A stretch of DNA of 64,000 bases, taken from contig NZ_FTNE01000002.1 of the NCBI RefSeq assembly GCF_900156265.1, positions 205,302-269,301 on the forward strand. The letters are read 5' to 3'. Both the position numbers and the translations under genes were made by a program. The first letter of the stretch is position 1, and every line of letters starts with the position of its first letter. This DNA is from Acidiphilium rubrum. GTDB taxonomy: Bacteria > Pseudomonadota > Alphaproteobacteria > Acetobacterales > Acetobacteraceae. Of this stretch, positions 1 to 64,000 are shown one piece after another. The notes below the pieces were generated by a model, which was not told where the DNA came from, ran no database searches, and was given only the letters and a program-made list of their open reading frames with translations.

Positions 1-1
1 C

Positions 2-160
2 CGCCACGGCAATGATTCCTGGTTCCTGCCGATCCCAGCCACTTTCGTGCTCGATCGTGACGGGCGCGTTGCCTGGCGGTTCGCCGATGTCGATTTCACG
101 CGCCGCGCCGCGCCAGAACGGATCTTGGCGGCATTACGCCAGTTGGCCGCGCCGGATTAG
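2..160 (+). CDS. Peroxiredoxin-like (AhpC/TSA) protein, C-terminal fragment
   Basis: An open frame enters from the left edge and ends at TAG 158-160. It reads as the end of a thioredoxin-fold peroxiredoxin-like protein: PATFVLDRDGRVAWRFADVD is the typical beta-hairpin that follows the cis-proline, and an ERILAALRQL helix closes it. The catalytic cysteine would lie upstream of the window and cannot be seen. The stop is 4 nt before the GTG start of the LysR gene, so the two are probably co-transcribed. Family assignment rests on about 52 residues; a related AhpC/TSA-domain protein is equally possible. Confidence 0.6.
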   Translation, partial: RHGNDSWFLPIPATFVLDRDGRVAWRFADVDFTRRAAPERILAALRQLAAPD

Positions 161-164
161 CGCC

Positions 165-1043
165 GTGGAACTCACCCAGGTCCGCTATTTCGTCGCGCTC
201 AGCCGCTCGCTGAACTTTACCCGCGCGGCCGAGGCGTGCAACGTCACCCAGCCAGCTTTGACCCGCGCGATCCAGCGGCTCGAGGAGGAACTCGGCGGCC
301 CGCTGCTGTATCGTGAACGCAGCACGACACAGTTGACCGAACTCGGCCGCACCATGCTGCCACATCTCGATGCGATGCTGATGGCTGCGGACAGCGCGGC
401 CGCCCTGGCCGATGCGCGGAGGCGCCAGCCGGTGGCGAGCCTGAAAATCGGCCTCGCACCGGGCATCGGCTGCGCCGCGATCGCCTTTGCGGTGCGCGAA
501 GTCGCCGCAATCCTGCCCGACCTGATGATCCGGCTCGATGAGGCGGCGGCTGCCATGCTGATCGAGTCGATGCTGGCCGACATGCTGGATTGCGCCTTGC
601 TGCCCCAGGATTGCGATCTGCCCGACCGTTTCAACCACTGGCCGCTGTACGATGATCGCGCCGTGGCGGTGCTGCCGGCCTGCCACGCCCTGGCCGACCG
701 CACCACGATCACCGCCGATGATCTGCGCGGCGAGACCCTGCTGCACGGCGAACGCTGCGGCGGCTTCGCTTGCCTGTTCGATGCCACGTGGCAAGGGCAG
801 GCCCGGCTGCGGCGCTGCGACGGCGCGATCGGCCATCTGCTGGACCTGGTCGACGCGGGGCTCGGCCTCGCCCTGCTCTCCGAACGCATCGTCCTGCCTG
901 CACGATTGGTCGCGCTGCCGATTATCGAACCCACGCTGACCCGGCGGGTCCGGCTGGTCGCCATCGCCGGCCGGCCGCAGGGGGCCGCGGTGTCCGGGTT
1001 CGTGAAATTATGCCGTGCCCGGCGCGGTCCGGACGGCCCCTAG
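165..1043 (+). CDS. LysR-family transcriptional regulator
   Basis: A 292-residue DNA-binding regulator. The N-terminal winged helix-turn-helix is clear (ELTQVRYFVALSRSLNFTRA, then CNVTQPALTRAIQRLEEELG), followed by an effector-binding domain of the periplasmic-binding-protein fold. The frame is open back to position 12, but the homology begins at ELTQVRYF, so I take GTG 165 as the start. This avoids an unrelated 51-residue extension and leaves a 4-nt gap to the upstream peroxiredoxin-like gene. LysR regulators next to peroxiredoxins are often redox-responsive (OxyR-like). Here the target is inferred from position only, and no OxyR-type cysteine pair was assigned. Confidence 0.85.
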   Translation: MELTQVRYFVALSRSLNFTRAAEACNVTQPALTRAIQRLEEELGGPLLYRERSTTQLTELGRTMLPHLDAMLMAADSAAALADARRRQPVASLKIGLAPGIGCAAIAFAVREVAAILPDLMIRLDEAAAAMLIESMLADMLDCALLPQDCDLPDRFNHWPLYDDRAVAVLPACHALADRTTITADDLRGETLLHGERCGGFACLFDATWQGQARLRRCDGAIGHLLDLVDAGLGLALLSERIVLPARLVALPIIEPTLTRRVRLVAIAGRPQGAAVSGFVKLCRARRGPDGP

Positions 1044-1136
1044 GGCGTTATGCTTTCAGCTTAACGCTCTAGGGCTGTATTTTGTCGATCGATTTCATGC
1101 GATGATGTTAACGCTGTCGCGTCAACTTAATCGCAT
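1040..1136. terminator. Two stem-loops between convergent genes
   Basis: Stem 1 pairs CTAGGGCGTTA (1040-1050) with TAACGCTCTAG (1062-1072), 11 bp with one G-U, and overlaps the LysR stop codon. Stem 2 pairs ATGCGAT (1097-1103) with ATCGCAT (1130-1136) around an inner GTTAACGC/GCGTCAAC stem with a TGTC loop. Both lie between the convergent LysR gene and rlmN. Neither is followed by a strong U-tract, so they may be a dispersed repeat rather than a classical intrinsic terminator. Confidence 0.45.
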
Positions 1137-1142
1137 ATCGCT

Positions 1143-2303
1143 CTAGCAACCCGCCGCCACGCTCGATTTCAACTGGCCGCAGGCGGCGAGAATATCGCGG
1201 CCGCGCGGTGTGCGCACCGGCGCGGCATAGCCGGCGTTCATCACGATATCGGCGAAGCGGTGGATCGCGTTGCCGCTCGAAGTTTCATAGGTCGACCCCG
1301 GCCATGGATTGAACGGAATCAGGTTCACCTTGGCGGGAATCCCCGCGATCAATCGCACCAGTTCATGCGCGTCGGCCTCGCTGTCATTGATGCCTTTGAG
1401 CATGACGTATTCGAACGTGATGCGTCTGGCGTTCGAGGCGGCGGGATAGCGCCGGCAGGCGGCGATCAGTTCGGCGATATTGTATTTGCGGTTGAGCGGC
1501 ACGATCACGTCGCGCACCTCATCGCGCACGGCGTGCAGCGACACCGCAAGGTTCACGCCGAGTTCCGCACCGCACCGATCCATCATCGGTACCACGCCGG
1601 AGGTCGAAAGCGTGATCCGCCGACGCGACAGGCCGATGCCTTCGCCGTCCATGATGATCTTCATCGCGGCGGCGACGTTCTCGTAATTATACAGCGGCTC
1701 GCCCATGCCCATCAGCACGATGGTCGAGAGCAGGCGCGGCGTTTCGCCTTTCGGGCTCGGCCACTCGCCATAGGCATCGCGCATCGCCATGAACTGGCCG
1801 ACGATTTCGGCCGCGGACAAATTGCGCGTCAGCCGCTGCGTGCCGGTATGGCAGAACCGGCACGACAATGTGCAGCCCACCTGCGATGAAATGCACACGG
1901 CCCCCCGATCCTCGGTGACATCGGGGATATAGACGGTCTCGACCGCCTCGTTATCGCGAAACCGGAACAGCATTTTGCGCGTCTGATCGGTGCTGAGCTG
2001 ATCCGCCGCGACCGATGGCCGGCCGATCACGAAATGCTCCGCGAGTTTTTCACGCAGCGGCTTGGCGATATTCGCCATCGCGGCGAAATCGGTCACCCCC
2101 TGGTGATAGATCCAGTGCCACAATTGCTTGGCGCGAAACGCCGCCTCGCCGATCGAGGCGACCGCCTCGCCAAGCTCTGCGCGTGACAGTCCAACCAGGT
2201 CACGCCGGCCATCCGCCAGCAAGGCCGGCGGCGGCGCGAACAGGGCGGCCTTGGCCAGAATGCGCGTGCGCTCGGCCTCGTCGAGATCGAGCGTGATCGA
2301 CAT
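1143..2303 (-). CDS. rlmN: Dual-specificity RNA methyltransferase RlmN
   Basis: Radical-SAM enzyme that makes 2-methyladenosine at A2503 of 23S rRNA and A37 of some tRNAs, acting in the cytoplasm. At 386 residues it has the usual length. The [4Fe-4S]/SAM motif C-x3-C-x2-C is at Cys144, Cys148 and Cys151. Cys137 and Cys375 (in AACGQL) match the two catalytic cysteines of the E. coli enzyme (C118 and C355). The [19 protein letters not shown] block is diagnostic. It follows the IalB-like gene by 3 nt, so the two are probably one transcript. The TAG stop abuts the convergent palindromes shared with the LysR gene. Confidence 0.97.
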
Positions 2304-2306
2304 GAT

Positions 2307-2840
2307 CTAGCTCTTTTTCGGCGCGGCGCTCGCCGGGCAGGCCTTCTCGATCGCCTTATAGGCGTCGGAGAAGCCATCGAGGCCGAATGTATCGGTCACC
2401 GGCTTGCCTGCCGGCGCGGTCGCGGTTGCCAACACCGAGGAACCGCCGAGAAACGCCTGCGTGGTCGCGGCACCCTTCATGGCGTAGGCCATATTATCCT
2501 TGGTGAAGAACGCCAGCTTGTTGCTGCCGACCGCGAGCGTCACCTTGGCGTCCTTGGTGTAGGTGATGCCCTGGCTGAGCGAGATTTCATCGCGAAACCC
2601 GGTACGCTCGGTCACCGTCAGCATCGCGGGCGTGGCCTTGCTGCCTTTCGGCAACTTGCTGGTGGTGAAGGCGTAACAGGCCCGATCCGCACCGCTGCCA
2701 TAGGTCGCGGCGGTCCAGGATTTGAAGACACCGAGCGGTTTCGGTGCATCGGTGGCGGGAGCGGTCGTGGTCGCGGCGAGCGCGCAGCCGGGGGCGGCCA
2801 GAACCGTCAGGGCGAGGACAAGGGCGGGGGCGTGTTTCAT
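2307..2840 (-). CDS. Invasion-associated locus B (IalB)-like secreted protein
   Basis: A 178-residue exported protein. The chosen ATG gives a classical signal peptide (MKHAPALVLALTVLAAPGCALA); an upstream ATG at 2876 would add 12 Arg-rich residues and spoil it. The mature part has the pattern of the IalB family: a GVFKSWTAATY strand, a cysteine near the start (DRACYAF) and another near the end (EKACPAS), with beta-rich sequence between. IalB-type proteins are common periplasmic or outer-surface proteins of alphaproteobacteria with poorly defined function. It lies directly upstream of rlmN with a 3-nt gap. Confidence 0.75.
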   Translation of the reverse strand: MKHAPALVLALTVLAAPGCALAATTTAPATDAPKPLGVFKSWTAATYGSGADRACYAFTTSKLPKGSKATPAMLTVTERTGFRDEISLSQGITYTKDAKVTLAVGSNKLAFFTKDNMAYAMKGAATTQAFLGGSSVLATATAPAGKPVTDTFGLDGFSDAYKAIEKACPASAAPKKS

Positions 2841-2887
2841 AACAGCTAAAATACGCGCCCCGCCCCGCCGCGACAAGCGTCGCCCGC

Positions 2888-3133
2888 TTATCGGCCGACC
2901 CGAATGCCGAGATCGACCTGCCGGATCGCCGCATTCACCGCCTGCAACGCCGCAACCCGGTGCCCGCCCTTGTTCATCCGCGATACCTGAAGCTGCGACC
3001 GTGCGGCATACAGCGCGTTGCGCGCCGCGAACATATGGCTCTGATACGCCATCGCCACGCCGCCCATCAGACCGCCGGCCATCAGGGTCGCCCCGACAAT
3101 CGCCGCCAGACGCGTCTTGCCCAAATTCATCAT
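2888..3133 (-). CDS. Small helical protein with KGGHR motif, membrane anchored
   Basis: An 81-residue protein with an N-terminal hydrophobic segment (residues 10-30) that can serve as a signal or anchor, then a helical hairpin. The core HMFAARNALYAARSQLQVSR followed by NKGGHRVAALQAVNAAIRQV matches a widespread uncharacterised proteobacterial family with a (D/N)KGGHR turn between two Ala/Leu-rich helices. I cannot assign a function. The ATG pair (MMN) leaves the exact start open by one codon. It lies 47 nt upstream of the IalB-like gene on the same strand. Confidence 0.65.
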   Translation of the reverse strand: MMNLGKTRLAAIVGATLMAGGLMGGVAMAYQSHMFAARNALYAARSQLQVSRMNKGGHRVAALQAVNAAIRQVDLGIRVGR

Positions 3134-3236
3134 CGATCTCCGTTGGTTGTTGAACGCACGGAGATTTTATCGAGCCCGATCATGGCTACGTTCGGGCAAC
3201 GAAGTAACAAAGTGCAAGTACGCCGTCATGGGACGC

Positions 3237-4031
3237 TTAATGCTGACCCCGATAGTGCTGGAACTGAATCGTAACGATCACATTGCGATTGATCTTTTCA
3301 TGCAATGGCGGCGAGGGCTTTCCTCCCAATGGTTGAGTGCTACCGTGAGACACGACCTTCATCAGCGATCGATCAACACCGTGCGCCGCGAGAAAATCCG
3401 CCACCGCCTCAGCCCGCCGAAGGCCGAGTGCACGGTCGAATGCTGCACTCCCGGCCCGATCTGTGTTGCCAGCAATCGAGATCGGCGCAGAATGGTGCTG
3501 TTTGATCCTTCGAACACAATTACTCAAAGTACTTCGCGCAACCTGGCTCAGACTCGAAGAATCCGTCGAAAAAAACACGAGCCAATAGTGCGCCGGTGGC
3601 GATGCGCATCCGCAAGATACGGGAGGCGGCCCGACCGACCCAAAATACAAATAGCCGTTTGCACCATCGGCAAGACGAAAATGAGCAATACCGGATTTTG
3701 CATCGTTATGCAGTCGATCCACGATGATAAACCCTGTCGTCCCGTCGCTACAGTGCAACGGAACGGTGATTTTCACCGGAACCGGATTGAAGTCATAGGG
3801 TCCAGCACAAGCGACGCGACGTGGCCCAGCACCGACCGGCGAAAGTACAAGATGAAGACCAATCCGGTCGCCGAAAATTGAACTTTCGAGGCGGCCAGTG
3901 CCGCCAACATAGCCGGATCGCGGCGACGCCGGATCGATGTGAACGACTTGGGACGCCGCGCAAGCCGATAAAAGAAAGGCGGCAAGAACAAAAATACCCC
4001 AACGTCGTAGAAACAAACGGACCATCAGCAT
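3237..4031 (-). CDS. OmpA-family lipoprotein
   Basis: A 264-residue lipoprotein. A signal peptide ends in the lipobox LLSAC with Cys24 as the lipidated residue. The central part is unassigned. The C-terminal 110 residues carry the OmpA/MotB peptidoglycan-binding fold: SIAGNTDRAGSAAFDRALGL, then LRRAEAVADFLAAHG, SHGSTQP and a closing NRNVIVTI strand. Such proteins tether the outer membrane to peptidoglycan. Codon use is less GC-rich than in neighbouring genes, which hints at a different history. It is divergent from the EexN-like gene across a 131-bp intergenic region where I see no clear site. Confidence 0.8.
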   Translation of the reverse strand: MLMVRLFLRRWGIFVLAAFLLSACAASQVVHIDPASPRSGYVGGTGRLESSIFGDRIGLHLVLSPVGAGPRRVACAGPYDFNPVPVKITVPLHCSDGTTGFIIVDRLHNDAKSGIAHFRLADGANGYLYFGSVGPPPVSCGCASPPAHYWLVFFSTDSSSLSQVARSTLSNCVRRIKQHHSAPISIAGNTDRAGSAAFDRALGLRRAEAVADFLAAHGVDRSLMKVVSHGSTQPLGGKPSPPLHEKINRNVIVTIQFQHYRGQH

Positions 4032-4162
4032 TTCCGCAAATCAGAGGTCAACATTTAGCACGCCTTCACCGTCGCAAAACAAGATCAAACCGCGATGACC
4101 GCCCCTGTCGCCCGAATCGTAACGATTGCGCCGCTGCCACATGAAGTGTTACCGTTAGAACC

Positions 4163-4360
4163 ATGAAACCGCTTGTTTTTATTCTGGCGTTGTTCACGAG
4201 TTTGATCCTGTCCGGCTGCGCCGACAGCACCACCACTTATTACCACAAGCATCCGCATCAATTGATGCGGGAAATCGTCAATTGTGAGAACAATGGCGGC
4301 GCGTTGGCCAACACGCCCCGCTGCCGCAAGGCGCTGGCGATCAACGCCCAATTGTTTTGA
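4163..4360 (+). CDS. EexN-family lipoprotein (entry-exclusion type), orphan
   Basis: A 65-residue lipoprotein. The signal peptide ends at the lipobox LILSGC (Cys19). The mature part has the EexN/TrbK-like pattern: a HPHQLMREIVNC helix, a CENNGGALANTPRC turn and a short Ala-rich end. In plasmid systems EexN-type proteins block conjugative entry. No type IV secretion or conjugation gene is visible near this copy, so it may be a chromosomal relative with a domesticated role or a relic. The end is convergent with the dehydrogenase gene, with 2 nt between the stops. Confidence 0.7.
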   Translation: MKPLVFILALFTSLILSGCADSTTTYYHKHPHQLMREIVNCENNGGALANTPRCRKALAINAQLF

Positions 4361-4362
4361 TA

Positions 4363-5232
4363 TTATTTCGACGCACCCAATCGCGCGATCAGCGACGAAG
4401 TATCCCACCGCCGGCCGCCCATCGCCTGCACATCGGCGTAGAATTGATCGACCAGCGCCGTCACCGGCAGACGCGCTCCGGTCTCCTTCGCTTGTTCCAG
4501 GCAGATGCCCAGATCCTTGCGCATCCAGTCCACCGCAAAACCGAAGTCGAATGTGCCGGAAACCATGGTTTTCCAGCGGTTTTCCATCTGCCAGCTTTGC
4601 GCCGCACCCTTCGAAATCGCGCCGATCACCGCCTCGGGGTCGAGCCCCGCCGCCTGCGCGAAGGCGAGCCCTTCGGCCAATCCCTGCACCGCGCCGGCGA
4701 TGCAGATCTGATTGACCATTTTCGCCAACTGCCCGGCACCGGCCGCGCCGATATGGCTGATATTGGCGCCATAGCACCCGATCACCGGCTTCGCGCGCGC
4801 GAAATCATCAGCACCGCCGCCGATCATCACGGTCAGCCGGCCGTTCTCCGCCCCGGCCTGGCCGCCGGAAACCGGCGCATCCAGCACGCCGAATTTTCCG
4901 TCCGCCGCCGCCGCCAATTCCCGCGCCACGGTCGCCGAAGCGGTAGTGTGATCAATGAACAACGCCCCCGCCGCCATGCCCGCAAACGCGCCATCTGCCC
5001 CGATCGTGACGGAGCGCAGATCGTCATCGTTGCCGACGCAGGCAAACACGAACTCCTGCCCCTCGGCCGCCGCACGCGGCGTCGCCGCCGCCCGCCCACC
5101 GTGCTTGGCCACCCACGCCTCGGCCTTCGCCGCCGAGCGATTATACACCGTCACGTCATGGCCACCGGCGGCCAGATGCCCCGCCATCGGAAATCCCATC
5201 ACGCCGAGGCCGATGAACGCCACTTGAGCCAT
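4363..5232 (-). CDS. NAD(P)-dependent beta-hydroxyacid dehydrogenase (3-hydroxyisobutyrate dehydrogenase type)
   Basis: A 289-residue oxidoreductase of the 3-hydroxyisobutyrate / 2-hydroxy-3-oxopropionate reductase family. Visible features are the Rossmann motif FIGLGVMG (G8-x-G10-x2-G13), the substrate loop LDAPVSGGQAGAENG (residues 118-131) and the catalytic lysine K171 in GQLAKMVNQ, with the helical C-terminal half of the dimeric family. The exact substrate (3-hydroxyisobutyrate, tartronate semialdehyde or another) cannot be fixed from sequence. It follows the OsmC gene by 2 nt, so the pair is probably co-transcribed. Confidence 0.88.
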   Translation of the reverse strand: MAQVAFIGLGVMGFPMAGHLAAGGHDVTVYNRSAAKAEAWVAKHGGRAAATPRAAAEGQEFVFACVGNDDDLRSVTIGADGAFAGMAAGALFIDHTTASATVARELAAAADGKFGVLDAPVSGGQAGAENGRLTVMIGGGADDFARAKPVIGCYGANISHIGAAGAGQLAKMVNQICIAGAVQGLAEGLAFAQAAGLDPEAVIGAISKGAAQSWQMENRWKTMVSGTFDFGFAVDWMRKDLGICLEQAKETGARLPVTALVDQFYADVQAMGGRRWDTSSLIARLGASK

Positions 5233-5234
5233 GT

Positions 5235-5744
5235 CTAAATCCTAGAAGTTAAAGTTTCATGAATATCCGTTGCATCCGCCCGCACAATGCACGGTTCGTG
5301 ATGCACCGGCAGGTTGAGCGAGCGCGCGATGAAGCACATCGCATTGGCATCATGGTGCAATCGAAGTGCCGCCGCCGCATCCGATGTCGCAGCGATCGTC
5401 ACGCGCGGCCGCAGCGTCACGGCAGTAAACTGCCCCGCGCCGGACGCCTCCTCGGTCAAGATCGCTTCGGCATCGTCCTGATAATTCAGCACGACAACAC
5501 CGGCCTCCGCGCACAGATGCAGATACCAGAGTTGATGACACGACGATATCGCCGCCAGCAACAGCAATTCCGGGTTCCACCGTGCCGGATCACCCCGAAA
5601 CGCCGGGTCGGACGACAGCAACAGGTCAGGCCGCCCGGCAGCCCCCACCGCATGATCACGTCCGTAAGCGCGATAGGCGCTGGTGCCGGAACCGGCGTTA
5701 CCAGTCCAGCGCAGGCGGGTGCGATACTGATGCGCCCGGCTCAT
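5235..5744 (-). CDS. OsmC-family protein
   Basis: A 169-residue protein of the OsmC/Ohr fold, thiol-dependent peroxidases that reduce organic hydroperoxides. Two conserved cysteines are present in the right contexts: Cys69 in the first long helix (LAAISSCHQLWYLHL) and Cys137 (NAMCFIARS). Arg/Glu partner residues could not be assigned with confidence. It is upstream of, and nearly touching, the dehydrogenase gene. Its start is 10 nt from the stop of the DUF1674 gene on the same strand, so it may be a read-through member of the ccm transcript. Confidence 0.82.
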   Translation of the reverse strand: MSRAHQYRTRLRWTGNAGSGTSAYRAYGRDHAVGAAGRPDLLLSSDPAFRGDPARWNPELLLLAAISSCHQLWYLHLCAEAGVVVLNYQDDAEAILTEEASGAGQFTAVTLRPRVTIAATSDAAAALRLHHDANAMCFIARSLNLPVHHEPCIVRADATDIHETLTSRI

Positions 5745-5754
5745 CGACGAACGC

Positions 5755-5889
5755 TCAGAAATCCGTGCACCGCCCGTTGCGTTCCCAATCGCCGTACCGC
5801 GTCGGCTCGGGGCCTTTCGGGCCGCCGATCTCCTTGGGCATCGGCTTCGGTTCGGGTTTGGTCTCGGTCGGCTTCGTCGTTTCGGTCAT
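5755..5889 (-). CDS. DUF1674 protein (SDHAF4-like succinate dehydrogenase assembly factor)
   Basis: A 44-residue protein. After a Lys/Pro/Thr-rich stretch it carries the complete DUF1674 signature IGGPKGPEPTRYGDWERNGR, then CTDF at the C-terminus. The mitochondrial homologue SDHAF4 protects flavinylated SdhA during assembly of complex II; the role here is inferred from homology. The ATG overlaps the ccmI stop as ATGA, and the frame upstream has no plausible coding sequence, so this start is well supported. Position at the end of the ccm operon ties two respiratory assembly functions to one transcript. Confidence 0.85.
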   Translation of the reverse strand: MTETTKPTETKPEPKPMPKEIGGPKGPEPTRYGDWERNGRCTDF

Positions 5890-6638
5890 GGTTTTGATGT
5901 GGCATCGCCCTGCGGCGCCGGCAAGGTCACCGCCGCCTCGCGCAGCCGCTGTTCGGCCAGCGAGCGCCACGGCGCATTCGCCGGTGCCTTGTCCAGCGCC
6001 TGATGAAACAGGGTCAGCGCCGTCGGCGTCACATGGCCGGCCGCCTCGGTTTCCGCCTCGGCGGTCTCCGCCGCCAGGGTCGCGTTGAACTTCAACCCCA
6101 ACGCGACGGTCCACGCCTTCGCCGCCGCCGCCAGTTTGTTCTGGCTCACCAGCGCCTGGCCCAGCAGCAGATACCCCTGCCGCGCCTGCTCGGAATGCGG
6201 CGGAATCTGCGATAATTTCTGCTCCAGCTTCGCAATCAGCGCATCATCCTGCGCCCGCGCCGCCGATTGCGCGTGCAGCACCGCCGAATGCGGCTCCGAT
6301 GGCACGAACGGCAAGCCGCCCGGCACGAACAGCGCAACCGCGGCAACCGGAATCGCCACCAGCGTCGCGATCAGCAGACCACGCGCCCGCCCATCCGCCG
6401 CCGGCTCGGGAATCGAATCCGCCACCAGCAGCCGGCGCTGCACCTCGAGCTTCGCACCCTGGAACTCGGCCTCCGGCAGCCGCCCATCCACCCGGTCGCG
6501 CTCGATTTCTTCGAGCTGCGACCGATGCAGCGCCACCGCCGTATCCCGCCGATACCGGATCGTGCCGCGCCGCAGCCACACAACCAACACCGGTGCCACC
6601 GCCACCAGCGACAGCACCGTCATCCATAGCCAGATCAC
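5886..6638 (-). CDS. ccmI: Cytochrome c maturation protein CcmI
   Basis: A 250-residue inner-membrane apocytochrome c chaperone. It has an N-terminal membrane segment (about residues 1-22), a cytoplasmic loop rich in Arg/Glu (HRSQLEEIERDRVDGRLPEAEF is the typical CcmI motif), a second membrane segment (about 88-108) and a short periplasmic TPR-like helical domain. CcmI delivers the CXXCH apocytochrome to the CcmF/H haem-ligation complex. It overlaps ccmH by 4 nt and the DUF1674 gene by 4 nt, both as ATGA, which implies translational coupling. Confidence 0.92.
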   Translation of the reverse strand: MIWLWMTVLSLVAVAPVLVVWLRRGTIRYRRDTAVALHRSQLEEIERDRVDGRLPEAEFQGAKLEVQRRLLVADSIPEPAADGRARGLLIATLVAIPVAAVALFVPGGLPFVPSEPHSAVLHAQSAARAQDDALIAKLEQKLSQIPPHSEQARQGYLLLGQALVSQNKLAAAAKAWTVALGLKFNATLAAETAEAETEAAGHVTPTALTLFHQALDKAPANAPWRSLAEQRLREAAVTLPAPQGDATSKP

Positions 6639-7099
6639 GACAGCAATTCCTTCAGACGATCACGCTCGTCGGGCGAAAGCGGGGGTGCCCCCTGTTGTTT
6701 GCGCCGCCGCGCCAGCAGCAGCACCAGCAGGCCCAACGCCAGCGCGATCACCGGCGAAAACCACAGCAGCCAGGTCAGCGGGATCAACGGCGGCTTCAGC
6801 AGCACAAAAATCCCATAGCGATGCACCATGAAATCGACGATCTGCTGGTTGGTCTCGCCCTTCACCACCCGCCGGCGGATGATGCCGCGAAACTGCTTGG
6901 CAAGCCCGGCCTGTGAATTCTCCACCGTCTCGTTCTGGCACACCAGACACCGCAGCCGATCGCCGATCACCTCGGCGCGCTTTTCCTGCGGAATCGTCAG
7001 CACCACCCCGTCGCGCCGGATCGTGGTCGGCGTATCGGCCGCCGCAATCCCGAGCGCCAGACCCAGCCCGACCAGCGCCATGACCACCAGGCGCTTCAT
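6635..7099 (-). CDS. ccmH: Cytochrome c maturation protein CcmH (apocytochrome thioreductase)
   Basis: A 154-residue periplasm-facing thiol oxidoreductase. A signal sequence/anchor is followed by the redox motif LRCLVCQNETVE (Cys51, Cys54), a three-helix bundle, and a C-terminal membrane helix (about 108-130). It reduces the CXXCH disulfide of apocytochrome c before haem attachment and works with CcmG and CcmF. Overlaps of 4 nt with both ccmG and ccmI show operon coupling. This is the short CcmH form; the TPR half found in E. coli CcmH is the separate CcmI here. Confidence 0.95.
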   Translation of the reverse strand: MKRLVVMALVGLGLALGIAAADTPTTIRRDGVVLTIPQEKRAEVIGDRLRCLVCQNETVENSQAGLAKQFRGIIRRRVVKGETNQQIVDFMVHRYGIFVLLKPPLIPLTWLLWFSPVIALALGLLVLLLARRRKQQGAPPLSPDERDRLKELLS

Positions 7100-7656
7100 G
7101 TCAGCCGCTGCAATGCCGGCTTGAGCTGATCCTCGATGATCTCCGGAAACAACGGCCCGGCGGTATGCCAGCGCACCTCGCCGCCCGGCGCGATCAGGAA
7201 ACTCTCAGGCACGCCATAAACCCCCCAGTTGATCGCAACCCGCCCCTCGGCATCACTCGCGAGCCGCCGGTACGGATCGCCGTTCTTCGCCAGATACAAA
7301 TCGAGCGGCGCTGCCTTGTCCTGATAGGCAATGCCCCAGATATCCAGCCCCGATTTGGCGATCGCATCGAGATACGGCGCCTCTTCGACGCAAGGCACAC
7401 ACCAGGAGGCGAAAAAATTCACCAGCAACGGGCGCTTCTGCCCCATGATCGCCGCCTGATCGAACCCGGCATGCCCGTCATGCCCCGGCAGCGCAAACTC
7501 GGGCACCTTGTGCCCGACCAGCGGATTGTTGAACGCCTGCGGATTATACGTCCCCCGGCCCATCCGCTCCAGCAGCGCGTAGGATGCCACGCCCCCCGCC
7601 GCCACCACGACGAGCGGCAGGCCGAACATCAGCCGTCGGGTCAGCATCGTGGCCAT
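7096..7656 (-). CDS. ccmG: Thiol:disulfide interchange protein CcmG/DsbE
   Basis: A 186-residue membrane-anchored thioredoxin-fold reductant. One N-terminal membrane helix (about 10-29) is followed by the periplasmic domain, with active site WCVPC at Cys86/Cys89 after NFFAS and the cis-Pro region YGVPESFLI. It passes electrons from CcdA/DsbD to CcmH and apocytochrome c. It overlaps ccmH by 4 nt and is 7 nt downstream of ccmF. The length and the WCVPC motif are typical of the family. Confidence 0.94.
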   Translation of the reverse strand: MATMLTRRLMFGLPLVVVAAGGVASYALLERMGRGTYNPQAFNNPLVGHKVPEFALPGHDGHAGFDQAAIMGQKRPLLVNFFASWCVPCVEEAPYLDAIAKSGLDIWGIAYQDKAAPLDLYLAKNGDPYRRLASDAEGRVAINWGVYGVPESFLIAPGGEVRWHTAGPLFPEIIEDQLKPALQRLT

Positions 7657-7663
7657 GACGCTG

Positions 7664-9637
7664 CTAGACCGTGGCCGAACCGGCCGGCTTGCGCAGCTTC
7701 ACCCGCGCCGGCGCCCCGATGCGGAACCGCCGGTCGCTCAACGAAATCGCCCCGCCCAGCGCCATGATGAACCCGCCCAGCCAGATCTCGGGGGCGAACG
7801 GATGCACATTGAACCGGAACTCGCCGCCGCCGGAATTATCCTCGCCGGCAAACGTCGCGAACATGTTGCGCACGCCATTGGTGCGGATCGCCGCCGCCAC
7901 GGTTTTGACCTTCTGCGCCGTGAAATAGCGCCGCTCGGGTTTCAGCACCATCACCAGCTTGCCATGCCGCGTCACGGTAATCGTCGCCTTGCGCGCGGTA
8001 TAATTCGGCCCGGTGGCGGGCACGATCGAATCGAGCTTCCAGTTGAAACCGCCCAGCGCGACCGACTGGCCGGGATGCAGCACCGTCACGTCATGCACCC
8101 GCAAAGTCATCCCCGCGATGCCGAGCACCACCACCCCGAACCCGAAATGGCCGAGCGCCGCACCCACCGAAGCCCGCGGGATCGTGCCCAGCCGCGCGAA
8201 CGATTGCCCGAGCGGCACGCGGAACAACCGCACCCGCTCACCGATATCGATCAACGCGCCGATCATTACCCACACCGCACCGGCCAGCCCGAGCGCGGCG
8301 ATGAAATGGCGCTGGAACGCGTAATAGGCGAACACAATCAGCGCCGCGACGGCGGCGTACCACACCTTGACCAGCGCCGGCCCGATCGCGCCGCGCTTCC
8401 ACGGCAGCATCGGCCCCACCGCCATCGCCAGGATCAGCGGTGCGACCATCGGCAACACCGCCTGGTCATAGAACGGCGCGCCCACCGAAATCTGCATCCC
8501 GAACGCCAGATCGACGAACGGCGGATACATCGTGCCGGTGAACACCACGGCCGCGATGATGCACAGGAACACATTGTTCAAAATCAGCGCGCCCTCGCGC
8601 GAAACCGGCGCGAACATCCCCGTCGCCGCCAGCACCGGCGCGCGGATCGCAAACAACAGCAACGACCCGCCGATGGTCAGCGCCAGCAGCACCAGAATGA
8701 ACAGACCCTGATTAGGCGAAGCCGCAAACGCATGCACCGAATTCAGCAGCCCCGAGCGCACCAGGAAGGTGCCGCACAGGCTGAGCGAAAACGTCGCGAT
8801 CGCGAGCAGCACGCTCCAGGTCTTCAGCGCCTCGCGCTTCTCGACCACGATCGCGGAATGCAGCAGCGCGGTGCCGGTCAGCCACGGCAGCAACGCCACG
8901 TTCTCAACCGGGTCCCAGAACCAGAACCCGCCCCAGCCCAGCGTGTAGTACGACCAGAGCGACCCGAAACAAATCCCGCAGGTCAGGAAAATCCACGACA
9001 CCAGCGTCCACGGCCGCACCCAGCGCCCCCAGGCGGCATCGACCCGCCCCTCGATCAACGCCGCCACCGCAAAGGCAAACGCGATCGAAAAGCCGACATA
9101 GCCGGTGTAGAGAATAGGCGGATGCACCGCGAGCCCCGGGTCCTGCAAAATCGGGTTCACCCCCGCGCCATGCAGCGGTGGCGGCCAGATCCGGCGGAAC
9201 GGGTCGGACACGGCAAGCGTGAACAGCAAAAACCCGCCCGAAACCAGCCCGAGCACGCCCAGCACGCGGGCGCGCAGGCTGGTCGGAATATTGTTGCCGA
9301 ACACCCCCACCGTCGCGCCGCACAGCGACAATATCAGGCACCACAGCAGCATCGAGCCGTCATGATTGCCCCAGGTGCCGGTGATCCGGTAAAACAGCGG
9401 CGTCGTGCTCGATGAAAATTCGGCGACATTACGCACCGTGAAATCCGATACCACGCCCGACCACACCAGCGCCGCAAACGCCAAGCCCAGCATGATGAAC
9501 TGGCTGATCGCCAGCGCCGGCGCCGCCCGCAGCACCAGCCGGTCCCGCAGCATCGGCCCGAACAACCCGATCACCGCCTGCGCCGCGGCGATCGCCAGCG
9601 CGAGCGCGAGGACAAAATGACCCAGCGCGGGAATCAT
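7664..9637 (-). CDS. ccmF: Haem lyase CcmF
   Basis: A 657-residue polytopic inner-membrane protein of the haem-handling superfamily, the core of the cytochrome c haem lyase. The tryptophan-rich WWD domain WGGFWFWDPVENVALLPWL is at 235-253. Conserved histidines are seen in GTWGNHDGSMLLW (near 92) and AVHPPILYTGYVG (near 172). A large periplasmic loop precedes the last membrane helix. It ligates haem delivered by holo-CcmE to apocytochromes held by CcmH/I. It lies 33 nt downstream of ccmE in the ccm operon. Confidence 0.96.
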   Translation of the reverse strand: MIPALGHFVLALALAIAAAQAVIGLFGPMLRDRLVLRAAPALAISQFIMLGLAFAALVWSGVVSDFTVRNVAEFSSSTTPLFYRITGTWGNHDGSMLLWCLILSLCGATVGVFGNNIPTSLRARVLGVLGLVSGGFLLFTLAVSDPFRRIWPPPLHGAGVNPILQDPGLAVHPPILYTGYVGFSIAFAFAVAALIEGRVDAAWGRWVRPWTLVSWIFLTCGICFGSLWSYYTLGWGGFWFWDPVENVALLPWLTGTALLHSAIVVEKREALKTWSVLLAIATFSLSLCGTFLVRSGLLNSVHAFAASPNQGLFILVLLALTIGGSLLLFAIRAPVLAATGMFAPVSREGALILNNVFLCIIAAVVFTGTMYPPFVDLAFGMQISVGAPFYDQAVLPMVAPLILAMAVGPMLPWKRGAIGPALVKVWYAAVAALIVFAYYAFQRHFIAALGLAGAVWVMIGALIDIGERVRLFRVPLGQSFARLGTIPRASVGAALGHFGFGVVVLGIAGMTLRVHDVTVLHPGQSVALGGFNWKLDSIVPATGPNYTARKATITVTRHGKLVMVLKPERRYFTAQKVKTVAAAIRTNGVRNMFATFAGEDNSGGGEFRFNVHPFAPEIWLGGFIMALGGAISLSDRRFRIGAPARVKLRKPAGSATV

Positions 9638-9670
9638 GCGGCCAACCTGCGGGTCACTACGATCGATCGA

Positions 9671-10192
9671 TCATCCATTGTTATCAGCCTCGATGGTGCG
9701 CGGTGATTTATCATCCCAGGTCGCCGCATTGGGCGCCGGCCCGAATTTCGGGTTCCACTTGCCCGCCTTGCGCAACGCCTGCTCGACCGGTGCCGGCATA
9801 TAGCTCGCGCCATGCTTCGCCAGCACGGTATCGGCCATGAACTCCCGATCGCCCTTGGCCATCGTCCCCACCGTCACCACCCCCTGCCCCTGGCGGAACA
9901 GCCCGGGCAGCACGCCGGTAAACACCACCGGGATCGAGGCCTGGCCATCGGTAATCCGGAATGTCGTGTACGGACGGCTATCGCGCGTGCCCATCACCAC
10001 GGTATTGGCCTGCACCACCCCGCCCAGCCGGAATACCATGCCCGGCGCGGGATGCTTGGCGATCACCTCCTGCGGTGAGAGAAAAAACGACAGGCTGGAT
10101 CGAAACGCGACCAGCATCAGCGCCGTCGCGCACGAAACCCCCGCGCCGCACGCCACCACCAGCCACAACCGGCGCGTCTTGCGACTCATCAT
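9671..10192 (-). CDS. ccmE: Haem chaperone CcmE
   Basis: A 173-residue membrane-anchored periplasmic protein with an OB-fold beta-barrel. The covalent haem-binding residue is His127 in VLAKHGASYMP, with Tyr131 as the usual second ligand of the HxxxY motif. An N-terminal membrane helix spans about 10-30. CcmE carries haem from CcmC/D to CcmF. The start codon overlaps the ccmD stop as ATGA, which selects M1 over M2. The C-terminal tail beyond residue 150 is longer and more charged than needed for the fold. Confidence 0.95.
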   Translation of the reverse strand: MMSRKTRRLWLVVACGAGVSCATALMLVAFRSSLSFFLSPQEVIAKHPAPGMVFRLGGVVQANTVVMGTRDSRPYTTFRITDGQASIPVVFTGVLPGLFRQGQGVVTVGTMAKGDREFMADTVLAKHGASYMPAPVEQALRKAGKWNPKFGPAPNAATWDDKSPRTIEADNNG

Positions 10193-10362
10193 GACTGTTC
10201 ACCCTGCATCGCATCCCGCCCCCGCCGCCCGCGTGGCTCCACCGCGGCCAACCGCCGCCGCGCCGCGCGATAACGCAGCAGCGATGTCAGCGACAAAACC
10301 CCGAGAATCACGATCGTGGCGCCATAACTACCAACCACGTAGGGCATAACATGTTTTATCAC
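10189..10362 (-). CDS. ccmD: Haem exporter accessory protein CcmD
   Basis: A 57-residue single-pass membrane protein that releases holo-CcmE from CcmC. I prefer the GTG at 10362: it overlaps the ccmC stop as GTGA and so continues the 4-nt overlap pattern of the operon. It also retains the N-terminal IKHVMPYVVGSYG segment typical of CcmD; an internal ATG at 10347 would give 52 residues. The membrane segment is about residues 9-28, followed by an Arg-rich cytoplasmic tail. CcmD is short and poorly conserved, so assignment leans on position between ccmC and ccmE. Confidence 0.82.
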   Translation of the reverse strand: MIKHVMPYVVGSYGATIVILGVLSLTSLLRYRAARRRLAAVEPRGRRGRDAMQGEQS

Positions 10363-11177
10363 GCCCCACCCCGCTCGGCCCGCGCCAGCAGCAGCGCGCG
10401 CGCCCGGTTCTCCATGATCCCGCTCGAAATCCGCCCCAGACACATCGCCGCAAACGCCAGATAAAACCCGACCGTGCAGATGATCAGCGGATACAGCATG
10501 GTCACATAAATCTTCGATGGCCCGGTTACCGAAATCGAATTGCCCTGATGCAGCGTGTTCCACCAGTAAACACTGAACACGATGATCGGCAGATTGACCG
10601 CACCCACCAGCCCGAGAATCGCCGCCGCCCGATAGCCATGCTGCGGATTATCGAACGCGCGGATCAGCGCCATATGCCCAAGATACAAAAACAATAAAAT
10701 CAGAACCGAGGTCAGCCGCGCATCCCAAACCCAGTATGTGCCCCATTCAGGCCGCCCCCACAGCGAGCCGGAAATCAGGCAGAGCGCGGTAAACCCCGCA
10801 CCCACCGGCCCGATCTCCTTGGCCGCGATATCCGCCAACGGATGCCGCCACACGATCGACAGCAGCGAACAGATCGCCAGCGCCGCATACCCGTTCATCG
10901 CCACCCAGGCGGCCGGGATGTGCACATACATGATGCGTGAAGCGATGCCCTGCTGCCAGTCCGCCGGCGCGTAGAAAAACCCCCACACCAGCCCGACCAC
11001 GGTGGTCACGAATGCCACCATTGTCAGCCACGGCAGAATCGGCTGCACCAGGCGCTGGAACCGCCCCGGATTGGCGAAGCGATGCAGCCACGCCCCCGCC
11101 TTCGACTGCGGTGCACCGATCGGTCTGGCATCGATATCCCCGGTGTAATCCGGCATTCCTGTCCGTCCCATGCGCAA
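10359..11177 (-). CDS. ccmC: Haem exporter/transfer protein CcmC
   Basis: A 272-residue inner-membrane protein with six predicted helices that loads haem onto CcmE. The WWD motif WGTYWVWDAR is at 145-154, with axial-ligand type histidines in MYVHIPAAW (His86) and in a later periplasmic loop (near WWNTLHQGNS). The N-terminus is about 30 residues longer than typical; Met8 or a later start is possible. It is the first gene of the visible ccm operon. ccmA and ccmB, the ABC subunits that usually precede it, are absent here and must be elsewhere. Confidence 0.94.
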   Translation of the reverse strand: MRMGRTGMPDYTGDIDARPIGAPQSKAGAWLHRFANPGRFQRLVQPILPWLTMVAFVTTVVGLVWGFFYAPADWQQGIASRIMYVHIPAAWVAMNGYAALAICSLLSIVWRHPLADIAAKEIGPVGAGFTALCLISGSLWGRPEWGTYWVWDARLTSVLILLFLYLGHMALIRAFDNPQHGYRAAAILGLVGAVNLPIIVFSVYWWNTLHQGNSISVTGPSKIYVTMLYPLIICTVGFYLAFAAMCLGRISSGIMENRARALLLARAERGGA

Positions 11178-11311
11178 GGTCTAATACGAAATCGACGCTT
11201 TGCCATCCCCTTTGCCGCGTTTGCGCCGGCCACGCCGATCACATCTTGGCGTTGTTATATATCATACAATCGTGGCAGACACGGCGTGACCGAAAATAAA
11301 AGGAGATCGCC

Positions 11312-11605
11312 ATGCAATTCATCCTGATCGCCCACGACCGCGCCGATGGTCTGCCCATCCGCAAACAGACCAGGCCGGACCACATCGCCTACCTCACCGA
11401 AATCGCCGGCAACATCGTCTTCGGCGGTCCTCTGCTCGATGACGACGGCAATCCCTGTGGCTCGACCATCATCTACGAAGCACCCGATCGCGCGATGGCC
11501 GAAACGCTGGTCGCCAACGACCCCTATTCCCGCGCCGGCCTGTTCGATCGCGTCGAAATCCGCGCGTTCCGCACCGTCGTGCGCGACGGCGCCATCACAC
11601 CCTGA
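11312..11605 (+). CDS. YciI-family protein
   Basis: A 97-residue protein of the YciI/dimeric alpha-beta barrel fold (MQFILIAHDRADGLPIRKQT, then HIAYLTEIAGNIVFGGPLLDDDG and the closing DRVEIRAFR strand). Members bind small molecules and may be isomerase-like enzymes; the substrate is unknown. A clear AAAGGAG Shine-Dalgarno sequence precedes the ATG by 7 nt. It is divergent from ccmC; the 134-bp spacer contains an AT-rich stretch (about 11252-11270) that could hold promoters, but I could not fix a -35/-10 pair. The EVE gene follows 8 nt later. Confidence 0.85.
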   Translation: MQFILIAHDRADGLPIRKQTRPDHIAYLTEIAGNIVFGGPLLDDDGNPCGSTIIYEAPDRAMAETLVANDPYSRAGLFDRVEIRAFRTVVRDGAITP

Positions 11606-11613
11606 GCCGCCCG

Positions 11614-12042
11614 ATGCCCAACTACTGGCTGGTCAAATCAGAGCCCGACGCCTTCTCGTGGGACCAGCAGGTCGCGAACCGCATCGAGCCCTGGACCGGC
11701 GTGCGCAACCACATGGCGAAAAGCAACCTCAAATCCATGCGGTTGGGCGATCTCGCGTTCTTCTACCACTCCAACATCGGCCGCGAGATCGTCGGCGTGG
11801 TCGAGATCGTGCGCGAAGCCTACCCCGACCCCAGCATGGAGCCCGGGCCCAAACCGCAGGACTGGGTCGCCGTCGATATGCAGGCCCGCGCCCCGCTGCC
11901 CCAGCCGGTCACCCTGGCCACCATCAAATCCGACCCCGCCCTCACCGGCATCGCCCTGATCCGCCTGTCCCGCCTGTCGGTCTGCCCGATCAGCCCCGAA
12001 CACTGGGCGCATATCTGCACACTGGGCGGCTACGGCGCCTGA
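11614..12042 (+). CDS. EVE-domain protein
   Basis: A 142-residue protein consisting of one EVE domain (PUA-like fold), related to human thymocyte nuclear protein 1. Diagnostic elements are NYWLVKSEPDAFSWDQ at the N-terminus, WTGVRNHMAKSNLKSM, GDLAFFYHSNIGREIVGVVE and the DPSMEPGPKPQDWVAVD loop. EVE domains bind modified nucleobases (5-methylcytosine-type); in bacteria they occur alone or fused to restriction systems. Here it stands alone behind the YciI gene with an 8-nt gap, so a general RNA/DNA-modification reading role is more likely than defence. Confidence 0.9.
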   Translation: MPNYWLVKSEPDAFSWDQQVANRIEPWTGVRNHMAKSNLKSMRLGDLAFFYHSNIGREIVGVVEIVREAYPDPSMEPGPKPQDWVAVDMQARAPLPQPVTLATIKSDPALTGIALIRLSRLSVCPISPEHWAHICTLGGYGA

Positions 12043-12216
12043 CGCAGCCAGCCGCCGAACGTCGCCTCGGCGCATCCACCACTCGCAAGCCGCACCACCC
12101 ACTCAACCGCATTTGGCGCCGGCGCCGTGGCAGCCTTTCCATCAACAGGCAGGAACTACACGCAAGATGCCCAGGCGGTGCGCACGATACCATGCCTCGG
12201 CTGGAATCGCGCGCAC

Positions 12217-12975
12217 CTACCCCAAAAACCCCTCCAACGCCGCCACCACCGCCTGTGGCTTCTCGGCATGCAGCCAATGCCCGGTCTCCTCGATCGTCTC
12301 GATCACCGCCGCCGGAAAATATCGCCGAATCGCGCCATACGCCGACTCCGGCACATAAGACGACAGCGCCCCCCGCAAGAACAGCGCACCCCCCTGATAC
12401 GACCCCGACAACCCCTCAGGCCACGAAACCAGATCGCCCATGGCCCCGGCAATCTCATCCAGCCCCAACCGCCAGCGCGGCGCGGCACCCAACACCAGAT
12501 TATGCAGCAGAAACCCCCGCAACGCCGGATCAGGGATCGCCCCCGCCAACGCCGCATCGGCCTGCTGCCGGGTCAAATCCGGCGATAACGCCAAGCCCCG
12601 CATCGAAGCGACAAACAAATCATGCTCATGCCCATACGCGACCGGCGCAATATCCAGCACCGCCAACCGCTCGACCAGCGCCGGATCCACCAAGGCCAGC
12701 ATCATCGCGATCTTGCCGCCCATCGAATGCCCGACCACCCGCGCCCGCCCCACCCCCAGCGCCGCCATCGTCTCCGCCACATCCGCCGCCATCGTCGCAT
12801 ACCGCATGTCCGCGGCATGACCGCTCGCACCATGATTGCGCGCATCGAGCGCAATCACCCGAAACCGCCCCGCCAAACCGCGCGCGATCACACCCAGATT
12901 GCGGCCCGAGCCGAACAGCCCGTGCAACAACACCACATCCGGGCCGGTGCCGGTGATGGTTGCCTGGAGGCGCAT
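12217..12975 (-). CDS. Alpha/beta-fold hydrolase (YbfF-like esterase)
   Basis: A 252-residue alpha/beta hydrolase. The oxyanion segment VVLLHGLFGSGRNLG, the DARNHGASGHA loop, the nucleophile elbow VVGHSMGG (Ser84) and the catalytic histidine in ETGHWLHAEKP are all present, in the pattern of YbfF/abhydrolase-11 type esterases. The substrate is unknown. The frame is open a further 21 codons upstream, but those codons come from the AT-rich palindrome arm and encode a Lys/Phe-rich oddity; the homology begins at MRLQATITG, so I start at 12975. It is convergent with the EVE gene. Confidence 0.88.
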   Translation of the reverse strand: MRLQATITGTGPDVVLLHGLFGSGRNLGVIARGLAGRFRVIALDARNHGASGHAADMRYATMAADVAETMAALGVGRARVVGHSMGGKIAMMLALVDPALVERLAVLDIAPVAYGHEHDLFVASMRGLALSPDLTRQQADAALAGAIPDPALRGFLLHNLVLGAAPRWRLGLDEIAGAMGDLVSWPEGLSGSYQGGALFLRGALSSYVPESAYGAIRRYFPAAVIETIEETGHWLHAEKPQAVVAALEGFLG

Positions 12976-13013
12976 CAGGCGTGCGTCCAGCGGCAAGAAA
13001 GGCAAGCGAAAGA

Positions 13014-13129
13014 CTTCTTTTTTGGAAAAAAGAAGCAAAAAACTTTTTGCCTCGGGGGCATGGGCGGTTTCACCGGCATGGGCCCAGACAAATAAAGTTT
13101 TTTTGCTTCTTTTTTTTCAAAAAAAGAAG
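13014..13129. repeat. Composite palindrome 1 (arm-core-inverted arm)
   Basis: The left arm at 13014-13048 is a CTTCTTTTTTT/AAAAAAGAAG hairpin followed by CAAAAAACTTT. A GC-rich core of about 45 bp follows, then the inverted right arm at 13094-13129. Read on the minus strand, the core matches the GCCC-TGCCGGTGAAAC-G-CC pattern of composites 2-4. It sits between the divergent hydrolase and methyltransferase genes, upstream of both, so a terminator role does not explain it. Confidence 0.85.
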
Positions 13130-13213
13130 TCTACCCCGATCCTTTCTCATCCTTACCCTCGCCTTAAAGTTGAATTCGCTTGAAACTAATCCCCACCAAG
13201 CTAGAGTCACCCC

Positions 13214-13792
13214 ATGAACCCCGCAATGCAAGCCGACGACACCCGCCTCACACGCCTGATCACCCGCCAGGCTCAGAAGCGTCACCTCGCCGCCCTCTGG
13301 GCCGCAGCCGCCGGCATCGCCCCGGGCATGATCGTGCTCGACATCGGTGCCGGCTCCGGCGCGCTCTCGTTCGAATACGCTGCCCTGGTCGCCCCCGGCG
13401 GCCGGATCATCGCGATCGACCCCGATGCCGAATGCATCGCCCACATCAACGAACAAGCCACCAACCGCGCGCTGCCACTGCACGCCATCACCGGCACCGC
13501 CGAAGCCCTGCCGCCCCTACCCGCACCCCCCGATCGCGTCATGCTGACCGACGCGCTGCACCACATGAACGACCCGACCACCGCCCTGCGCCGCCTGCAC
13601 GCCATCATGCCGCCTCACGCCATCCTGTTCATCGCGGAATACGACCCCGCCGGTGCCGGTGCCATGGGTGCGAAACTCAGCCGCCGCACCGCCCCCGCCA
13701 CCGTCGCCGCGTTGCTCGCCGCCGCCGGCTTCACCATCCAGGCCCAGGCCGCGGCACCCGACGAGCATTACACCATCACTGCCATCCCATGA
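13214..13792 (+). CDS. Class I SAM-dependent methyltransferase
   Basis: A 192-residue methyltransferase. Motif I VLDIGAGSGALSFEYA is at 41-56, the acidic motif II end is IIAIDPD, and there is a post-motif ALHHMNDP. The pattern is that of UbiE/Methyltransf_11-type small-molecule enzymes; the substrate is not predictable. It is the first gene of a compact four-gene plus-strand operon (13214-17168), so its product may act on an envelope or lipid-linked substrate, which is inference from position only. The end of the gene runs into a tandem 14-bp duplication. Confidence 0.82.
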   Translation: MNPAMQADDTRLTRLITRQAQKRHLAALWAAAAGIAPGMIVLDIGAGSGALSFEYAALVAPGGRIIAIDPDAECIAHINEQATNRALPLHAITGTAEALPPLPAPPDRVMLTDALHHMNDPTTALRRLHAIMPPHAILFIAEYDPAGAGAMGAKLSRRTAPATVAALLAAAGFTIQAQAAAPDEHYTITAIP

Positions 13793-13822
13793 TCGCCCCA
13801 CCATGATCGCCCCACCATGATC
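13789..13822 (+). repeat. Tandem 14-bp duplication with three ATGATC starts
   Basis: The unit ATGATCGCCCCACC occurs twice head-to-tail (13789-13802 and 13803-13816) and a third ATGATC follows at 13817. Each unit offers an ATG in a different frame. Only ATG 13817 opens the O-antigen-ligase-like gene. The duplication separates the methyltransferase stop from that start by 24 nt, where an ATGA overlap may have existed before. Confidence 0.85.
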
Positions 13823-15142
13823 ACAATCGCCCGGCGCGACCCGATCGCCACGGCCGCCATCACCGCCCTGCTCGGCGTCGGCGCCATCGCCTGGCTGATG
13901 CCGCCGCTGATCATCCCGCTCCTGTTCGCCCTCGCCCTCGCCGTCGCCGCCACCATCGCCTACGCCCGCCCGGTCGCCGCCATGGCGCTCTGGCTCATCC
14001 TGGTCGAAACCACGCCGGAAATGTGGCTGTCGGACCTGATCGGCGCGCACGAACTCATCATCGCCCTGCTCAAATCCGCCGGCCTGCTGATCATCGCCCT
14101 CGCCGCCCTGCGCACCGCCCCGCGCGCCGACCGTTTCAACCCCTCCTACGCCTTCATCGTCATGTTCATCGATGGCGCGATCCACGGCCTCTGGCCCGGC
14201 CTGACCCCGATGGCCTCGCTCCGCTCGCTGATCGGCTCGGCCGCCCCCTTCGCCGCCGGCTACCTCCGCCTCAGTCCGGCGATGCGCGCCACCATCATCC
14301 GCTGCACCATCATCGGCCCCGCCATCACGGTCGGCTTCGGCATCGCCCTCGCCGCCCCCGGCATCCGCCCACTCTACGGTACCCAACTCGGCGCCATCCG
14401 CCTCGCCGCCTCCAGCGCCCCGGCCTTTCTCGGCGGCTTCGCCATGATCGCCATCTTCGCCGGCCTGCTCGAATATCTGCGCACCGGCCGGCCGCGCAAC
14501 CTGGCCTGGATCGGCCTGAACTATATCATCCTGATCGCCACCGGCGCGCGCTCGCCGCTCGCCATGGCCGGCTTCATCACCCTCGCCACTCTGCTGATCA
14601 CACCCTCACCCTTCCTCACCCCCGCCCGCCGCTTCGCAATCCTCGCCCTCGGCAGCGCCAGCCTCGGCATCGTGCTGATGGCCGCCTCCGCCCTGAGGGT
14701 CATCCGCGTGGTCGATCTGATCAACCTCGGCGACGCCGGCAGCCTGTCCAACCGCCAGCTCATTTGGCCCTTCTTCGAAGCCGCCGCCCGCCAATCCCCC
14801 TGGCTCGGCTGGGGCGTCGGCGCCGGCAAGGTCGTCGTCTCGATGAAATCCCACATCGGCCGCCTGCTCGGCACCAACGCCGCCCATAACGAATATCTGC
14901 GCATCACCGTCGAAGGCGGCGTGATCGGCGCGCTCCTCTTGTTCGCCATGCTCACCCTGTGGCTATGGCGGGGCAGCGCTGCGCTGCCCACCGCCCAGCG
15001 CCGCATCATCCGGCTTGTCTTCCTCGCGTTTGCCGTGCAATCCTTCACCGACAATACTTTGATCGCAACGACTAGCCTCGTGTTCTTCACCTGGGCGCGC
15101 GCGGTCTTCGTGAACCCCGATGAAAGCCCACCACCCGCATGA
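13817..15142 (+). CDS. O-antigen ligase / Wzy-type polytopic membrane protein
   Basis: A 441-residue protein with about 10-12 hydrophobic segments. The large periplasmic loop and AHNEYLRITVEGGVIGALLL signature match the Wzy_C/O-antigen ligase (WaaL-like) family, whose conserved His in that loop attaches or polymerises undecaprenyl-linked glycans. LSNRQLIWPFFEAAARQSPW before it is also typical of the family. Ligase and polymerase cannot be separated by sequence alone. No glycosyltransferases lie beside it. The end overlaps the beta-propeller gene by 4 nt. Confidence 0.82.
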   Translation: MITIARRDPIATAAITALLGVGAIAWLMPPLIIPLLFALALAVAATIAYARPVAAMALWLILVETTPEMWLSDLIGAHELIIALLKSAGLLIIALAALRTAPRADRFNPSYAFIVMFIDGAIHGLWPGLTPMASLRSLIGSAAPFAAGYLRLSPAMRATIIRCTIIGPAITVGFGIALAAPGIRPLYGTQLGAIRLAASSAPAFLGGFAMIAIFAGLLEYLRTGRPRNLAWIGLNYIILIATGARSPLAMAGFITLATLLITPSPFLTPARRFAILALGSASLGIVLMAASALRVIRVVDLINLGDAGSLSNRQLIWPFFEAAARQSPWLGWGVGAGKVVVSMKSHIGRLLGTNAAHNEYLRITVEGGVIGALLLFAMLTLWLWRGSAALPTAQRRIIRLVFLAFAVQSFTDNTLIATTSLVFFTWARAVFVNPDESPPPA

Positions 15143-16209
15143 CCGGTTCAGCCTCGCTCCCCCGCCGCACCCTGCTCGCCGCACCGTCCCTGCTCGCCCT
15201 GCCCGCGCTCGCGCGCGCCGCCGCCAAACCGTCCATCGCGCCCGCGGCACAGCCGCCTATCGCGCCCGCGGCACAGCCGCCCATCGCGCCCGCGGCACAG
15301 CCGCCCATCGCGATCGTCCTGAATTCCGGCGGTGCGACCGTCTCGATCATCGACATGGCCACCCGCAAAATCCTGCGCGACGAACCCACTTTCCGCGAAC
15401 CGAGCCACTGGGCCCTCACGCCGGACGCCAAAAAACTTCTGATCGCCGATTCCGCCGGCAACGCCATCTTCTTCCTCGACCCCGCAACCGGCACCGAACT
15501 CGGCCATAAACTCATCCCCGACCCTTACCAGCTCTGGTTCAGCCCGGATGGCACCTACCTCACCATCACCTGCCTCCGCCTCAACCACGTCGATGTCTAC
15601 CACGCCGCCAGCCTCACCCTGGCGCACCGCTTCAAACTCGGCTCGATGCCCTCGCACCTCAGCTACACGCCCGATTCCAAAACCGTCTTCGTCTCGATGC
15701 AGGACAGCGGCACCCTGGTCGCGATCGACCTCGCGAGCATGACCCCGCGCTGGACCACCAAAGTCGGCAAAACCCCCGCCGGCGTCATGTGGCACGACGG
15801 CGTCGTCCTCACCGCCATCATGGGCAGCGACCATGTCGCCGTGCTCGACCCCGCAACCGGCCGCATCACCCGCACCATCCTGACCGACAAGGGTGCCCAC
15901 AACATCTTCCTCACCCCCGATCGCACCCAGCTCTACGTCACCAACCGCGTCGCCGGCTCCCTCACCGTGCTCGATGCCAAAACCCTCGGCTTCGTCAAAC
16001 GCATCGCCATGCCCGGCGGCCCGGATGATCTCTGCTTCGCGCCCGACGGCAAACTCTGGATTGCGCTGCGCTTCGCCTCGCGCGTCGCCATCCACGACCC
16101 CGTCACCGGCGCCACCGACCATATCACCGTCGGCCGCTCGCCCCATGGCATCTTCATCTCCACCCTGCTGACCGACCGGCCAGCCCTCGCCGCCATGCGC
16201 CTCGCCTGA
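15139..16209 (+). CDS. Secreted YVTN-type beta-propeller protein
   Basis: A 356-residue exported protein. The N-terminus carries a twin-arginine-like signal (LPRRTLLAAPSLLALPALA). A low-complexity linker of three IAPAAQPP repeats (residues 33-56) follows, then about six or seven propeller blades with repeated TPD/SPDG turns (ALTPDAKKLLIADSAGNAIF, SYTPDSKTVFVSMQDSG, LTPDRTQLYVTNRVAGSLTV). Such propellers are usually binding or scaffold proteins. It overlaps its neighbours by 4 nt upstream and as TGATG downstream, so it belongs to the same operon. Confidence 0.82.
   Translation: MTGSASLPRRTLLAAPSLLALPALARAAAKPSIAPAAQPPIAPAAQPPIAPAAQPPIAIVLNSGGATVSIIDMATRKILRDEPTFREPSHWALTPDAKKLLIADSAGNAIFFLDPATGTELGHKLIPDPYQLWFSPDGTYLTITCLRLNHVDVYHAASLTLAHRFKLGSMPSHLSYTPDSKTVFVSMQDSGTLVAIDLASMTPRWTTKVGKTPAGVMWHDGVVLTAIMGSDHVAVLDPATGRITRTILTDKGAHNIFLTPDRTQLYVTNRVAGSLTVLDAKTLGFVKRIAMPGGPDDLCFAPDGKLWIALRFASRVAIHDPVTGATDHITVGRSPHGIFISTLLTDRPALAAMRLA
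15235..15312 (+). repeat. 24-bp in-frame tandem repeat in the propeller gene linker
   Basis: Three near-identical 24-bp units (15235-15258, 15259-15282, 15283-15306) and a 6-bp partial fourth encode IAPAAQPP repeats. Units differ by one base at most. As a multiple of three, the copy number can vary without frameshift, so linker length may be polymorphic between strains. Confidence 0.9.
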
Positions 16210-17168
16210 TGCTGATCATGGCACATGTGCTCTCGCACATACCGGCCCACCCGTTCAACGACATCGCCGGCTGGATCGAGCAGATCGCCGTCCTGCCCAT
16301 CCTTTACCGCGCCGGTCTCATGCAATGGAGCGAGCTGTCCTTCGGCTGGACCCTCGTTGCGGTCTACGGCATCACGCAGATGATCCTCGCCTACGCCGTC
16401 TGCGTCCCGCTCGAACGCCTCCGCCCGCTCGAACGCTGGACCACAAGCAAACCCATCCTGGTCGACGTGTTCTACACCTTCCTCGCGCGCGTCGGCGTGC
16501 TGCCGATCATGACCTTCGTGCTGTTCTACGCCGCCCAGGTTCAACTCGATGGCTTCCTCGCCGACCGCGGCTACGTCCCGCCGATGCTCGAAACCATCAT
16601 CCCCGCCCTGTTCGGCCACCCGATCATCACCTTTGCCATCTACGCCCTCATCCTCGACTTCACCGATTACTGGCGCCACCGCCTGTCGCACCGGTTTTCG
16701 ATCTGGTACGCGCTCCACGCCGTCCATCACGCCCAGCGCCAGATGACCTTCTGGTCCGACGACCGGAACCACATCATCGATGAAATCCTGAGCTTCCTCT
16801 GGTTCATGCTGATCGGCCTGCTCATCGGCATCCCACCCCTGCAATTTCCCATCCTGATCCTGATGCTGCGCTTCGTCGAAAGCCTCAGCCACGCCAACAC
16901 CACACTCTCGTTCGGTAAAATCGGCGACCGCCTGCTCGTCTCGCCACGCTTCCACCGCACCCACCACGGCATCCTCGCCGCCGGCCAGAAATCCTGCAAC
17001 TACGGCGCCGTCTTCCCGCTCTGGGATATCATCTTCCAAACCGCCGACTTCACCCGAACCCCAACCCCGACCGGCGACCCCACCGCCCCCGAAGCCATGG
17101 CCACCGGTACCTATCTGGCCCAGCAATGGTCCGGCATCGCCCACACCGTCCGGGCGTTGCGCGGCTAA
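16209..17168 (+). CDS. Sterol desaturase / fatty acid hydroxylase family protein
   Basis: A 319-residue integral membrane di-iron oxygenase. The histidine clusters are in place: HRLSH (157-161), HAVHH (170-174), a single His228 in ESLSHANT and HRTHH (249-253), between about five membrane segments. The family hydroxylates or desaturates acyl chains, sterols or carotenoids; a bacterial acyl or ornithine-lipid substrate is plausible but unproven. The ATG overlaps the upstream stop as TGATG. It is the last gene of the four-gene operon. Confidence 0.88.
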   Translation: MLIMAHVLSHIPAHPFNDIAGWIEQIAVLPILYRAGLMQWSELSFGWTLVAVYGITQMILAYAVCVPLERLRPLERWTTSKPILVDVFYTFLARVGVLPIMTFVLFYAAQVQLDGFLADRGYVPPMLETIIPALFGHPIITFAIYALILDFTDYWRHRLSHRFSIWYALHAVHHAQRQMTFWSDDRNHIIDEILSFLWFMLIGLLIGIPPLQFPILILMLRFVESLSHANTTLSFGKIGDRLLVSPRFHRTHHGILAAGQKSCNYGAVFPLWDIIFQTADFTRTPTPTGDPTAPEAMATGTYLAQQWSGIAHTVRALRG

Positions 17169-17205
17169 GCCGCCAGGCGCCAACCGCAAATCCGCCTGGT
17201 AAACC

Positions 17206-17574
17206 TCATCCCAGCGCCACGATCGCTGACACAAGCGCGATCGCCGTGATCGCCACGCTTGCGTGCGCGCCGATCACCACGCCCGACAAACGCTTGCCCC
17301 GCCACGCCGCCATGATCACCAGCAGCCCCAGCAAAATCGCAAGCCCGAGCAACACCTCCGCCCCGACGCCAAACCCCGCCACCCCGGCGGACGCCGGCGG
17401 CGGATGCCGTTCGAGCCCGATCACCAGCTCCAGCAGCCCGGCCGCGCCCACCACGCCATGCACCAGCCCCAACATCCACCCCGCGGCCGGCGGCGGTGTG
17501 CCGCGCAGATAGCCAATCGACAGATAACCGCCGAGTGTGGCGGCCAGGAGCAGGAAAACCAGGGCAATCGTCAT
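17206..17574 (-). CDS. Small four-helix membrane protein, unknown function
   Basis: A 122-residue protein with four hydrophobic segments (about residues 4-20, 30-48, 65-85, 100-120) and almost no loops. I start at MTIALVFLLLAATLGG; the frame extends 14 codons further upstream but that part is polar Ser-rich sequence. A single histidine per central helix (LGLVHGVVG, GAHASVA) may matter. I recognise no family with confidence. It is convergent with the fatty acid hydroxylase gene and divergent from the DUF1800 gene. Confidence 0.6.
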   Translation of the reverse strand: MTIALVFLLLAATLGGYLSIGYLRGTPPPAAGWMLGLVHGVVGAAGLLELVIGLERHPPPASAGVAGFGVGAEVLLGLAILLGLLVIMAAWRGKRLSGVVIGAHASVAITAIALVSAIVALG

Positions 17575-17633
17575 GCGCAAGCTCGTATCATTGCTGCTGC
17601 TCCCTGATAAAGACACGAAAAGGTTAAGAAAGG

Positions 17634-17666
17634 CCTTCTTTTTTCAAAAACAGGACCAAAAAATTC
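17634..17666. repeat. Degenerate palindrome arm
   Basis: CTTCTTTTTTCAAAAA (from 17635), then CAGGACCAAAAAATTC, resembles the left arm of the family but has lost the second half of the stem. It is a single copy without a core or inverted partner, between the divergent small membrane protein and DUF1800 genes. Confidence 0.55.
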
Positions 17667-17754
17667 CCCTGCGTCCAATCAGCCGACAAGGCCGATACCG
17701 CCCGGTCGCAGTTTGCAACACTTCGCTACGCGCCACCCTGGTAATACCCAGTTC

Positions 17755-19086
17755 ATGGACAGCGACATCACCCACGCCATGATCCGCTTCGGCTTCGGTG
17801 CCGGCGGCACCGCACCGGCCGCCACCAATGCGCGCGACTGGCTGCACGCCCAGCTCAAGGGACCAGACCCGGCCCTCGCCGATCCCTCCTTCGCCAACCT
17901 GCCCAGCGGGGCGGATGCGCTGCAGGCCCGCCGCACGGACGCGATGCAACGCAAACGCATCCTCGCCGCCGGCCAGCCCCTCAAGGGCAATTTCAAACCG
18001 CTCAGCCGCGCGATGTTCCTCGGCGACGCCAAAGCCCAGCTCGACTGGACGATCGACACCCCTTCCCCGTTCCGCGAGCGCCTGGTCTGGTTCTGGGCCA
18101 ATCACTTCACCACCTCGATCCGCCAGGGCGGCATCGAAGCCCTGGTCGGCCCCTTCATCCGTGAAGCGATCCGCCCGCACGTGACCGGCAACTTCACCAA
18201 TATGGTGCTCGCCGCCGAACGCCACCCCGCCATGCTGCTCTACCTCGCCAACGCTTTCTCGGTCGGCCCGAACAGCCCCGCCGGCCTGCGCTTTCATCGT
18301 GGCTTGAACGAAAACCTCGGCCGCGAATGCATGGAACTCCACACCGTCAGCCTGCGCGCCGGCTACACCCAGACCGACGTGACCAACATGGCCAAGCTGC
18401 TCACCGGCTGGTCGGTCAATCCGCAAAACCAACCCACCGGCTTCATGTTTCGCCCCTTCGCACACGAACCCGGCCCGCAAACCGTGCTCGGTCGTCAATT
18501 CCCGCCCGGCGAGGCCGGCGGCATCGCCGCCCTGCGCTTCCTGGCCACCCACCCCACCACCTACCAATCCCTCGCCAGCAAACTCGCCTGGCATTTCTGC
18601 GGCGATCATCCACCCCAAGCCGCGGTTGACCATCTCGCCACCGTGCTCACCGATACCAAAGGCAACCTCGGTGCCGCTGCCGCCGCATTGATCGACCTGC
18701 CCGCCGCCTGGCAACCGCTGACCAAAATCAAAACCCCGTTCGACTACACCATCTCGCTCGCCCGCGCCGCCGGCATCACCAACGCCCCGGTCGGCTTTCA
18801 TCTCGGCACGCTCCGCAAACTCGGCCAGCCGCTCTGGGCCGCCCCGCTGCCGAACGGCTGGTCCGATCACGGTGCGGACTGGACCGGGTCGGACGCGGTG
18901 CTCGCAAGGGTCGATTTCGGCTTCACCGCCGCCGCCCGCGCGCAAAGCACCACGCCGATGGATGTCGCCCGCTCATCGCTCGGCCCCCTGCTGCACCCGG
19001 CCACCGCAACCGCCATCGCCACCGCCGGTTCGCCGCGCGAAGCCCTGGCCATGCTGTTCGCCGCCCCCGAATTCCAAAGGAGATAG
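17755..19086 (+). CDS. DUF1800 domain-containing protein
   Basis: A 443-residue protein with the DUF1800 signature: HAMIRFGFGAGG at the start, RERLVWFWANHFTTSI, MLLYLANAFS, NENLGRECMELHTVS and TNMAKLLTGWSV. The family is of unknown function and is nearly always next to a DUF1501 gene, as here (6-nt gap). Some members carry Tat or Sec signals; none is obvious in this copy. I start at MDSDITHAMIRF; the upstream 14 codons (from 17713) are weakly supported. Confidence 0.88.
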   Translation: MDSDITHAMIRFGFGAGGTAPAATNARDWLHAQLKGPDPALADPSFANLPSGADALQARRTDAMQRKRILAAGQPLKGNFKPLSRAMFLGDAKAQLDWTIDTPSPFRERLVWFWANHFTTSIRQGGIEALVGPFIREAIRPHVTGNFTNMVLAAERHPAMLLYLANAFSVGPNSPAGLRFHRGLNENLGRECMELHTVSLRAGYTQTDVTNMAKLLTGWSVNPQNQPTGFMFRPFAHEPGPQTVLGRQFPPGEAGGIAALRFLATHPTTYQSLASKLAWHFCGDHPPQAAVDHLATVLTDTKGNLGAAAAALIDLPAAWQPLTKIKTPFDYTISLARAAGITNAPVGFHLGTLRKLGQPLWAAPLPNGWSDHGADWTGSDAVLARVDFGFTAAARAQSTTPMDVARSSLGPLLHPATATAIATAGSPREALAMLFAAPEFQRR

Positions 19087-19092
19087 GCCGCG

Positions 19093-20316
19093 ATGAAGAT
19101 CGCCCAGGATTCCATGAACATCGCCCTCACCCGCCGCGCCAGCCTGCTCGGCCTCGCCACCATCGCCGTCGCCGGCCGCGCCAAACTCGCCCTCGCCAGC
19201 GCGCCTACCGAGCAACGCCTCGTCGTCGTCCTCCTGCGCGGCGCGCTCGATGGCATGGCCGCCGTCGTGCCCTACGGCGATCCCAATTTGCAATCCCTGC
19301 GTGCCGCCCTGGTGCCGCCGCAATCCACCCTGCTCGACCTCGGCGGCTTCTTCGCCTTCCACCCCGCGCTGAAAAACCTGCACGCACTCTATCAGCAAAA
19401 CGAGGTCCTGCCGGTCCACGCCATCGCCGGCCCCTATCGCACCCGCAGCCATTTCGAAGCGCAGGACTTCCTGCAAACCGGTATCGATCAGGTCGGCATC
19501 ACCTCCGGCTGGCTCAACCGCCTGATCGCGGAACTCCCGTCCGGCGGCGTCACCGGCCAGGGCCTCGCGGTCGGCATGGGCATGCCGCTGCTGCTGCGCG
19601 GCCCCACCCCCGTCGCCTCCTACGCCCCGGCCGGGTTCGCCAAACCTTCACCCGCACTCTACGCCAACATCGCCGCCCTCAACCGGCCTGACCCCATGTT
19701 CGGCCCCGCCATCGCCGAAGGCCTGCGCGCCGCCCGCTTCGATCACGCCACCCTCGATGACCCCTCGATGGACGACGCCGCCGACCACACCATGGCAGCA
19801 CCACCCCAGGCCTACGGTTTCCCCGCCCTCGCCCGCGCCGCCGGCACCCTGCTCGCAGCCCCCGGCGGCCCGCGCATCGCCGCCTTCCAACTCGAAGGCT
19901 GGGACACCCACGGCAACCAGATGAACCTGCTCCACCCCCCCCTCGCCGATCTCGATGCCGGTATCGCAACCCTGCGCACCGCCATGGGCCCGGCCTGGGC
20001 CAACACCACAATCCTGGTCATCACCGAATTCGGCCGCACCGCCCGCATCAACGGCACCCACGGCACCGATCACGGCACCGCAACCGTCGCGTTCCTCGCC
20101 GGCGGCTGCGTCGCCGGCGGCAAAATCCGCACCACCTGGCCCGGCCTCAACCCCACCCAGCTCTTCCAAAACCGCGACCTCGCCCCCACCGCCGATATCC
20201 GCAGCCTCGCCAAAGGCGTGATCCAGGCCCAGTTCCACCTCACCCCCACCGCCCTCGCCCGCGTCTTCCCCAACAGCAGCGATGCGGCACCGATGGCCGG
20301 ATTGCTGCGGGTCTGA
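19093..20316 (+). CDS. DUF1501 domain-containing exported protein
   Basis: A 407-residue protein with a twin-arginine-type signal (LTRRASLLGLATIAVAGRA). The DUF1501 core has an alkaline-phosphatase/sulfatase-like fold: VVVLLRGALDGMAAVVPYGD, HPALKNLHALYQQNEVLPVH, a GWDTHGNQ metal-site segment and ITEFGRTARINGTHGTDHG. The substrate is unknown. An AAAGGAG ribosome binding site inside the end of the DUF1800 gene precedes it. Met8 is an alternative start and would shorten the pre-signal region. The pair is presumably one secreted functional unit. Confidence 0.88.
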   Translation: MKIAQDSMNIALTRRASLLGLATIAVAGRAKLALASAPTEQRLVVVLLRGALDGMAAVVPYGDPNLQSLRAALVPPQSTLLDLGGFFAFHPALKNLHALYQQNEVLPVHAIAGPYRTRSHFEAQDFLQTGIDQVGITSGWLNRLIAELPSGGVTGQGLAVGMGMPLLLRGPTPVASYAPAGFAKPSPALYANIAALNRPDPMFGPAIAEGLRAARFDHATLDDPSMDDAADHTMAAPPQAYGFPALARAAGTLLAAPGGPRIAAFQLEGWDTHGNQMNLLHPPLADLDAGIATLRTAMGPAWANTTILVITEFGRTARINGTHGTDHGTATVAFLAGGCVAGGKIRTTWPGLNPTQLFQNRDLAPTADIRSLAKGVIQAQFHLTPTALARVFPNSSDAAPMAGLLRV

Positions 20317-20329
20317 ACCGTAGGAGCGG

Positions 20330-21022
20330 CTACATCGCGTCCTTAATACCGGTTTTAACCAGCACCCAGTTCATCGGATACGCCGTGGCAAACCCGATGA
20401 TCATGCCGATCTGCATCATGAACCAGAATACCGGCGTGTCTGGTTTCGGCGGCGTCGTGAAAAACCCGAACTGCATCAGCGCCATCCAACCGAACAACCC
20501 GATCTCGAATGCGGTCAGCGAGAGCGCGTCGGCCTTGAATGCCGCGATCACGCCGGCCACCGGTTTCAGCCCGCGCATCGGTACGATCGAGGCGTATTGA
20601 AACCCGACGCCAAGGAGGAACGCAAACGCGTAATCGAGCACCAGTTGCGCCCCGAACGTCGAGCCGGCGATGGTGATGCCCGCGAAAAACACCAGAAATT
20701 CCGCGAAAATATCACCCAGCGTGCAGCCGGCGCCGCAATGGGTGGAGCCCACGAAGGTCTGCATCCAGAACGGCTTTGCCTCCTTGTGTTCATGATGATG
20801 CGCGTGGTCGTGGCCTGACATGGCAGGGCTGGCCTGCCGCCCCATCGTCCAATACGCCCATAGCGCCAACGGCCCGAAATACAGCGCCGTGATCGGCCAC
20901 ACCGGGTTCATCACCGCCATCGATTGTGGATGCCGGCGCAGATCGAGCGCGATGACGACGGCCGTAACGGCGGCGACCACCAGCGACACTATGGAAAGCC
21001 AGGTCAACCACGACGCGATCAT
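20330..21022 (-). CDS. DUF4396 membrane protein with His-rich loop
   Basis: A 230-residue polytopic membrane protein of the DUF4396 family. A cytoplasmic or periplasmic loop (about 71-79) reads [13 protein letters not shown], followed by the [11 protein letters not shown] segment with Cys at about 95-100: a candidate metal-binding pair. The conserved region [20 protein letters not shown] is typical of the family. The start overlaps the copA stop as ATGA, which selects Met at 21022 over 21046. Coupling to a Cu(I) ATPase suggests a role in copper handling, which is inference. Confidence 0.85.
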
Positions 21023-23274
21023 GATTGCACCGCCGCCGGTCGCCATCGCCGCAGCAGCAAGGAGTTGGTCACCACGATCACGCTCGAAGCCGCCATCGCC
21101 GCCCCCGCGATCATCGGGTTGAGCAAGCCGAACGCGGCCAGCGGGATGCCGATGACGTTGAACGCAAACGCCCAGACCAGCCCCTGGCGGATCTTGCCGA
21201 AGGTCTTGCGCGCCACATCCAGCGCCCCGGCAACCAAAGCAGGATCGCCGCGCATCAACGTGATGCCGGCGGTGTGCATCGCGATGTCGGACCCGGTCGC
21301 CATTGCGATACCAAGATCGGCCGCGGCCAGTGCCGGCGCATCGTTCACACCATCGCCGACCATCGCGACCTGCCGCCCGTCGCCGCGCAGACGCTTGATG
21401 TGGGCCGCCTTCTGCTCCGGCAGGATATTGGCCATGACTTCATCGATTCCGAGCGCCGCCGCCGCAACTGCAGCGGCCCCCTGATTGTCGCCGGTCAGCA
21501 GCACGACTCGAATATTCTGGGCCCGCAACGCCGCGACGGCCGCCCGCGCTGTCGGTTTTACCGCATCGCCGAACGCGATGAGGCCGATAATTTTGGCAGC
21601 ATCGGCCACATCGACCCCGCCACGATCGATCAACCACGCGATCGTGCGACCTTCGGCTTCCAAAGCGGCGGCGCGATCGGCCAGCGCCCCGGCATCGAGA
21701 TCGGCTTCAGTGAGCAACCGACTGCTGCCGAGCACGACGCGCCGGCCCTCGACCTGCCCCTCGATCCCTCGCCCGGGCAACGCCTTCACCGCCTGCGCAT
21801 GCGGCGCCTGAACACCATCCGCCGTCGCGCGCGCCAGCACGGCACGCGCCAGCGGGTGTTCGCTACCCTGCTGCAATGCAGCGGCGATTCGCAACAGCGC
21901 AACCGGATCAGCCCCCGGCGCCGCTTCCAGCGCCACGACGGCCGGTTGGCCTTCGGTCAACGTGCCGGTCTTGTCGAACGCGACGGTATCGATCGACCGT
22001 GCCCGCTCCAGGGTTTCCGCATCCTTGATCAGAATACCATGCGTCGCCGCCACACCGGTTCCCGCCATCACCGCCGTCGGTGTCGCAAGGCCGAGCGAGC
22101 ACGGGCAGGCGATCACCAGCACCGCGACGGCGGTCAGCACCGCGTGCTCCACCGTTGCGCCCACAATCAGCCAACCGACCAACGTGATCAGTGCCACGAC
22201 CAGCACCGCAGGCACGAACACCGCCGCCACCCGATCGACCAGCGCCTGGATCGGCGCCTTGCCGGCCTGCGCGCTTTCCACCAGCCGAATGATCCGCGCC
22301 AGCGTCGTCTCGCCGCCGACCGCCGTGGTCTCGACCAGCAGCACCCCATCGCCGTTGATCGCCCCGCCCGTCACCGGATCGCCGACGCTTTTGCTCACCG
22401 GCACGCTCTCGCCGGTCAGCATCGACAGATCGATTGCGCTATCCCCCGCGCGGATCGTGCCATCCACCGCGATCCGCTCGCCCGGCTTGACCACAACGAG
22501 ATCACCCAGCCGGATCGCGCTCACCGCCACCTGCCGTTCCGTGCCATCCGCCGCCCGCAGCGTCGCCCGCTCCGGCCGCAGCGCGGTCAGTGCCTGCAGC
22601 GCCGCCCCGGTCTGGCGCTTGCCGCGCTGCTCCAGCAATTTGCCGAACAGGATCAGCGTGATCACCACGGTCGATGAATCGAAATACAGCACCGGCCGCC
22701 CGCCGATCATCCAGGACCGCACCAGCAAATACAGGCTCATGCCATAAGCGGCCGAGGTGCCGAGCGCGACCAGCACATCCATATTCGCGCTGCCCGCACG
22801 CAGCGCCTTGTACCCGGCCCGATAGAACCGCGCGCCGATCCAGAACTGCACCGGCGTCGCCAACGCCAGCGCGAGCCATCCCGGCAGCATGAACCGCGCC
22901 CCGGCCAGATCCGCGATCATCCCAATTACCAGCGGCGCCGTCAGCACTGCCGAGACCGCCAGCACCGCATAATCCCGCCGCGCCGCCCGATCGCGCAGCG
23001 CCGCCTCATCGGCATCGCCCGCCGGATCAATCACATGCGCGCCGTACCCCGCCCGCTCCACCGCCGCGATCATCGCCGCCGCATCCACCCCGCGCGCTAC
23101 CACGCGCGCGGTTTCACTGGCCAGATTGACCTCGGCAAGCCCAACACCGTCCAGCTTTCGCAACGCCCGCTCGACCCGCCCGGAGCACGAGGCGCAAGTC
23201 ATCCCCTCGATCGCCAGATCCACACTGATTTCGTCGGCTGCGGCCCGGTTGGGCATCGGCGTGAGCATGTTCAT
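21019..23274 (-). CDS. copA: Copper-exporting P1B-type ATPase
   Basis: A 751-residue Cu(I)-transporting ATPase in the inner membrane. It has one N-terminal metal-binding domain with GMTCASC (Cys27, Cys30), actuator motif TGES (287-290), the transmembrane ion site CPC (390-392), the phosphorylation site DKTGT (Asp434) and the hinge GDGVNDAP. The order and the CPC motif define a Cu+/Ag+ exporter. Start: ATG 23274 has AAGGA 7 nt upstream. A CueR-type promoter with 19-bp spacer lies immediately upstream, and the DUF4396 gene is coupled downstream. Confidence 0.95.
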
Positions 23275-23298
23275 GGGAAAATCCTTGCCATCACCGTG

Positions 23299-23329
23299 GA
23301 TATGGTGATTCCCACGATGGGAAGGTCAA
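23299..23329 (-). promoter_or_regulatory. CueR-type copper-responsive promoter of copA
   Basis: On the minus strand a -35 TTGACC (23324-23329) and a -10 CATATC (23299-23304) are separated by 19 bp, the long spacer typical of MerR-family promoters. The spacer holds the half-palindrome ACCTTCCC-ATCGT-GGGAA, closely resembling the E. coli copA promoter. The predicted transcript starts about 18 nt before the copA ATG. No cueR gene is seen nearby. Confidence 0.7.
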
Positions 23330-23366
23330 GCCTGCGACATCAAACGCAAGGCGAGGCAGGAAGTGT

Positions 23367-23485
23367 CTTCTTTTTTGTGAACAAAAAAGAAGCAAAAAAA
23401 ACTTTGTTAATCTAGGCCCGTGCCGGTGAAACGGCCCGTGCCCCTGAATCAGAAAGTTCTTTGCTTCTTTTTTCCAAAAAAGAAG
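23367..23485. repeat. Composite palindrome 2
   Basis: The left arm at 23367-23405 has the stem CTTCTTTTTTGT/ACAAAAAAGAAG with a short GA loop region, then the inner AAAAAAAACTTT. The core is GGCCCGTGCCGGTGAAACGG, then CCCGTGCCCC. The inverted right arm is at 23453-23485. It lies between the copA promoter and the end of the MAPEG gene; the right arm ends 6 nt from the MAPEG stop. Confidence 0.9.
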
Positions 23486-23490
23486 CCTTC

Positions 23491-23886
23491 CTACCCACCC
23501 AGCAGCAGCATCACCGCCACCACCGCCAGCACCACCCAGGTGATAAACGCCCCCGGCGCCCGCAGCGCGAATTGCTGCGTTGAGTTCTCGCGCGCCATCA
23601 TCCCGAACGGATGAATCACGCGCGCCACCACCAGCGGCAGCAGCAACGCGTTCATCGTCACCGTCCCCGCCCCGCGCGCCTCGAGCAGTGCCGCCAGCAC
23701 CAGAATCAGCGGCACGTATTCGTTGAAATTCGCATGCGCGCGGATGCGCCGGTTCAGATTGTCATTGCCGCCATCGCCATGAAGCACCTTGAACTTACCC
23801 CGGCCCGCCACGACCCAGCCGGTGATCGCCAGATAGATCAAGGCCAGGATCGCAGCATAAATCGCCGTGATGTGCGGGAAAATCAT
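23491..23886 (-). CDS. MAPEG-family membrane protein
   Basis: A 131-residue protein with four membrane helices and the MAPEG signature RIRAHANFNEYVPLILVLAALLE (in two parts: RIRAHANFNEY and VPLILVLAALLE). Members are membrane-associated glutathione S-transferase or peroxidase-like proteins related to YecN. The substrate is unknown. I start at MIFPHITAIYAAIL; ATG 23907 would add seven residues. It lies 42 nt downstream of the oligoendopeptidase start and on the same strand. Confidence 0.85.
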   Translation of the reverse strand: MIFPHITAIYAAILALIYLAITGWVVAGRGKFKVLHGDGGNDNLNRRIRAHANFNEYVPLILVLAALLEARGAGTVTMNALLLPLVVARVIHPFGMMARENSTQQFALRAPGAFITWVVLAVVAVMLLLGG

Positions 23887-23928
23887 CGGCACCCCGTACC
23901 ACCGCACACCATCGAAAAACGCCTCACC

Positions 23929-25590
23929 TCACAGCGCCAGCGTCGCTTCGGCTGTCTCCACCACCGCCTGCAACGCACCCGCCTCGAACGGCGATTTCAG
24001 CTTGGCTGCCTCCACCAGCTTGCCGAATGGTGCTGAGCCACCCAGGCCGCAGAGATCGACATAGGTGTCAAAACTCGCCTGGTAATCCTGCTGCGATTTC
24101 ACCCAGAACTGCAAGGCGCAGCACTGTGCCAGCGTGTAATCGATGTAATAGAACGGCGCGCGATAAATATGCAGCTGCGCCTGCCACCGCCCGCCCATCG
24201 CCGGATACGCCAGATCGCCCCAGTTGCGCCACGGCAGATACATCGCCTCCAGCCGCCGCCACATCTGATGCCGCTCGGCCGGCGTCGCCTCGGGCCTGGC
24301 ATAGACCTCATGCTGGAAATGATCGACGCACACCCCATACGGCAGAAACTCCAGCGCGCCGATCAGATGCATCCGCTGATACCGCGCCGCCTGGTCACCG
24401 AACATCGGCGCAATATGCGGATAGGCCAGAAACTCCAGGCTCATCGAATGAATTTCCGCCGATTCCGACGTCGGCCACAAATAATCGACCGAAGGCTGAT
24501 TGCGGCTCTGATAGTTCTGGAACGCGTGGCCCATCTCATGGGTGAACACATCGACGTCGTGATGCGTGCCGTTGAAATTGGCGAAAATATACGGCATCCC
24601 GACCGCCGGAAACGAGGTGCAGAACCCGCCGCCCGCCTTGGTCGGCCGGTTCTTCAAATCCATGAAGCCGCCTTCGTTCATCTGCCGGTAGAACCCGGCC
24701 AGCCGCGGGTCCATCGCCTCGAACATCGCATTGGCCTTGGCGACCAACTCATCATGATCGCCCTGCGGCTTCGGATTGCCCTTGGGGTCGGTCAACGGCT
24801 CATCCCACGCATAGAGCGTGTCCAACCCGTTCGCGATCCGCCGCTGCTCGATCAGTTTTGCCACCAGCGGCGTCACATGCTTGAGCACCTCGGCCCGATA
24901 GGTCGCGACCTGCGCCGGCCCGTAATCCAGCCGCCCCATCCGCCGATATCCCAGCGCCGTGAAGCTCTCATCGCCCAACGCCCGCGCCATCTTGTGCCGC
25001 AGCTTGACCAATTCGTCGTAAATCTCATCGAGCTCGGTGCCATGCTCCGCGAAAAACCCCCAGCGCGCCGCGGCGGCACGATGCCGCGTGTCCCGATCCA
25101 GGCTTTCGGTATACGGCGTCAGCCCCGCCAGATTGACCGTCTCGCCATCGAACTCGAATGTCGCCGAGGCCAGCAGCGCGGTATAGCGCGCCTCCAGCTT
25201 CGACTCCTCCTCCAAATCATCGGCGATCACCGGGGCGAACGTCGTCACGTCGTTGCGCCAGATATCCACCGCATGTTTGCCGTACTGCGCCTCGATCAGC
25301 GCGGGATCGAGTGCGAGCAACCGGTTCTTGAAACTGGTCTCATGATCGGCGATCACCGGGCCCAGCGCATCGGCATACTCCCGCGCCGCCTTATACTCCT
25401 CGTTCGCGGTATCCTGCGAAAACCGCAGATGCACCAGCGCCGACCAGGTCCCGGTCGCGCGGCGCAGTCCTTCCCACTCGGCCAGCGCCTCGCGCACCGC
25501 ATCGCGGTCGAGCAATCCGTTGAGCGAGGCATACGCCGCCGCCAGGCTGTCGCGCGTCGGCGTCACCGCTTCGATATCATCGAACTTCAT
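23929..25590 (-). CDS. M3-family oligoendopeptidase (PepF-like)
   Basis: A 553-residue zinc metallopeptidase of family M3. The active site HEMGH is at 351-355 in DVFTHEMGHAFQNYQS, with the third zinc ligand Glu expected in SESAEIHSMSLEFLAYPH about 25 residues later. The fold is fully helical and the length suits the PepF/Pz-peptidase branch that degrades short peptides in the cytoplasm. The ABC exporter gene ends 14 nt upstream, so both are probably in one unit. Confidence 0.9.
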   Translation of the reverse strand: MKFDDIEAVTPTRDSLAAAYASLNGLLDRDAVREALAEWEGLRRATGTWSALVHLRFSQDTANEEYKAAREYADALGPVIADHETSFKNRLLALDPALIEAQYGKHAVDIWRNDVTTFAPVIADDLEEESKLEARYTALLASATFEFDGETVNLAGLTPYTESLDRDTRHRAAAARWGFFAEHGTELDEIYDELVKLRHKMARALGDESFTALGYRRMGRLDYGPAQVATYRAEVLKHVTPLVAKLIEQRRIANGLDTLYAWDEPLTDPKGNPKPQGDHDELVAKANAMFEAMDPRLAGFYRQMNEGGFMDLKNRPTKAGGGFCTSFPAVGMPYIFANFNGTHHDVDVFTHEMGHAFQNYQSRNQPSVDYLWPTSESAEIHSMSLEFLAYPHIAPMFGDQAARYQRMHLIGALEFLPYGVCVDHFQHEVYARPEATPAERHQMWRRLEAMYLPWRNWGDLAYPAMGGRWQAQLHIYRAPFYYIDYTLAQCCALQFWVKSQQDYQASFDTYVDLCGLGGSAPFGKLVEAAKLKSPFEAGALQAVVETAEATLAL

Positions 25591-25604
25591 TGTCAGCGTC
25601 CTCT

Positions 25605-27392
25605 TTATTGTTGCGTCATCAACCCAAGCGCCTGCCGCTCGAACAGCCGGCGATAAATGCCACCCTGCCGCGCCGTCAGCGCCTCATGCGTGCCTTGCTC
25701 CACGATCGAACCCTGATCGAAAACCAGGATGCGGTCCAGCGCCCGCACGGTCGAGAGTCTGTGAGCAACCACGATCACGGTGCGCCCGGTCATCAACCGC
25801 TCGACCGCCTGCTGGATCAGCGCTTCGGATTCCGAATCGAGGCTCGCCGTCGCCTCATCGAGAATCAAAATCGGCGCATCGGCCAGAAACGCCCGCGCGA
25901 TCGCGACGCGCTGCCGCTCGCCGCCCGAAAGCTTCACCCCCCGCTCACCGACCAGCGTGCGATACCCGTTCGGCAGGTTCATGATGAAATCATGCGCGTT
26001 CGCCTGCATCGCCGCGTTCTCGATCTCCGCCATCGTCGCATCGGGCCTGCCATAGGCGATGTTCTCGGCCAGCGAGCGATGAAACAAGATCGGTTCCTGC
26101 GCCACGATCGCGATCGAACCCCGCAGCGATTCCTGCGTCACCTGCCCGATGCTCTGCCCATCGATCCGGATGTCCCCGCCCGTCACGTCATGCAACCGCT
26201 GGATCAGCTTGACGAAGCTGGTCTTGCCCGAGCCCGAATGCCCGACCAGGCCGACCCGCTCACCCGAGGCGATCGTCACCGACAAATCCCGGAACAGCGG
26301 CTCGACATGCTTGCCATAGGCAAAATCGACATGATCGAACACGATCTCGCCACGCAGTATCTGCGCCGGCATCGCCCCGGGCCGATCAGCGATCGCGAAG
26401 GGCTGCGCCTCCATCCGCACCATGTCCTCCATCTCGTTCACCGCGCGTTGCAGCATCGCGATGTGATAACCCACGTCGCGCAGATAGCCGAGCACGATCA
26501 GATAGGCGGTGATCACGGTCGCCACTTCACCGGGCGTCGCCCGCCTGATCCACCACAAATACAGCGCAAGCCCGATGATCGCGACCCGCAGCACCATCAG
26601 CGCGCCACCCTGCCCGGTGCCGACCCAGTTGCCCCGGAACCACGAGCGCCGGGTCCGGCGCTGCCATTTGTCGATCACCCGGGCCAGAATCGCATCCTCA
26701 CGCGCCTCGGCGGCAAACCCCTTCACCACGGCGTTGCACGACACCGCATCCGCCAAGGCCCCGCCCATCGCGGTATCGCAGCGGTTCGACAGTTGCGACG
26801 CCGGCGACACGTAACGCGTCTGCAACCACACCGTCGCGCCGACATATAAAACAGCACCCACGGCGATCAGCGCACCGATCGACGGCGATTGCAGCCCCAA
26901 CATGATCGACGTGCCGATCAGCACGGCAAGCGCCGGCAGCATCGCGATCAGCACGGTATCGTTCAGCAAATCCAGCGCCCAGATGCCACGGGTGATCTTC
27001 CGCACGATCGCACCGGCAAAATTATTGGCATGCCAGTCCGAGGCAAAGCGCTGCACCCGATAAAAGGAATCGCTGGCCATCTCCCCCATGATCTTCAGGG
27101 TCAATCCCACGATCGAGCGAAACCCGATGTAGCGCAGCAGGGTCTGTGCGGCGCCGAGTGCGGCAATCATCGCCAGCGCCATCACCGCAGCGCGCAACGA
27201 AGCGCCGCTGCGCGTCGCGACCGCATTGATCAGATCACCGGCATAGAGCGGCATGAACACATCTGTCAGCGTCGCCAGCAGCATGGCAATCACCGTCCCA
27301 GCAAACAGCCCCGGATGAGCCCGCCACCGCCGAAAAACAAAACCAAACACCGCGCGAAACGGCGATGCGATCTTAAGATCCAAGGAGGACAT
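25605..27392 (-). CDS. ABC transporter, fused membrane and ATPase domains (half-exporter)
   Basis: A 595-residue type IV ABC half-transporter. The N-terminal membrane domain has six helices (first at about 30-55). The ATPase domain has Walker A GHSGSGKTS, the Q-loop in IAIVAQEPILFHRSL, the signature LSGGERQRV and Walker B ILILDEATASLDSE, plus the H-loop VVAHRLSTV. It works as a dimer; lipid, peptide or drug substrate is unknown. The 347-bp region upstream (27393-27739) holds no gene: only a presumed promoter and one palindrome arm. Confidence 0.92.
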   Translation of the reverse strand: MSSLDLKIASPFRAVFGFVFRRWRAHPGLFAGTVIAMLLATLTDVFMPLYAGDLINAVATRSGASLRAAVMALAMIAALGAAQTLLRYIGFRSIVGLTLKIMGEMASDSFYRVQRFASDWHANNFAGAIVRKITRGIWALDLLNDTVLIAMLPALAVLIGTSIMLGLQSPSIGALIAVGAVLYVGATVWLQTRYVSPASQLSNRCDTAMGGALADAVSCNAVVKGFAAEAREDAILARVIDKWQRRTRRSWFRGNWVGTGQGGALMVLRVAIIGLALYLWWIRRATPGEVATVITAYLIVLGYLRDVGYHIAMLQRAVNEMEDMVRMEAQPFAIADRPGAMPAQILRGEIVFDHVDFAYGKHVEPLFRDLSVTIASGERVGLVGHSGSGKTSFVKLIQRLHDVTGGDIRIDGQSIGQVTQESLRGSIAIVAQEPILFHRSLAENIAYGRPDATMAEIENAAMQANAHDFIMNLPNGYRTLVGERGVKLSGGERQRVAIARAFLADAPILILDEATASLDSESEALIQQAVERLMTGRTVIVVAHRLSTVRALDRILVFDQGSIVEQGTHEALTARQGGIYRRLFERQALGLMTQQ

Positions 27393-27663
27393 GAATTGAC
27401 CGACCCCGCTGACGCGAGGTCACCTCTGATATATCAATGTTGAAAACGATCGAACAGGCACCAGAAAGTGCCGGGCGGAAAACCTAGTTCGCGGCGCGCG
27501 CTGGCCCGAACGGGAATCCGCTAAAGGAAGCATCTGCGTTAAAATACATCATAGCCCCCTTCAAGAGTGTTGACCGATACCCTTGAGTAGCGGGGCCGGT
27601 CGCCGATGTCCAGCATAAAATGCTTGCGTCTCGGGATGGGGGCAGCACGCCAAGGAAGGGAAG

Positions 27664-27698
27664 GCTTCTTTTTTGTAAAAAAGAAGCAAAAAACTTTT
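27664..27698. repeat. Palindrome arm (left type), upstream of the ABC exporter
   Basis: The stem GCTTCTTTTTT/AAAAAAGAAGC is followed by AAAAAACTTTT, the same orientation as the left arm of the composites. With the right-type arm at 28255-28290 it flanks the 126-residue lipoprotein gene. The rest of 27393-27739 shows no gene-like frame; the Lys/Phe-rich frames there are translations of this arm. Confidence 0.85.
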
Positions 27699-27739
27699 AT
27701 TCGTTTGGGATCGGGGGGACGGTGAGGCTGTTGCCACAC

Positions 27740-28120
27740 TCACTCCGCGTGCGACGGGCGAACGACCAGGTTTTCCGAGCTCAGCTTGCATTTCCGCGCT
27801 GCCGATGTCACGGCACCGTTATCGATGCGGTCATAAACCACGGTCAGCCCCTGCGCGATCGCGTTGGTCGACGCATTTGCGGTGATGTCACTCGCCTGCA
27901 ACGAGGGTGCTGCCACCAGATAAACCGTACCGCCCAGCTTGTTCTGCATCTGCACCTGGCAGAACATCGCCGTCTGCCGCGCGGCGGGCGACAGGCCGGA
28001 CAAGAACGTCGCGTTATCGGCCTTTGCCTGAGCGGCGGTCAGAGGCCCGGAACTCATGCCACCCGAGCATGAAGCGAGACCCAACAGGACTGGAAGTGAG
28101 ACGAGCGTGATTGTTTTCAT
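27740..28120 (-). CDS. Lipoprotein of unknown function
   Basis: A 126-residue lipoprotein with the signal MKTITLVSLPVLLGLASC (lipobox LASC, Cys18). The mature part is Ala/Ser-rich with one later cysteine pair candidate (FCQVQM, RKCKLSS). I recognise no family. ATG 28120 is chosen because an upstream ATG (28171) would place 17 basic residues before the signal. The gene is framed by an inverted pair of palindrome arms (27664 and 28290), like an enlarged version of the composite elements. Confidence 0.65.
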   Translation of the reverse strand: MKTITLVSLPVLLGLASCSGGMSSGPLTAAQAKADNATFLSGLSPAARQTAMFCQVQMQNKLGGTVYLVAAPSLQASDITANASTNAIAQGLTVVYDRIDNGAVTSAARKCKLSSENLVVRPSHAE

Positions 28121-28254
28121 GCCGCGAAAATAACCGCGGACCACGATTTTGCAACGAAAAAGGCGCCGCAACAGCAGCGCCCCTCCTTAACCTCAAGCAA
28201 ACGTGAGCAATAGACCCGTAACTTGATGAGCAAACCCGCCCACAACCAAGATTC

Positions 28255-28290
28255 AAAAAAGTTTTTTGCTTCTTTTTTGCAAAAAAGAAG
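28255..28290. repeat. Palindrome arm (right type), downstream of rplQ
   Basis: AAAAAAGTTTTTTG is followed by the stem CTTCTTTTTT/AAAAAAGAAG with a GC centre. It is the inverted partner orientation of the arm at 27664. It lies 23 bp after the rplQ stop, where a terminator of the alpha operon is expected, but on the coding strand the stem is followed by A's, not U's. Confidence 0.85.
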
Positions 28291-28313
28291 TGCTTCCTTA
28301 ATCTAACGCGATC

Positions 28314-28748
28314 TCAAGCCGCCTCAGCCGTATCGTCCTCATCATCCTTGACCTCAGGCTTCGGACCGCTATCGAGCCCCTTCGCCGCCAGATCACGATC
28401 GACCAGTTCGATCACCGCCATATCCGCCGCATCGCCATAGCGCATCCCGGCCTTCAGCACGCGGGTATAACCACCCTGGCGCTCCTTGTACCGGTCGGCC
28501 AGCGCCGCGAACAGCTTGGACACGATCACCTCATCGCGCAGCACCGCATGAGCCTGGCGGCGCGCATGCAGCCCGCCACGCTTGCCCAGCGTGATCAACC
28601 GGTCAGCCACCGGTGCCAGTTCCTTGGCCTTCGGCAACGTCGTGGTGATCTGCTCATGCTTGAGCAGGGCCACCGCCATGTTGCGGAACATGGCCGCACG
28701 GTGGGACGTGGTGACGCCGAGTTTACGTCCAGCAATTCCGTGACGCAT
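28314..28748 (-). CDS. rplQ: 50S ribosomal protein L17 (bL17)
   Basis: A 144-residue ribosomal protein near the exit tunnel. The [20 protein letters not shown] start and [20 protein letters not shown] block are diagnostic. The core of about 118 residues is followed by an acidic tail ([12 protein letters not shown]), common in alphaproteobacteria. It is the last gene of the alpha operon, 34 nt after rpoA. A palindrome arm follows. Confidence 0.97.
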
Positions 28749-28782
28749 AGGGGTTACTCCAGATCAGAAAAAAAATGACGAG

Positions 28783-29823
28783 TTAGAACGGCTGGTCGGA
28801 ACGCTTGACCAGATCTTCGATATTCTCAGGCGGCCAGTCCGGCACCAACATGCCCAGGCCGAGGCCCATGGCGGTCAGCACTTCCTTGATTTCATTGAGC
28901 GATTTACGGCCGAAGTTCGGCGTGCGCAGCATTTCCTGTTCGGATTTCTGCACCAGATCGCCGATATAGACGATATTGTCGTTCTTCAGGCAGTTGGCCG
29001 AACGGACCGACAATTCCAGCTCGTCCACCTTGCGCAGCAGATTCGGGTTGAACGGCAGTTCCGGGCGCGGCTCTTCCGAGCGCAGCCGCTGCGGCTCCTC
29101 GAAATTGACGAACATGCCCAGCTGGTCCTGCAGAATGCGCGCGGCCAGAGCCACCGCATCCTCAGGCGTCACCGCACCGTTGGTCTCGATCGCGATGATC
29201 AACCGATCGTAATCGGTCACCTGCCCAACGCGGGTCGGCTCGACGCGATAGGAAACCTTGCGCACCGGCGAATAGATCGAATCGACCGGAATCAACCCGA
29301 TCGGCGCGTCTTCCGGCCGGTTGGCCGAAGCCGCCACGTAGCCACGGCCGGAATCGACGGTGAATTCCATGCCCAGCGTCGCGCCGTCATCCAGCGTGCA
29401 CAGCACCAGCTCGGGGTTCATCACCTCGATATCATGGCCGGACTGGATCATCGCGGCGGTCACTTCGCACGGACCCTTGGCGCTCAGCGTCATCCGCTTC
29501 GGGCCATCACCATGCATCCGTACCGCGATCTGCTTGATGTTCAGCACGATGTCGGTCACGTCCTCGCGCACACCGGCGATCGAGGAAAACTCATGCAGCA
29601 CGCCATCGATCCGCACCGCGGTCACCGCCGCGCCATGCAGCGAGGACAACAAAATCCGCCGCAACGCATTGCCCAACGTCACGCCGAAGCCACGCTCCAG
29701 CGGCTCGGCAATGATCGTCGCCATCCGCATGTCATCGGCGCCAGGCTCGATATCGAGCTTCTCCGGCTTGCGCAGGGACTGCCAGTTCCGCTGCATCGCC
29801 AAATTGGTATCTTTCAGCATCAA
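28783..29823 (-). CDS. rpoA: RNA polymerase alpha subunit
   Basis: A 346-residue subunit. The N-terminal dimerisation domain (about 1-240) contains [20 protein letters not shown] and the assembly region. The C-terminal DNA-binding domain contains [15 protein letters not shown], whose Arg corresponds to E. coli R265 that contacts UP elements, and [14 protein letters not shown]. The first residues ([15 protein letters not shown]) leave start alternatives at codon 2 or 10; the family usually begins close to QRNWQ. It lies 89 nt after rpsK. Confidence 0.98.
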
Positions 29824-29912
29824 ATCCTCCGGTCAGGCGAAAAATCCGCCCTCACCTTCCAAAAACGCATCGTCCGCCAGGCACGCGACGCAAGCCCGTA
29901 ACACCCGGCAGA

Positions 29913-30305
29913 TTACACCCGGCGGCGCTTGCGGGCGCGGCAACCGTTGTGCGGAATCGGCGTCAGATCGCGAATCGCCGTGATCGAGAACCCGACGGTC
30001 TGCAACGCACGCAGCGCACTCTCACGGCCCGAACCCGGACCGCTCACTTCGATCTCCAGCGTCTCCATGCCGTGCTCGCGCGCCTTGCGGCCGGCGTCCT
30101 CGGCGGCAACCTGCGCGGCGTACGGGGTGGACTTGCGGCTGCCCTTGAAACCCTGGCTCCCGGCGGAAGACCACGAAATCGCATTACCCTGCGCGTCGGT
30201 GATCGTCACCATCGTGTTGTTGAAGCTGGCGAGCACATGCGCGACGCCTGAACTGATATTTTTGCGTTCCTTGCGGCGGGGACGCGCGGCGGCTGGTTTG
30301 GCCAT
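29913..30305 (-). CDS. rpsK: 30S ribosomal protein S11 (uS11)
   Basis: A 130-residue platform protein of the small subunit that contacts the mRNA exit region. Clear blocks are [37 protein letters not shown] and the C-terminal [15 protein letters not shown]. The chosen start [16 protein letters not shown] is standard; ATG 30344 would add 13 atypical residues. It lies 80 nt after rpsM. Confidence 0.97.
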
Positions 30306-30385
30306 GGAAAATCCTGTCTTTCTCTCGACCCGCCGCCAAGCCAAGCCCGGCGCGGATCACTGCATCGATGCGAAGAACCGAAGGG

Positions 30386-30763
30386 TTACTTCGTGACCTT
30401 CTTTTTACCGGCGATCGCCACGGCCTTACCCTTGCGGGTACGCGCGTTGGTATGCGTCCGCTGACCACGCACCGGCAGACCCTTGCGGTGGCGCAGGCCG
30501 CGGTAGCAACCCAGATCGACCAGCCGCTTGATGTTCATCGCCACTTCACGACGCAGATCACCCTCGACGCGGAAATCCTTGTCGATCAATTCACGGATCT
30601 TGCCGATCTCGTCGTCCGACAGATGGTTGACCCGCTTGTCGTCGCCGATATTCAGCGTCGTGCAAATGTCACGAGCCTTGGTCGGCCCGATACCGTAGAT
30701 GTAACGCAGGCTGATCAGCACGCGCTTGTTCGATGGGATGTTTACGCCGGCAATACGCGCCAC
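30386..30763 (-). CDS. rpsM: 30S ribosomal protein S13 (uS13)
   Basis: A 125-residue head protein that contacts the 50S subunit and P-site t[18 protein letters not shown] at the start, the helix-two-turn-helix region and the basic end [20 protein letters not shown] are diagnostic. It is the first gene of the alpha operon (rpsM-rpsK-rpoA-rplQ). rpsD, which sits between rpsK and rpoA in gammaproteobacteria, is absent, as is usual in alphaproteobacteria. A promoter and a leader hairpin lie in the 231-bp gap to adk. Confidence 0.97.
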
Positions 30764-30883
30764 GAAGCTGCTCCTTGGTCTCCGCAGATGCGGATTGAAA
30801 TCGTCGAATGGATAATGACAATCACGAAACCCGGCCCGCCCAATGGGCAGAACCCAATTCCGAAAATCATCATCTGAACAAAG

Positions 30884-30910
30884 TGCGGCACTCCACCAGG
30901 GAGCGCCGCA
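30884..30910 (-). promoter_or_regulatory. Leader stem-loop of the alpha operon
   Basis: TGCGGC (30884-30889) pairs with GCCGCA (30905-30910), and CTCC (30891-30894) with GGAG (30900-30903) inside it, giving a 10-bp stem with one internal mismatch. On the minus strand it begins at about the predicted transcription start, so it would form the very 5' end of the rpsM mRNA. The hairpin is plain in the sequence; a regulatory or RNA-stabilising role is inferred. Confidence 0.55.
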
Positions 30911-30918
30911 GATGGCTG

Positions 30919-30947
30919 TCTCTATCGCCGGGGGCGATGCGAGTCAA
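30919..30947 (-). promoter_or_regulatory. Sigma70-like promoter of rpsM-rpsK-rpoA-rplQ
   Basis: Minus strand: -35 TTGACT (30942-30947), a 17-bp spacer and -10 TAGAGA (30919-30924). It lies between adk and rpsM, where the transcript of the spc operon would end, and explains independent expression of the alpha operon. The -35 is the same TTGACT seen at the candidate rpsL promoter. Confidence 0.5.
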
Positions 30948-30994
30948 TCAAATGACATCAATTTTTCGTGATGTCCCCGCGATACCTGTTCCGA

Positions 30995-31678
30995 TCAGTC
31001 CGCAGACATCGCAACCGGCGCCGGAATCCCCGCCGCGCGCAATGCCGCCTCGATCGCGACCGTCACGTCATCCATATCAGCCATGCCATCCACCTCATAA
31101 TAGATGTGACGACCCTGGTAATACGGCACGATCGGCGCTGTCTGGCGGTTATACGCGGTGAACCGCTGCTTCACCGTCACCGGGTTGTCATCCGGCCGCC
31201 GGGTGAACTCGGTCGAGCCACATTTGTCGCACACGCCGGCCTTCGCGGTCGGGTGCATCGAGTCGTGGTACCCGGTGCCGCATTGCGCACACGTAAACCG
31301 CCCGGCAATCCGCTCGACCAGCACGTCCTCATCGACCTTGAGCAGAATCACCGCCCGCAGATCCTGCTTCTCCGCCGCGAGCATCGCATCGAGCGCCTCG
31401 GCCTGCGGAACCGTGCGCGGAAACCCATCGAGGATAAAACCATGCCGGCAGTCATCCTGCGCCAACCGGTTGCGCAGCATGTTGATGATCAGATCATCCG
31501 AAACCAGCTCGCCAGCCTCCATCACCGATTTCGCGATCTTGCCCAATTCGGTCCCGGCCTTGACCTCGCCGCGCAGCATGTCACCCGTGGCAATCTGCCC
31601 GACGTGATAGCGCTCCTGCAAAATCTTCGCCTGGGTCCCTTTGCCGGCGCCAGGCGGGCCGAGGAGAATGATGTTCAT
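30995..31678 (-). CDS. adk: Adenylate kinase, zinc-LID type
   Basis: A 227-residue nucleoside monophosphate kinase (ATP + AMP to 2 ADP). The P-loop [10 protein letters not shown] is at 7-16, the AMP site is in TGDMLR, and FILDGFPRT is present. The LID domain carries four cysteines (Cys130, Cys133, Cys150, Cys153), the structural zinc site found in many Gram-positive enzymes and some alphaproteobacteria. Its start overlaps the secY stop by 4 nt, so SecY and Adk are coupled. Two weak hairpins follow the gene. Confidence 0.97.
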
Positions 31679-33024
31679 CTGGTTCGTGTCCTTCCGCGGC
31701 CTTTTCTGATCAGGCCTTCATATTGATGTGCAAGCAAATGTGACTGGATCTGTGCGACCGTATCCATCGTCACTGAAACCACAATCAGCAGCGATGTGCC
31801 ACCAAAATAATAGCCCGCGGCCAGATCGAACTGCCCGATCAAAAATTGTGGAATCAGACACACGATCACCAGATACCCCGCCCCGATCGTGGTTAGCCGG
31901 GTCAGCACGGTATCGAAATACTTCGCGGTATTCGCCCCCGGCCTGATCCCCGGCACGAACCCGCCGTATTTCTTCAGATTATCCGCGGTCTCCTCAGGGT
32001 TGAACACCACGGCGGTGTAGAAATACGAGAAAAAGATGATCAGCCCGGCGTACAGAATCATATAACCCGGCTGCCCGTTTGACAGCTGCCGCGCCAGAAA
32101 CTGCAACCACGCCGGCCCGGTGCCATGGCTGAACCCCACGATGGTCGCCGGAATCAACAACAGCGAGCTTGCAAAAATCGGCGGAATCACGCCCGAGGTG
32201 TTCACCTTCATCGGCAGATGCGAGGCATCGCCACCAAACATCCGGTTGCCCACCTGGCGTTTCGGATACTGGATCAGCACCCGCCGCTGCGCACGCTCCA
32301 TGAACACCACAAACGCCACGACAACCAGCGCCATGATGAAAAACCCGATCACGAACCCGGTCGAAAGCCCGCCCGTCGCACCCAACTGCAACACGCTGGC
32401 AATCGCGCCCGGAAACGCCGAGACAATCCCCGAAAAAATGATCAGGCTCGACCCGTTGCCGATCCCGCGCGAGGTGATCTGCTCACCGATCCACATCAAA
32501 AACACCGTGCCGCCGGTCAGCGTGATGATCGTCGTCACCAAAAAGAACCCGCCCGGCTCGATCACCGCCGGCCCGACCGCGCTGGTGATATGCTCAAGCC
32601 CGAGCGCAATGCCATAGGATTGCGCCAGCGCGATGAACACCGTCAGATACCGCGTATATTGATTGAGCTTCTGCTGCCCCGAAGCGCCCTCTTTTTTCAG
32701 CGTCTCCAGCGTCGGCACCGCCGCCTGCAACAACTGCATGATGATCGAGGCCGAAATATACGGCATGATGTTCAGCGCGAACACCGTCATCCGCCCGAGC
32801 GCGCCACCGGTGAACATGTTGAACATGCCCAGCACGCCGCCGCCGTTCTGCGCGAGCATGTGCTCCATCACCGTCGGATCGACGCCGGGGATCGGAATAT
32901 ACGTCCCCAGCCGGAACACGATCAGCGCACCCAGCGTAAACCAGATCCGCCTTTTGAGATCGGTCGCCTTCGACAGGGTTTCGAGATTGAAACTCGATGC
33001 AAGCTGTTCAGCAGCGGAAGCCAT
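31675..33024 (-). CDS. secY: Preprotein translocase subunit SecY
   Basis: A 449-residue, ten-helix channel of the Sec translocon. [14 protein letters not shown] marks helix 1/plug, with [22 protein letters not shown] and the C-terminal cytoplasmic loops [18 protein letters not shown] and [16 protein letters not shown] also present. It sits in the spc operon between rplO and adk. The gap to rplO is 165 bp, unusually long, and contains a palindrome arm, a candidate promoter and a strong hairpin. Confidence 0.98.
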
Positions 33025-33041
33025 GAATGATCCCCAAATAA

Positions 33042-33073
33042 CAACGGCGCCTCATGCGGATGAGACGCCGTTG
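33042..33073 (-). promoter_or_regulatory. Strong hairpin 18 bp upstream of secY (attenuator-like)
   Basis: CAACGGCG (33042-33049) pairs with CGCCGTTG (33066-33073), and CTCAT with ATGAG inside it, with a GCGG loop and one mismatch. On the coding strand the stem is followed by TTATTTGG and then the secY ribosome binding site. It could attenuate read-through from the r-protein genes or insulate the secY start. Structure seen, role inferred. Confidence 0.6.
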
Positions 33074-33101
33074 CTTATATGCGTTGCACTAGAGACGGCA
33101 A
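33074..33101 (-). promoter_or_regulatory. Candidate internal promoter for secY-adk
   Basis: Minus strand: -10 TATAAG (33074-33079) and -35 TTGCCG (33096-33101) with a 16-bp spacer. The -10 is close to consensus and the -35 is weaker. The hairpin begins right after the -10, so the two readings partly compete. Confidence 0.35.
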
Positions 33102-33149
33102 GAACCAAATGCACTCGCCGCCTTTCGCTGCCCTTCGCGAGAAAGAGCC

Positions 33150-33179
33150 GTTCTTTTTTGTAAAAAAGAACCAAAAAAC
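33150..33179. repeat. Palindrome arm, GTTC/GAAC variant, between rplO and secY
   Basis: GTTCTTTTTT/AAAAAAGAAC is a perfect stem with a short loop, followed by CAAAAAAC. Compared with the common CTTC/GAAG arm, both ends have changed together, keeping the pairing. It is a single arm in left-type orientation, inside the spc operon 11 bp after the rplO stop. Confidence 0.85.
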
Positions 33180-33189
33180 GCTCGATAAT

Positions 33190-33675
33190 TTAGGCAGCTG
33201 CCGCTTCGGCTTTCGCCACCAGCGTTTTTACCGTGCCGCCGGCCTGCTCGATCGCCGCGATCGCTGTGGCCGACGCACCCGACACCACGATCTCGACCTT
33301 GGTCGAAATCTCGCCGCGCCCGAGCAGCCGCACGCCCGACAGCTTCGAACCGGCATACACGCCCGCCGCCCGCAGGTTTTCCTCGGTGATCGGCGCCGAA
33401 GCATCTAGCTTGCCCGCCGCGATCAACATCGCCAGCGTGCCCACGTTCAACGGCGCATAATCCTTGCGGTTCACATTGGTAAAGCCGCGCTTTGGCATAC
33501 GCCGATAGATCGGCAGCTGACCACCCTCGAACCCGTTCAGCGAGACGCCTTCACGCGCCTTCTGACCCTTGACCCCCTTGCCAGAGGTCTTGCCCTTGCC
33601 CGACCCGATGCCACGGCCAAGCCGCTTCGATTTCAGGCGCGCACCCTGGTTGTCGCGCAGTTCATTCAGATTCAT
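33190..33675 (-). CDS. rplO: 50S ribosomal protein L15 (uL15)
   Basis: A 161-residue large-subunit protein that binds 23S rRNA late in assembly. The [20 protein letters not shown] start and the Gly/Lys-rich [20 protein letters not shown] segment are diagnostic, with [17 protein letters not shown] after it. The start overlaps the rpmD stop by 4 nt. Confidence 0.97.
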
Positions 33676-33881
33676 GGCTCAGTCCCTGGGGTCAATTCCT
33701 CGACCTTCAAAAGATGCGCGACCTTCTTGATCCGCCCCATGTTCTCGGGCGTCGTCGCCAGTTCGCGCGTGGAATGCATGTGGCGCAGCCCGAGCCCGAC
33801 CAGAGTTTCCTTCTGGCCCGGCTTGCGCCCGATCGCCGACCCGGTCTGGGTGATGCGAACGCGTTTGATCGGATCAGACAT
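33672..33881 (-). CDS. rpmD: 50S ribosomal protein L30 (uL30)
   Basis: A 69-residue protein. [20 protein letters not shown], then [20 protein letters not shown], is the full L30 pattern. I use ATG 33881, which overlaps the rpsE stop by 8 nt; the open frame continues 23 codons upstream but that part is rpsE sequence in another frame. It overlaps rplO by 4 nt. Confidence 0.95.
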
Positions 33882-34446
33882 CGGCCGCCACCTCTTTCTC
33901 ACGCTTGGTGCCGAACAGATCCGCCACCTTCTTGCCGCGCCGCGCCGCAACCGTGCGCGGGCTCGCGCAATTCGCCAGCGCCGCGACCGTGGCCTTCACC
34001 ATGTTGTGCGGGTTCCGGCTGCCGAGCGATTTGGCAACCACGTCGCCAATCCCCAGCGTCTCGAACACCGCGCGCATTGGCCCACCGGCAATAATCCCGG
34101 TACCCGCCGGCGCCGAACGCAACACCACATGACCGGCGCCGTAATGGCCCTCGATGTCATGATGCAGCGTGCGGCCTTCCTTCATCGGCACCCGGATCAT
34201 GCCGCGCTTGGCACGCTCGGTCGCCTTGCGGATCGCCTCGGGCACTTCCTTCGCCTTGCCGGCGCCGAAACCAACGCGACCCTTCTGGTCACCAACCACC
34301 ACCAGGGCGGCGAACGCAAACCGGCGTCCGCCCTTCACCACCTTGGCGACACGGTTGATGGTGACGAGCTTGTCGATCAGCTCATCGCCGTCCCGGTCCC
34401 GCTCGCGCTCGCGGCCACGACCGCCGTCTCGTGCTTCACGTGCCAT
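33874..34446 (-). CDS. rpsE: 30S ribosomal protein S5 (uS5)
   Basis: A 190-residue protein involved in decoding fidelity. The double-stranded-RNA-binding-like domain [19 protein letters not shown] (residues about 24-42) and the C-terminal domain [20 protein letters not shown] are clear. The first 20 residues are unusually Arg/Asp-rich ([15 protein letters not shown]). The loop VVKGGRRF, where spectinomycin-resistance changes usually map, is wild type in pattern. Confidence 0.97.
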
Positions 34447-34458
34447 GCGCTATGCTCC

Positions 34459-34821
34459 TCAGAAGTCCAAACCGCTCTCGCGAGCGGCATCGGCCAAGGC
34501 TTTCACCCGGCCATGATATTTATACGCACCACGATCGAATGCGACCTTGGTGATCCCGGCCTCTTTGGCGCGCTCGGCAACCAGCTTACCCACCGCCGCC
34601 GCAGCAGCCCGGTCAGCACCGGTCTTCAGATCGGCCTTCAACCCGGCATCCAGCGACGATGCCGCGGCGAGGGTACGCCCGGCCGCATCATCGATCACCT
34701 GGGCATAAATATGCTTGCCCGACCGGAACACCGAAAGCCGCAGCCTTCCGCCCGATTTCTGCTTCAGCTGGTAGCGCAGGCGCTGCCGGCGCCGCACTTC
34801 ATTGTCATATGTCGCGGTCAT
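34459..34821 (-). CDS. rplR: 50S ribosomal protein L18 (uL18)
   Basis: A 120-residue 5S rRNA-binding protein in the central protuberance. [20 protein letters not shown], the [14 protein letters not shown] helix and [20 protein letters not shown] at the end are diagnostic. Its start shares one nucleotide with the rplF stop. Confidence 0.97.
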
Positions 34822-35354
34822 TACTTCTTCTTGCCTTCCTTACGCCGGATCGCCTCGCCCTCGAACTTCACGCCCTTGCCCTTATAAGGCTCCGGCGGAC
34901 GGAAGGCGCGGATCTCGGCACAAACCTGACCCACCAGCCGCTTGTCGATCCCCTCGACCTTGATCAAGGTCGGCTTCTCGCATGATATCTTGATGCCGGG
35001 GGGCACCGCAAACACCACATCATGCGAAAACCCCAGGTTCATCACCAGATTCGAGCCCTGCACCGAAGCGCGGAAACCCGTCCCGGTGATTTCCAGAACC
35101 TTCGCATAGCCCTTCGAGACACCCTCGACCATATTGGCCACATTCGCGCGCGTGGTGCCCCACATCATGCGAGATGCGGCTTCCTTGTTGCGCGGAATCA
35201 CCGCCAGCTTGCCGTCCTCGAGCTTCGCCTCGACCCGCTCGGACACCGGCATGGTCAACTCGCCCAGCTTGCCCTTGGCGGTCAGAATCCCATCGACCAC
35301 GGTGATCGAAACGCCCTGCGGCAGCGGAACCGGATATTTACCTACACGTGACAT
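34821..35354 (-). CDS. rplF: 50S ribosomal protein L6 (uL6)
   Basis: A 177-residue protein with two repeated alpha/beta domains, near the GTPase centre. [19 protein letters not shown] at the start and the C-terminal [20 protein letters not shown] motif are typical. It lies 12 nt downstream of rpsH. Confidence 0.97.
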
Positions 35355-35366
35355 GATGCTGCCTCC

Positions 35367-35765
35367 TCAGAATACGCGGCAGAGCACTTCACCACCAACA
35401 TTGGCAGTGCGCGCCTCGACATCGCTCATCACGCCGCGCGGCGTCGACAGGATGGATATCCCCAACCCGGCATAAACCCGCGGCAGCTCCTTGATCTTCG
35501 AATACACCCGGCGGCCCGGGCGAGAGATCCTGGTAATCTCCTTGATCACCGGTTCACCCTCGTTATACTTCAGTTCGATGCGCAGCTGCGCCACACCAGG
35601 GCGCAGATCCTCTTTCGAGAACCCGCGAATGAACCCCTCGCGCTTCAACACTTCGAGCACATTGGCCCGCAGATGCGAGGCCGGAGCGACACACATCGTG
35701 TGGCGCGCGCGCTGCGCATTACGGATACGGGTGAGCATGTCACCCAACGGATCAGACATCGACAT
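35367..35765 (-). CDS. rpsH: 30S ribosomal protein S8 (uS8)
   Basis: A 132-residue 16S rRNA helix-21 binder; in E. coli it is the translational repressor of the spc operon. [16 protein letters not shown] and the C-terminal [19 protein letters not shown] (two blocks) are diagnostic. MSMSDPL leaves ATG codon 1 or 3 as start. It lies 12 nt after rpsN. Confidence 0.97.
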
Positions 35766-35777
35766 GGCTTGCCCTCC

Positions 35778-36083
35778 TTACCAGCTGGCCTTGACCATGC
35801 CGGGGATCTGCCCGGCACTGGCCAAGTCGCGCAACGCGATGCGGCAAAGCTTGAATTTACGATAATTACCGCGCGAACGGCCGGTCAGCTCGCAACGCAG
35901 ACGAACCCGCACCGCCGCACCATTGCGCGGCAGCTGGGCCAGTTTCATCGTCGCATCGAAACGGTCCTCGACCGGCAGGGTGCGATCCATCACGATCGCC
36001 TTCAGCACCGCGCGTTTGCCCTTGTCGCGCGCCGCCATCTTTTCCCGCCGCTTATTCCGATTGACCTGAGAGGTCTTCGCCAT
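35778..36083 (-). CDS. rpsN: 30S ribosomal protein S14 (uS14), zinc-free form
   Basis: A 101-residue protein. The length and lack of two CxxC pairs identify the long zinc-independent (C-minus) form; [20 protein letters not shown] is the conserved core. The gap to rplE is 118 bp, the longest inside spc apart from rplO-secY, and holds a CCCGGG-loop-CCCGGG hairpin at about 36175-36193. Confidence 0.97.
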
Positions 36084-36201
36084 CGTCTTCTATCCTCCGG
36101 AACCTGTCAGCACCTGCCAACGGTTTTCCCTAAAAACTGTGTACGCGTCCAACCCACAATCGCCGAAACATCTCCCCCGGGCACCAACCCGGGCGATCCG
36201 C

Positions 36202-36756
36202 TCAAACGAAGGGAATGCTGAACCCCTTGAGCAGTGCCTTCGCCTCGGCGTCGTTCTTAGCCGTGGTGACAAACACAATGTCCATACCGCGCACGGTATC
36301 GACCTTGTCGTATTCGATTTCCGGAAACACGATCTGTTCCTTCATGCCCATGGCGAAATTGCCCCGGCCATCGAAACCCTTGCCCGAAATCCCGCGGAAA
36401 TCGCGCACGCGCGGCAGAGCGATCGTGACCAGACGGTCCAGAAACTCATACATCCGCGCCCGGCGCAGCGTCACCTTGCACCCGATCGGCAGACCCTTGC
36501 GGATCTTGAACCCGGCGATCGCCTTTTTCGCCACGGTCTTGACCGGCTTCTGCCCGGCAATCAGCGTCAACTCGGCCACCGCCTGGTCGAGCTTCTTCTG
36601 ATCGGCAGCCGCCTCGCCAACACCCATGTTGATGACGATCTTTTCCAATTTCGGAACCTGCATCACATTCGTGTAGCCGAATTCCTTCTGCAACGCCTCG
36701 CGCACCACATCGTGGTAATGCTGGTGCAGCCTCGTCTTGGCACTGGCCTCGCTCAT
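36202..36756 (-). CDS. rplE: 50S ribosomal protein L5 (uL5)
   Basis: A 184-residue 5S rRNA-binding protein of the central protuberance that touches the P-site t[43 protein letters not shown] and [20 protein letters not shown] are family blocks. It lies 10 nt after rplX. Confidence 0.97.
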
Positions 36757-36766
36757 GATACTACCC

Positions 36767-37087
36767 TCAACCGTCGATCACGGAATCGCTCTTGCGCGCG
36801 ACCCGGACCTTGCGACCGTCCTCGAGCGTGCGAAAGCCGATACGCGTGGCCTTCTTCGTCTCAGGATCGATCAATGCGATATTCGACAAATGGATCGGCA
36901 TTTCCTTGCTGATAATGCCGCCCGGCTCGCCCATGCCGCGCGCCTTGGTATGCTTCTTCGCAACCGCCACACCCTGAACCACAGCCTTGTTCACGGTCGG
37001 CAGCACGCGCAGCACTTCACCTTGGCGGCCCTTGCTGGCGCCGGAAATCACGACCACCTGGTCGCCCTTGCGGATACGTGCGGCCAT
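36767..37087 (-). CDS. rplX: 50S ribosomal protein L24 (uL24)
   Basis: A 106-residue assembly initiator protein with a KOW motif: [20 protein letters not shown] at residues 7-26. In E. coli the rplX-rplE region is the S8 target for autoregulation; I did not model a similar structure here. It lies 1 nt after rplN. Confidence 0.97.
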
Positions 37088-37088
37088 A

Positions 37089-37457
37089 TTACAGCACCTC
37101 CGGTGCCAGAGAAATGATCTTCATGAACTTGCGCGCGCGCAGTTCACGCGTCACCGGCCCAAAAATACGCGTGCCGATCGGCTCCATCTGCTTGTTGATC
37201 AGCACGGCCGCATTGCGGTCGAACCGGATCACGCTGCCATCGGCCCGGCGCACCGGATAGGCGGTTCGCACCACCACGGCCTGATGCACGTCGCCCTTCT
37301 TGACCTTGCCGCGCGGGATCGCATCCTTGATCGACACGACAATGACATCGCCGACCGAGGCGATCCGGCGCTTGGAACCGCCCAGCACCTTGATGCACTG
37401 CACCCGGCGTGCACCGGAATTGTCAGCAACATCCAGATTGGATTCAACAATAATCAT
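37089..37457 (-). CDS. rplN: 50S ribosomal protein L14 (uL14)
   Basis: A 122-residue protein at the subunit interface. [20 protein letters not shown] at the start and [20 protein letters not shown] at the end fit the family over full length. It lies 1 nt after rpsQ, as a tightly packed operon member. Confidence 0.98.
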
Positions 37458-37458
37458 A

Positions 37459-37734
37459 TCAGGCCACCTGTGCTTCGGCTGAGGCCGGGGTCAGGGACTC
37501 GCCATTTCGTGCGGTCACCAGCCACGCCTTGCGCTTGCTGATCGGCGGGCATTCCTCGATGCGCACCAGATCACCGGTGGCGCAGATGTTTGCCTCGTCA
37601 TGCGCCGCGTATTTCTTCGAGCGGCGGATGAATTTCTTGTACAGCGGATGCATGATGCGACGCTCGACAAGAACCGTCACGGTCTTGTCCATCTTGTCAC
37701 TCACGACCCGCCCGGTCAGGACGCGCTTCGGCAT
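37459..37734 (-). CDS. rpsQ: 30S ribosomal protein S17 (uS17)
   Basis: A 91-residue primary 16S rRNA binder with an OB fold. [20 protein letters not shown] and [19 protein letters not shown] are diagnostic. A tail of about ten residues extends past the usual end. It lies 13 nt after rpmC. Confidence 0.97.
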
Positions 37735-37747
37735 AACTCGTAACCCC

Positions 37748-37954
37748 TCAAACCTTGGCCGAAGCGCGAAGGCGCTCAGCCATAATCGTCTTCACCCGTG
37801 CCACGTCACGGCGCGTCTTGCGCATCTGGCTGGTATTCTCCTGCTGGCCGGTGGCCCTCTGGAACCGCAGATTGAGCTGTTCACGCTTCAGATCGAGCAG
37901 GAAATCATTCGTCTCATCCGGCGTCTTGACCCGGATATCAGCTGCCTTGGTCAT
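37748..37954 (-). CDS. rpmC: 50S ribosomal protein L29 (uL29)
   Basis: A 68-residue protein near the tunnel exit, part of the trigger factor and SRP docking area. The two-helix hairpin ([20 protein letters not shown] and [14 protein letters not shown]) is clear. ATG 37954 follows the rplP stop by 1 nt; a 19-codon upstream extension overlaps rplP and is not credible. Confidence 0.95.
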
Positions 37955-37955
37955 C

Positions 37956-38372
37956 TCACGCCTCCCCGATGCGGGTAACAATCTTCGTCTTGATCGGCAG
38001 TTTCGCCGCACCCAGCGTCAACGCCTCGCGCGCAATACCTTCGGCCACGCCGTCGATCTCGAACATGATGCGGCCCGGATGCACCCGCGCCACCCAGAAC
38101 TCCGGGCTACCCTTGCCCGAGCCCATACGCACTTCGGCCGGCTTGGTCGAAACCGGCAGATCCGGAAAAATCCGGATCCACACGCGGCCCGCACGCTTCA
38201 TCTGGCGGGTGATCGCACGACGCGCCGATTCGATCTGCCGCGCGGTAATCCGCTCCGGCTCCATCGCCTTCAGCCCGAACGTGCCGAAGTTCAACTGAGT
38301 ATTCCCCTTGGCCAGGCCGTGGATACGGCCCTTGTGCGCCTTGCGGAACTTGGTTCGCTTTGGTGACAGCAT
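37956..38372 (-). CDS. rplP: 50S ribosomal protein L16 (uL16)
   Basis: A 138-residue protein at the A-site/peptidyl transferase region. [19 protein letters not shown] and [20 protein letters not shown] are diagnostic. The Arg corresponding to E. coli R81, hydroxylated by YcfD/RoxA, falls in the MGSGKGSPE neighbourhood. It lies 15 nt after rpsC. Confidence 0.97.
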
Positions 38373-38387
38373 AGTCTCAATCCTCGC

Positions 38388-39065
38388 TTAACGCTGCGGC
38401 GCTTGTTCGGCGGCCCGGCGGTCCTGCGCAAGCGGATCATGACCCATGATCTCGCCCTTGAAGATCCACACCTTCACGCCGCAGGTGCCATAAGTCGTCT
38501 TGGCCGTCGCGGTGCCGAAATCGATATCGGCGCGCAACGTGTGCAACGGCACCCGGCCCTCGCGATACCATTCCATCCGCGCAATCTCAGCACCACCGAG
38601 GCGGCCACCGCAATTGATCCGAATGCCCTGCGCACCCAGCCGCATCGCAGACTGCACCGCCCGCTTCATCGCCCGGCGGAACGCCACCCGGCGCTCGAGC
38701 TGCTGAGCAATGTTCTGTGCGACCAGCACAGCATCGATTTCCGGCTTGCGGATTTCGACGATGTTCAGCGACACCTCGGCCTTCGCCATCACCGACAATT
38801 CCTTCTTCAGAACGTCGATATCCTGGCCCTTCTTGCCGATCACCACGCCAGGGCGCGCCGCGTAAATCGTCACGCGCGGTTTCTTCGCCGGGCGCTCGAT
38901 CAGCACCTTGGAAATGCCCGCGCCCGACAGCCGCGTCATCAGATGCTCGCGCAGCTTCAAATCGTCATGCAGCAGCTTGGCATAATCGGTGCCCGCAAAC
39001 CACCGGCTGTCCCAGGTGCGGTTGATGCCGAGCCGCAGCCCGATCGGATTGACCTTGTGACCCAT
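38388..39065 (-). CDS. rpsC: 30S ribosomal protein S3 (uS3)
   Basis: A 225-residue mRNA entry-channel protein. [20 protein letters not shown] at the start, the KH domain with [11 protein letters not shown] (GxxG loop) and [20 protein letters not shown] in the C-terminal domain are diagnostic. It shares one nucleotide with the rplV stop. Confidence 0.98.
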
Positions 39066-39544
39066 TACGCCTGCGCCCCTTCAATGACCGGACCTTCTGC
39101 GCCAACCGGCCGGTTACGACCCGCCGCACTCACGCCGCGCGCGCTGCTCGCACGCTTTTCCGCCTTCGTGATGATATCGCGTTCAGCGACCACGATGCGC
39201 AAATGGCTGAACCATTTCTCGACCCGCGCCGCCTTGCCGCGACCACGCGCCTGAAACCGGCGCATCACGATGCCGCGGCCGACTTCCGCCGTGGTGACGA
39301 CCAAACGATCGACATCGAGCTGATGATTATTCTCGGCATTCGCCACCGCCGACTGCAACAGCTTCTTCACGTCCTGGGCGATCCGCTTCTTGCTGAACGT
39401 GAGTTCGGCAATCGCGCGGCCGGCCGGCAGGTTGCGAATCGAGGTCGCAACGATGTTGAGCTTGCGCGGGCTGACGCGAATATTGCGCAACACCGCCTCG
39501 GCTTCGGTTTCCGCCAGCATGCGGGGATGATTGGGCTTGCTCAT
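39065..39544 (-). CDS. rplV: 50S ribosomal protein L22 (uL22)
   Basis: A 159-residue protein lining the exit tunnel. The core is standard ([20 protein letters not shown]; the tunnel loop ends in [20 protein letters not shown]). It has an N-terminal extension of about 15 residues and a C-terminal tail of about 25 residues rich in Ala/Gly/Arg, so it is longer than the 110-126 usual. ATG 39544 follows the rpsS stop by 1 nt. Confidence 0.95.
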
Positions 39545-39545
39545 A

Positions 39546-39824
39546 TCAGCCTCGTTTCGCCTTCTTGTCGGCCGAATGGCCGGTGAAACTGCGGGTCGGC
39601 GAGAATTCGCCGAACTTGTGGCCGACCATGTTCTCGTTGACCTGAACCGGCAGAAACTTCCGGCCATTGTAAACGCCGAACGTCAAACCGACGAACTGCG
39701 GCAAAATGGTCGAGCGGCGCGACCAGATCTTGATGATCTCGTTGCGGCCCGAAGCGCGCGAGGTCTCGGCCTTGGCCAGCATATACCCGTCAACGAACGG
39801 GCCTTTCCATACGGAGCGTGTCAT
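39546..39824 (-). CDS. rpsS: 30S ribosomal protein S19 (uS19)
   Basis: A 92-residue head protein bridging to the 50S subunit. [16 protein letters not shown] and [20 protein letters not shown] are diagnostic. It lies 3 nt after rplB. Confidence 0.98.
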
Positions 39825-39827
39825 CGA

Positions 39828-40661
39828 TCAGCCCTTCCCGACCTTACGGCGCCGGATGATCAGATCATCCGTCCGCTTGTTCGAACGTGTCTTGTAACCC
39901 TTGGTCGGCTTGCCCCACGGCGTCACCGGATGACGACCGCCAGAGGTCCGGCCTTCACCACCACCCAACGGGTGATCGACCGGGTTCATCGACACGCCAC
40001 GGTTATGCGGCCGCCGGCCCAGCCAGCGATTGCGCCCGGCCTTGCCGAGTTCCTGGTTCGAATGGTCCGGGTTCGACACCGCACCGATCGTCGCCATGCA
40101 CTCGCCCCGGATCAACCGCAGCTCGCCCGACATCAGCTTGACCTGGGCATAGCCCTGATCCTTGCCGACCAGCTGCGCAAACGTGCCCGCCGAGCGCGCC
40201 ATCTTACCGCCGGCCCCTGCCTTGATCTCGATATTGCAAATGATCGTGCCGACCGGAATCGCCGACAGCGGCATCGCATTACCCGGCTTGATGTCGACCT
40301 TCAGGCCAGACACCACCTGATCGCCAACCTTCAATCGCTGCGGCGCCAGAATATACGACAACTCCCCGTCGGCATATTTTACCAACGCGAGAAACGCCGA
40401 CCGGTTCGGATCGTATTCCAACCGCTCGACAATCGCCGCCACATCGAATTTGCGGCGCTTGAAATCGACCAACCGGTAAGTCCGCTTGTGTCCGCCGCCC
40501 CGGAAATAGCTGGTGGTACGGCCATGATTGTTGCGCCCGCCGGTGGAGTGCTTGCCTTCGGTCAAACCCTTGACCGGCTTGCCCTTCCACAATTCCGAGC
40601 GATCGATCAGGACGGTGCCGCGCAGGCTCGCCGTGACCGGTTTGAAATGTTTCAATGCCAT
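39828..40661 (-). CDS. rplB: 50S ribosomal protein L2 (uL2)
   Basis: A 277-residue protein needed for subunit association and peptidyl transfer. [20 protein letters not shown] in the N-terminal part and [20 protein letters not shown], which holds the conserved His (E. coli H229), are present. It lies 10 nt after rplW. Confidence 0.98.
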
Positions 40662-40671
40662 CGGTTTCGCC

Positions 40672-41013
40672 TTACGCCAGACGCGTCGTGAAATCGATCA
40701 ACTGGCCTTCGGCCAGCGTCACGAACGCTTTTTTCAGATCAGATCGCTTGCCCGGCCGACCCTTGAAGCGCTTCGCCTTGCCCTTCTGGATCAGCGTGTT
40801 CACGCCGGTCACCTTCACGCCGAACAACCCCTCGACCGAGGCCTTGATCATCGGCTTGGTCGCATCGATCGCAACCTTGAACCCGACCTGGTTCCGCTCC
40901 GAAAGGGCGGTCGCCTTCTCGGTGATCAGCGGTCCGCGGATCACATCAAACATCGCCTCGCGCGACAACACGGGCTTCTTTGCCGCCGGTGCCTTGCTCA
41001 CACTGGTGCTCAT
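40672..41013 (-). CDS. rplW: 50S ribosomal protein L23 (uL23)
   Basis: A 113-residue tunnel-exit protein, the docking site for trigger factor and [23 protein letters not shown] and the [20 protein letters not shown] loop are diagnostic. A 15-residue Ser/Lys/Ala-rich extension precedes the fold. It overlaps rplD by 4 nt. Confidence 0.97.
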
Positions 41014-41669
41014 GCCGCGATCTCCTCATGCGAGGCTTCGCCAGCCGGAACTTTCTCCGCCAGGCGCAGCTTCAAACCCTCAAGACCGGCCGTCGTGATC
41101 GCCAGAATATCGTGGTGCAGAATGTCATACACATTCGCCCCCACCACCGGCAGCACATCGATCCCGACCAGATTGCGGCTCGCCCGGGCAAACCCGTCAT
41201 CGACCACCGCATCGACCACCAAAGTCCGCCCCCAGCCGAGCTTCTTGATCTTGCTGCTCAGCTCGGACGTCTTGGCGACACCCGCAACCGTATCCAGCAC
41301 GACCAGCTTGCCCTCGAGCGCCTTCTGCGACAGCGCAAAAATCAACCCAAGCCGGCGTACCTTCTTGTTCAGCGAATACCCATGATCCCGCACGACCGGA
41401 CCATGCACCACACCACCGGTGCGGAACTGCGGCGCGCGCAACGAACCCTGGCGCGCATTACCAGTACCCTTCTGGCGGAACGGCTTCTTCGTGGTGCCCT
41501 GCACCTCGCCCATGCCCTTGGTCTTGTGCGTGCCGGCGCGGCGCTTCGCCAACTGCCAATGCACGACACGCGCCATGATATCCGGCCGCGGCGCCATGCC
41601 GAAATACTCTTCCGGCAACTCGATCTTGCCGGCGGTCTCGGCTTGCAGATTATAAATATCGTATTCCAT
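41010..41669 (-). CDS. rplD: 50S ribosomal protein L4 (uL4)
   Basis: A 219-residue protein with a long loop into the exit tunnel. The loop sequence is [20 protein letters not shown], with [20 protein letters not shown] after it. In E. coli L4 represses its own S10 operon; no such leader was identified here. It lies 4 nt after rplC and overlaps rplW by 4 nt. Confidence 0.97.
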
Positions 41670-41673
41670 CGTC

Positions 41674-42351
41674 TCAGCCTTTCAACGCGGCAGGATAGGC
41701 CGCATCGGCCGGACGGGCTTTCTTCACCGCGTCACGCACGAACACATAGCCGTTCTTCGCACCGGGAATGCCGCCCTTGATCATGATCAGCCCGCGCGCC
41801 TCATCGACCGCCGCGATCTCGAGATTCATCGTGGTGATCCGCTTGTCACCCAGATGACCCGCCATCTTCTTGTTCTTGAAGGTCTTGCCCGGATCCTGGC
41901 GATTACCGGTCGAGCCCAGCGAACGATGGCTGATCGAAACGCCATGCGAGGCTTCAAGACCAGCAAAGTTCCAGCGCTTCATGCCGCCGGCAAACCCCTT
42001 GCCCTTGCTGATGCCCGCGACATCCACCTTCTGGCCCGCCGCGAAATGCGTAGGCGACAGAACCGCACCGGTCTCCAGCACGGCATCATCCGCCACGCGG
42101 AACTCAACCAGCTTCATCGCCGGTTCGACCTTCGCGCTCGCATAATGACCCTTCATCGGCTTCGACACATTCTTGGTCTTGGCATGGCCAAAACCCAGCT
42201 GAACCGCCGCATAGCCGTCGGATTCCACAGTCTTCGCCATCACCACCCGCACGTCGTCCATGTGCAGAACGGTGACCGGCACATGGGTGCCGTCATCCCT
42301 GAACAACCGGGTCATCCCCAGCTTCTTTGCAATAATACCGGTGCGCATCAC
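41674..42351 (-). CDS. rplC: 50S ribosomal protein L3 (uL3)
   Basis: A 225-residue early assembly protein. [20 protein letters not shown] at the start and [20 protein letters not shown] around the Gln that is methylated by PrmB in E. coli (N5-methylglutamine) are present. It lies 14 nt after rpsJ. Confidence 0.97.
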
Positions 42352-42365
42352 ACTACTTCCAGATA

Positions 42366-42674
42366 TCAGATCTTGATTTCGACATCGACGCCGGCCGCAA
42401 GGTCGAGCTTCATCAGCGCGTCAACCGTCTGCGGGGTCGGATCGACAATGTCGAGCAGCCGCAGATGAGTGCGGATTTCGAATTGTTCACGGCTCTTCTT
42501 ATCGACATGCGGCGAACGGTTGACGGTGAAACGCTCGATATGCGTCGGCAGGGGAATCGGCCCCCGAACCTGCGCGCCCGTCCGCCGTGCGGTGTTCACG
42601 ATCTCCTTGGTGCTGTTGTCGAGCACCCGGTGATCATACGCCTTGAGGCGAATACGGATATTCTGATTGTCCAT
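42366..42674 (-). CDS. rpsJ: 30S ribosomal protein S10 (uS10)
   Basis: A 102-residue head protein and NusB partner in antitermination. [20 protein letters not shown] and [20 protein letters not shown] are diagnostic. I choose ATG 42674; an in-frame TTG two codons upstream is possible. It is the first gene of the S10 operon. Only about 40 bp separate it from the tuf terminator, so its promoter must overlap that terminator or read-through occurs. Confidence 0.97.
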
Positions 42675-42717
42675 CGTCAAAACCTATAGTCGTTACAAAG
42701 AGCGGGGGTAGAAAGTC

Positions 42718-42758
42718 AAAAAACCACCCCGCCCACCGGCATGAACCGGAAGGCGGGG
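42718..42758 (-). terminator. Intrinsic terminator of tuf
   Basis: On the minus strand CCCCGCC (42752-42758) pairs with GGCGGGG (42727-42733), with an inner CCGG/CCGG stem and a six-base loop. TGG and then a run of six T's follow. Position: directly after the tuf stop and before rpsJ. The T-run continues as TTGACT, a possible -35 for the S10 operon. Confidence 0.8.
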
Positions 42759-42775
42759 CTATATCAAACCGAAGT

Positions 42776-43963
42776 CTACTTCGTGACCTTGGCGACGACG
42801 CCCGAACCAACGGTCCGGCCGCCTTCACGAATGGCGAAACGCAAGCCCTCATCCATCGCGATCGGCGCGATCAGCTCGACATCCACGGTCACGTTGTCGC
42901 CCGGCATCACCATCTCGACGCCATCCGGCAAGGTCACCACACCGGTCACATCGGTGGTGCGGAAGTAAAACTGCGGGCGGTAGTTGGTAAAGAACGGCGT
43001 ATGACGGCCACCCTCTTCCTTATTCAGAATATACACCGAGCCCGAGAAATTGGTGTGCGGCGTGATCGAGCCGGGAGCCGCCAGAACCTGGCCACGCTCG
43101 ACATCTTCACGTTTTGTGCCGCGCAAGAGCGCGCCAATATTGTCGCCGGCTTGGCCCTGATCGAGCAGCTTGCGGAACATTTCAACGCCGGTGACGATCG
43201 TCTTCACGGTGGCCTTCAGACCCACGATCTCGACTTCGTCGCCAACCTTGACAATACCACGCTCGACGCGGCCGGTCACCACGGTGCCACGACCCGAGAT
43301 CGAGAACACGTCTTCAACCGGCATCAGGAACGGCTTGTCGATCGGGCGTTCCGGCTGCGGAATATACGCATCGACCGCCGCCATCAGCTCGATCACGGCC
43401 TGCTCGCCGATTTCCTGCTGCTTGTCTTCCAGCGCGCACAGCGCCGAACCCTTGATGATGGGGATATCATCGCCGGGATATTCATACTTGTTCAGCAGAT
43501 CGCGCACTTCCATCTCGACCAGCTCAACCAGGTCGGGATCGGCCATGTCCATCTTGTTCAGGAACACGACGAGCGCCGGCACGCCAACCTGACGGGCGAG
43601 CAGGATATGCTCGCGGGTCTGCGGCATCGGGCCGTCGGCGGCCGAAACCACCAGAATGGCGCCGTCCATCTGCGCCGCACCGGTGATCATGTTCTTCACA
43701 TAGTCAGCATGGCCGGGGCAATCGACATGGGCATAATGCCGGTTCGCCGTCTCGTACTCGACATGCGCGGTCGCGATCGTGATGCCACGAGCGCGTTCTT
43801 CCGGCGCCGCATCGATGCTGTCATAGGCGCGGAACGTCGCACCGCCCGACTTTGCCAGCACCTTGGTGATGGCCGCGGTCAGCGACGTCTTGCCATGATC
43901 GACGTGGCCGATCGTGCCAATGTTGCAGTGCGGTTTGTTCCGCTCGAATTTAGCCTTGGCCAT
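42776..43963 (-). CDS. tuf: Elongation factor Tu
   Basis: A 395-residue GTPase that delivers aminoacyl-tRNA. G1 GHVDHGKT is at 19-26, G3 DCPGH at 81-85 and G4 NKMD at about 136-139. Domain II/III sequences such as [18 protein letters not shown] and [15 protein letters not shown] are normal. It follows rpsG by only 64 bp; fusA, which usually lies between them, is missing. An intrinsic terminator follows. Confidence 0.98.
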
Positions 43964-44027
43964 AGGTATCTCCGTCTCGTATTTGGTTCAGCGCCGCACT
44001 CAAAACCGGCGTCAGATGAGTTTCCGT

Positions 44028-44504
44028 CTACCAGCGATAATGGCTGAACGCCTTGTTGGCTTCGGCCATGCGATGCGTGTCTTCACGCTTCTTCACTGCC
44101 GCACCACGGTTGTTCACCGCGTCCAGCAGCTCGTTCGACAACCGGTCCTCCATCGTGTGCTCGCCCCGCTTGCGTGCACTCTCGATGATCCAGCGAATCG
44201 CCAAAGCCTGGCGCCGCTCGGTCCGCACTTCGACCGGAACCTGATACGTCGCACCACCAACCCGGCGCGACCGCACCTCGATCGCCGGCTTCACATTATC
44301 AAGCGCCTCATGAAACATCCGAACCGGATCGGCATTGTTGCCGCCCCGCTTCTTCAAACTGTCCAGCGCACCATAAACAATGGTCTCAGCGGCCGATTTC
44401 TTGCCATCATACATCAGCACGTTCATGAAACGGCTGATCACCACATCACCGAATTTCGGATCGGGCAAAACTTCGCGCTTGGTCGCGGAATGACGTCTGC
44501 TCAC
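44028..44504 (-). CDS. rpsG: 30S ribosomal protein S7 (uS7)
   Basis: A 158-residue head-assembly initiator. [20 protein letters not shown] at the start, [20 protein letters not shown] and the C-terminal [14 protein letters not shown] are diagnostic. It represses the str operon in E. coli. It lies 12 nt after rpsL. Confidence 0.98.
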
Positions 44505-44516
44505 AATCTGATCTCC

Positions 44517-44888
44517 TTACTTCGGCCGCTTCGCGCCATACAGCGAACGACGCTGACGACGCTTGGCAATGCCCTGGGTATCGAGAACGCCACGCAGAAT
44601 ATGGTACCGCACGCCCGGCAAATCCTTCACGCGGCCACCACGGATCAACACCACCGAGTGCTCCTGCAGATTATGCCCCTCACCCGGAATGTAGCTCACC
44701 ACCTCGTAGCCGTTGGTGAGGCGCACCTTGGCAACCTTACGCAACGCCGAGTTCGGCTTCTTCGGGGTCGTGGTATAAACGCGGGTGCAAACACCACGCT
44801 TCTGCGGGCAGTTCTGCAGCGCCGGCACCTTGTTGCGCTTGGCCCGAACTTCACGCCCCTTGGCGATCAACTGATTGATAGTCGGCAT
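44517..44888 (-). CDS. rpsL: 30S ribosomal protein S12 (uS12)
   Basis: A 123-residue decoding-centre protein. [20 protein letters not shown] at the start. Lys43 and Lys88, where streptomycin-resistance changes map, are wild type. Asp89 is the usual RimO methylthiolation site. ATG 44888 is standard; a 37-codon upstream extension is not. It is the first gene of the str operon. Confidence 0.98.
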
Positions 44889-44954
44889 GCACTCGTCGTC
44901 CTTCTGGCCTAAATCCGTCTCGCCGGGATCACCCGTCACGCGCTCATACAAACA

Positions 44955-44983
44955 CCGCAGGGCGGAGAACACTCCACCTGCGG
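44955..44983 (-). promoter_or_regulatory. Leader hairpin of the str operon
   Basis: CCGCAGG (44955-44961) pairs with CCTGCGG (44977-44983), and GGAG with CTCC inside around an AACA loop. It lies in the roughly 200-nt leader between the candidate promoter and rpsL, about 67 bp before the start codon. The hairpin is clear; its function (regulation or stability) is inferred. Confidence 0.5.
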
Positions 44984-45089
44984 CAACCCAGACCCGCAAC
45001 CTAAGTCAACCCCAAGGGACGACGGCGCCGCAAGCGTGAGAATAATGAACGGCGCGACCAGGAATTCCCCGCGTCTCGCTGAGGCGCCA

Positions 45090-45118
45090 CCCTTAAGAGC
45101 CAGGCTCCCCAGAGTCAA
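45090..45118 (-). promoter_or_regulatory. Candidate promoter of rpsL-rpsG-tuf
   Basis: Minus strand: -35 TTGACT (45113-45118), a 17-bp spacer and -10 TAAGGG (45090-45095). The -10 is weak, but spacing and -35 agree with the alpha-operon promoter. A second TTGACT at 45004-45009 has no -10 partner. Confidence 0.4.
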
Positions 45119-45138
45119 GTCGATTCCCCCGAAAAAGG

Positions 45139-45179
45139 CCAGGGCTCTGCCCTGGACCCGCTGGGGCCTTAGGCCCCAG
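45139..45179. repeat. Pair of GC-rich perfect hairpins
   Basis: CCAGGGC-TCT-GCCCTGG (45139-45155) is followed after 5 bp by CTGGGGCC-TTA-GGCCCCAG (45161-45179). Tandem palindromes of this kind are, to my knowledge, a common dispersed intergenic repeat in alphaproteobacteria. Here they lie between the str promoter and the start of the plus-strand GNAT gene, at the left edge of that insertion. Confidence 0.75.
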
Positions 45180-45196
45180 ACCCCACTGGAAAGAGA

Positions 45197-46216
45197 ATGA
45201 TTTTGTTGCGCCGATGCCGGGGGCATGGAAGGGTATGGCCGGTGACCCAGGCATTTCCACCATCGCTCGAAATCAGCGTGATCGACCGTCGAAATATCGA
45301 CTTATGGTTCCAAATCGGCCCGAAGCCTGCAAAAGCTCAAGCAGCACGGAACCGAGTGTTGGCTAACATCTCCTCAAACACACCTCACAACGTAGTCCGC
45401 CTCGTCGCACATCAGGGATTTGAGACATACGCGAGAATTGCAACCGAAATCGATTCCCGGGGTCGGTTTCAGGTCTGGCCGCCTGTCTTCGCTGATACGT
45501 TATCAATGTGCCACAAAAAAAATCTCGCCGGTTTGATACTGAACCGAACACTGGAACTATTTTCCGAAGTTGAAATCAAATATAGTGAGACTCGCTTTCT
45601 CGAGAGTCACCCTGCTGCGTCAGTCTGGCTTGATGCCGTGGTCGCTGACCGCTTTGAATTCACTGCGGCAGCCGCTATCCTGACCCATCGACGCTCAGCA
45701 ACGACGCGAAAGAGTTCAATCGCCCGCAGCATCACTGGCGGGGGTCATTTCACAGAAACCGATCTGCTTGATCTTTACCTCGCATGCCAAACCGATACGA
45801 TGGACCGAGCCGATAATGACCCCCTGATCGACTTGCGAGCTGATATGGCGGAATTTCTCGATCCTGCCGAACCCAGCGCCGATCGTACCATCTGGCTGGT
45901 CGCAACCGAGGGCGACAAGCCCATCGGGCTCCTCATCCCCCAGATTGATCGTGAAACACGGTCAGGATGGATCGCCTACGTGGGTGTGACCAAATCCCAT
46001 AGGGGCAAACGTGTCGGCACAGCGCTGATTGAACGCTGTCTCGCCGATCACGACGTCCCAGGACTGCAATTCAAAGCCATGGTCGATCTGATCAACGACC
46101 CCTCCATAAAACTCCATCGATCGAGCGGTTTCGCAGATACGTTCGACCGATTCATCACCTACCGCAAACCTTGGAGCCGTGCCGCGGACGATAGCGCAGC
46201 AGCCGCACCAATCTGA
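45197..46216 (+). CDS. GNAT-family N-acetyltransferase with unknown N-terminal region
   Basis: A 339-residue protein. The C-terminal third is a GNAT fold with the acetyl-CoA loop YVGVTKSHRGKRVGTALIE (Q/RxxGxG/A-like, residues about 260-280). The N-terminal 190 residues contain a second acyltransferase-like half (WPPVFADTLSMCHKKN, then ESHPAASVWLDAVV) that I cannot name. GGAAAGAG precedes ATG 45197; GTG 45242 is an alternative. It is the only plus-strand gene in a 29-kb block, is visibly less GC-rich than its neighbours, and separates rpoC from rpsL, so it is probably an insertion. Confidence 0.75.
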   Translation: MILLRRCRGHGRVWPVTQAFPPSLEISVIDRRNIDLWFQIGPKPAKAQAARNRVLANISSNTPHNVVRLVAHQGFETYARIATEIDSRGRFQVWPPVFADTLSMCHKKNLAGLILNRTLELFSEVEIKYSETRFLESHPAASVWLDAVVADRFEFTAAAAILTHRRSATTRKSSIARSITGGGHFTETDLLDLYLACQTDTMDRADNDPLIDLRADMAEFLDPAEPSADRTIWLVATEGDKPIGLLIPQIDRETRSGWIAYVGVTKSHRGKRVGTALIERCLADHDVPGLQFKAMVDLINDPSIKLHRSSGFADTFDRFITYRKPWSRAADDSAAAAPI

Positions 46217-46223
46217 GGTTCCC

Positions 46224-46257
46224 AAAAGTTTTTTGCTTCTTTTTTACAAAAAAGAAG
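46224..46257. repeat. Palindrome arm (right type) between GNAT gene and rpoC
   Basis: AAAAGTTTTTTG is followed by the stem CTTCTTTTTT/AAAAAAGAAG. It lies 8 bp after the GNAT stop and about 17 bp before the rpoC terminator. No partner arm is near. Confidence 0.85.
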
Positions 46258-46273
46258 CCTGCCTCCCTGAACC

Positions 46274-46304
46274 TAAAAAAAACCGGCACCCCGAAGGATG
46301 CCGG
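46274..46304 (-). terminator. Intrinsic terminator of rpoBC
   Basis: On the minus strand CCGGCATCC pairs with GGGTGCCGG around a TTCG tetraloop, followed by eight T's: a canonical Rho-independent terminator 27 bp after the rpoC stop. On the plus strand the stem is followed by CTTCTTCG, so it may weakly stop GNAT transcription as well. Confidence 0.92.
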
Positions 46305-46330
46305 CTTCTTCGTTCCACCAAACGCCGCCG

Positions 46331-50497
<4,167 letters not shown>

Positions 50498-50563
50498 GCA
50501 ACAATCCCTTTCATCGACGCGGCGTGGCAACCCCACCCCGCGCCATGATCAAACCGCCAAAAC

Positions 50564-54772
<4,209 letters not shown>

Positions 54773-54865
54773 ACCCCAATCAATAATTCAGTAACGAACC
54801 ATCGCCCGACAGCGATGCCGTATCGTATCAGTCCAAATCTCGCCCATCAGGCGCAACAGCAAACG

Positions 54866-54935
54866 GGCGGAGTGCCCGAGGGCACTCCGCCGAAGTCAGG
54901 TCGAAAACGCCGCGGTGAGTTGCCTCACGCGGCGT
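54866..54935 (-). promoter_or_regulatory. Two hairpins between rplL and rpoB: attenuator and second stem
   Basis: Reading on the minus strand, ten bases after the rplL stop a stem ACGCCGC-GTGAG/CTCAC-(bulge)-GCGGCGT (54907-54935, GCAA loop) is followed by TTTTCG, a leaky terminator. About 15 bp later comes a perfect 12-bp hairpin GGCGGAGTGCCC/GGGCACTCCGCC (54866-54891). In E. coli the same interval has an attenuator and an RNase III site, so partial termination that sets the r-protein to polymerase ratio is likely. Confidence 0.7.
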
Positions 54936-54944
54936 CGCGGTAAA

Positions 54945-55322
54945 TCATTCGATGCCGACAGATGCGCCCTGCTCTTCCAGAACCTTCTTGATCTTCTCGG
55001 CCTCGTCCTTGTTCACGCCTTCCTTCACGGTCTTCGGCGCGCCTTCAACGAGGTCCTTGGCTTCCTTCAGCCCGAGACCGGTGATCGTCCGGATTTCCTT
55101 GATCACGTTGATCTTCTTGTCCCCGGCGGCCTTCAGCACGACGGTGAATTCGGTCTGCTCCTCAACCGGAGCCGCAGCAGCGCCTGGCGCCGCCGCAGCA
55201 GCGACCGCAACCGGTGCCGCAGCCGAAACACCCCACTTCTCTTCGAGCAGCTTGGAAAGCTCCGCTGCTTCGAGGACAGTGAGGGAAGAGAGTTGGTCAA
55301 CTAAATTTGCGAGATCAGCCAT
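54945..55322 (-). CDS. rplL: 50S ribosomal protein L7/L12 (bL12)
   Basis: A 125-residue stalk protein present in multiple copies that recruits translational GTPases. The N-terminal dimerisation region ([20 protein letters not shown]), an Ala-rich hinge (about 40-55) and the C-terminal domain with [20 protein letters not shown] and [13 protein letters not shown] are clear. The start is ATG 55322; a 14-codon upstream extension is not typical. It is separated from rplJ by composite palindrome 3. Confidence 0.98.
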
Positions 55323-55415
55323 TTCGTCAGTTCCTATAATAGTCGTTGTGATGGTTCCATGCAAGCCCGAACCGTTCGGGCTCGCTCACGGCGACGCTGA
55401 AGGCGTAAAAGAAGT

Positions 55416-55530
55416 CTTCTTTTTGTGAACAAAAAGAAGCAAAAAAACTTTATGAATCTAGCCCGTACCGTTGAAACGCCCGTGCACCAAATTCAAGAAA
55501 GTTTTTTGCTTCTTTTTTACAAAAAAGAAG
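55416..55530. repeat. Composite palindrome 3, between rplJ and rplL
   Basis: The left arm is 55416-55451 (CTTCTTTTTGT/ACAAAAAGAAG, then CAAAAAAACTTT), the core is GCCCGTACCGTTGAAACGCC, then CGTGCACC, and the inverted right arm is 55498-55530. It fills most of the 222-bp gap between rplJ and rplL, which are usually separated by well under 100 bp. Confidence 0.9.
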
Positions 55531-55544
55531 CCTTCTTCCTCCCC

Positions 55545-56093
55545 TCACGCCGCCTCAGCGCTATCCTCAGCCCCATTCGCCTTGGCATAAGCCGCGAAAA
55601 CCCGCGCAAGCTGCCCAGCCGGAGCCTGCAGCACACCCGCAATCCGCGTCGCCGGCGCCTGGATCAGACCCAGGAGCTTGCCACGCAATTGATCGAGCGA
55701 CGGCAGTTCGGCCAGCGCGCGAACACCCGATGCATCGAGCATCTGAGTCCCCAACGCGCCACCGACCAGCACGAACTTCTCGTTGGTCTTGGCGAACTCG
55801 ACCGCAGCCTTTGCCACCGCTACCGGATCATGCGACCACGCCAACGCGGTCGGACCCTTCATCAGCGGCACCAGCCCGTCGAACTTGGTGCCTTCCAAGG
55901 CGATATGGGCCAAACGGTTCTTCGCCACTTTATATTGTGCGCCCGCCGCCCGCATCCGCACGCGCAACGCCGTCACATCGGCAACCGTCAACCCGTCATT
56001 GCGGGTCACCACGATCATCGACGTCTCAGCGAACACGGTCGCAAGCGAGTCCACGAACTCACGCTTCTGTGCGCGATCCAATTCGGTCTCCAC
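55545..56093 (-). CDS. rplJ: 50S ribosomal protein L10 (uL10)
   Basis: A 182-residue stalk base that binds L12 dimers through its C-terminal helix. FVDSLATVFAETSMIVVTRN, LRVRMRAAGAQYKVAKNRLA and GPTALAWSHDPVAVAKAAVE are diagnostic. The start is GTG 56093 (protein begins METELDRAQ); there is no better ATG. A 275-bp leader and composite 4 separate it from rplA. A second palindrome composite follows it. Confidence 0.97.
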   Translation of the reverse strand: METELDRAQKREFVDSLATVFAETSMIVVTRNDGLTVADVTALRVRMRAAGAQYKVAKNRLAHIALEGTKFDGLVPLMKGPTALAWSHDPVAVAKAAVEFAKTNEKFVLVGGALGTQMLDASGVRALAELPSLDQLRGKLLGLIQAPATRIAGVLQAPAGQLARVFAAYAKANGAEDSAEAA

Positions 56094-56368
56094 TCGTCAG
56101 GCATCACGCGTTTGGACCGCGCAACACCGGTTTTCCCAAAGCGGCAAGGACCATCCCAGCCGCATGTTCGCCTGTCCGTGATTGGAACCATCGGTGCCTC
56201 AACACCTCCGACACCCCATCTACGGCCTGCGGGCTCACACCCATTAAAGTCCGAAAGGACTACAAACCGTCTTGGACAGGTCCGGAACCGCCAGCATAGC
56301 CGGCAATCCCGTCATGGCCGAACTGAAGCCCGGCACATTCTCAAAAACTCACCAAAGGCAGGTAAGGT
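56094..56368 (-). promoter_or_regulatory. rplJ leader region (putative L10 leader)
   Basis: A 275-bp untranslated stretch directly upstream of rplJ with no credible gene. In most bacteria this position holds the L10(L12)4-binding leader that autoregulates rplJL. Short complementary blocks exist (for example GTCCGAAAGGAC at about 56249-56260 and GCCCGCAGGC near 56224), but I did not derive a full fold. The assignment is mainly positional. Confidence 0.45.
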
Positions 56369-56484
56369 CTTCTTTTTGTGAACAAAAAGAAGCAAGAAAA
56401 CTTTGATAATCTAGGCCCGCGCCTTTGAAAACGCCCGTGCCCCAGAGTCAAAAAGTTTTTTGCTTCTTTTTTACAAAAAAGAAG
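56369..56484. repeat. Composite palindrome 4, between rplA and rplJ leader
   Basis: The left arm is 56369-56404 (CTTCTTTTTGT/ACAAAAAGAAG, then CAAGAAAACTTT), the core is GGCCCGCGCCTTTGAAAACG, then CCCGTGCCCC, and the inverted right arm is 56452-56484. It lies 21 bp after the rplA stop. Confidence 0.9.
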
Positions 56485-56505
56485 CCTTCCCTTCCCCTAA
56501 CTCCC

Positions 56506-57198
56506 TCAAGCCGAAAGCGTACTCACATCAACCCGAACCCCAGGTCCCATCGTCGAAGACAACGCCGCCTTCTGCAAATAAGTCCCCTTCGCCCCGGCCG
56601 GCTTCGCCTTCTGAATCGCATCGACCAACGCCTTCGCGTTCTCGATCAGCAACCCGGCATCAAAACTCGCCTTGCCGATCCCCGCATGAATAATCCCGGC
56701 CTTCTCCGCCCGAAACTCCACCTGGCCCGACTTCGCCGCCGTCACCGCACCTTTGACGTCCATCGTCACGGTGCCCAGCTTCGGATTAGGCATCAGCCCG
56801 CGCGGCCCAAGAATCTTCCCCAGCCGCCCGACCAACGCCATCATGTCCGGCGTCGCGATGCAACGATCGAACGCAATGTTGCCCGCCTGCACCTGCTCGG
56901 CCAGATCATCGGCACCCACCACATCCGCACCCGCCGCCCGCGCCTCATCCGCCTTCGGCCCGCGCGCGAACACGCCAACCCGCAGCGTCTTGCCCGTGCC
57001 GTTCGGCAACGAAATCAACCCACGCACCATCTGATCGGCATGACGCGGATCGATGCCGAGATTCAACGACAATTCCACAGTCTCATCGAACTTCGCCGTC
57101 GCATTGGTCTTCACCAACGCCATCGCCTCGTCCAACGCATAGGCCTTGTTCGCCTCGACCGCGGACGTCGCCTTAACCAAACGCTTGTTCTTCGCCAT
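56506..57198 (-). CDS. rplA: 50S ribosomal protein L1 (uL1)
   Basis: A 230-residue protein of the mobile L1 stalk that releases E-site tRNA and represses its own operon in E. coli. [37 protein letters not shown] (in [20 protein letters not shown]) and [19 protein letters not shown] are diagnostic. It lies 2 nt after rplK. Confidence 0.98.
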
Positions 57199-57200
57199 GA

Positions 57201-57635
57201 TCAGCCCTCCACCACCGAAAGACCCATCGACCGCGCCGACCCGATCAACATGCGCACCGCACCATCGACATCATTGGCGTTCATATGAACCATCTTCGTC
57301 GCCGCAATTTCCCGCAACTGCGCCATGGTCACCTTACCCACGGTCGCACCCTTGCCGGTCGTCGTGGACCCCTTGGTAATCCCCGCCGCCTTCTTCAGAA
57401 AATACGTGTTCGGCGGCGTCTTGGTGATAAAGGTAAAGGTCCGATCGCCAAACGCGGTAATCACCACCGGCACCGGCATGCCCACTTCCATACCCTGCGT
57501 CGCCGCATTGAAATCCTTGCAGAACTGCATGATATTCAACCCGCGCTGCCCCAAAGCAGGCCCAACCGGCGGCGACGGATTAGCCTTGCCCGCCGGTATC
57601 TGTAACTTGATATAGCCAACAATCTTCTTCGCCAT
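57201..57635 (-). CDS. rplK: 50S ribosomal protein L11 (uL11)
   Basis: A 144-residue GTPase-centre protein that binds 23S rRNA with L10/L12 and is needed for RelA activation. [20 protein letters not shown] (thiostrepton-binding N-terminal domain), [18 protein letters not shown] and [16 protein letters not shown] are diagnostic. The start is ATG 57635; the frame is open far upstream through a palindrome arm. It is the first gene of this transcription unit, with a consensus-like promoter 98 bp upstream. secE and nusG are not here. Confidence 0.97.
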
Positions 57636-57732
57636 AAGGCGCACTCCCATCCGCTGACGCAAAAACGCCAATAGACCGCGGTCCAACCGGCCAGAGCACC
57701 ACGCCCCAGCCTCCCGCGTTCTGTGTACCCCG

Positions 57733-57761
57733 CCTATATCGCCCCCCGCCCGAATTGTCGA
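57733..57761 (-). promoter_or_regulatory. Sigma70-like promoter of rplKAJL-rpoBC
   Basis: Minus strand: -35 TCGACA (57756-57761), a 17-bp spacer and -10 TATAGG (57733-57738). This is the best consensus match in the window, and it leaves a leader of about 90 nt before the rplK ATG. It fits the absence of secE-nusG upstream. Confidence 0.65.
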
Positions 57762-57787
57762 GTCGGGAAGCCGAAAGGAAGCAAGCC

Positions 57788-57820
57788 GTTCTTTTTTGAA
57801 AAAAAGAACCAAAAAACTTT
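57788..57820. repeat. Palindrome arm, GTTC/GAAC variant, upstream of rplK promoter
   Basis: GTTCTTTTTT/AAAAAAGAAC stem and then CAAAAAACTTT, the same covarying variant as the arm at 33150. It lies about 26 bp upstream of the rplK -35, at the junction between the core operon and the accessory region. Confidence 0.85.
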
Positions 57821-57878
57821 CATGAGGCAAGCTGTTTTTTGAGAACAACGTGTTTAGAAATGGCCGAAGGAGTTCGTT

Positions 57879-57914
57879 ATGAAAACGATTTACATTCCTG
57901 CCAATTTATTTTAG
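57879..57914 (+). CDS. Possible 11-codon leader peptide or gene remnant
   Basis: ATG at 57879 follows a strong AAGGAG at 8-nt spacing and encodes only [11 protein letters not shown] before TAG. It sits 53 nt before the AT-rich secreted-protein gene. It could be a leader peptide or the start of a decayed gene. The short length makes chance likely. Confidence 0.25.
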
Positions 57915-57966
57915 CAATAACAAATAATTGCAAATTTTGATTTACGAAAATCAGGGAGGATTTTTA

Positions 57967-58527
57967 ATGAGGCACGCATTCTTAAAAAAGGCAACTTTGA
58001 TTGCGGGATTTTACTTGTTTTCGTCCCAGGTTGCACTCGCACAATGGGGCGCGAGGGTTCAAGGACCTGACGTATTTGGTGCAACTACTGTAGTCGCGGC
58101 GACCGGAAACAGCTCCGAAGACGGTCTAGTTATTCAGTGTGACAACAAGCATTCACTCTACATCGCCTACATCATACCCGGTAGGAAGTCCGAACTAAAT
58201 GAAATGTCGCAGGCGGACAGTGGTATACCGGTGACACTGCTGATGAAAATTGACAGTAACCCTGTAGTTAAATTCAAAGCTGAATTGAAGATGTGGAATA
58301 ATACTTACCTCGGTATCGTAACTAGCGGTCGACGAACAAAATTATTCGATATCATAAAATCACTCGCTACGGCCAAGACAAATGTGAGTGTCGGCGCCGA
58401 CCTCATGGGAAGCAAGCAAAGCGACACATTTGGCGTCTCGGGCTCGACTGCTGCAATGTCGACGGTTACAAAGGATTGCGCCCTCAATAATATTAAGCCC
58501 GACCCGTCGAATAACAATAAATCGTAG
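57967..58527 (+). CDS. AT-rich secreted protein of unknown function
   Basis: A 186-residue protein with a signal peptide (MRHAFLKKATLIAGFYLFSS, cleavage after QVALA). The mature part is beta-rich with one early and one late cysteine (VIQCDNKHS and VTKDCALNN) and FGVSGSTAAMSTVTKDC near the end, a layout seen in IalB-like and some type VI accessory proteins; I do not claim either. AGGGAGG precedes ATG 57967. Base composition is far more AT-rich than the ribosomal genes, suggesting recent acquisition. The TAG stop is part of a REP sequence. Confidence 0.65.
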   Translation: MRHAFLKKATLIAGFYLFSSQVALAQWGARVQGPDVFGATTVVAATGNSSEDGLVIQCDNKHSLYIAYIIPGRKSELNEMSQADSGIPVTLLMKIDSNPVVKFKAELKMWNNTYLGIVTSGRRTKLFDIIKSLATAKTNVSVGADLMGSKQSDTFGVSGSTAAMSTVTKDCALNNIKPDPSNNNKS

Positions 58528-58552
58528 GATGGGTATCCCTTGATACCCATCA
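58524..58552 (+). repeat. REP sequence upstream of the RAYT gene
   Basis: GTAGGATGGGTATC, then CCTT, then GATACCCATC: a perfect 10-bp stem (58528-58537 with 58542-58551) preceded by the GTAG tetranucleotide typical of REPs mobilised by RAYTs. Its TAG is the stop codon of the preceding gene. The interval 58553-58693 is C-rich and has no gene. Confidence 0.85.
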
Positions 58553-58693
58553 TTCTTCTCTCCCACCCGGCCATCCAACAACACAAGGCCACACCACCCC
58601 AACACCATCAACCAAAACAATAACACACAACCCGCGCCACCCCACAAAATTTCCCGCTACCCTTCCCCAACATTCCCACCTATCCTCCCCATC

Positions 58694-59320
58694 ATGACCG
58701 ACTACCGCCGCAACCGCGTCCCCGGAGGCACCTATTTCTTCACGGTCAACCTCCACGACCGCCGGCTAAACCTGCTAACCGAGAACATCGAATCCCTCCG
58801 CGCCGCCATCCGCAAAACCCGCGCCCGGCTGCCCTTCCACATCGACGCCTGGGTCGTCCTGCCCGACCACACGCACTGCCTCTGGACCCTGCCCGAAGGC
58901 GACTCCAACTTCGCCACCCGCTGGCAAATCATCAAAGCCGAATTCTCCCGAACCATCCCGAAATCCGAACCCCGCTCCGCAAGCCGCACCGCCAAAGCCG
59001 AACGCGGCATCTGGCAACGCCGCTTCTGGGAACACACCATCCGCGACGATACCGATTACGCCGCCCATATGGACTACATCCACTTCAACCCGGTCAAACA
59101 CGGCCACGCGGCCAATCCCGCCGCATGGCCCTACTCAACCTTCCACCAAGCGGTCGCCAAAGGCCTGTACCCCGCAACCTGGCACCCCGCCGCAAACACC
59201 GCCCGCCCCCTCACTCGAACCACTCACGCAACCGTCACGACGTACCACCAACCCGTGAAAGCTCCAGATACCCCCCGGCCAGAAACGGCAGATCGATGCG
59301 ATCAGCATTTTTCGGAATAA
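58694..59320 (+). CDS. REP-associated tyrosine transposase (RAYT)
   Basis: A 208-residue Y1 HUH transposase-like enzyme. The HUH pair is His59-Thr-His61 ([11 protein letters not shown]), and the nucleophilic Tyr is probably Tyr128 in [12 protein letters not shown]; Tyr122 is an alternative. [15 protein letters not shown] is a family hallmark. RAYTs cut and join single-stranded REP DNA. The C-terminal 50 residues beyond the fold are Pro/Thr/Arg-rich. REPs of the matching GTAGGATGGG type lie around it, and a truncated second copy is at 59964. Its 3' end overlaps the next gene on the opposite strand by 86 bp. Confidence 0.93.
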
Positions 59321-59732
59321 TCACCCATCGATAATCACTGCCGATATCATCACCACCATGAATGAACGCCCCGCACTTGATCGACCAATAATGGATAATT
59401 TTATCATGCATGCCCAGCGCGTGCAGAGTGTTGAAAGGCATAATCATATCAATCGCATTCGACAAACGCCCCGTTTCACTGTCAAACACCGGCATTTTGC
59501 ACGTCTCGTCGGTCAGGCTGAGCGCATCGGCACAGATTGTCATAACCCTCCCGGCATAAGCGACTTTCGGCTCGACCGGCGGATCGACATATCCCCCGGA
59601 AGGGCTCACCTCTAAAACTTTAGTAACAACCCATTTGCCAATCAGCCATTTCGGAGCCGACGAATGTGATTCAGCCCATGAAACCTGTGCAAAAAGTACA
59701 ACCAGCCCGGCCACTAAAACAAAAATCTTCAT
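59235..59732 (-). CDS. Secreted protein of unknown function
   Basis: A 165-residue protein with the signal peptide [20 protein letters not shown]. The mature part has [20 protein letters not shown], lipocalin-like in feel, two cysteines at [18 protein letters not shown] and a Cys in [16 protein letters not shown] cannot name the family. ATG 59732 lies 9 bp from a REP block, and the frame runs on through the REP, so the promoter region is REP-derived. A homologous fragment of this gene is at 60781-60821. Confidence 0.6.
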
Positions 59733-59741
59733 CAGCCTAGC

Positions 59742-59883
59742 AAGCGTAGGATGGGCAGAGCGCTTGCGAAGCCCATCAACTTCGTGTGAACAAAGCTGCG
59801 TTGGTCCGTTGGCCAAAGCATGTTCATGCTCGTCGTCGTATCAGCACATCAATCGTATGTTCGGTATCCTCGATAGCCATCAT
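59742..59883 (+). repeat. REP block A (about 142 bp)
   Basis: GTAGGATGGG-CAGAGCGCTTGCGA-AGCCCATCA stem, an internal TTGGTC-CGTT-GGCCAA stem and a third degenerate REP half. It is nearly identical to block B (61801-61942) over about 140 bp in the same orientation. Followed by RAYT-like upstream sequence, it looks like the REP end of a second RAYT copy. Confidence 0.85.
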
Positions 59884-59963
59884 ACGTATCGTCTCCCCCG
59901 CCACATCACCCAAACACCATCAACCAAACCAATAACACACGATCCGCACCACCCCACCAAATT

Positions 59964-60075
59964 CACCGCAACCGCGTCCCCAGCGCCACCTATGTCTTCA
60001 CGATAAACCTCCACGACCGCCGGCTGACGCTCCTAACCGAACACATCGACCCCATCCGCCTCGATCTCGATGACC
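59964..60075 (+). pseudogene. RAYT remnant (N-terminal fragment)
   Basis: Translation gives HRNRVPSATYVFTINLHDRR and then LTLLTEHIDPIRLDLDD, matching residues about 5-38 of the intact RAYT (58694). The noncoding sequence before it (about 59911-59960) also matches the region upstream of the intact gene (about 58601-58650). The copy has lost its start codon, the HUH motif and the tyrosine, so it is dead. Confidence 0.85.
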
Positions 60076-60089
60076 CCACCAACGCGCAA

Positions 60090-60767
60090 CTAAGGCTTCT
60101 GCTCAATCCGAGCACAATACCGCGCACCAAGCCGCCATTCGTTCAAACAAAGTATCCGCGCATTGCCGATCGCAGTCCGCCCCGGCGCCGATGGCGGAAA
60201 CGCAGCCAGTACCGCAGGCAAGCACCCACCCGACGGCCGATCCATCAACAAAGCAAGATGAATGACGCCAACTGCCACAAACAAATCCCCAGGCGGATAC
60301 TGCGCCGCAAGCCCCCTTAACCGATGGCAAACAACCGAAAACATGTGCCGATGCCCAAGCAGGACCGATCGCAGCCGACCGGACGCAACCACGTCACGAT
60401 CCTTTGTCGCTGGGCTCGTCAATCCCTGGTCCGTACTCTGCGAATCCAGAAAAATATTCATAGCCCTGTCGATGGTGATATCGGCAACACAACCATCCGT
60501 CGTGCAATGCGTCGCTTGCGCAATCTTGGCAGCAGCAGCGATCGCATCGAGCGTCGGGGCGGAGGCCGACGCACGGGCCGCCGTTGCCGGAACGGCTAAA
60601 ACCGCGACGATGGGAGTGAACCGTAGGGCGGATAAGCGCAGCGCAATCCGCCATCTTTCCGTGCCCCAGCCTCTGCCGCCGCGATGATCACAACAACACG
60701 CCACCAACGCGCTCACCCCACCCGATCCCTCACCCCGGCAAATTGTCCAGCCGATCGCAAGCAACAA
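60090..60767 (-). CDS. Hypothetical secreted protein with uncertain, REP-disrupted start
   Basis: An open frame of 225 codons. From LRFTPIVAVLAVPATAARAS onward it looks like a real exported protein (hydrophobic signal, then six or more cysteines including HCTTDGCVAD, VVCHRLRG, GGCLPAV, ILCLNEW), but no start codon fits before that signal. The codons just upstream are a REP (60623-60652). I think the original start was replaced by REP insertion. Family not recognised; periplasmic and disulfide-rich is the most that can be said. Confidence 0.4.
   Translation of the reverse strand: MLLAIGWTICRGEGSGGVSALVACCCDHRGGRGWGTERWRIALRLSALRFTPIVAVLAVPATAARASASAPTLDAIAAAAKIAQATHCTTDGCVADITIDRAMNIFLDSQSTDQGLTSPATKDRDVVASGRLRSVLLGHRHMFSVVCHRLRGLAAQYPPGDLFVAVGVIHLALLMDRPSGGCLPAVLAAFPPSAPGRTAIGNARILCLNEWRLGARYCARIEQKP
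60623..60652 (+). repeat. REP of the GTAGGGCGGAT type
   Basis: GTAGGGCGGATAAGCGCAGC, then GCAATCCGCC: a GGCGGAT/ATCCGCC stem with an AGCGCAGCGC centre. It lies across the expected start region of the gene at 60090-60767. A different REP class from the GTAGGATGGG type, but with the same GTAG head. Confidence 0.75.
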
Positions 60768-60780
60768 CCTTCACCACAGC

Positions 60781-60821
60781 CGCCATAAACGAACGCCCCA
60801 CACTTGATCGACCAATAACGG
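60781..60821 (-). pseudogene. Fragment homologous to the 59235 secreted-protein gene
   Basis: A 41-bp stretch matches 59355-59395 at 36 positions. On the minus strand it encodes [14 protein letters not shown] against [14 protein letters not shown] in the intact gene. The frame around it is broken, so this is the remnant of a paralogue. The rest of 60768-60876 holds nothing else that I can name. Confidence 0.75.
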
Positions 60822-60876
60822 TTGCCAATATCCGCCGCCGAACACACAACGCCCGTCGTCCACCCCCCATCCCCCT

Positions 60877-61455
60877 TCACTTACATCCCGTGTAAGCAGG
60901 CCCCTTCGACTGCACGAATTCATCCTGACCAGCGTTCCAAATCAACGGCGGCGTACAATACGTGCCCAGCACCGCCGCACCCGCCACCCGCATCACAATC
61001 CGCCGCGGCCAGTCACCCCGCCAATCCTCGAATGAAACCGACTTCGTCCCAGGCCCCTCGCCAAACAATCCTTCCTGAAGATGCCCAACAGCCCGATCAC
61101 CCGGCGTCAGAATAACCGGCAACGGAACCGGGTCGGCGTTCATCAGCGCCGTGCTGTCCTGCCCATCCCAAGGCTTACCATGATAAAAATAGAGACGGTG
61201 ATGTCGCGCCGCCGCATCCTGGCGCAACGCCACAATTTTCAAAACAACTCGCCCCCGCCCATCACGCACCCGGCACTCGGTCAAATACGGCCGATACGCC
61301 CCCGCATGAGCACCAAACCAAACCTCCGCTTTCGCGCTCACCCCCCCAGAAATCGCACCGCAATCGGCCAGCGCTAACTTAACCGGCGGAGACGCCACCG
61401 CCCAACCGCTCAGAGCAAGCCATGCAACACCGAACAAAACGATCCGCGAAATCAT
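60877..61455 (-). CDS. Secreted protein of unknown function, coupled to the upstream fragment
   Basis: A 192-residue protein with the signal peptide MISRIVLFGVAWLALSGWAVA. Four or more cysteines (LADCGAISG, YLTECRVRDG, GTYCTPPL, TGCK at the C-terminus) suggest disulfides. No family recognised. ATG 61455 overlaps the stop of the preceding gene as ATGA, which supports both the start and translational coupling. By position it could be the partner (for example inhibitor) of the hydrolase-like gene upstream; that is speculation. Confidence 0.6.
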   Translation of the reverse strand: MISRIVLFGVAWLALSGWAVASPPVKLALADCGAISGGVSAKAEVWFGAHAGAYRPYLTECRVRDGRGRVVLKIVALRQDAAARHHRLYFYHGKPWDGQDSTALMNADPVPLPVILTPGDRAVGHLQEGLFGEGPGTKSVSFEDWRGDWPRRIVMRVAGAAVLGTYCTPPLIWNAGQDEFVQSKGPAYTGCK

Positions 61456-61796
61456 GATTTTTTCTGCCACGCCCAGAAAGTAACATGCTTAAACACCTGC
61501 ACATTATCCCAAGGGTCAAACACCGTCTTGTCGCCATCGCTAACCGCACCAGGCCATGGCCCGAGCGATGTCGACATCGCCGGCGGAAACATCCCGTGCG
61601 ACGGCATCATCCTGCCATCCACTTTATATCCACCGCTCGGCCTCCAACGCCCCGGCAAAACAACAATAACATGGCCATGCCCGCCGGGTTCCGCCAAACC
61701 GCCTACCACCACCACGCCACGATCAGCCAGAGCCGAGGCCTCAGCGTAATCCCGGACTTTGCTCCATCGATTGGCCGGATTGGCAAGATATCCCAT
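61452..61796 (-). CDS. Probable 5'-truncated CHAP/NlpC-like peptidase domain protein
   Basis: A 114-residue frame. GVVVVGGLAEPGGHGHVIVV, then LPGRW, resembles the His half of CHAP/amidase-type cysteine peptidases (a 'GHGHV' strand after an AxQGxxV(V)xG segment), with FDPWDNVQVFKHVTFWAW at the end. The catalytic Cys region that should precede it is missing: REP block B begins 5 bp upstream of ATG 61796. I read it as the C-terminal part of a peptidoglycan-hydrolase-like protein whose front was lost at the REP junction. The family call is tentative. Confidence 0.45.
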   Translation of the reverse strand: MGYLANPANRWSKVRDYAEASALADRGVVVVGGLAEPGGHGHVIVVLPGRWRPSGGYKVDGRMMPSHGMFPPAMSTSLGPWPGAVSDGDKTVFDPWDNVQVFKHVTFWAWQKKS

Positions 61797-61800
61797 CAGC

Positions 61801-61942
61801 AAGCGTAGGATGGGCAGAGCCCTCGCGAAGCCCATCAACTTCGTGTGAACAAAGCTGAGTTGGCCCGCTGGCCAAAGCATGTTCGTGCTCGTCGTCGTAT
61901 CAGCTCACCAATCTTACGATTGGCATCCCTTGATGCCCATCA
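61801..61942 (+). repeat. REP block B (about 142 bp)
   Basis: GTAGGATGGGCAGAGCCCTC-GCGAAGCCCATCA, a perfect TTGGCC-CGCT-GGCCAA hairpin (about 61860-61875) and a third REP half with CATCCCTTGATGCCCATCA. It is a direct repeat of block A. It lies between the truncated peptidase gene and the O-methyltransferase stop. Confidence 0.85.
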
Positions 61943-61979
61943 CTCTTGTGTTCCCCCCCGCCCATCGCGCCCAACGCCA

Positions 61980-63047
61980 TCACCCAACCCGATCAACGCC
62001 CCGCGCCTCAAGCACCGCCATCCCCCCCGCATCCCCAATCCGCGTCACATCCCCAAACCCCGCCGCCGCCATCAGCGCATTGAACCCCGCCATCGTCCGC
62101 TCGCTACCCCCGAACAGCACAAGCATATTCAAATCATTGACATAGGTGCCGGCATCCCCCGCGCCGACCTCCGCCGCCAGCACCTCCTCGATCACGATCA
62201 ACCGCGCCCCCGGCGTCATCGCCGCCCGCACCGCCTTTAAAATCGCAATCGCCCCCGCATCCGGCCAATCGTGCAAAATCCACGACAGAACATAACTCGT
62301 CCCGCCCTGCGGCACGCGCTCCAGAAAACTACCCCCCTCGACCACGCACCGCGCCCGCAAATCCTCCGTATCGATACACTGCCCCGCCCCCGCCACCACA
62401 CTCGGCAGATCATACAACACGCCGCGCACGCCAGGGTTTCGCAGTAAAATCTCCCGCAGCAGCGCCCCCGCCCCACCGCCGACATCGACAACAACCTCCC
62501 CATCCGCAAACGAAAGCCCCGCCGCCAGCGCCGCATGCCGCCCCGCGAACCCGACGCTCATCAGCGACGAAAACACCCGATGATCCTCCGCATGCGCGTC
62601 CATATGCTCGAAAAACCCGCGCCCGTTCGCCACCGGAAAGCTCGCCGCCCCCGTCCGCACACAATGGCTCAACCCACCCCACGCCGCCCAGATCGAAGGC
62701 ATCGTCCAATACCGCATGAACCAGGCGAGCGAGCGCGCATCATCCCGCCGCAACAAGCGCGACGCCTCGGAATGCCCCACCATCCGCCCCGCATCGATCG
62801 TGAAAATACCCTGCGCCGCCAGCGCGCGCACCAGGCGGAACAAAACCCCCTCGTCACAGCCAAGCCGCGGCGCGAGCGCCCCGACCGGCGCCAGTTCATC
62901 AGCCCCCAGCGCATCCGCCAGCCCAACCTCACAAGCCGCCCCGACCATCTGCGCCAGGATCAACCCATCGACCGCGCCAAACAACAACCGCCGCGCATCC
63001 CCAATTGAATGCCCGGCCTCATCCGCACCGCCCGTCGCCTCGTCCAT
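61980..63047 (-). CDS. Class I SAM-dependent O-methyltransferase (plant-type/acetylserotonin family)
   Basis: A 355-residue two-domain enzyme. The N-terminal winged-helix dimerisation domain (LILAQMVGAACEVGLADALG, then RLVRALAAQGIF) precedes the Rossmann domain with VVDVGGGAGALLREIL (motif I), VLYDLPSVV and SWILHDWPD, the segment with the catalytic His. The family methylates hydroxyl groups of aromatic or polyketide natural products. There is no biosynthetic cluster around it, so the substrate is open. The last residues (RGVDRVG) fall in REP-flanking sequence. Confidence 0.88.
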   Translation of the reverse strand: MDEATGGADEAGHSIGDARRLLFGAVDGLILAQMVGAACEVGLADALGADELAPVGALAPRLGCDEGVLFRLVRALAAQGIFTIDAGRMVGHSEASRLLRRDDARSLAWFMRYWTMPSIWAAWGGLSHCVRTGAASFPVANGRGFFEHMDAHAEDHRVFSSLMSVGFAGRHAALAAGLSFADGEVVVDVGGGAGALLREILLRNPGVRGVLYDLPSVVAGAGQCIDTEDLRARCVVEGGSFLERVPQGGTSYVLSWILHDWPDAGAIAILKAVRAAMTPGARLIVIEEVLAAEVGAGDAGTYVNDLNMLVLFGGSERTMAGFNALMAAAGFGDVTRIGDAGGMAVLEARGVDRVG

Positions 63048-63178
63048 CGCCCTGCCCGCTCCCGTTCAATCGATACTCTCGAATAAACCAGCGACCGCAA
63101 AAGCAAAGCACAATCGAACAAATTATCTCAGCACAACAAACCATCGGCCGGTGGCATACCCACCGGCCGAGGCCAAAC

Positions 63179-63592
63179 TCAGCCCTGGTTGCCGCTATCG
63201 TAATGGAACTTCGGCATCGTCTTGAACGTCGATTCCGATGCACCCGGATAAACCACGCTGTAATCCGGCTGCTTGGCGGTCGAGTTCGGGTCGCTCTTCT
63301 GGAATTTCAGCTTGCTCAGCGGAAACGAAACCATCCGCCCATCCGCCGAAGCCACCACCGTCGTCGGTCCGCCGCTGTCGCTGACCAGAATGTTCTTCAA
63401 CGTCGCAAGATCCTTGCCTTTGTCGTTGTAAATCGTGGCGCCATCGAGCCCCGATGTCCGCAACATCCCGTGCGTCATCGTCAGCATGCCACCAAGCTTG
63501 TGGCTGCCAGTCCCGCTGTCGGCCATGGCAGCGCCATAGCTACCCAAAAGTACCGCGCCGGCCAGAATTCCGGTTTTGACAATCCTGTTCAT
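63179..63592 (-). CDS. Secreted PRC-barrel-like protein
   Basis: A 137-residue protein with the signal MNRIVKTGILAGAVLLGSYGAAMA. The mature part contains a PRC-barrel-like stretch: GATIYNDKGKDLATLKNILV, then VVASADGRMVSFPLSKLKF. PRC-barrel proteins in alphaproteobacteria are periplasmic or associated with photosynthetic and stress functions; the role here is unknown. It is separated from the O-methyltransferase start by 131 bp with no other feature. Confidence 0.65.
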   Translation of the reverse strand: MNRIVKTGILAGAVLLGSYGAAMADSGTGSHKLGGMLTMTHGMLRTSGLDGATIYNDKGKDLATLKNILVSDSGGPTTVVASADGRMVSFPLSKLKFQKSDPNSTAKQPDYSVVYPGASESTFKTMPKFHYDSGNQG

Positions 63593-63788
63593 TCTACTCT
63601 CCGTATAAAAACTGCGTTTTCCATAAAACCGTTGCTCTCACAGGCAACTGTTAGGAATACCGAGTTCGGAGTGCCACCCATCCATTACAACCACACAGTC
63701 CTGTCCCCGAAATTACAACGTCTCAACACCCAAACATCCAATCTCATATTCCCAATCCAACCACCCCGCCCCCGCAAGCGCAGCGCGT

Positions 63789-63868
63789 GCAGGATTTGCA
63801 TCCCCCGATACCCATCACCCCAGCCCCCAACCCCACAACGTCATTGCGAGCGCAGCGCGGCAATCCAG
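63789..63868 (+). repeat. REP remnants in the last intergenic region
   Basis: 63789-63817 is a degenerate GCAGGATTTGCATC-CCCC-GATACCCATCA copy of the GTAGGATGGG-type REP. 63839-63868 is CGTCATTGCGAGCGCAGCGC, then GGCAATCCAG, a REP type I recall as widespread in many bacteria. The rest of the 362-bp interval 63593-63954 is C-rich and without a gene. Confidence 0.7.
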
Positions 63869-63954
63869 CCCCGCCACACCCAACAACCTAAATTCTAACG
63901 CGCCGCCTAACAAAACCCTTTCTCACCCCCCACCCTCTATGTTTATCTCCCCCC

Positions 63955-64000
63955 ATGATCTCGAACGCGCCCTTCATGCCCGCCGACCCGTCCGAGCGCT
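63955..64000 (+). CDS. Start of an unidentified gene, cut by the window edge
   Basis: ATG 63955 opens a frame MISNAPFMPADPSER that runs off the end. There is no purine-rich ribosome binding site (the upstream sequence is CTCCCCCC), so the start is unsure. Too short to assign a family. Confidence 0.35.
   Translation, partial: MISNAPFMPADPSER

Follow-up and report, generated by a model that had tools for sequence, protein, structure and literature searches.

A REPIN-like doublet of AT-rich palindromes dispersed in Acidiphilium, other Acetobacteraceae and phages

Introduction

Short structured repeats recur between genes in bacteria and in their phages. In T4-like phages, promoter stem-loop cassettes are small modules between genes that vary between related phages, and the Correia/NEMIS elements carry long terminal repeats together with TA duplications. 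Passages of the literature describe REPINs as REP doublets forming hairpins (PMC3116915), report for REPs an exonuclease barrier and translational effects (PMC12306157), and present Correia/NEMIS of Neisseria as a short mobile inverted-repeat element that acts on its neighbours via RNase III and promoters (PMC2649163). Whether such elements are selfish or useful in place is an open question for bacterial repeat doublets such as REPINs.

For the Acetobacteraceae, a passage of PMC12306157 gives many REPs in Lichenicola cladoniae, counted under a generic palindrome criterion, and one of PMC3733652 states that CGTC repeats are missing from the family. Nothing on repeats of the present kind appears in 12 of the 29 passages of a Gluconobacter RNA-seq paper (PMC5756330); as far as the open-licence PMC literature is covered by literal strings, titles and abstract starts, the arm strings have no match and no title or abstract start describes the family. 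The element analysed here allows a direct test of the selfish-or-useful question, as it offers filled and empty orthologous sites, composites alongside lone arms, and constraint that can be measured within one genus.

Results

Anatomy of the element

The element is about 115 bases long and consists of two AT-rich palindromes in mirror orientation flanking a changeable GC-rich centre. Its parts follow in the order purine-rich flank, self-complementary arm, CAAAAAACTTT, variable core and inverted arm. The window, that is the whole 64,000-nucleotide stretch of Acidiphilium DNA analysed, holds 14 arms, starting at 13014, 13106, 17635, 23367, 23464, 27665, 28269, 33150, 46236, 55416, 55509, 56369, 56463 and 57788. 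Eight are joined in four composites and six stand alone; every copy counted in the initial annotation was thus recovered, that at 17635 in degenerate form.

13014..13129, no strand assigned: composite 1, hairpins 13014-13035 and 13106-13129, both of the short-loop type, with a GC-rich core between; divergent gap flanked by genes for an alpha/beta hydrolase and a methyltransferase
17635..17656, + strand: lone arm, degenerate; divergent gap
23367..23485, no strand assigned: composite 2, A hairpin 23367-23392 (loop GTGAAC) and B hairpin 23464-23485; directly past the stop of a MAPEG gene (23491-23886, - strand)
27665..27686, + strand: lone arm; tandem gap
28269..28290, - strand: lone arm downstream of rplQ (28314-28691, - strand); the aligned G096 site has no arm
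33150..33171, + strand: lone arm downstream of an L15-type gene (33190-33675, - strand); the G096 counterpart is decayed
46236..46257, - strand: lone arm between rpoC (- strand) and a GNAT gene (+ strand)
55416..55530, no strand assigned: composite 3, A hairpin 55416-55439 and B hairpin 55509-55530; rplJ-rplL gap; present in G096, G206 and G208, absent from G153 and G196
56369..56484, no strand assigned: composite 4, A hairpin 56369-56392 and B hairpin 56463-56484; rplA-rplJ gap; present in G096, G206 and G208, absent from G153 and G196
57788..57809, + strand: lone arm of the GTTC/GAAC type, upstream of rplK

The gene rpoC is itself followed by an ordinary GC-rich hairpin with a T-run, and the lone arm at 46236..46257 lies beyond that hairpin.

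The exact stem pattern has 0.0 expected copies in 100 first-order random sequences. Strict arms extend past the span in which they were noticed, across the whole 3.98-Mb genome to which the window belongs (G000), where they number 326 (165 + 161), the backwards-read pattern giving 0. Arms are intergenic in 45/45 and 69/73 cases. The window has no Rfam match at the gathering score, and the arm sequences carry neither a GTAG nor a CGTC tag. In three composites, 120-base stretches are mutual inverted copies at 80-85% (13014 vs 56369, 13014 vs 23370), so the core is common to composites within this genome, as the initial annotation had proposed.

Each arm pairs with itself

Near arm pairs face each other in 199 cases (plus 32 in which one arm's direction is unclear), against 3 direct (2 and 1) and 14 back-to-back pairs, which identifies an inverted doublet with a spacer as the unit. 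When arms are chosen by their right half only, a perfect 4-bp left partner is found in 468/505, and double changes occur among them (CTAC/GTAG 11, CTGC/GCAG 5, TTTC/GAAA 5). In the named genomes, closing base pairs are kept locally in 89 of 90 arms and arm-to-arm matching fails in 40/45 composites, but it does not fail in Acidiphilium. Each arm therefore pairs with itself, and outside Acidiphilium within-arm pairing is kept more than between-arm pairing. The 'long inverted ends' of the earlier description are instead two self-pairing palindromes, outside Acidiphilium usually of two unlike kinds.

Other foldings were considered. One long hairpin is favoured by RNAfold for the window composites, and the arms match each other in 26/30 composites of the window's genome and 7/7 of G096; it was rejected because they do so in only 5/45 named-genome and 12/35 viral composites. 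For a central core hairpin, the excess of same-element complementarity over that of exchanged halves has p 0.004 in the named genomes (n=11) and p 0.001 in the G119/178/055/206 set (n=12), and is weak over all 87 (p 0.017); there is no excess in G096 (n=6), in viral copies (n=14), in G055 (n=22, p 0.58) or in the window's own genome (n=29), a test muddled by mixed orientations. A three-hairpin model, two arms plus a core hairpin, is possible. Pairing of the outer flanks within the element is not general (own genome p 0.94, named genomes p 0.05, viral p 0.007). The cores vary freely.

Distribution and mobility

In a sample of 200 Acetobacteraceae genomes, 61 have arms, at 1 to 1,181 per genome; counts range from 0 to 326 within Acidiphilium and reach 687 in G171 and 864 in G119, and G062 has 200 strict arms with 0 strict composites. 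On phage contigs the element sits inside tail operons, and the carrier phages likely infect relatives of acetic acid bacteria. GC content was rejected as the reason for this patchiness, the fetched stretches having values of 0.637 in the window's genome, 0.634 in G096, 0.647 in G153 (1 arm) and 0.694 in G196 (1 arm).

Orthologous sites are found both filled and empty at rplJ-rplL and rplA-rplJ, a comparison of the kind that the initial annotation had proposed. The rplJ-rplL composite is present in four Acidiphilium species, and no arm is found there in G153, G196 and 26 other loci. Between related phages, sites filled in one are empty in the other and vice versa. Element sites are thus gained and lost, and the initial view of a dispersed, structured, apparently non-autonomous family centred on Acetobacteraceae stands. 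The mobile-element reading was to fall if all relatives held copies at the same sites and these acted as plain terminators in RNA-seq. Sites do differ among relatives, in favour of mobility, but G000 and G206 share every one of the 13 composites alignable over both flanks, which indicates slow turnover; a recognisable arm is kept at 4/6 lone-arm sites, and no new insertion is seen between the two. The target-site duplications that were also to be looked for are not clearly visible at six phage sites inspected, one of which is clean enough to judge. Eleven facing arm pairs 250-4000 bp apart enclose no recurrent protein. The element has likely spread as a mobile element, although no mover was found between these pairs.

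The family could in principle comprise ordinary, purely selfish REPINs mobilised by the RAYT encoded in G000, and RAYT relatives do occur in 10/18 high-copy vs 2/19 low-copy genomes (p 0.005), within Acidiphilium in 4/4 vs 0/5, and at 6/11 Acidiphilium loci the gene has an arm no more than 220 bp away. However, 8/18 high-copy genomes, including the two with 864 and 687 arms, have no match, and the proximity disappears outside Acidiphilium (0/9 loci; 6/20 overall). A GTAG repeat of a different family lies within 140 bp at 12/20 loci, and the correlation with RAYT is stronger for GTAG repeats (rho 0.74) than for arms (0.47). The Pfam Y1_Tnp domain alone shows no link to the element (5/32 genomes). 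Since selection in place, described below, does not fit a purely selfish REPIN either, we regard this explanation as quite improbable.

Paired arms are constrained in place

Comparison of G000 with G206, two species about 5-8% apart, shows 10/876 changed positions in paired arms, 64/618 in cores and 34/204 in lone arms (Fisher tests of paired arms against cores and lone arms, p 3e-16 and 1e-17). At A/T positions, 4/468 changed in arms, 26/260 in intergenic AAA/TTT context and 518/3165 at intergenic A/T overall. In the rplJ-rplL composite the distal arm is identical in four species and the core differs. Lone arms on average change at the rate of neutral sequence, though not uniformly, as 2/6 are unchanged and one other has a paired change. 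The slow change of paired arms relative to cores and lone arms shows that the two-arm unit is under selection in place. Gene conversion is disfavoured as the reason for arm conservation, because several arm variants peculiar to single sites (GTTC/GAAC, CGTC/GAAG, loops GG and AT) agree between the two species at those sites. Core halves appear exchanged at some G000/G206 sites.

Position relative to genes

Proximity to a stop codon is seen for 38/44 tandem copies in G000 and for 39/45 tandem composites in phages, 37/45 of which begin within 29 nt of the stop; for lone arms in phages there is no such preference (29/57). The B arm adjoins the stop in 15/16 cases in G000 and in 11/13 in the largely orthologous G206, an orientation that fails in G096 (2/6) and in G055 (3/9, with doubtful gene calls). 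The G055 gene calls, which place 14/29 composites inside genes, were distrusted and G055 was excluded from the argument on position. Divergent gaps hold 8/37 G000 composites, for which a 3'-end role is not obvious. The stop-codon preference, like the phage copies and the selection on paired arms, goes beyond what had been noticed initially.

Location near stop codons would also suit bidirectional intrinsic terminators dispersed by chance, with the GC core as hairpin and the inner T-runs as U-tracts in both directions. The initial annotation had argued against termination from the lack of a U-tract; this holds for the outer stem side, where T's are absent, but not for the inner side, as a transcript exiting the core meets AAAGTTTTTTGCTTCTTTTTT in either direction. 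G153 and G196 carry other hairpins at the rplA end, where they lack the composite, and a promoter-like TTGCAT-17-TATTAT before rplL, noted by eye and not in the scan of 44000-60000, is largely kept in all four species shown. The initial conclusion that termination is a poor explanation is nevertheless supported, as regards full termination, by the spacing of part of the copies: fewer than 40 nt separate the element from the next start in 9/44 G000 tandem copies and 20/45 tandem phage composites (more in the rest), too little for a new promoter. Moreover, the distal arm is conserved in its far half too, past any release point, the cores are free to vary and are absent from lone arms, and terminator-like sites in 44000-60000 do not exceed shuffles (15 vs 15.9; two arms among those listed). 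We consider terminators an unlikely explanation.

A role in DNA is a further alternative, the paired palindromes being binding sites or extruded cruciforms that lie at gene ends owing to supercoiling. E. coli BIMEs are sites for gyrase and IHF, and the present A-tract palindromes are retained in gaps of all three kinds, tandem, convergent and divergent. At one site a loop that is GTGAAC in one species is GTTCAC in the second, as though the arm had been flipped by way of a hairpin, and the stem mismatches of the transcribed strand (0 G-U, 5 A-C, 13 other) show no RNA-type tolerance of G-U. On the other hand, stop-codon proximity within phage operons fits a role in RNA more naturally, and a binding protein was not identified; this reading seems to us rather improbable.

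Discussion

The reading that we favour, with middling confidence, is that of a REPIN-like two-palindrome doublet, likely transposed and now kept in place by selection, likely as an RNA structure at gene ends and between cistrons. The composite would likely have spread by transposition, through an enzyme not found here; copies would move as doublets, with the two hairpins, often unlike each other, recognised by the mover as the left and the right end. Since paired palindromes are nearly static between two species and lone ones about neutral on average, a gene-end role in RNA is likely at present. The selected function would thus be exerted in RNA, where the predicted hairpins, often just past the stop, could shield the upstream message and modulate read-through.

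If so, a single roaming cassette has reset numerous gene ends in certain species, among them rplJ-rplL in front of rpoBC, as well as tail-gene boundaries in phages, while close relatives manage without it. The family would then point to an undiscovered mover that recognises AT-rich hairpins. More tentatively, it may represent a RAYT-independent class of mobile doublets in Acetobacteraceae and their tailed phages, in which the unlike hairpins serve both as the mover's ends and as a stop-proximal gene-end module around an exchangeable core, that is, a mobile, domesticated 3'-end cassette.

Among known systems, Correia/NEMIS resembles the element in being short and mobile, with inverted repeats and a core, and in its dispersal near genes; unlike it, the present arms self-pair, no duplication is seen, and promoter-like sites in 44000-60000 are not above shuffles. 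T4-like stem-loop cassettes are likewise small stem-loop modules at phage gene boundaries, variable between related phages, but the present element carries no shown promoter and is common to bacterial chromosomes in hundreds of copies. Intercistronic REP/BIME elements of E. coli share its position close behind stop codons and within operons, without apparent sequence relation, and the function of the present element is a predicted one. As in MITEs, filled and empty orthologous sites exist.

The closest parallel is with REPINs (passages of PMC3116915), which are likewise palindromes outside genes, arranged as inverted doublets around a less conserved spacer and present in high copy number, with compensatory changes and with doublets more conserved than singlets. 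Of the criteria for REPINs, the family shows high-copy extragenic palindromes, inverted doublets and faster singlet decay, and lacks the tag and a consistently present cognate RAYT flanked by the repeat. It differs from REPINs in that many high-copy genomes have no RAYT, in its AT-rich, often unlike arms free of GTAG or CGTC, in its presence in phages, and in that its constraint has been measured at orthologous sites.

Anatomy of the composite

The repeat family is real. All 14 arms of the initial annotation, grouped in four composites and six lone arms, were recovered in the window at the positions it had assigned, and across the Acidiphilium rubrum genome (G000; 3.98 Mb, 78 contigs) the strict arm pattern matches 326 times, versus 0 for the reversed pattern. 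The composite runs from a purine-rich flank, the bias of which fades across ~18 bp, through a self-complementary arm, CAAAAAACTTT, the core, AAAGTTTTTTG and an inverted arm to a pyrimidine-rich flank. Neighbouring arms at short range are overwhelmingly facing (199 pairs, versus 2 and 1 direct and 14 back to back); 32 further pairs look facing, with the direction of one arm unclear. Among 505 arms selected by their right half alone, the left partner is perfect over 4 bp in 468, and the double changes seen are of several kinds. Within arms, closing pairs match in 58/60 cases in A. rubrum, 14/14 in G096 (another Acidiphilium genome), 89/90 in named species and 67/70 in viral sequences; between arms the values are 26/30, 7/7, 5/45 and 12/35, respectively.

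Composites are built from two hairpin types, A and B. In G055, from the family sample, each of the 22 strict composites consists of one CTTC and one GTTC arm, with a GTGAAC-type six-base loop on the CTTC arm in 21, and looser typing gives 24/29 mixed (A + B) composites. The 37 typed A. rubrum composites comprise 22 mixed, 14 with two B arms and 1 unclear. The core sequence is not constant and differs among the genera seen. The A-arm loop of one composite (contig C31, L047 11735) is GTGAAC in A. rubrum and GTTCAC at the same site in the Acidiphilium genome G206, as if the arm had been inverted.

Distribution in genomes, phages and plasmids

In a 200-genome sample drawn evenly across the family, where the reversed-pattern control gives at most 1 match per genome, 61 genomes hold at least one strict arm, with a maximum of 1,181 in G178. 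Counts in the 13 Acidiphilium genomes are 326, 240, 214, 137, 27, 7, 6, 2, 1, 1, 0, 0 and 0. Strict composites number 76 in G206, 53 in G119, 190 in G178 and 63 in G055; G062 has none despite 200 strict arms. In a named-species scan, Acetobacteraceae or Rhodospirillales records predominate among the 80 of 118 stretches listed, with matches in Gluconacetobacter, Roseomonas, Rhodovarius, Rhodovastum, Acidiphilium and unnamed MAGs; the stretches listed also include one ‘Acidobacteria' bin with several matches and scattered single matches in other phyla, which may reflect chance or mislabelled bins.

The pattern scan also found the element at no fewer than 80 loci on viral contigs. Comparison of ten proteins from two of these loci with PHROGs gave matches to families such as baseplate, tail fibre, tail sheath and endolysin, so the viral loci include real phages, which we infer to infect these bacterial hosts. 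With one composite as query, INPHARED phage records gave no match and PLSDB one plasmid. Contig C2 of the Acidiphilium genome G196 shows match coordinates identical to those of plasmid pACMV3 (NC_015179.1), which makes G196 very probably Acidiphilium multivorum AIU301. Two repeats were noted on fetched loci:

L071 6001–6129, plasmid pACMV3 of Acidiphilium multivorum: diverged composite with ABC transporter genes on either side; the short hypothetical protein annotated across it probably does not represent a gene
L034 11588–11793: different dispersed repeat of ~200 bp, with matches in the Acidiphilium genomes G096, G153 and G196

Genomic placement

According to a purpose-made simple gene caller, 45/45 elements in the first 464 kb of A. 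rubrum sequence are intergenic, as are 69/73 in a larger set, including 37/37 composites; the other four are lone arms inside predicted genes. Within tandem gaps the upstream stop is the nearer neighbour of 38/44 A. rubrum elements (median distance 22 nt to the stop versus 101 nt to the next start), and of 32/41 in G206 and 8/13 in G096; the value for G055 (7/13) is not trusted. Phage tandem composites, counted with some near-duplicate contigs, are nearer the stop in 39/45 cases and begin within 29 nt of it in 37/45, with <40 nt to the next start behind 20/45; lone phage arms show no stop preference (29/57 nearer the stop). The B arm lies toward the stop in 15/16 mixed tandem composites of A. 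rubrum and 11/13 of G206, a rule not upheld in G096 (2/6) or G055 (3/9). Two other features of the window were recorded:

15218–15312: three 24-bp tandem repeats within a predicted gene, the repeat length being divisible by three
46275–46306: ordinary terminator-like GC hairpin and T-run behind rpoC, distinct from the lone arm at 46236

Gain, loss and constraint at orthologous sites

Composites occupy rplJ–rplL and rplA–rplJ in A. rubrum and G096, and neither gap in G153 or G196. Among 27 further rplJ loci (rplL start not placeable in four), both composites occur in G208, also Acidiphilium, and a single one, before rplJ, in G119; the 26 loci other than G208 show no arm within 500 nt past the rplJ stop, or to the locus end. 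Among phages, L280 and L273 carry the element in the gap after the tail-fibre gene and lack it in the next gap, whereas L219, L264 and L266 lack it in the first and carry it in the second. One net insertion measures 144 bp, at TAC^TGA, and no target duplication is visible at the six phage sites inspected, one of which is clean enough to judge.

Of 92 elements in the A. rubrum stretches (50 composites, 42 lone arms), 19 align across both flanks with the fetched G206 sequence. All 13 composites are retained, and a recognisable arm remains at four of the six lone-arm sites; in the reverse comparison, two lone arms that overlap at one G206 site have no counterpart in A. rubrum. Aligned sites in G096 comprise two retained composites, one decayed lone arm and one absent lone arm.

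Within the 13 shared composites, substitutions affect 8/566 arm and 2/310 extension positions, and 64/618 core positions. The six lone arms differ at 34/204 arm and extension positions, and the element search, made with A. rubrum arms, biases composites and lone arms alike toward intact A. rubrum arms. Individually, two lone arms are free of substitutions and two are unrecognisable in G206; the remaining two show four changes apiece, which in one of them include a paired change (CTCC/GGAG to CTAC/GTAG). Base composition might explain the slow change of composite arms. In the nine composites first aligned, however, arms changed at 4/468 A/T positions, versus 518/3165 in intergenic controls (26/260 in AAA or TTT context), and at 5/140 G/C positions, versus 567/4871; arms are slower in both classes, and composition is therefore ruled out as the cause. 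At rplJ–rplL, the far A arm is letter-identical in four species and the core differs.

Candidate movers

The window holds a REP-associated tyrosine transposase (RAYT) and related features:

58524–58551: GTAG-type repeat
58694–59320: RAYT (Y1_Tnp 25.7 bits versus a cut-off of 23)
59746–59777: GTAG-type repeat
59964–60092 (approximate): partial second RAYT copy
61805–61836: GTAG-type repeat

A Pfam search for Y1 transposases revealed no link to arm abundance (5/32 genomes). Used as query, the window's own RAYT matches 10/18 high-copy versus 2/19 low-copy genomes (p 0.005), and within Acidiphilium 4/4 versus 0/5. No match is found in 8/18 high-copy genomes, including G119 (864 arms) and G171 (687 arms). 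A repeat of the separate GTAG family lies within 140 bp at 12/20 RAYT loci and an arm within 220 bp at 6/20, every one in Acidiphilium. Bracketing of the RAYT of L337 by arms was rejected, as its two flanking arms share one direction, and no recurrent protein lies between the arms of the 11 facing pairs spaced 250–4000 bp apart.

Possible function

An intercistronic or 3′-end structure fits the element better than a full terminator, because the conserved pair adjoins stops, often with little promoter room downstream. The composite between rplJ and rplL bears on the question of termination:

55416–55530: composite
about 55330–55365 (−): promoter-like TTGCAT-17-TATTAT ahead of rplL, found by eye

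This promoter-like sequence lies past the composite and is largely retained in species without it, so that termination may occur at this particular site. The sequence TTGCATGGAACC recurs past rplJ in many other genera. As for the level at which the element would act, nothing among the few stem mismatches points to tolerance of G-U pairs (0 G-U, 5 A-C, 13 other), so that its role may be at the DNA level. Compared with known systems, the doublet is REPIN-like but does not pass the RAYT test, and its constraint in place has been measured.
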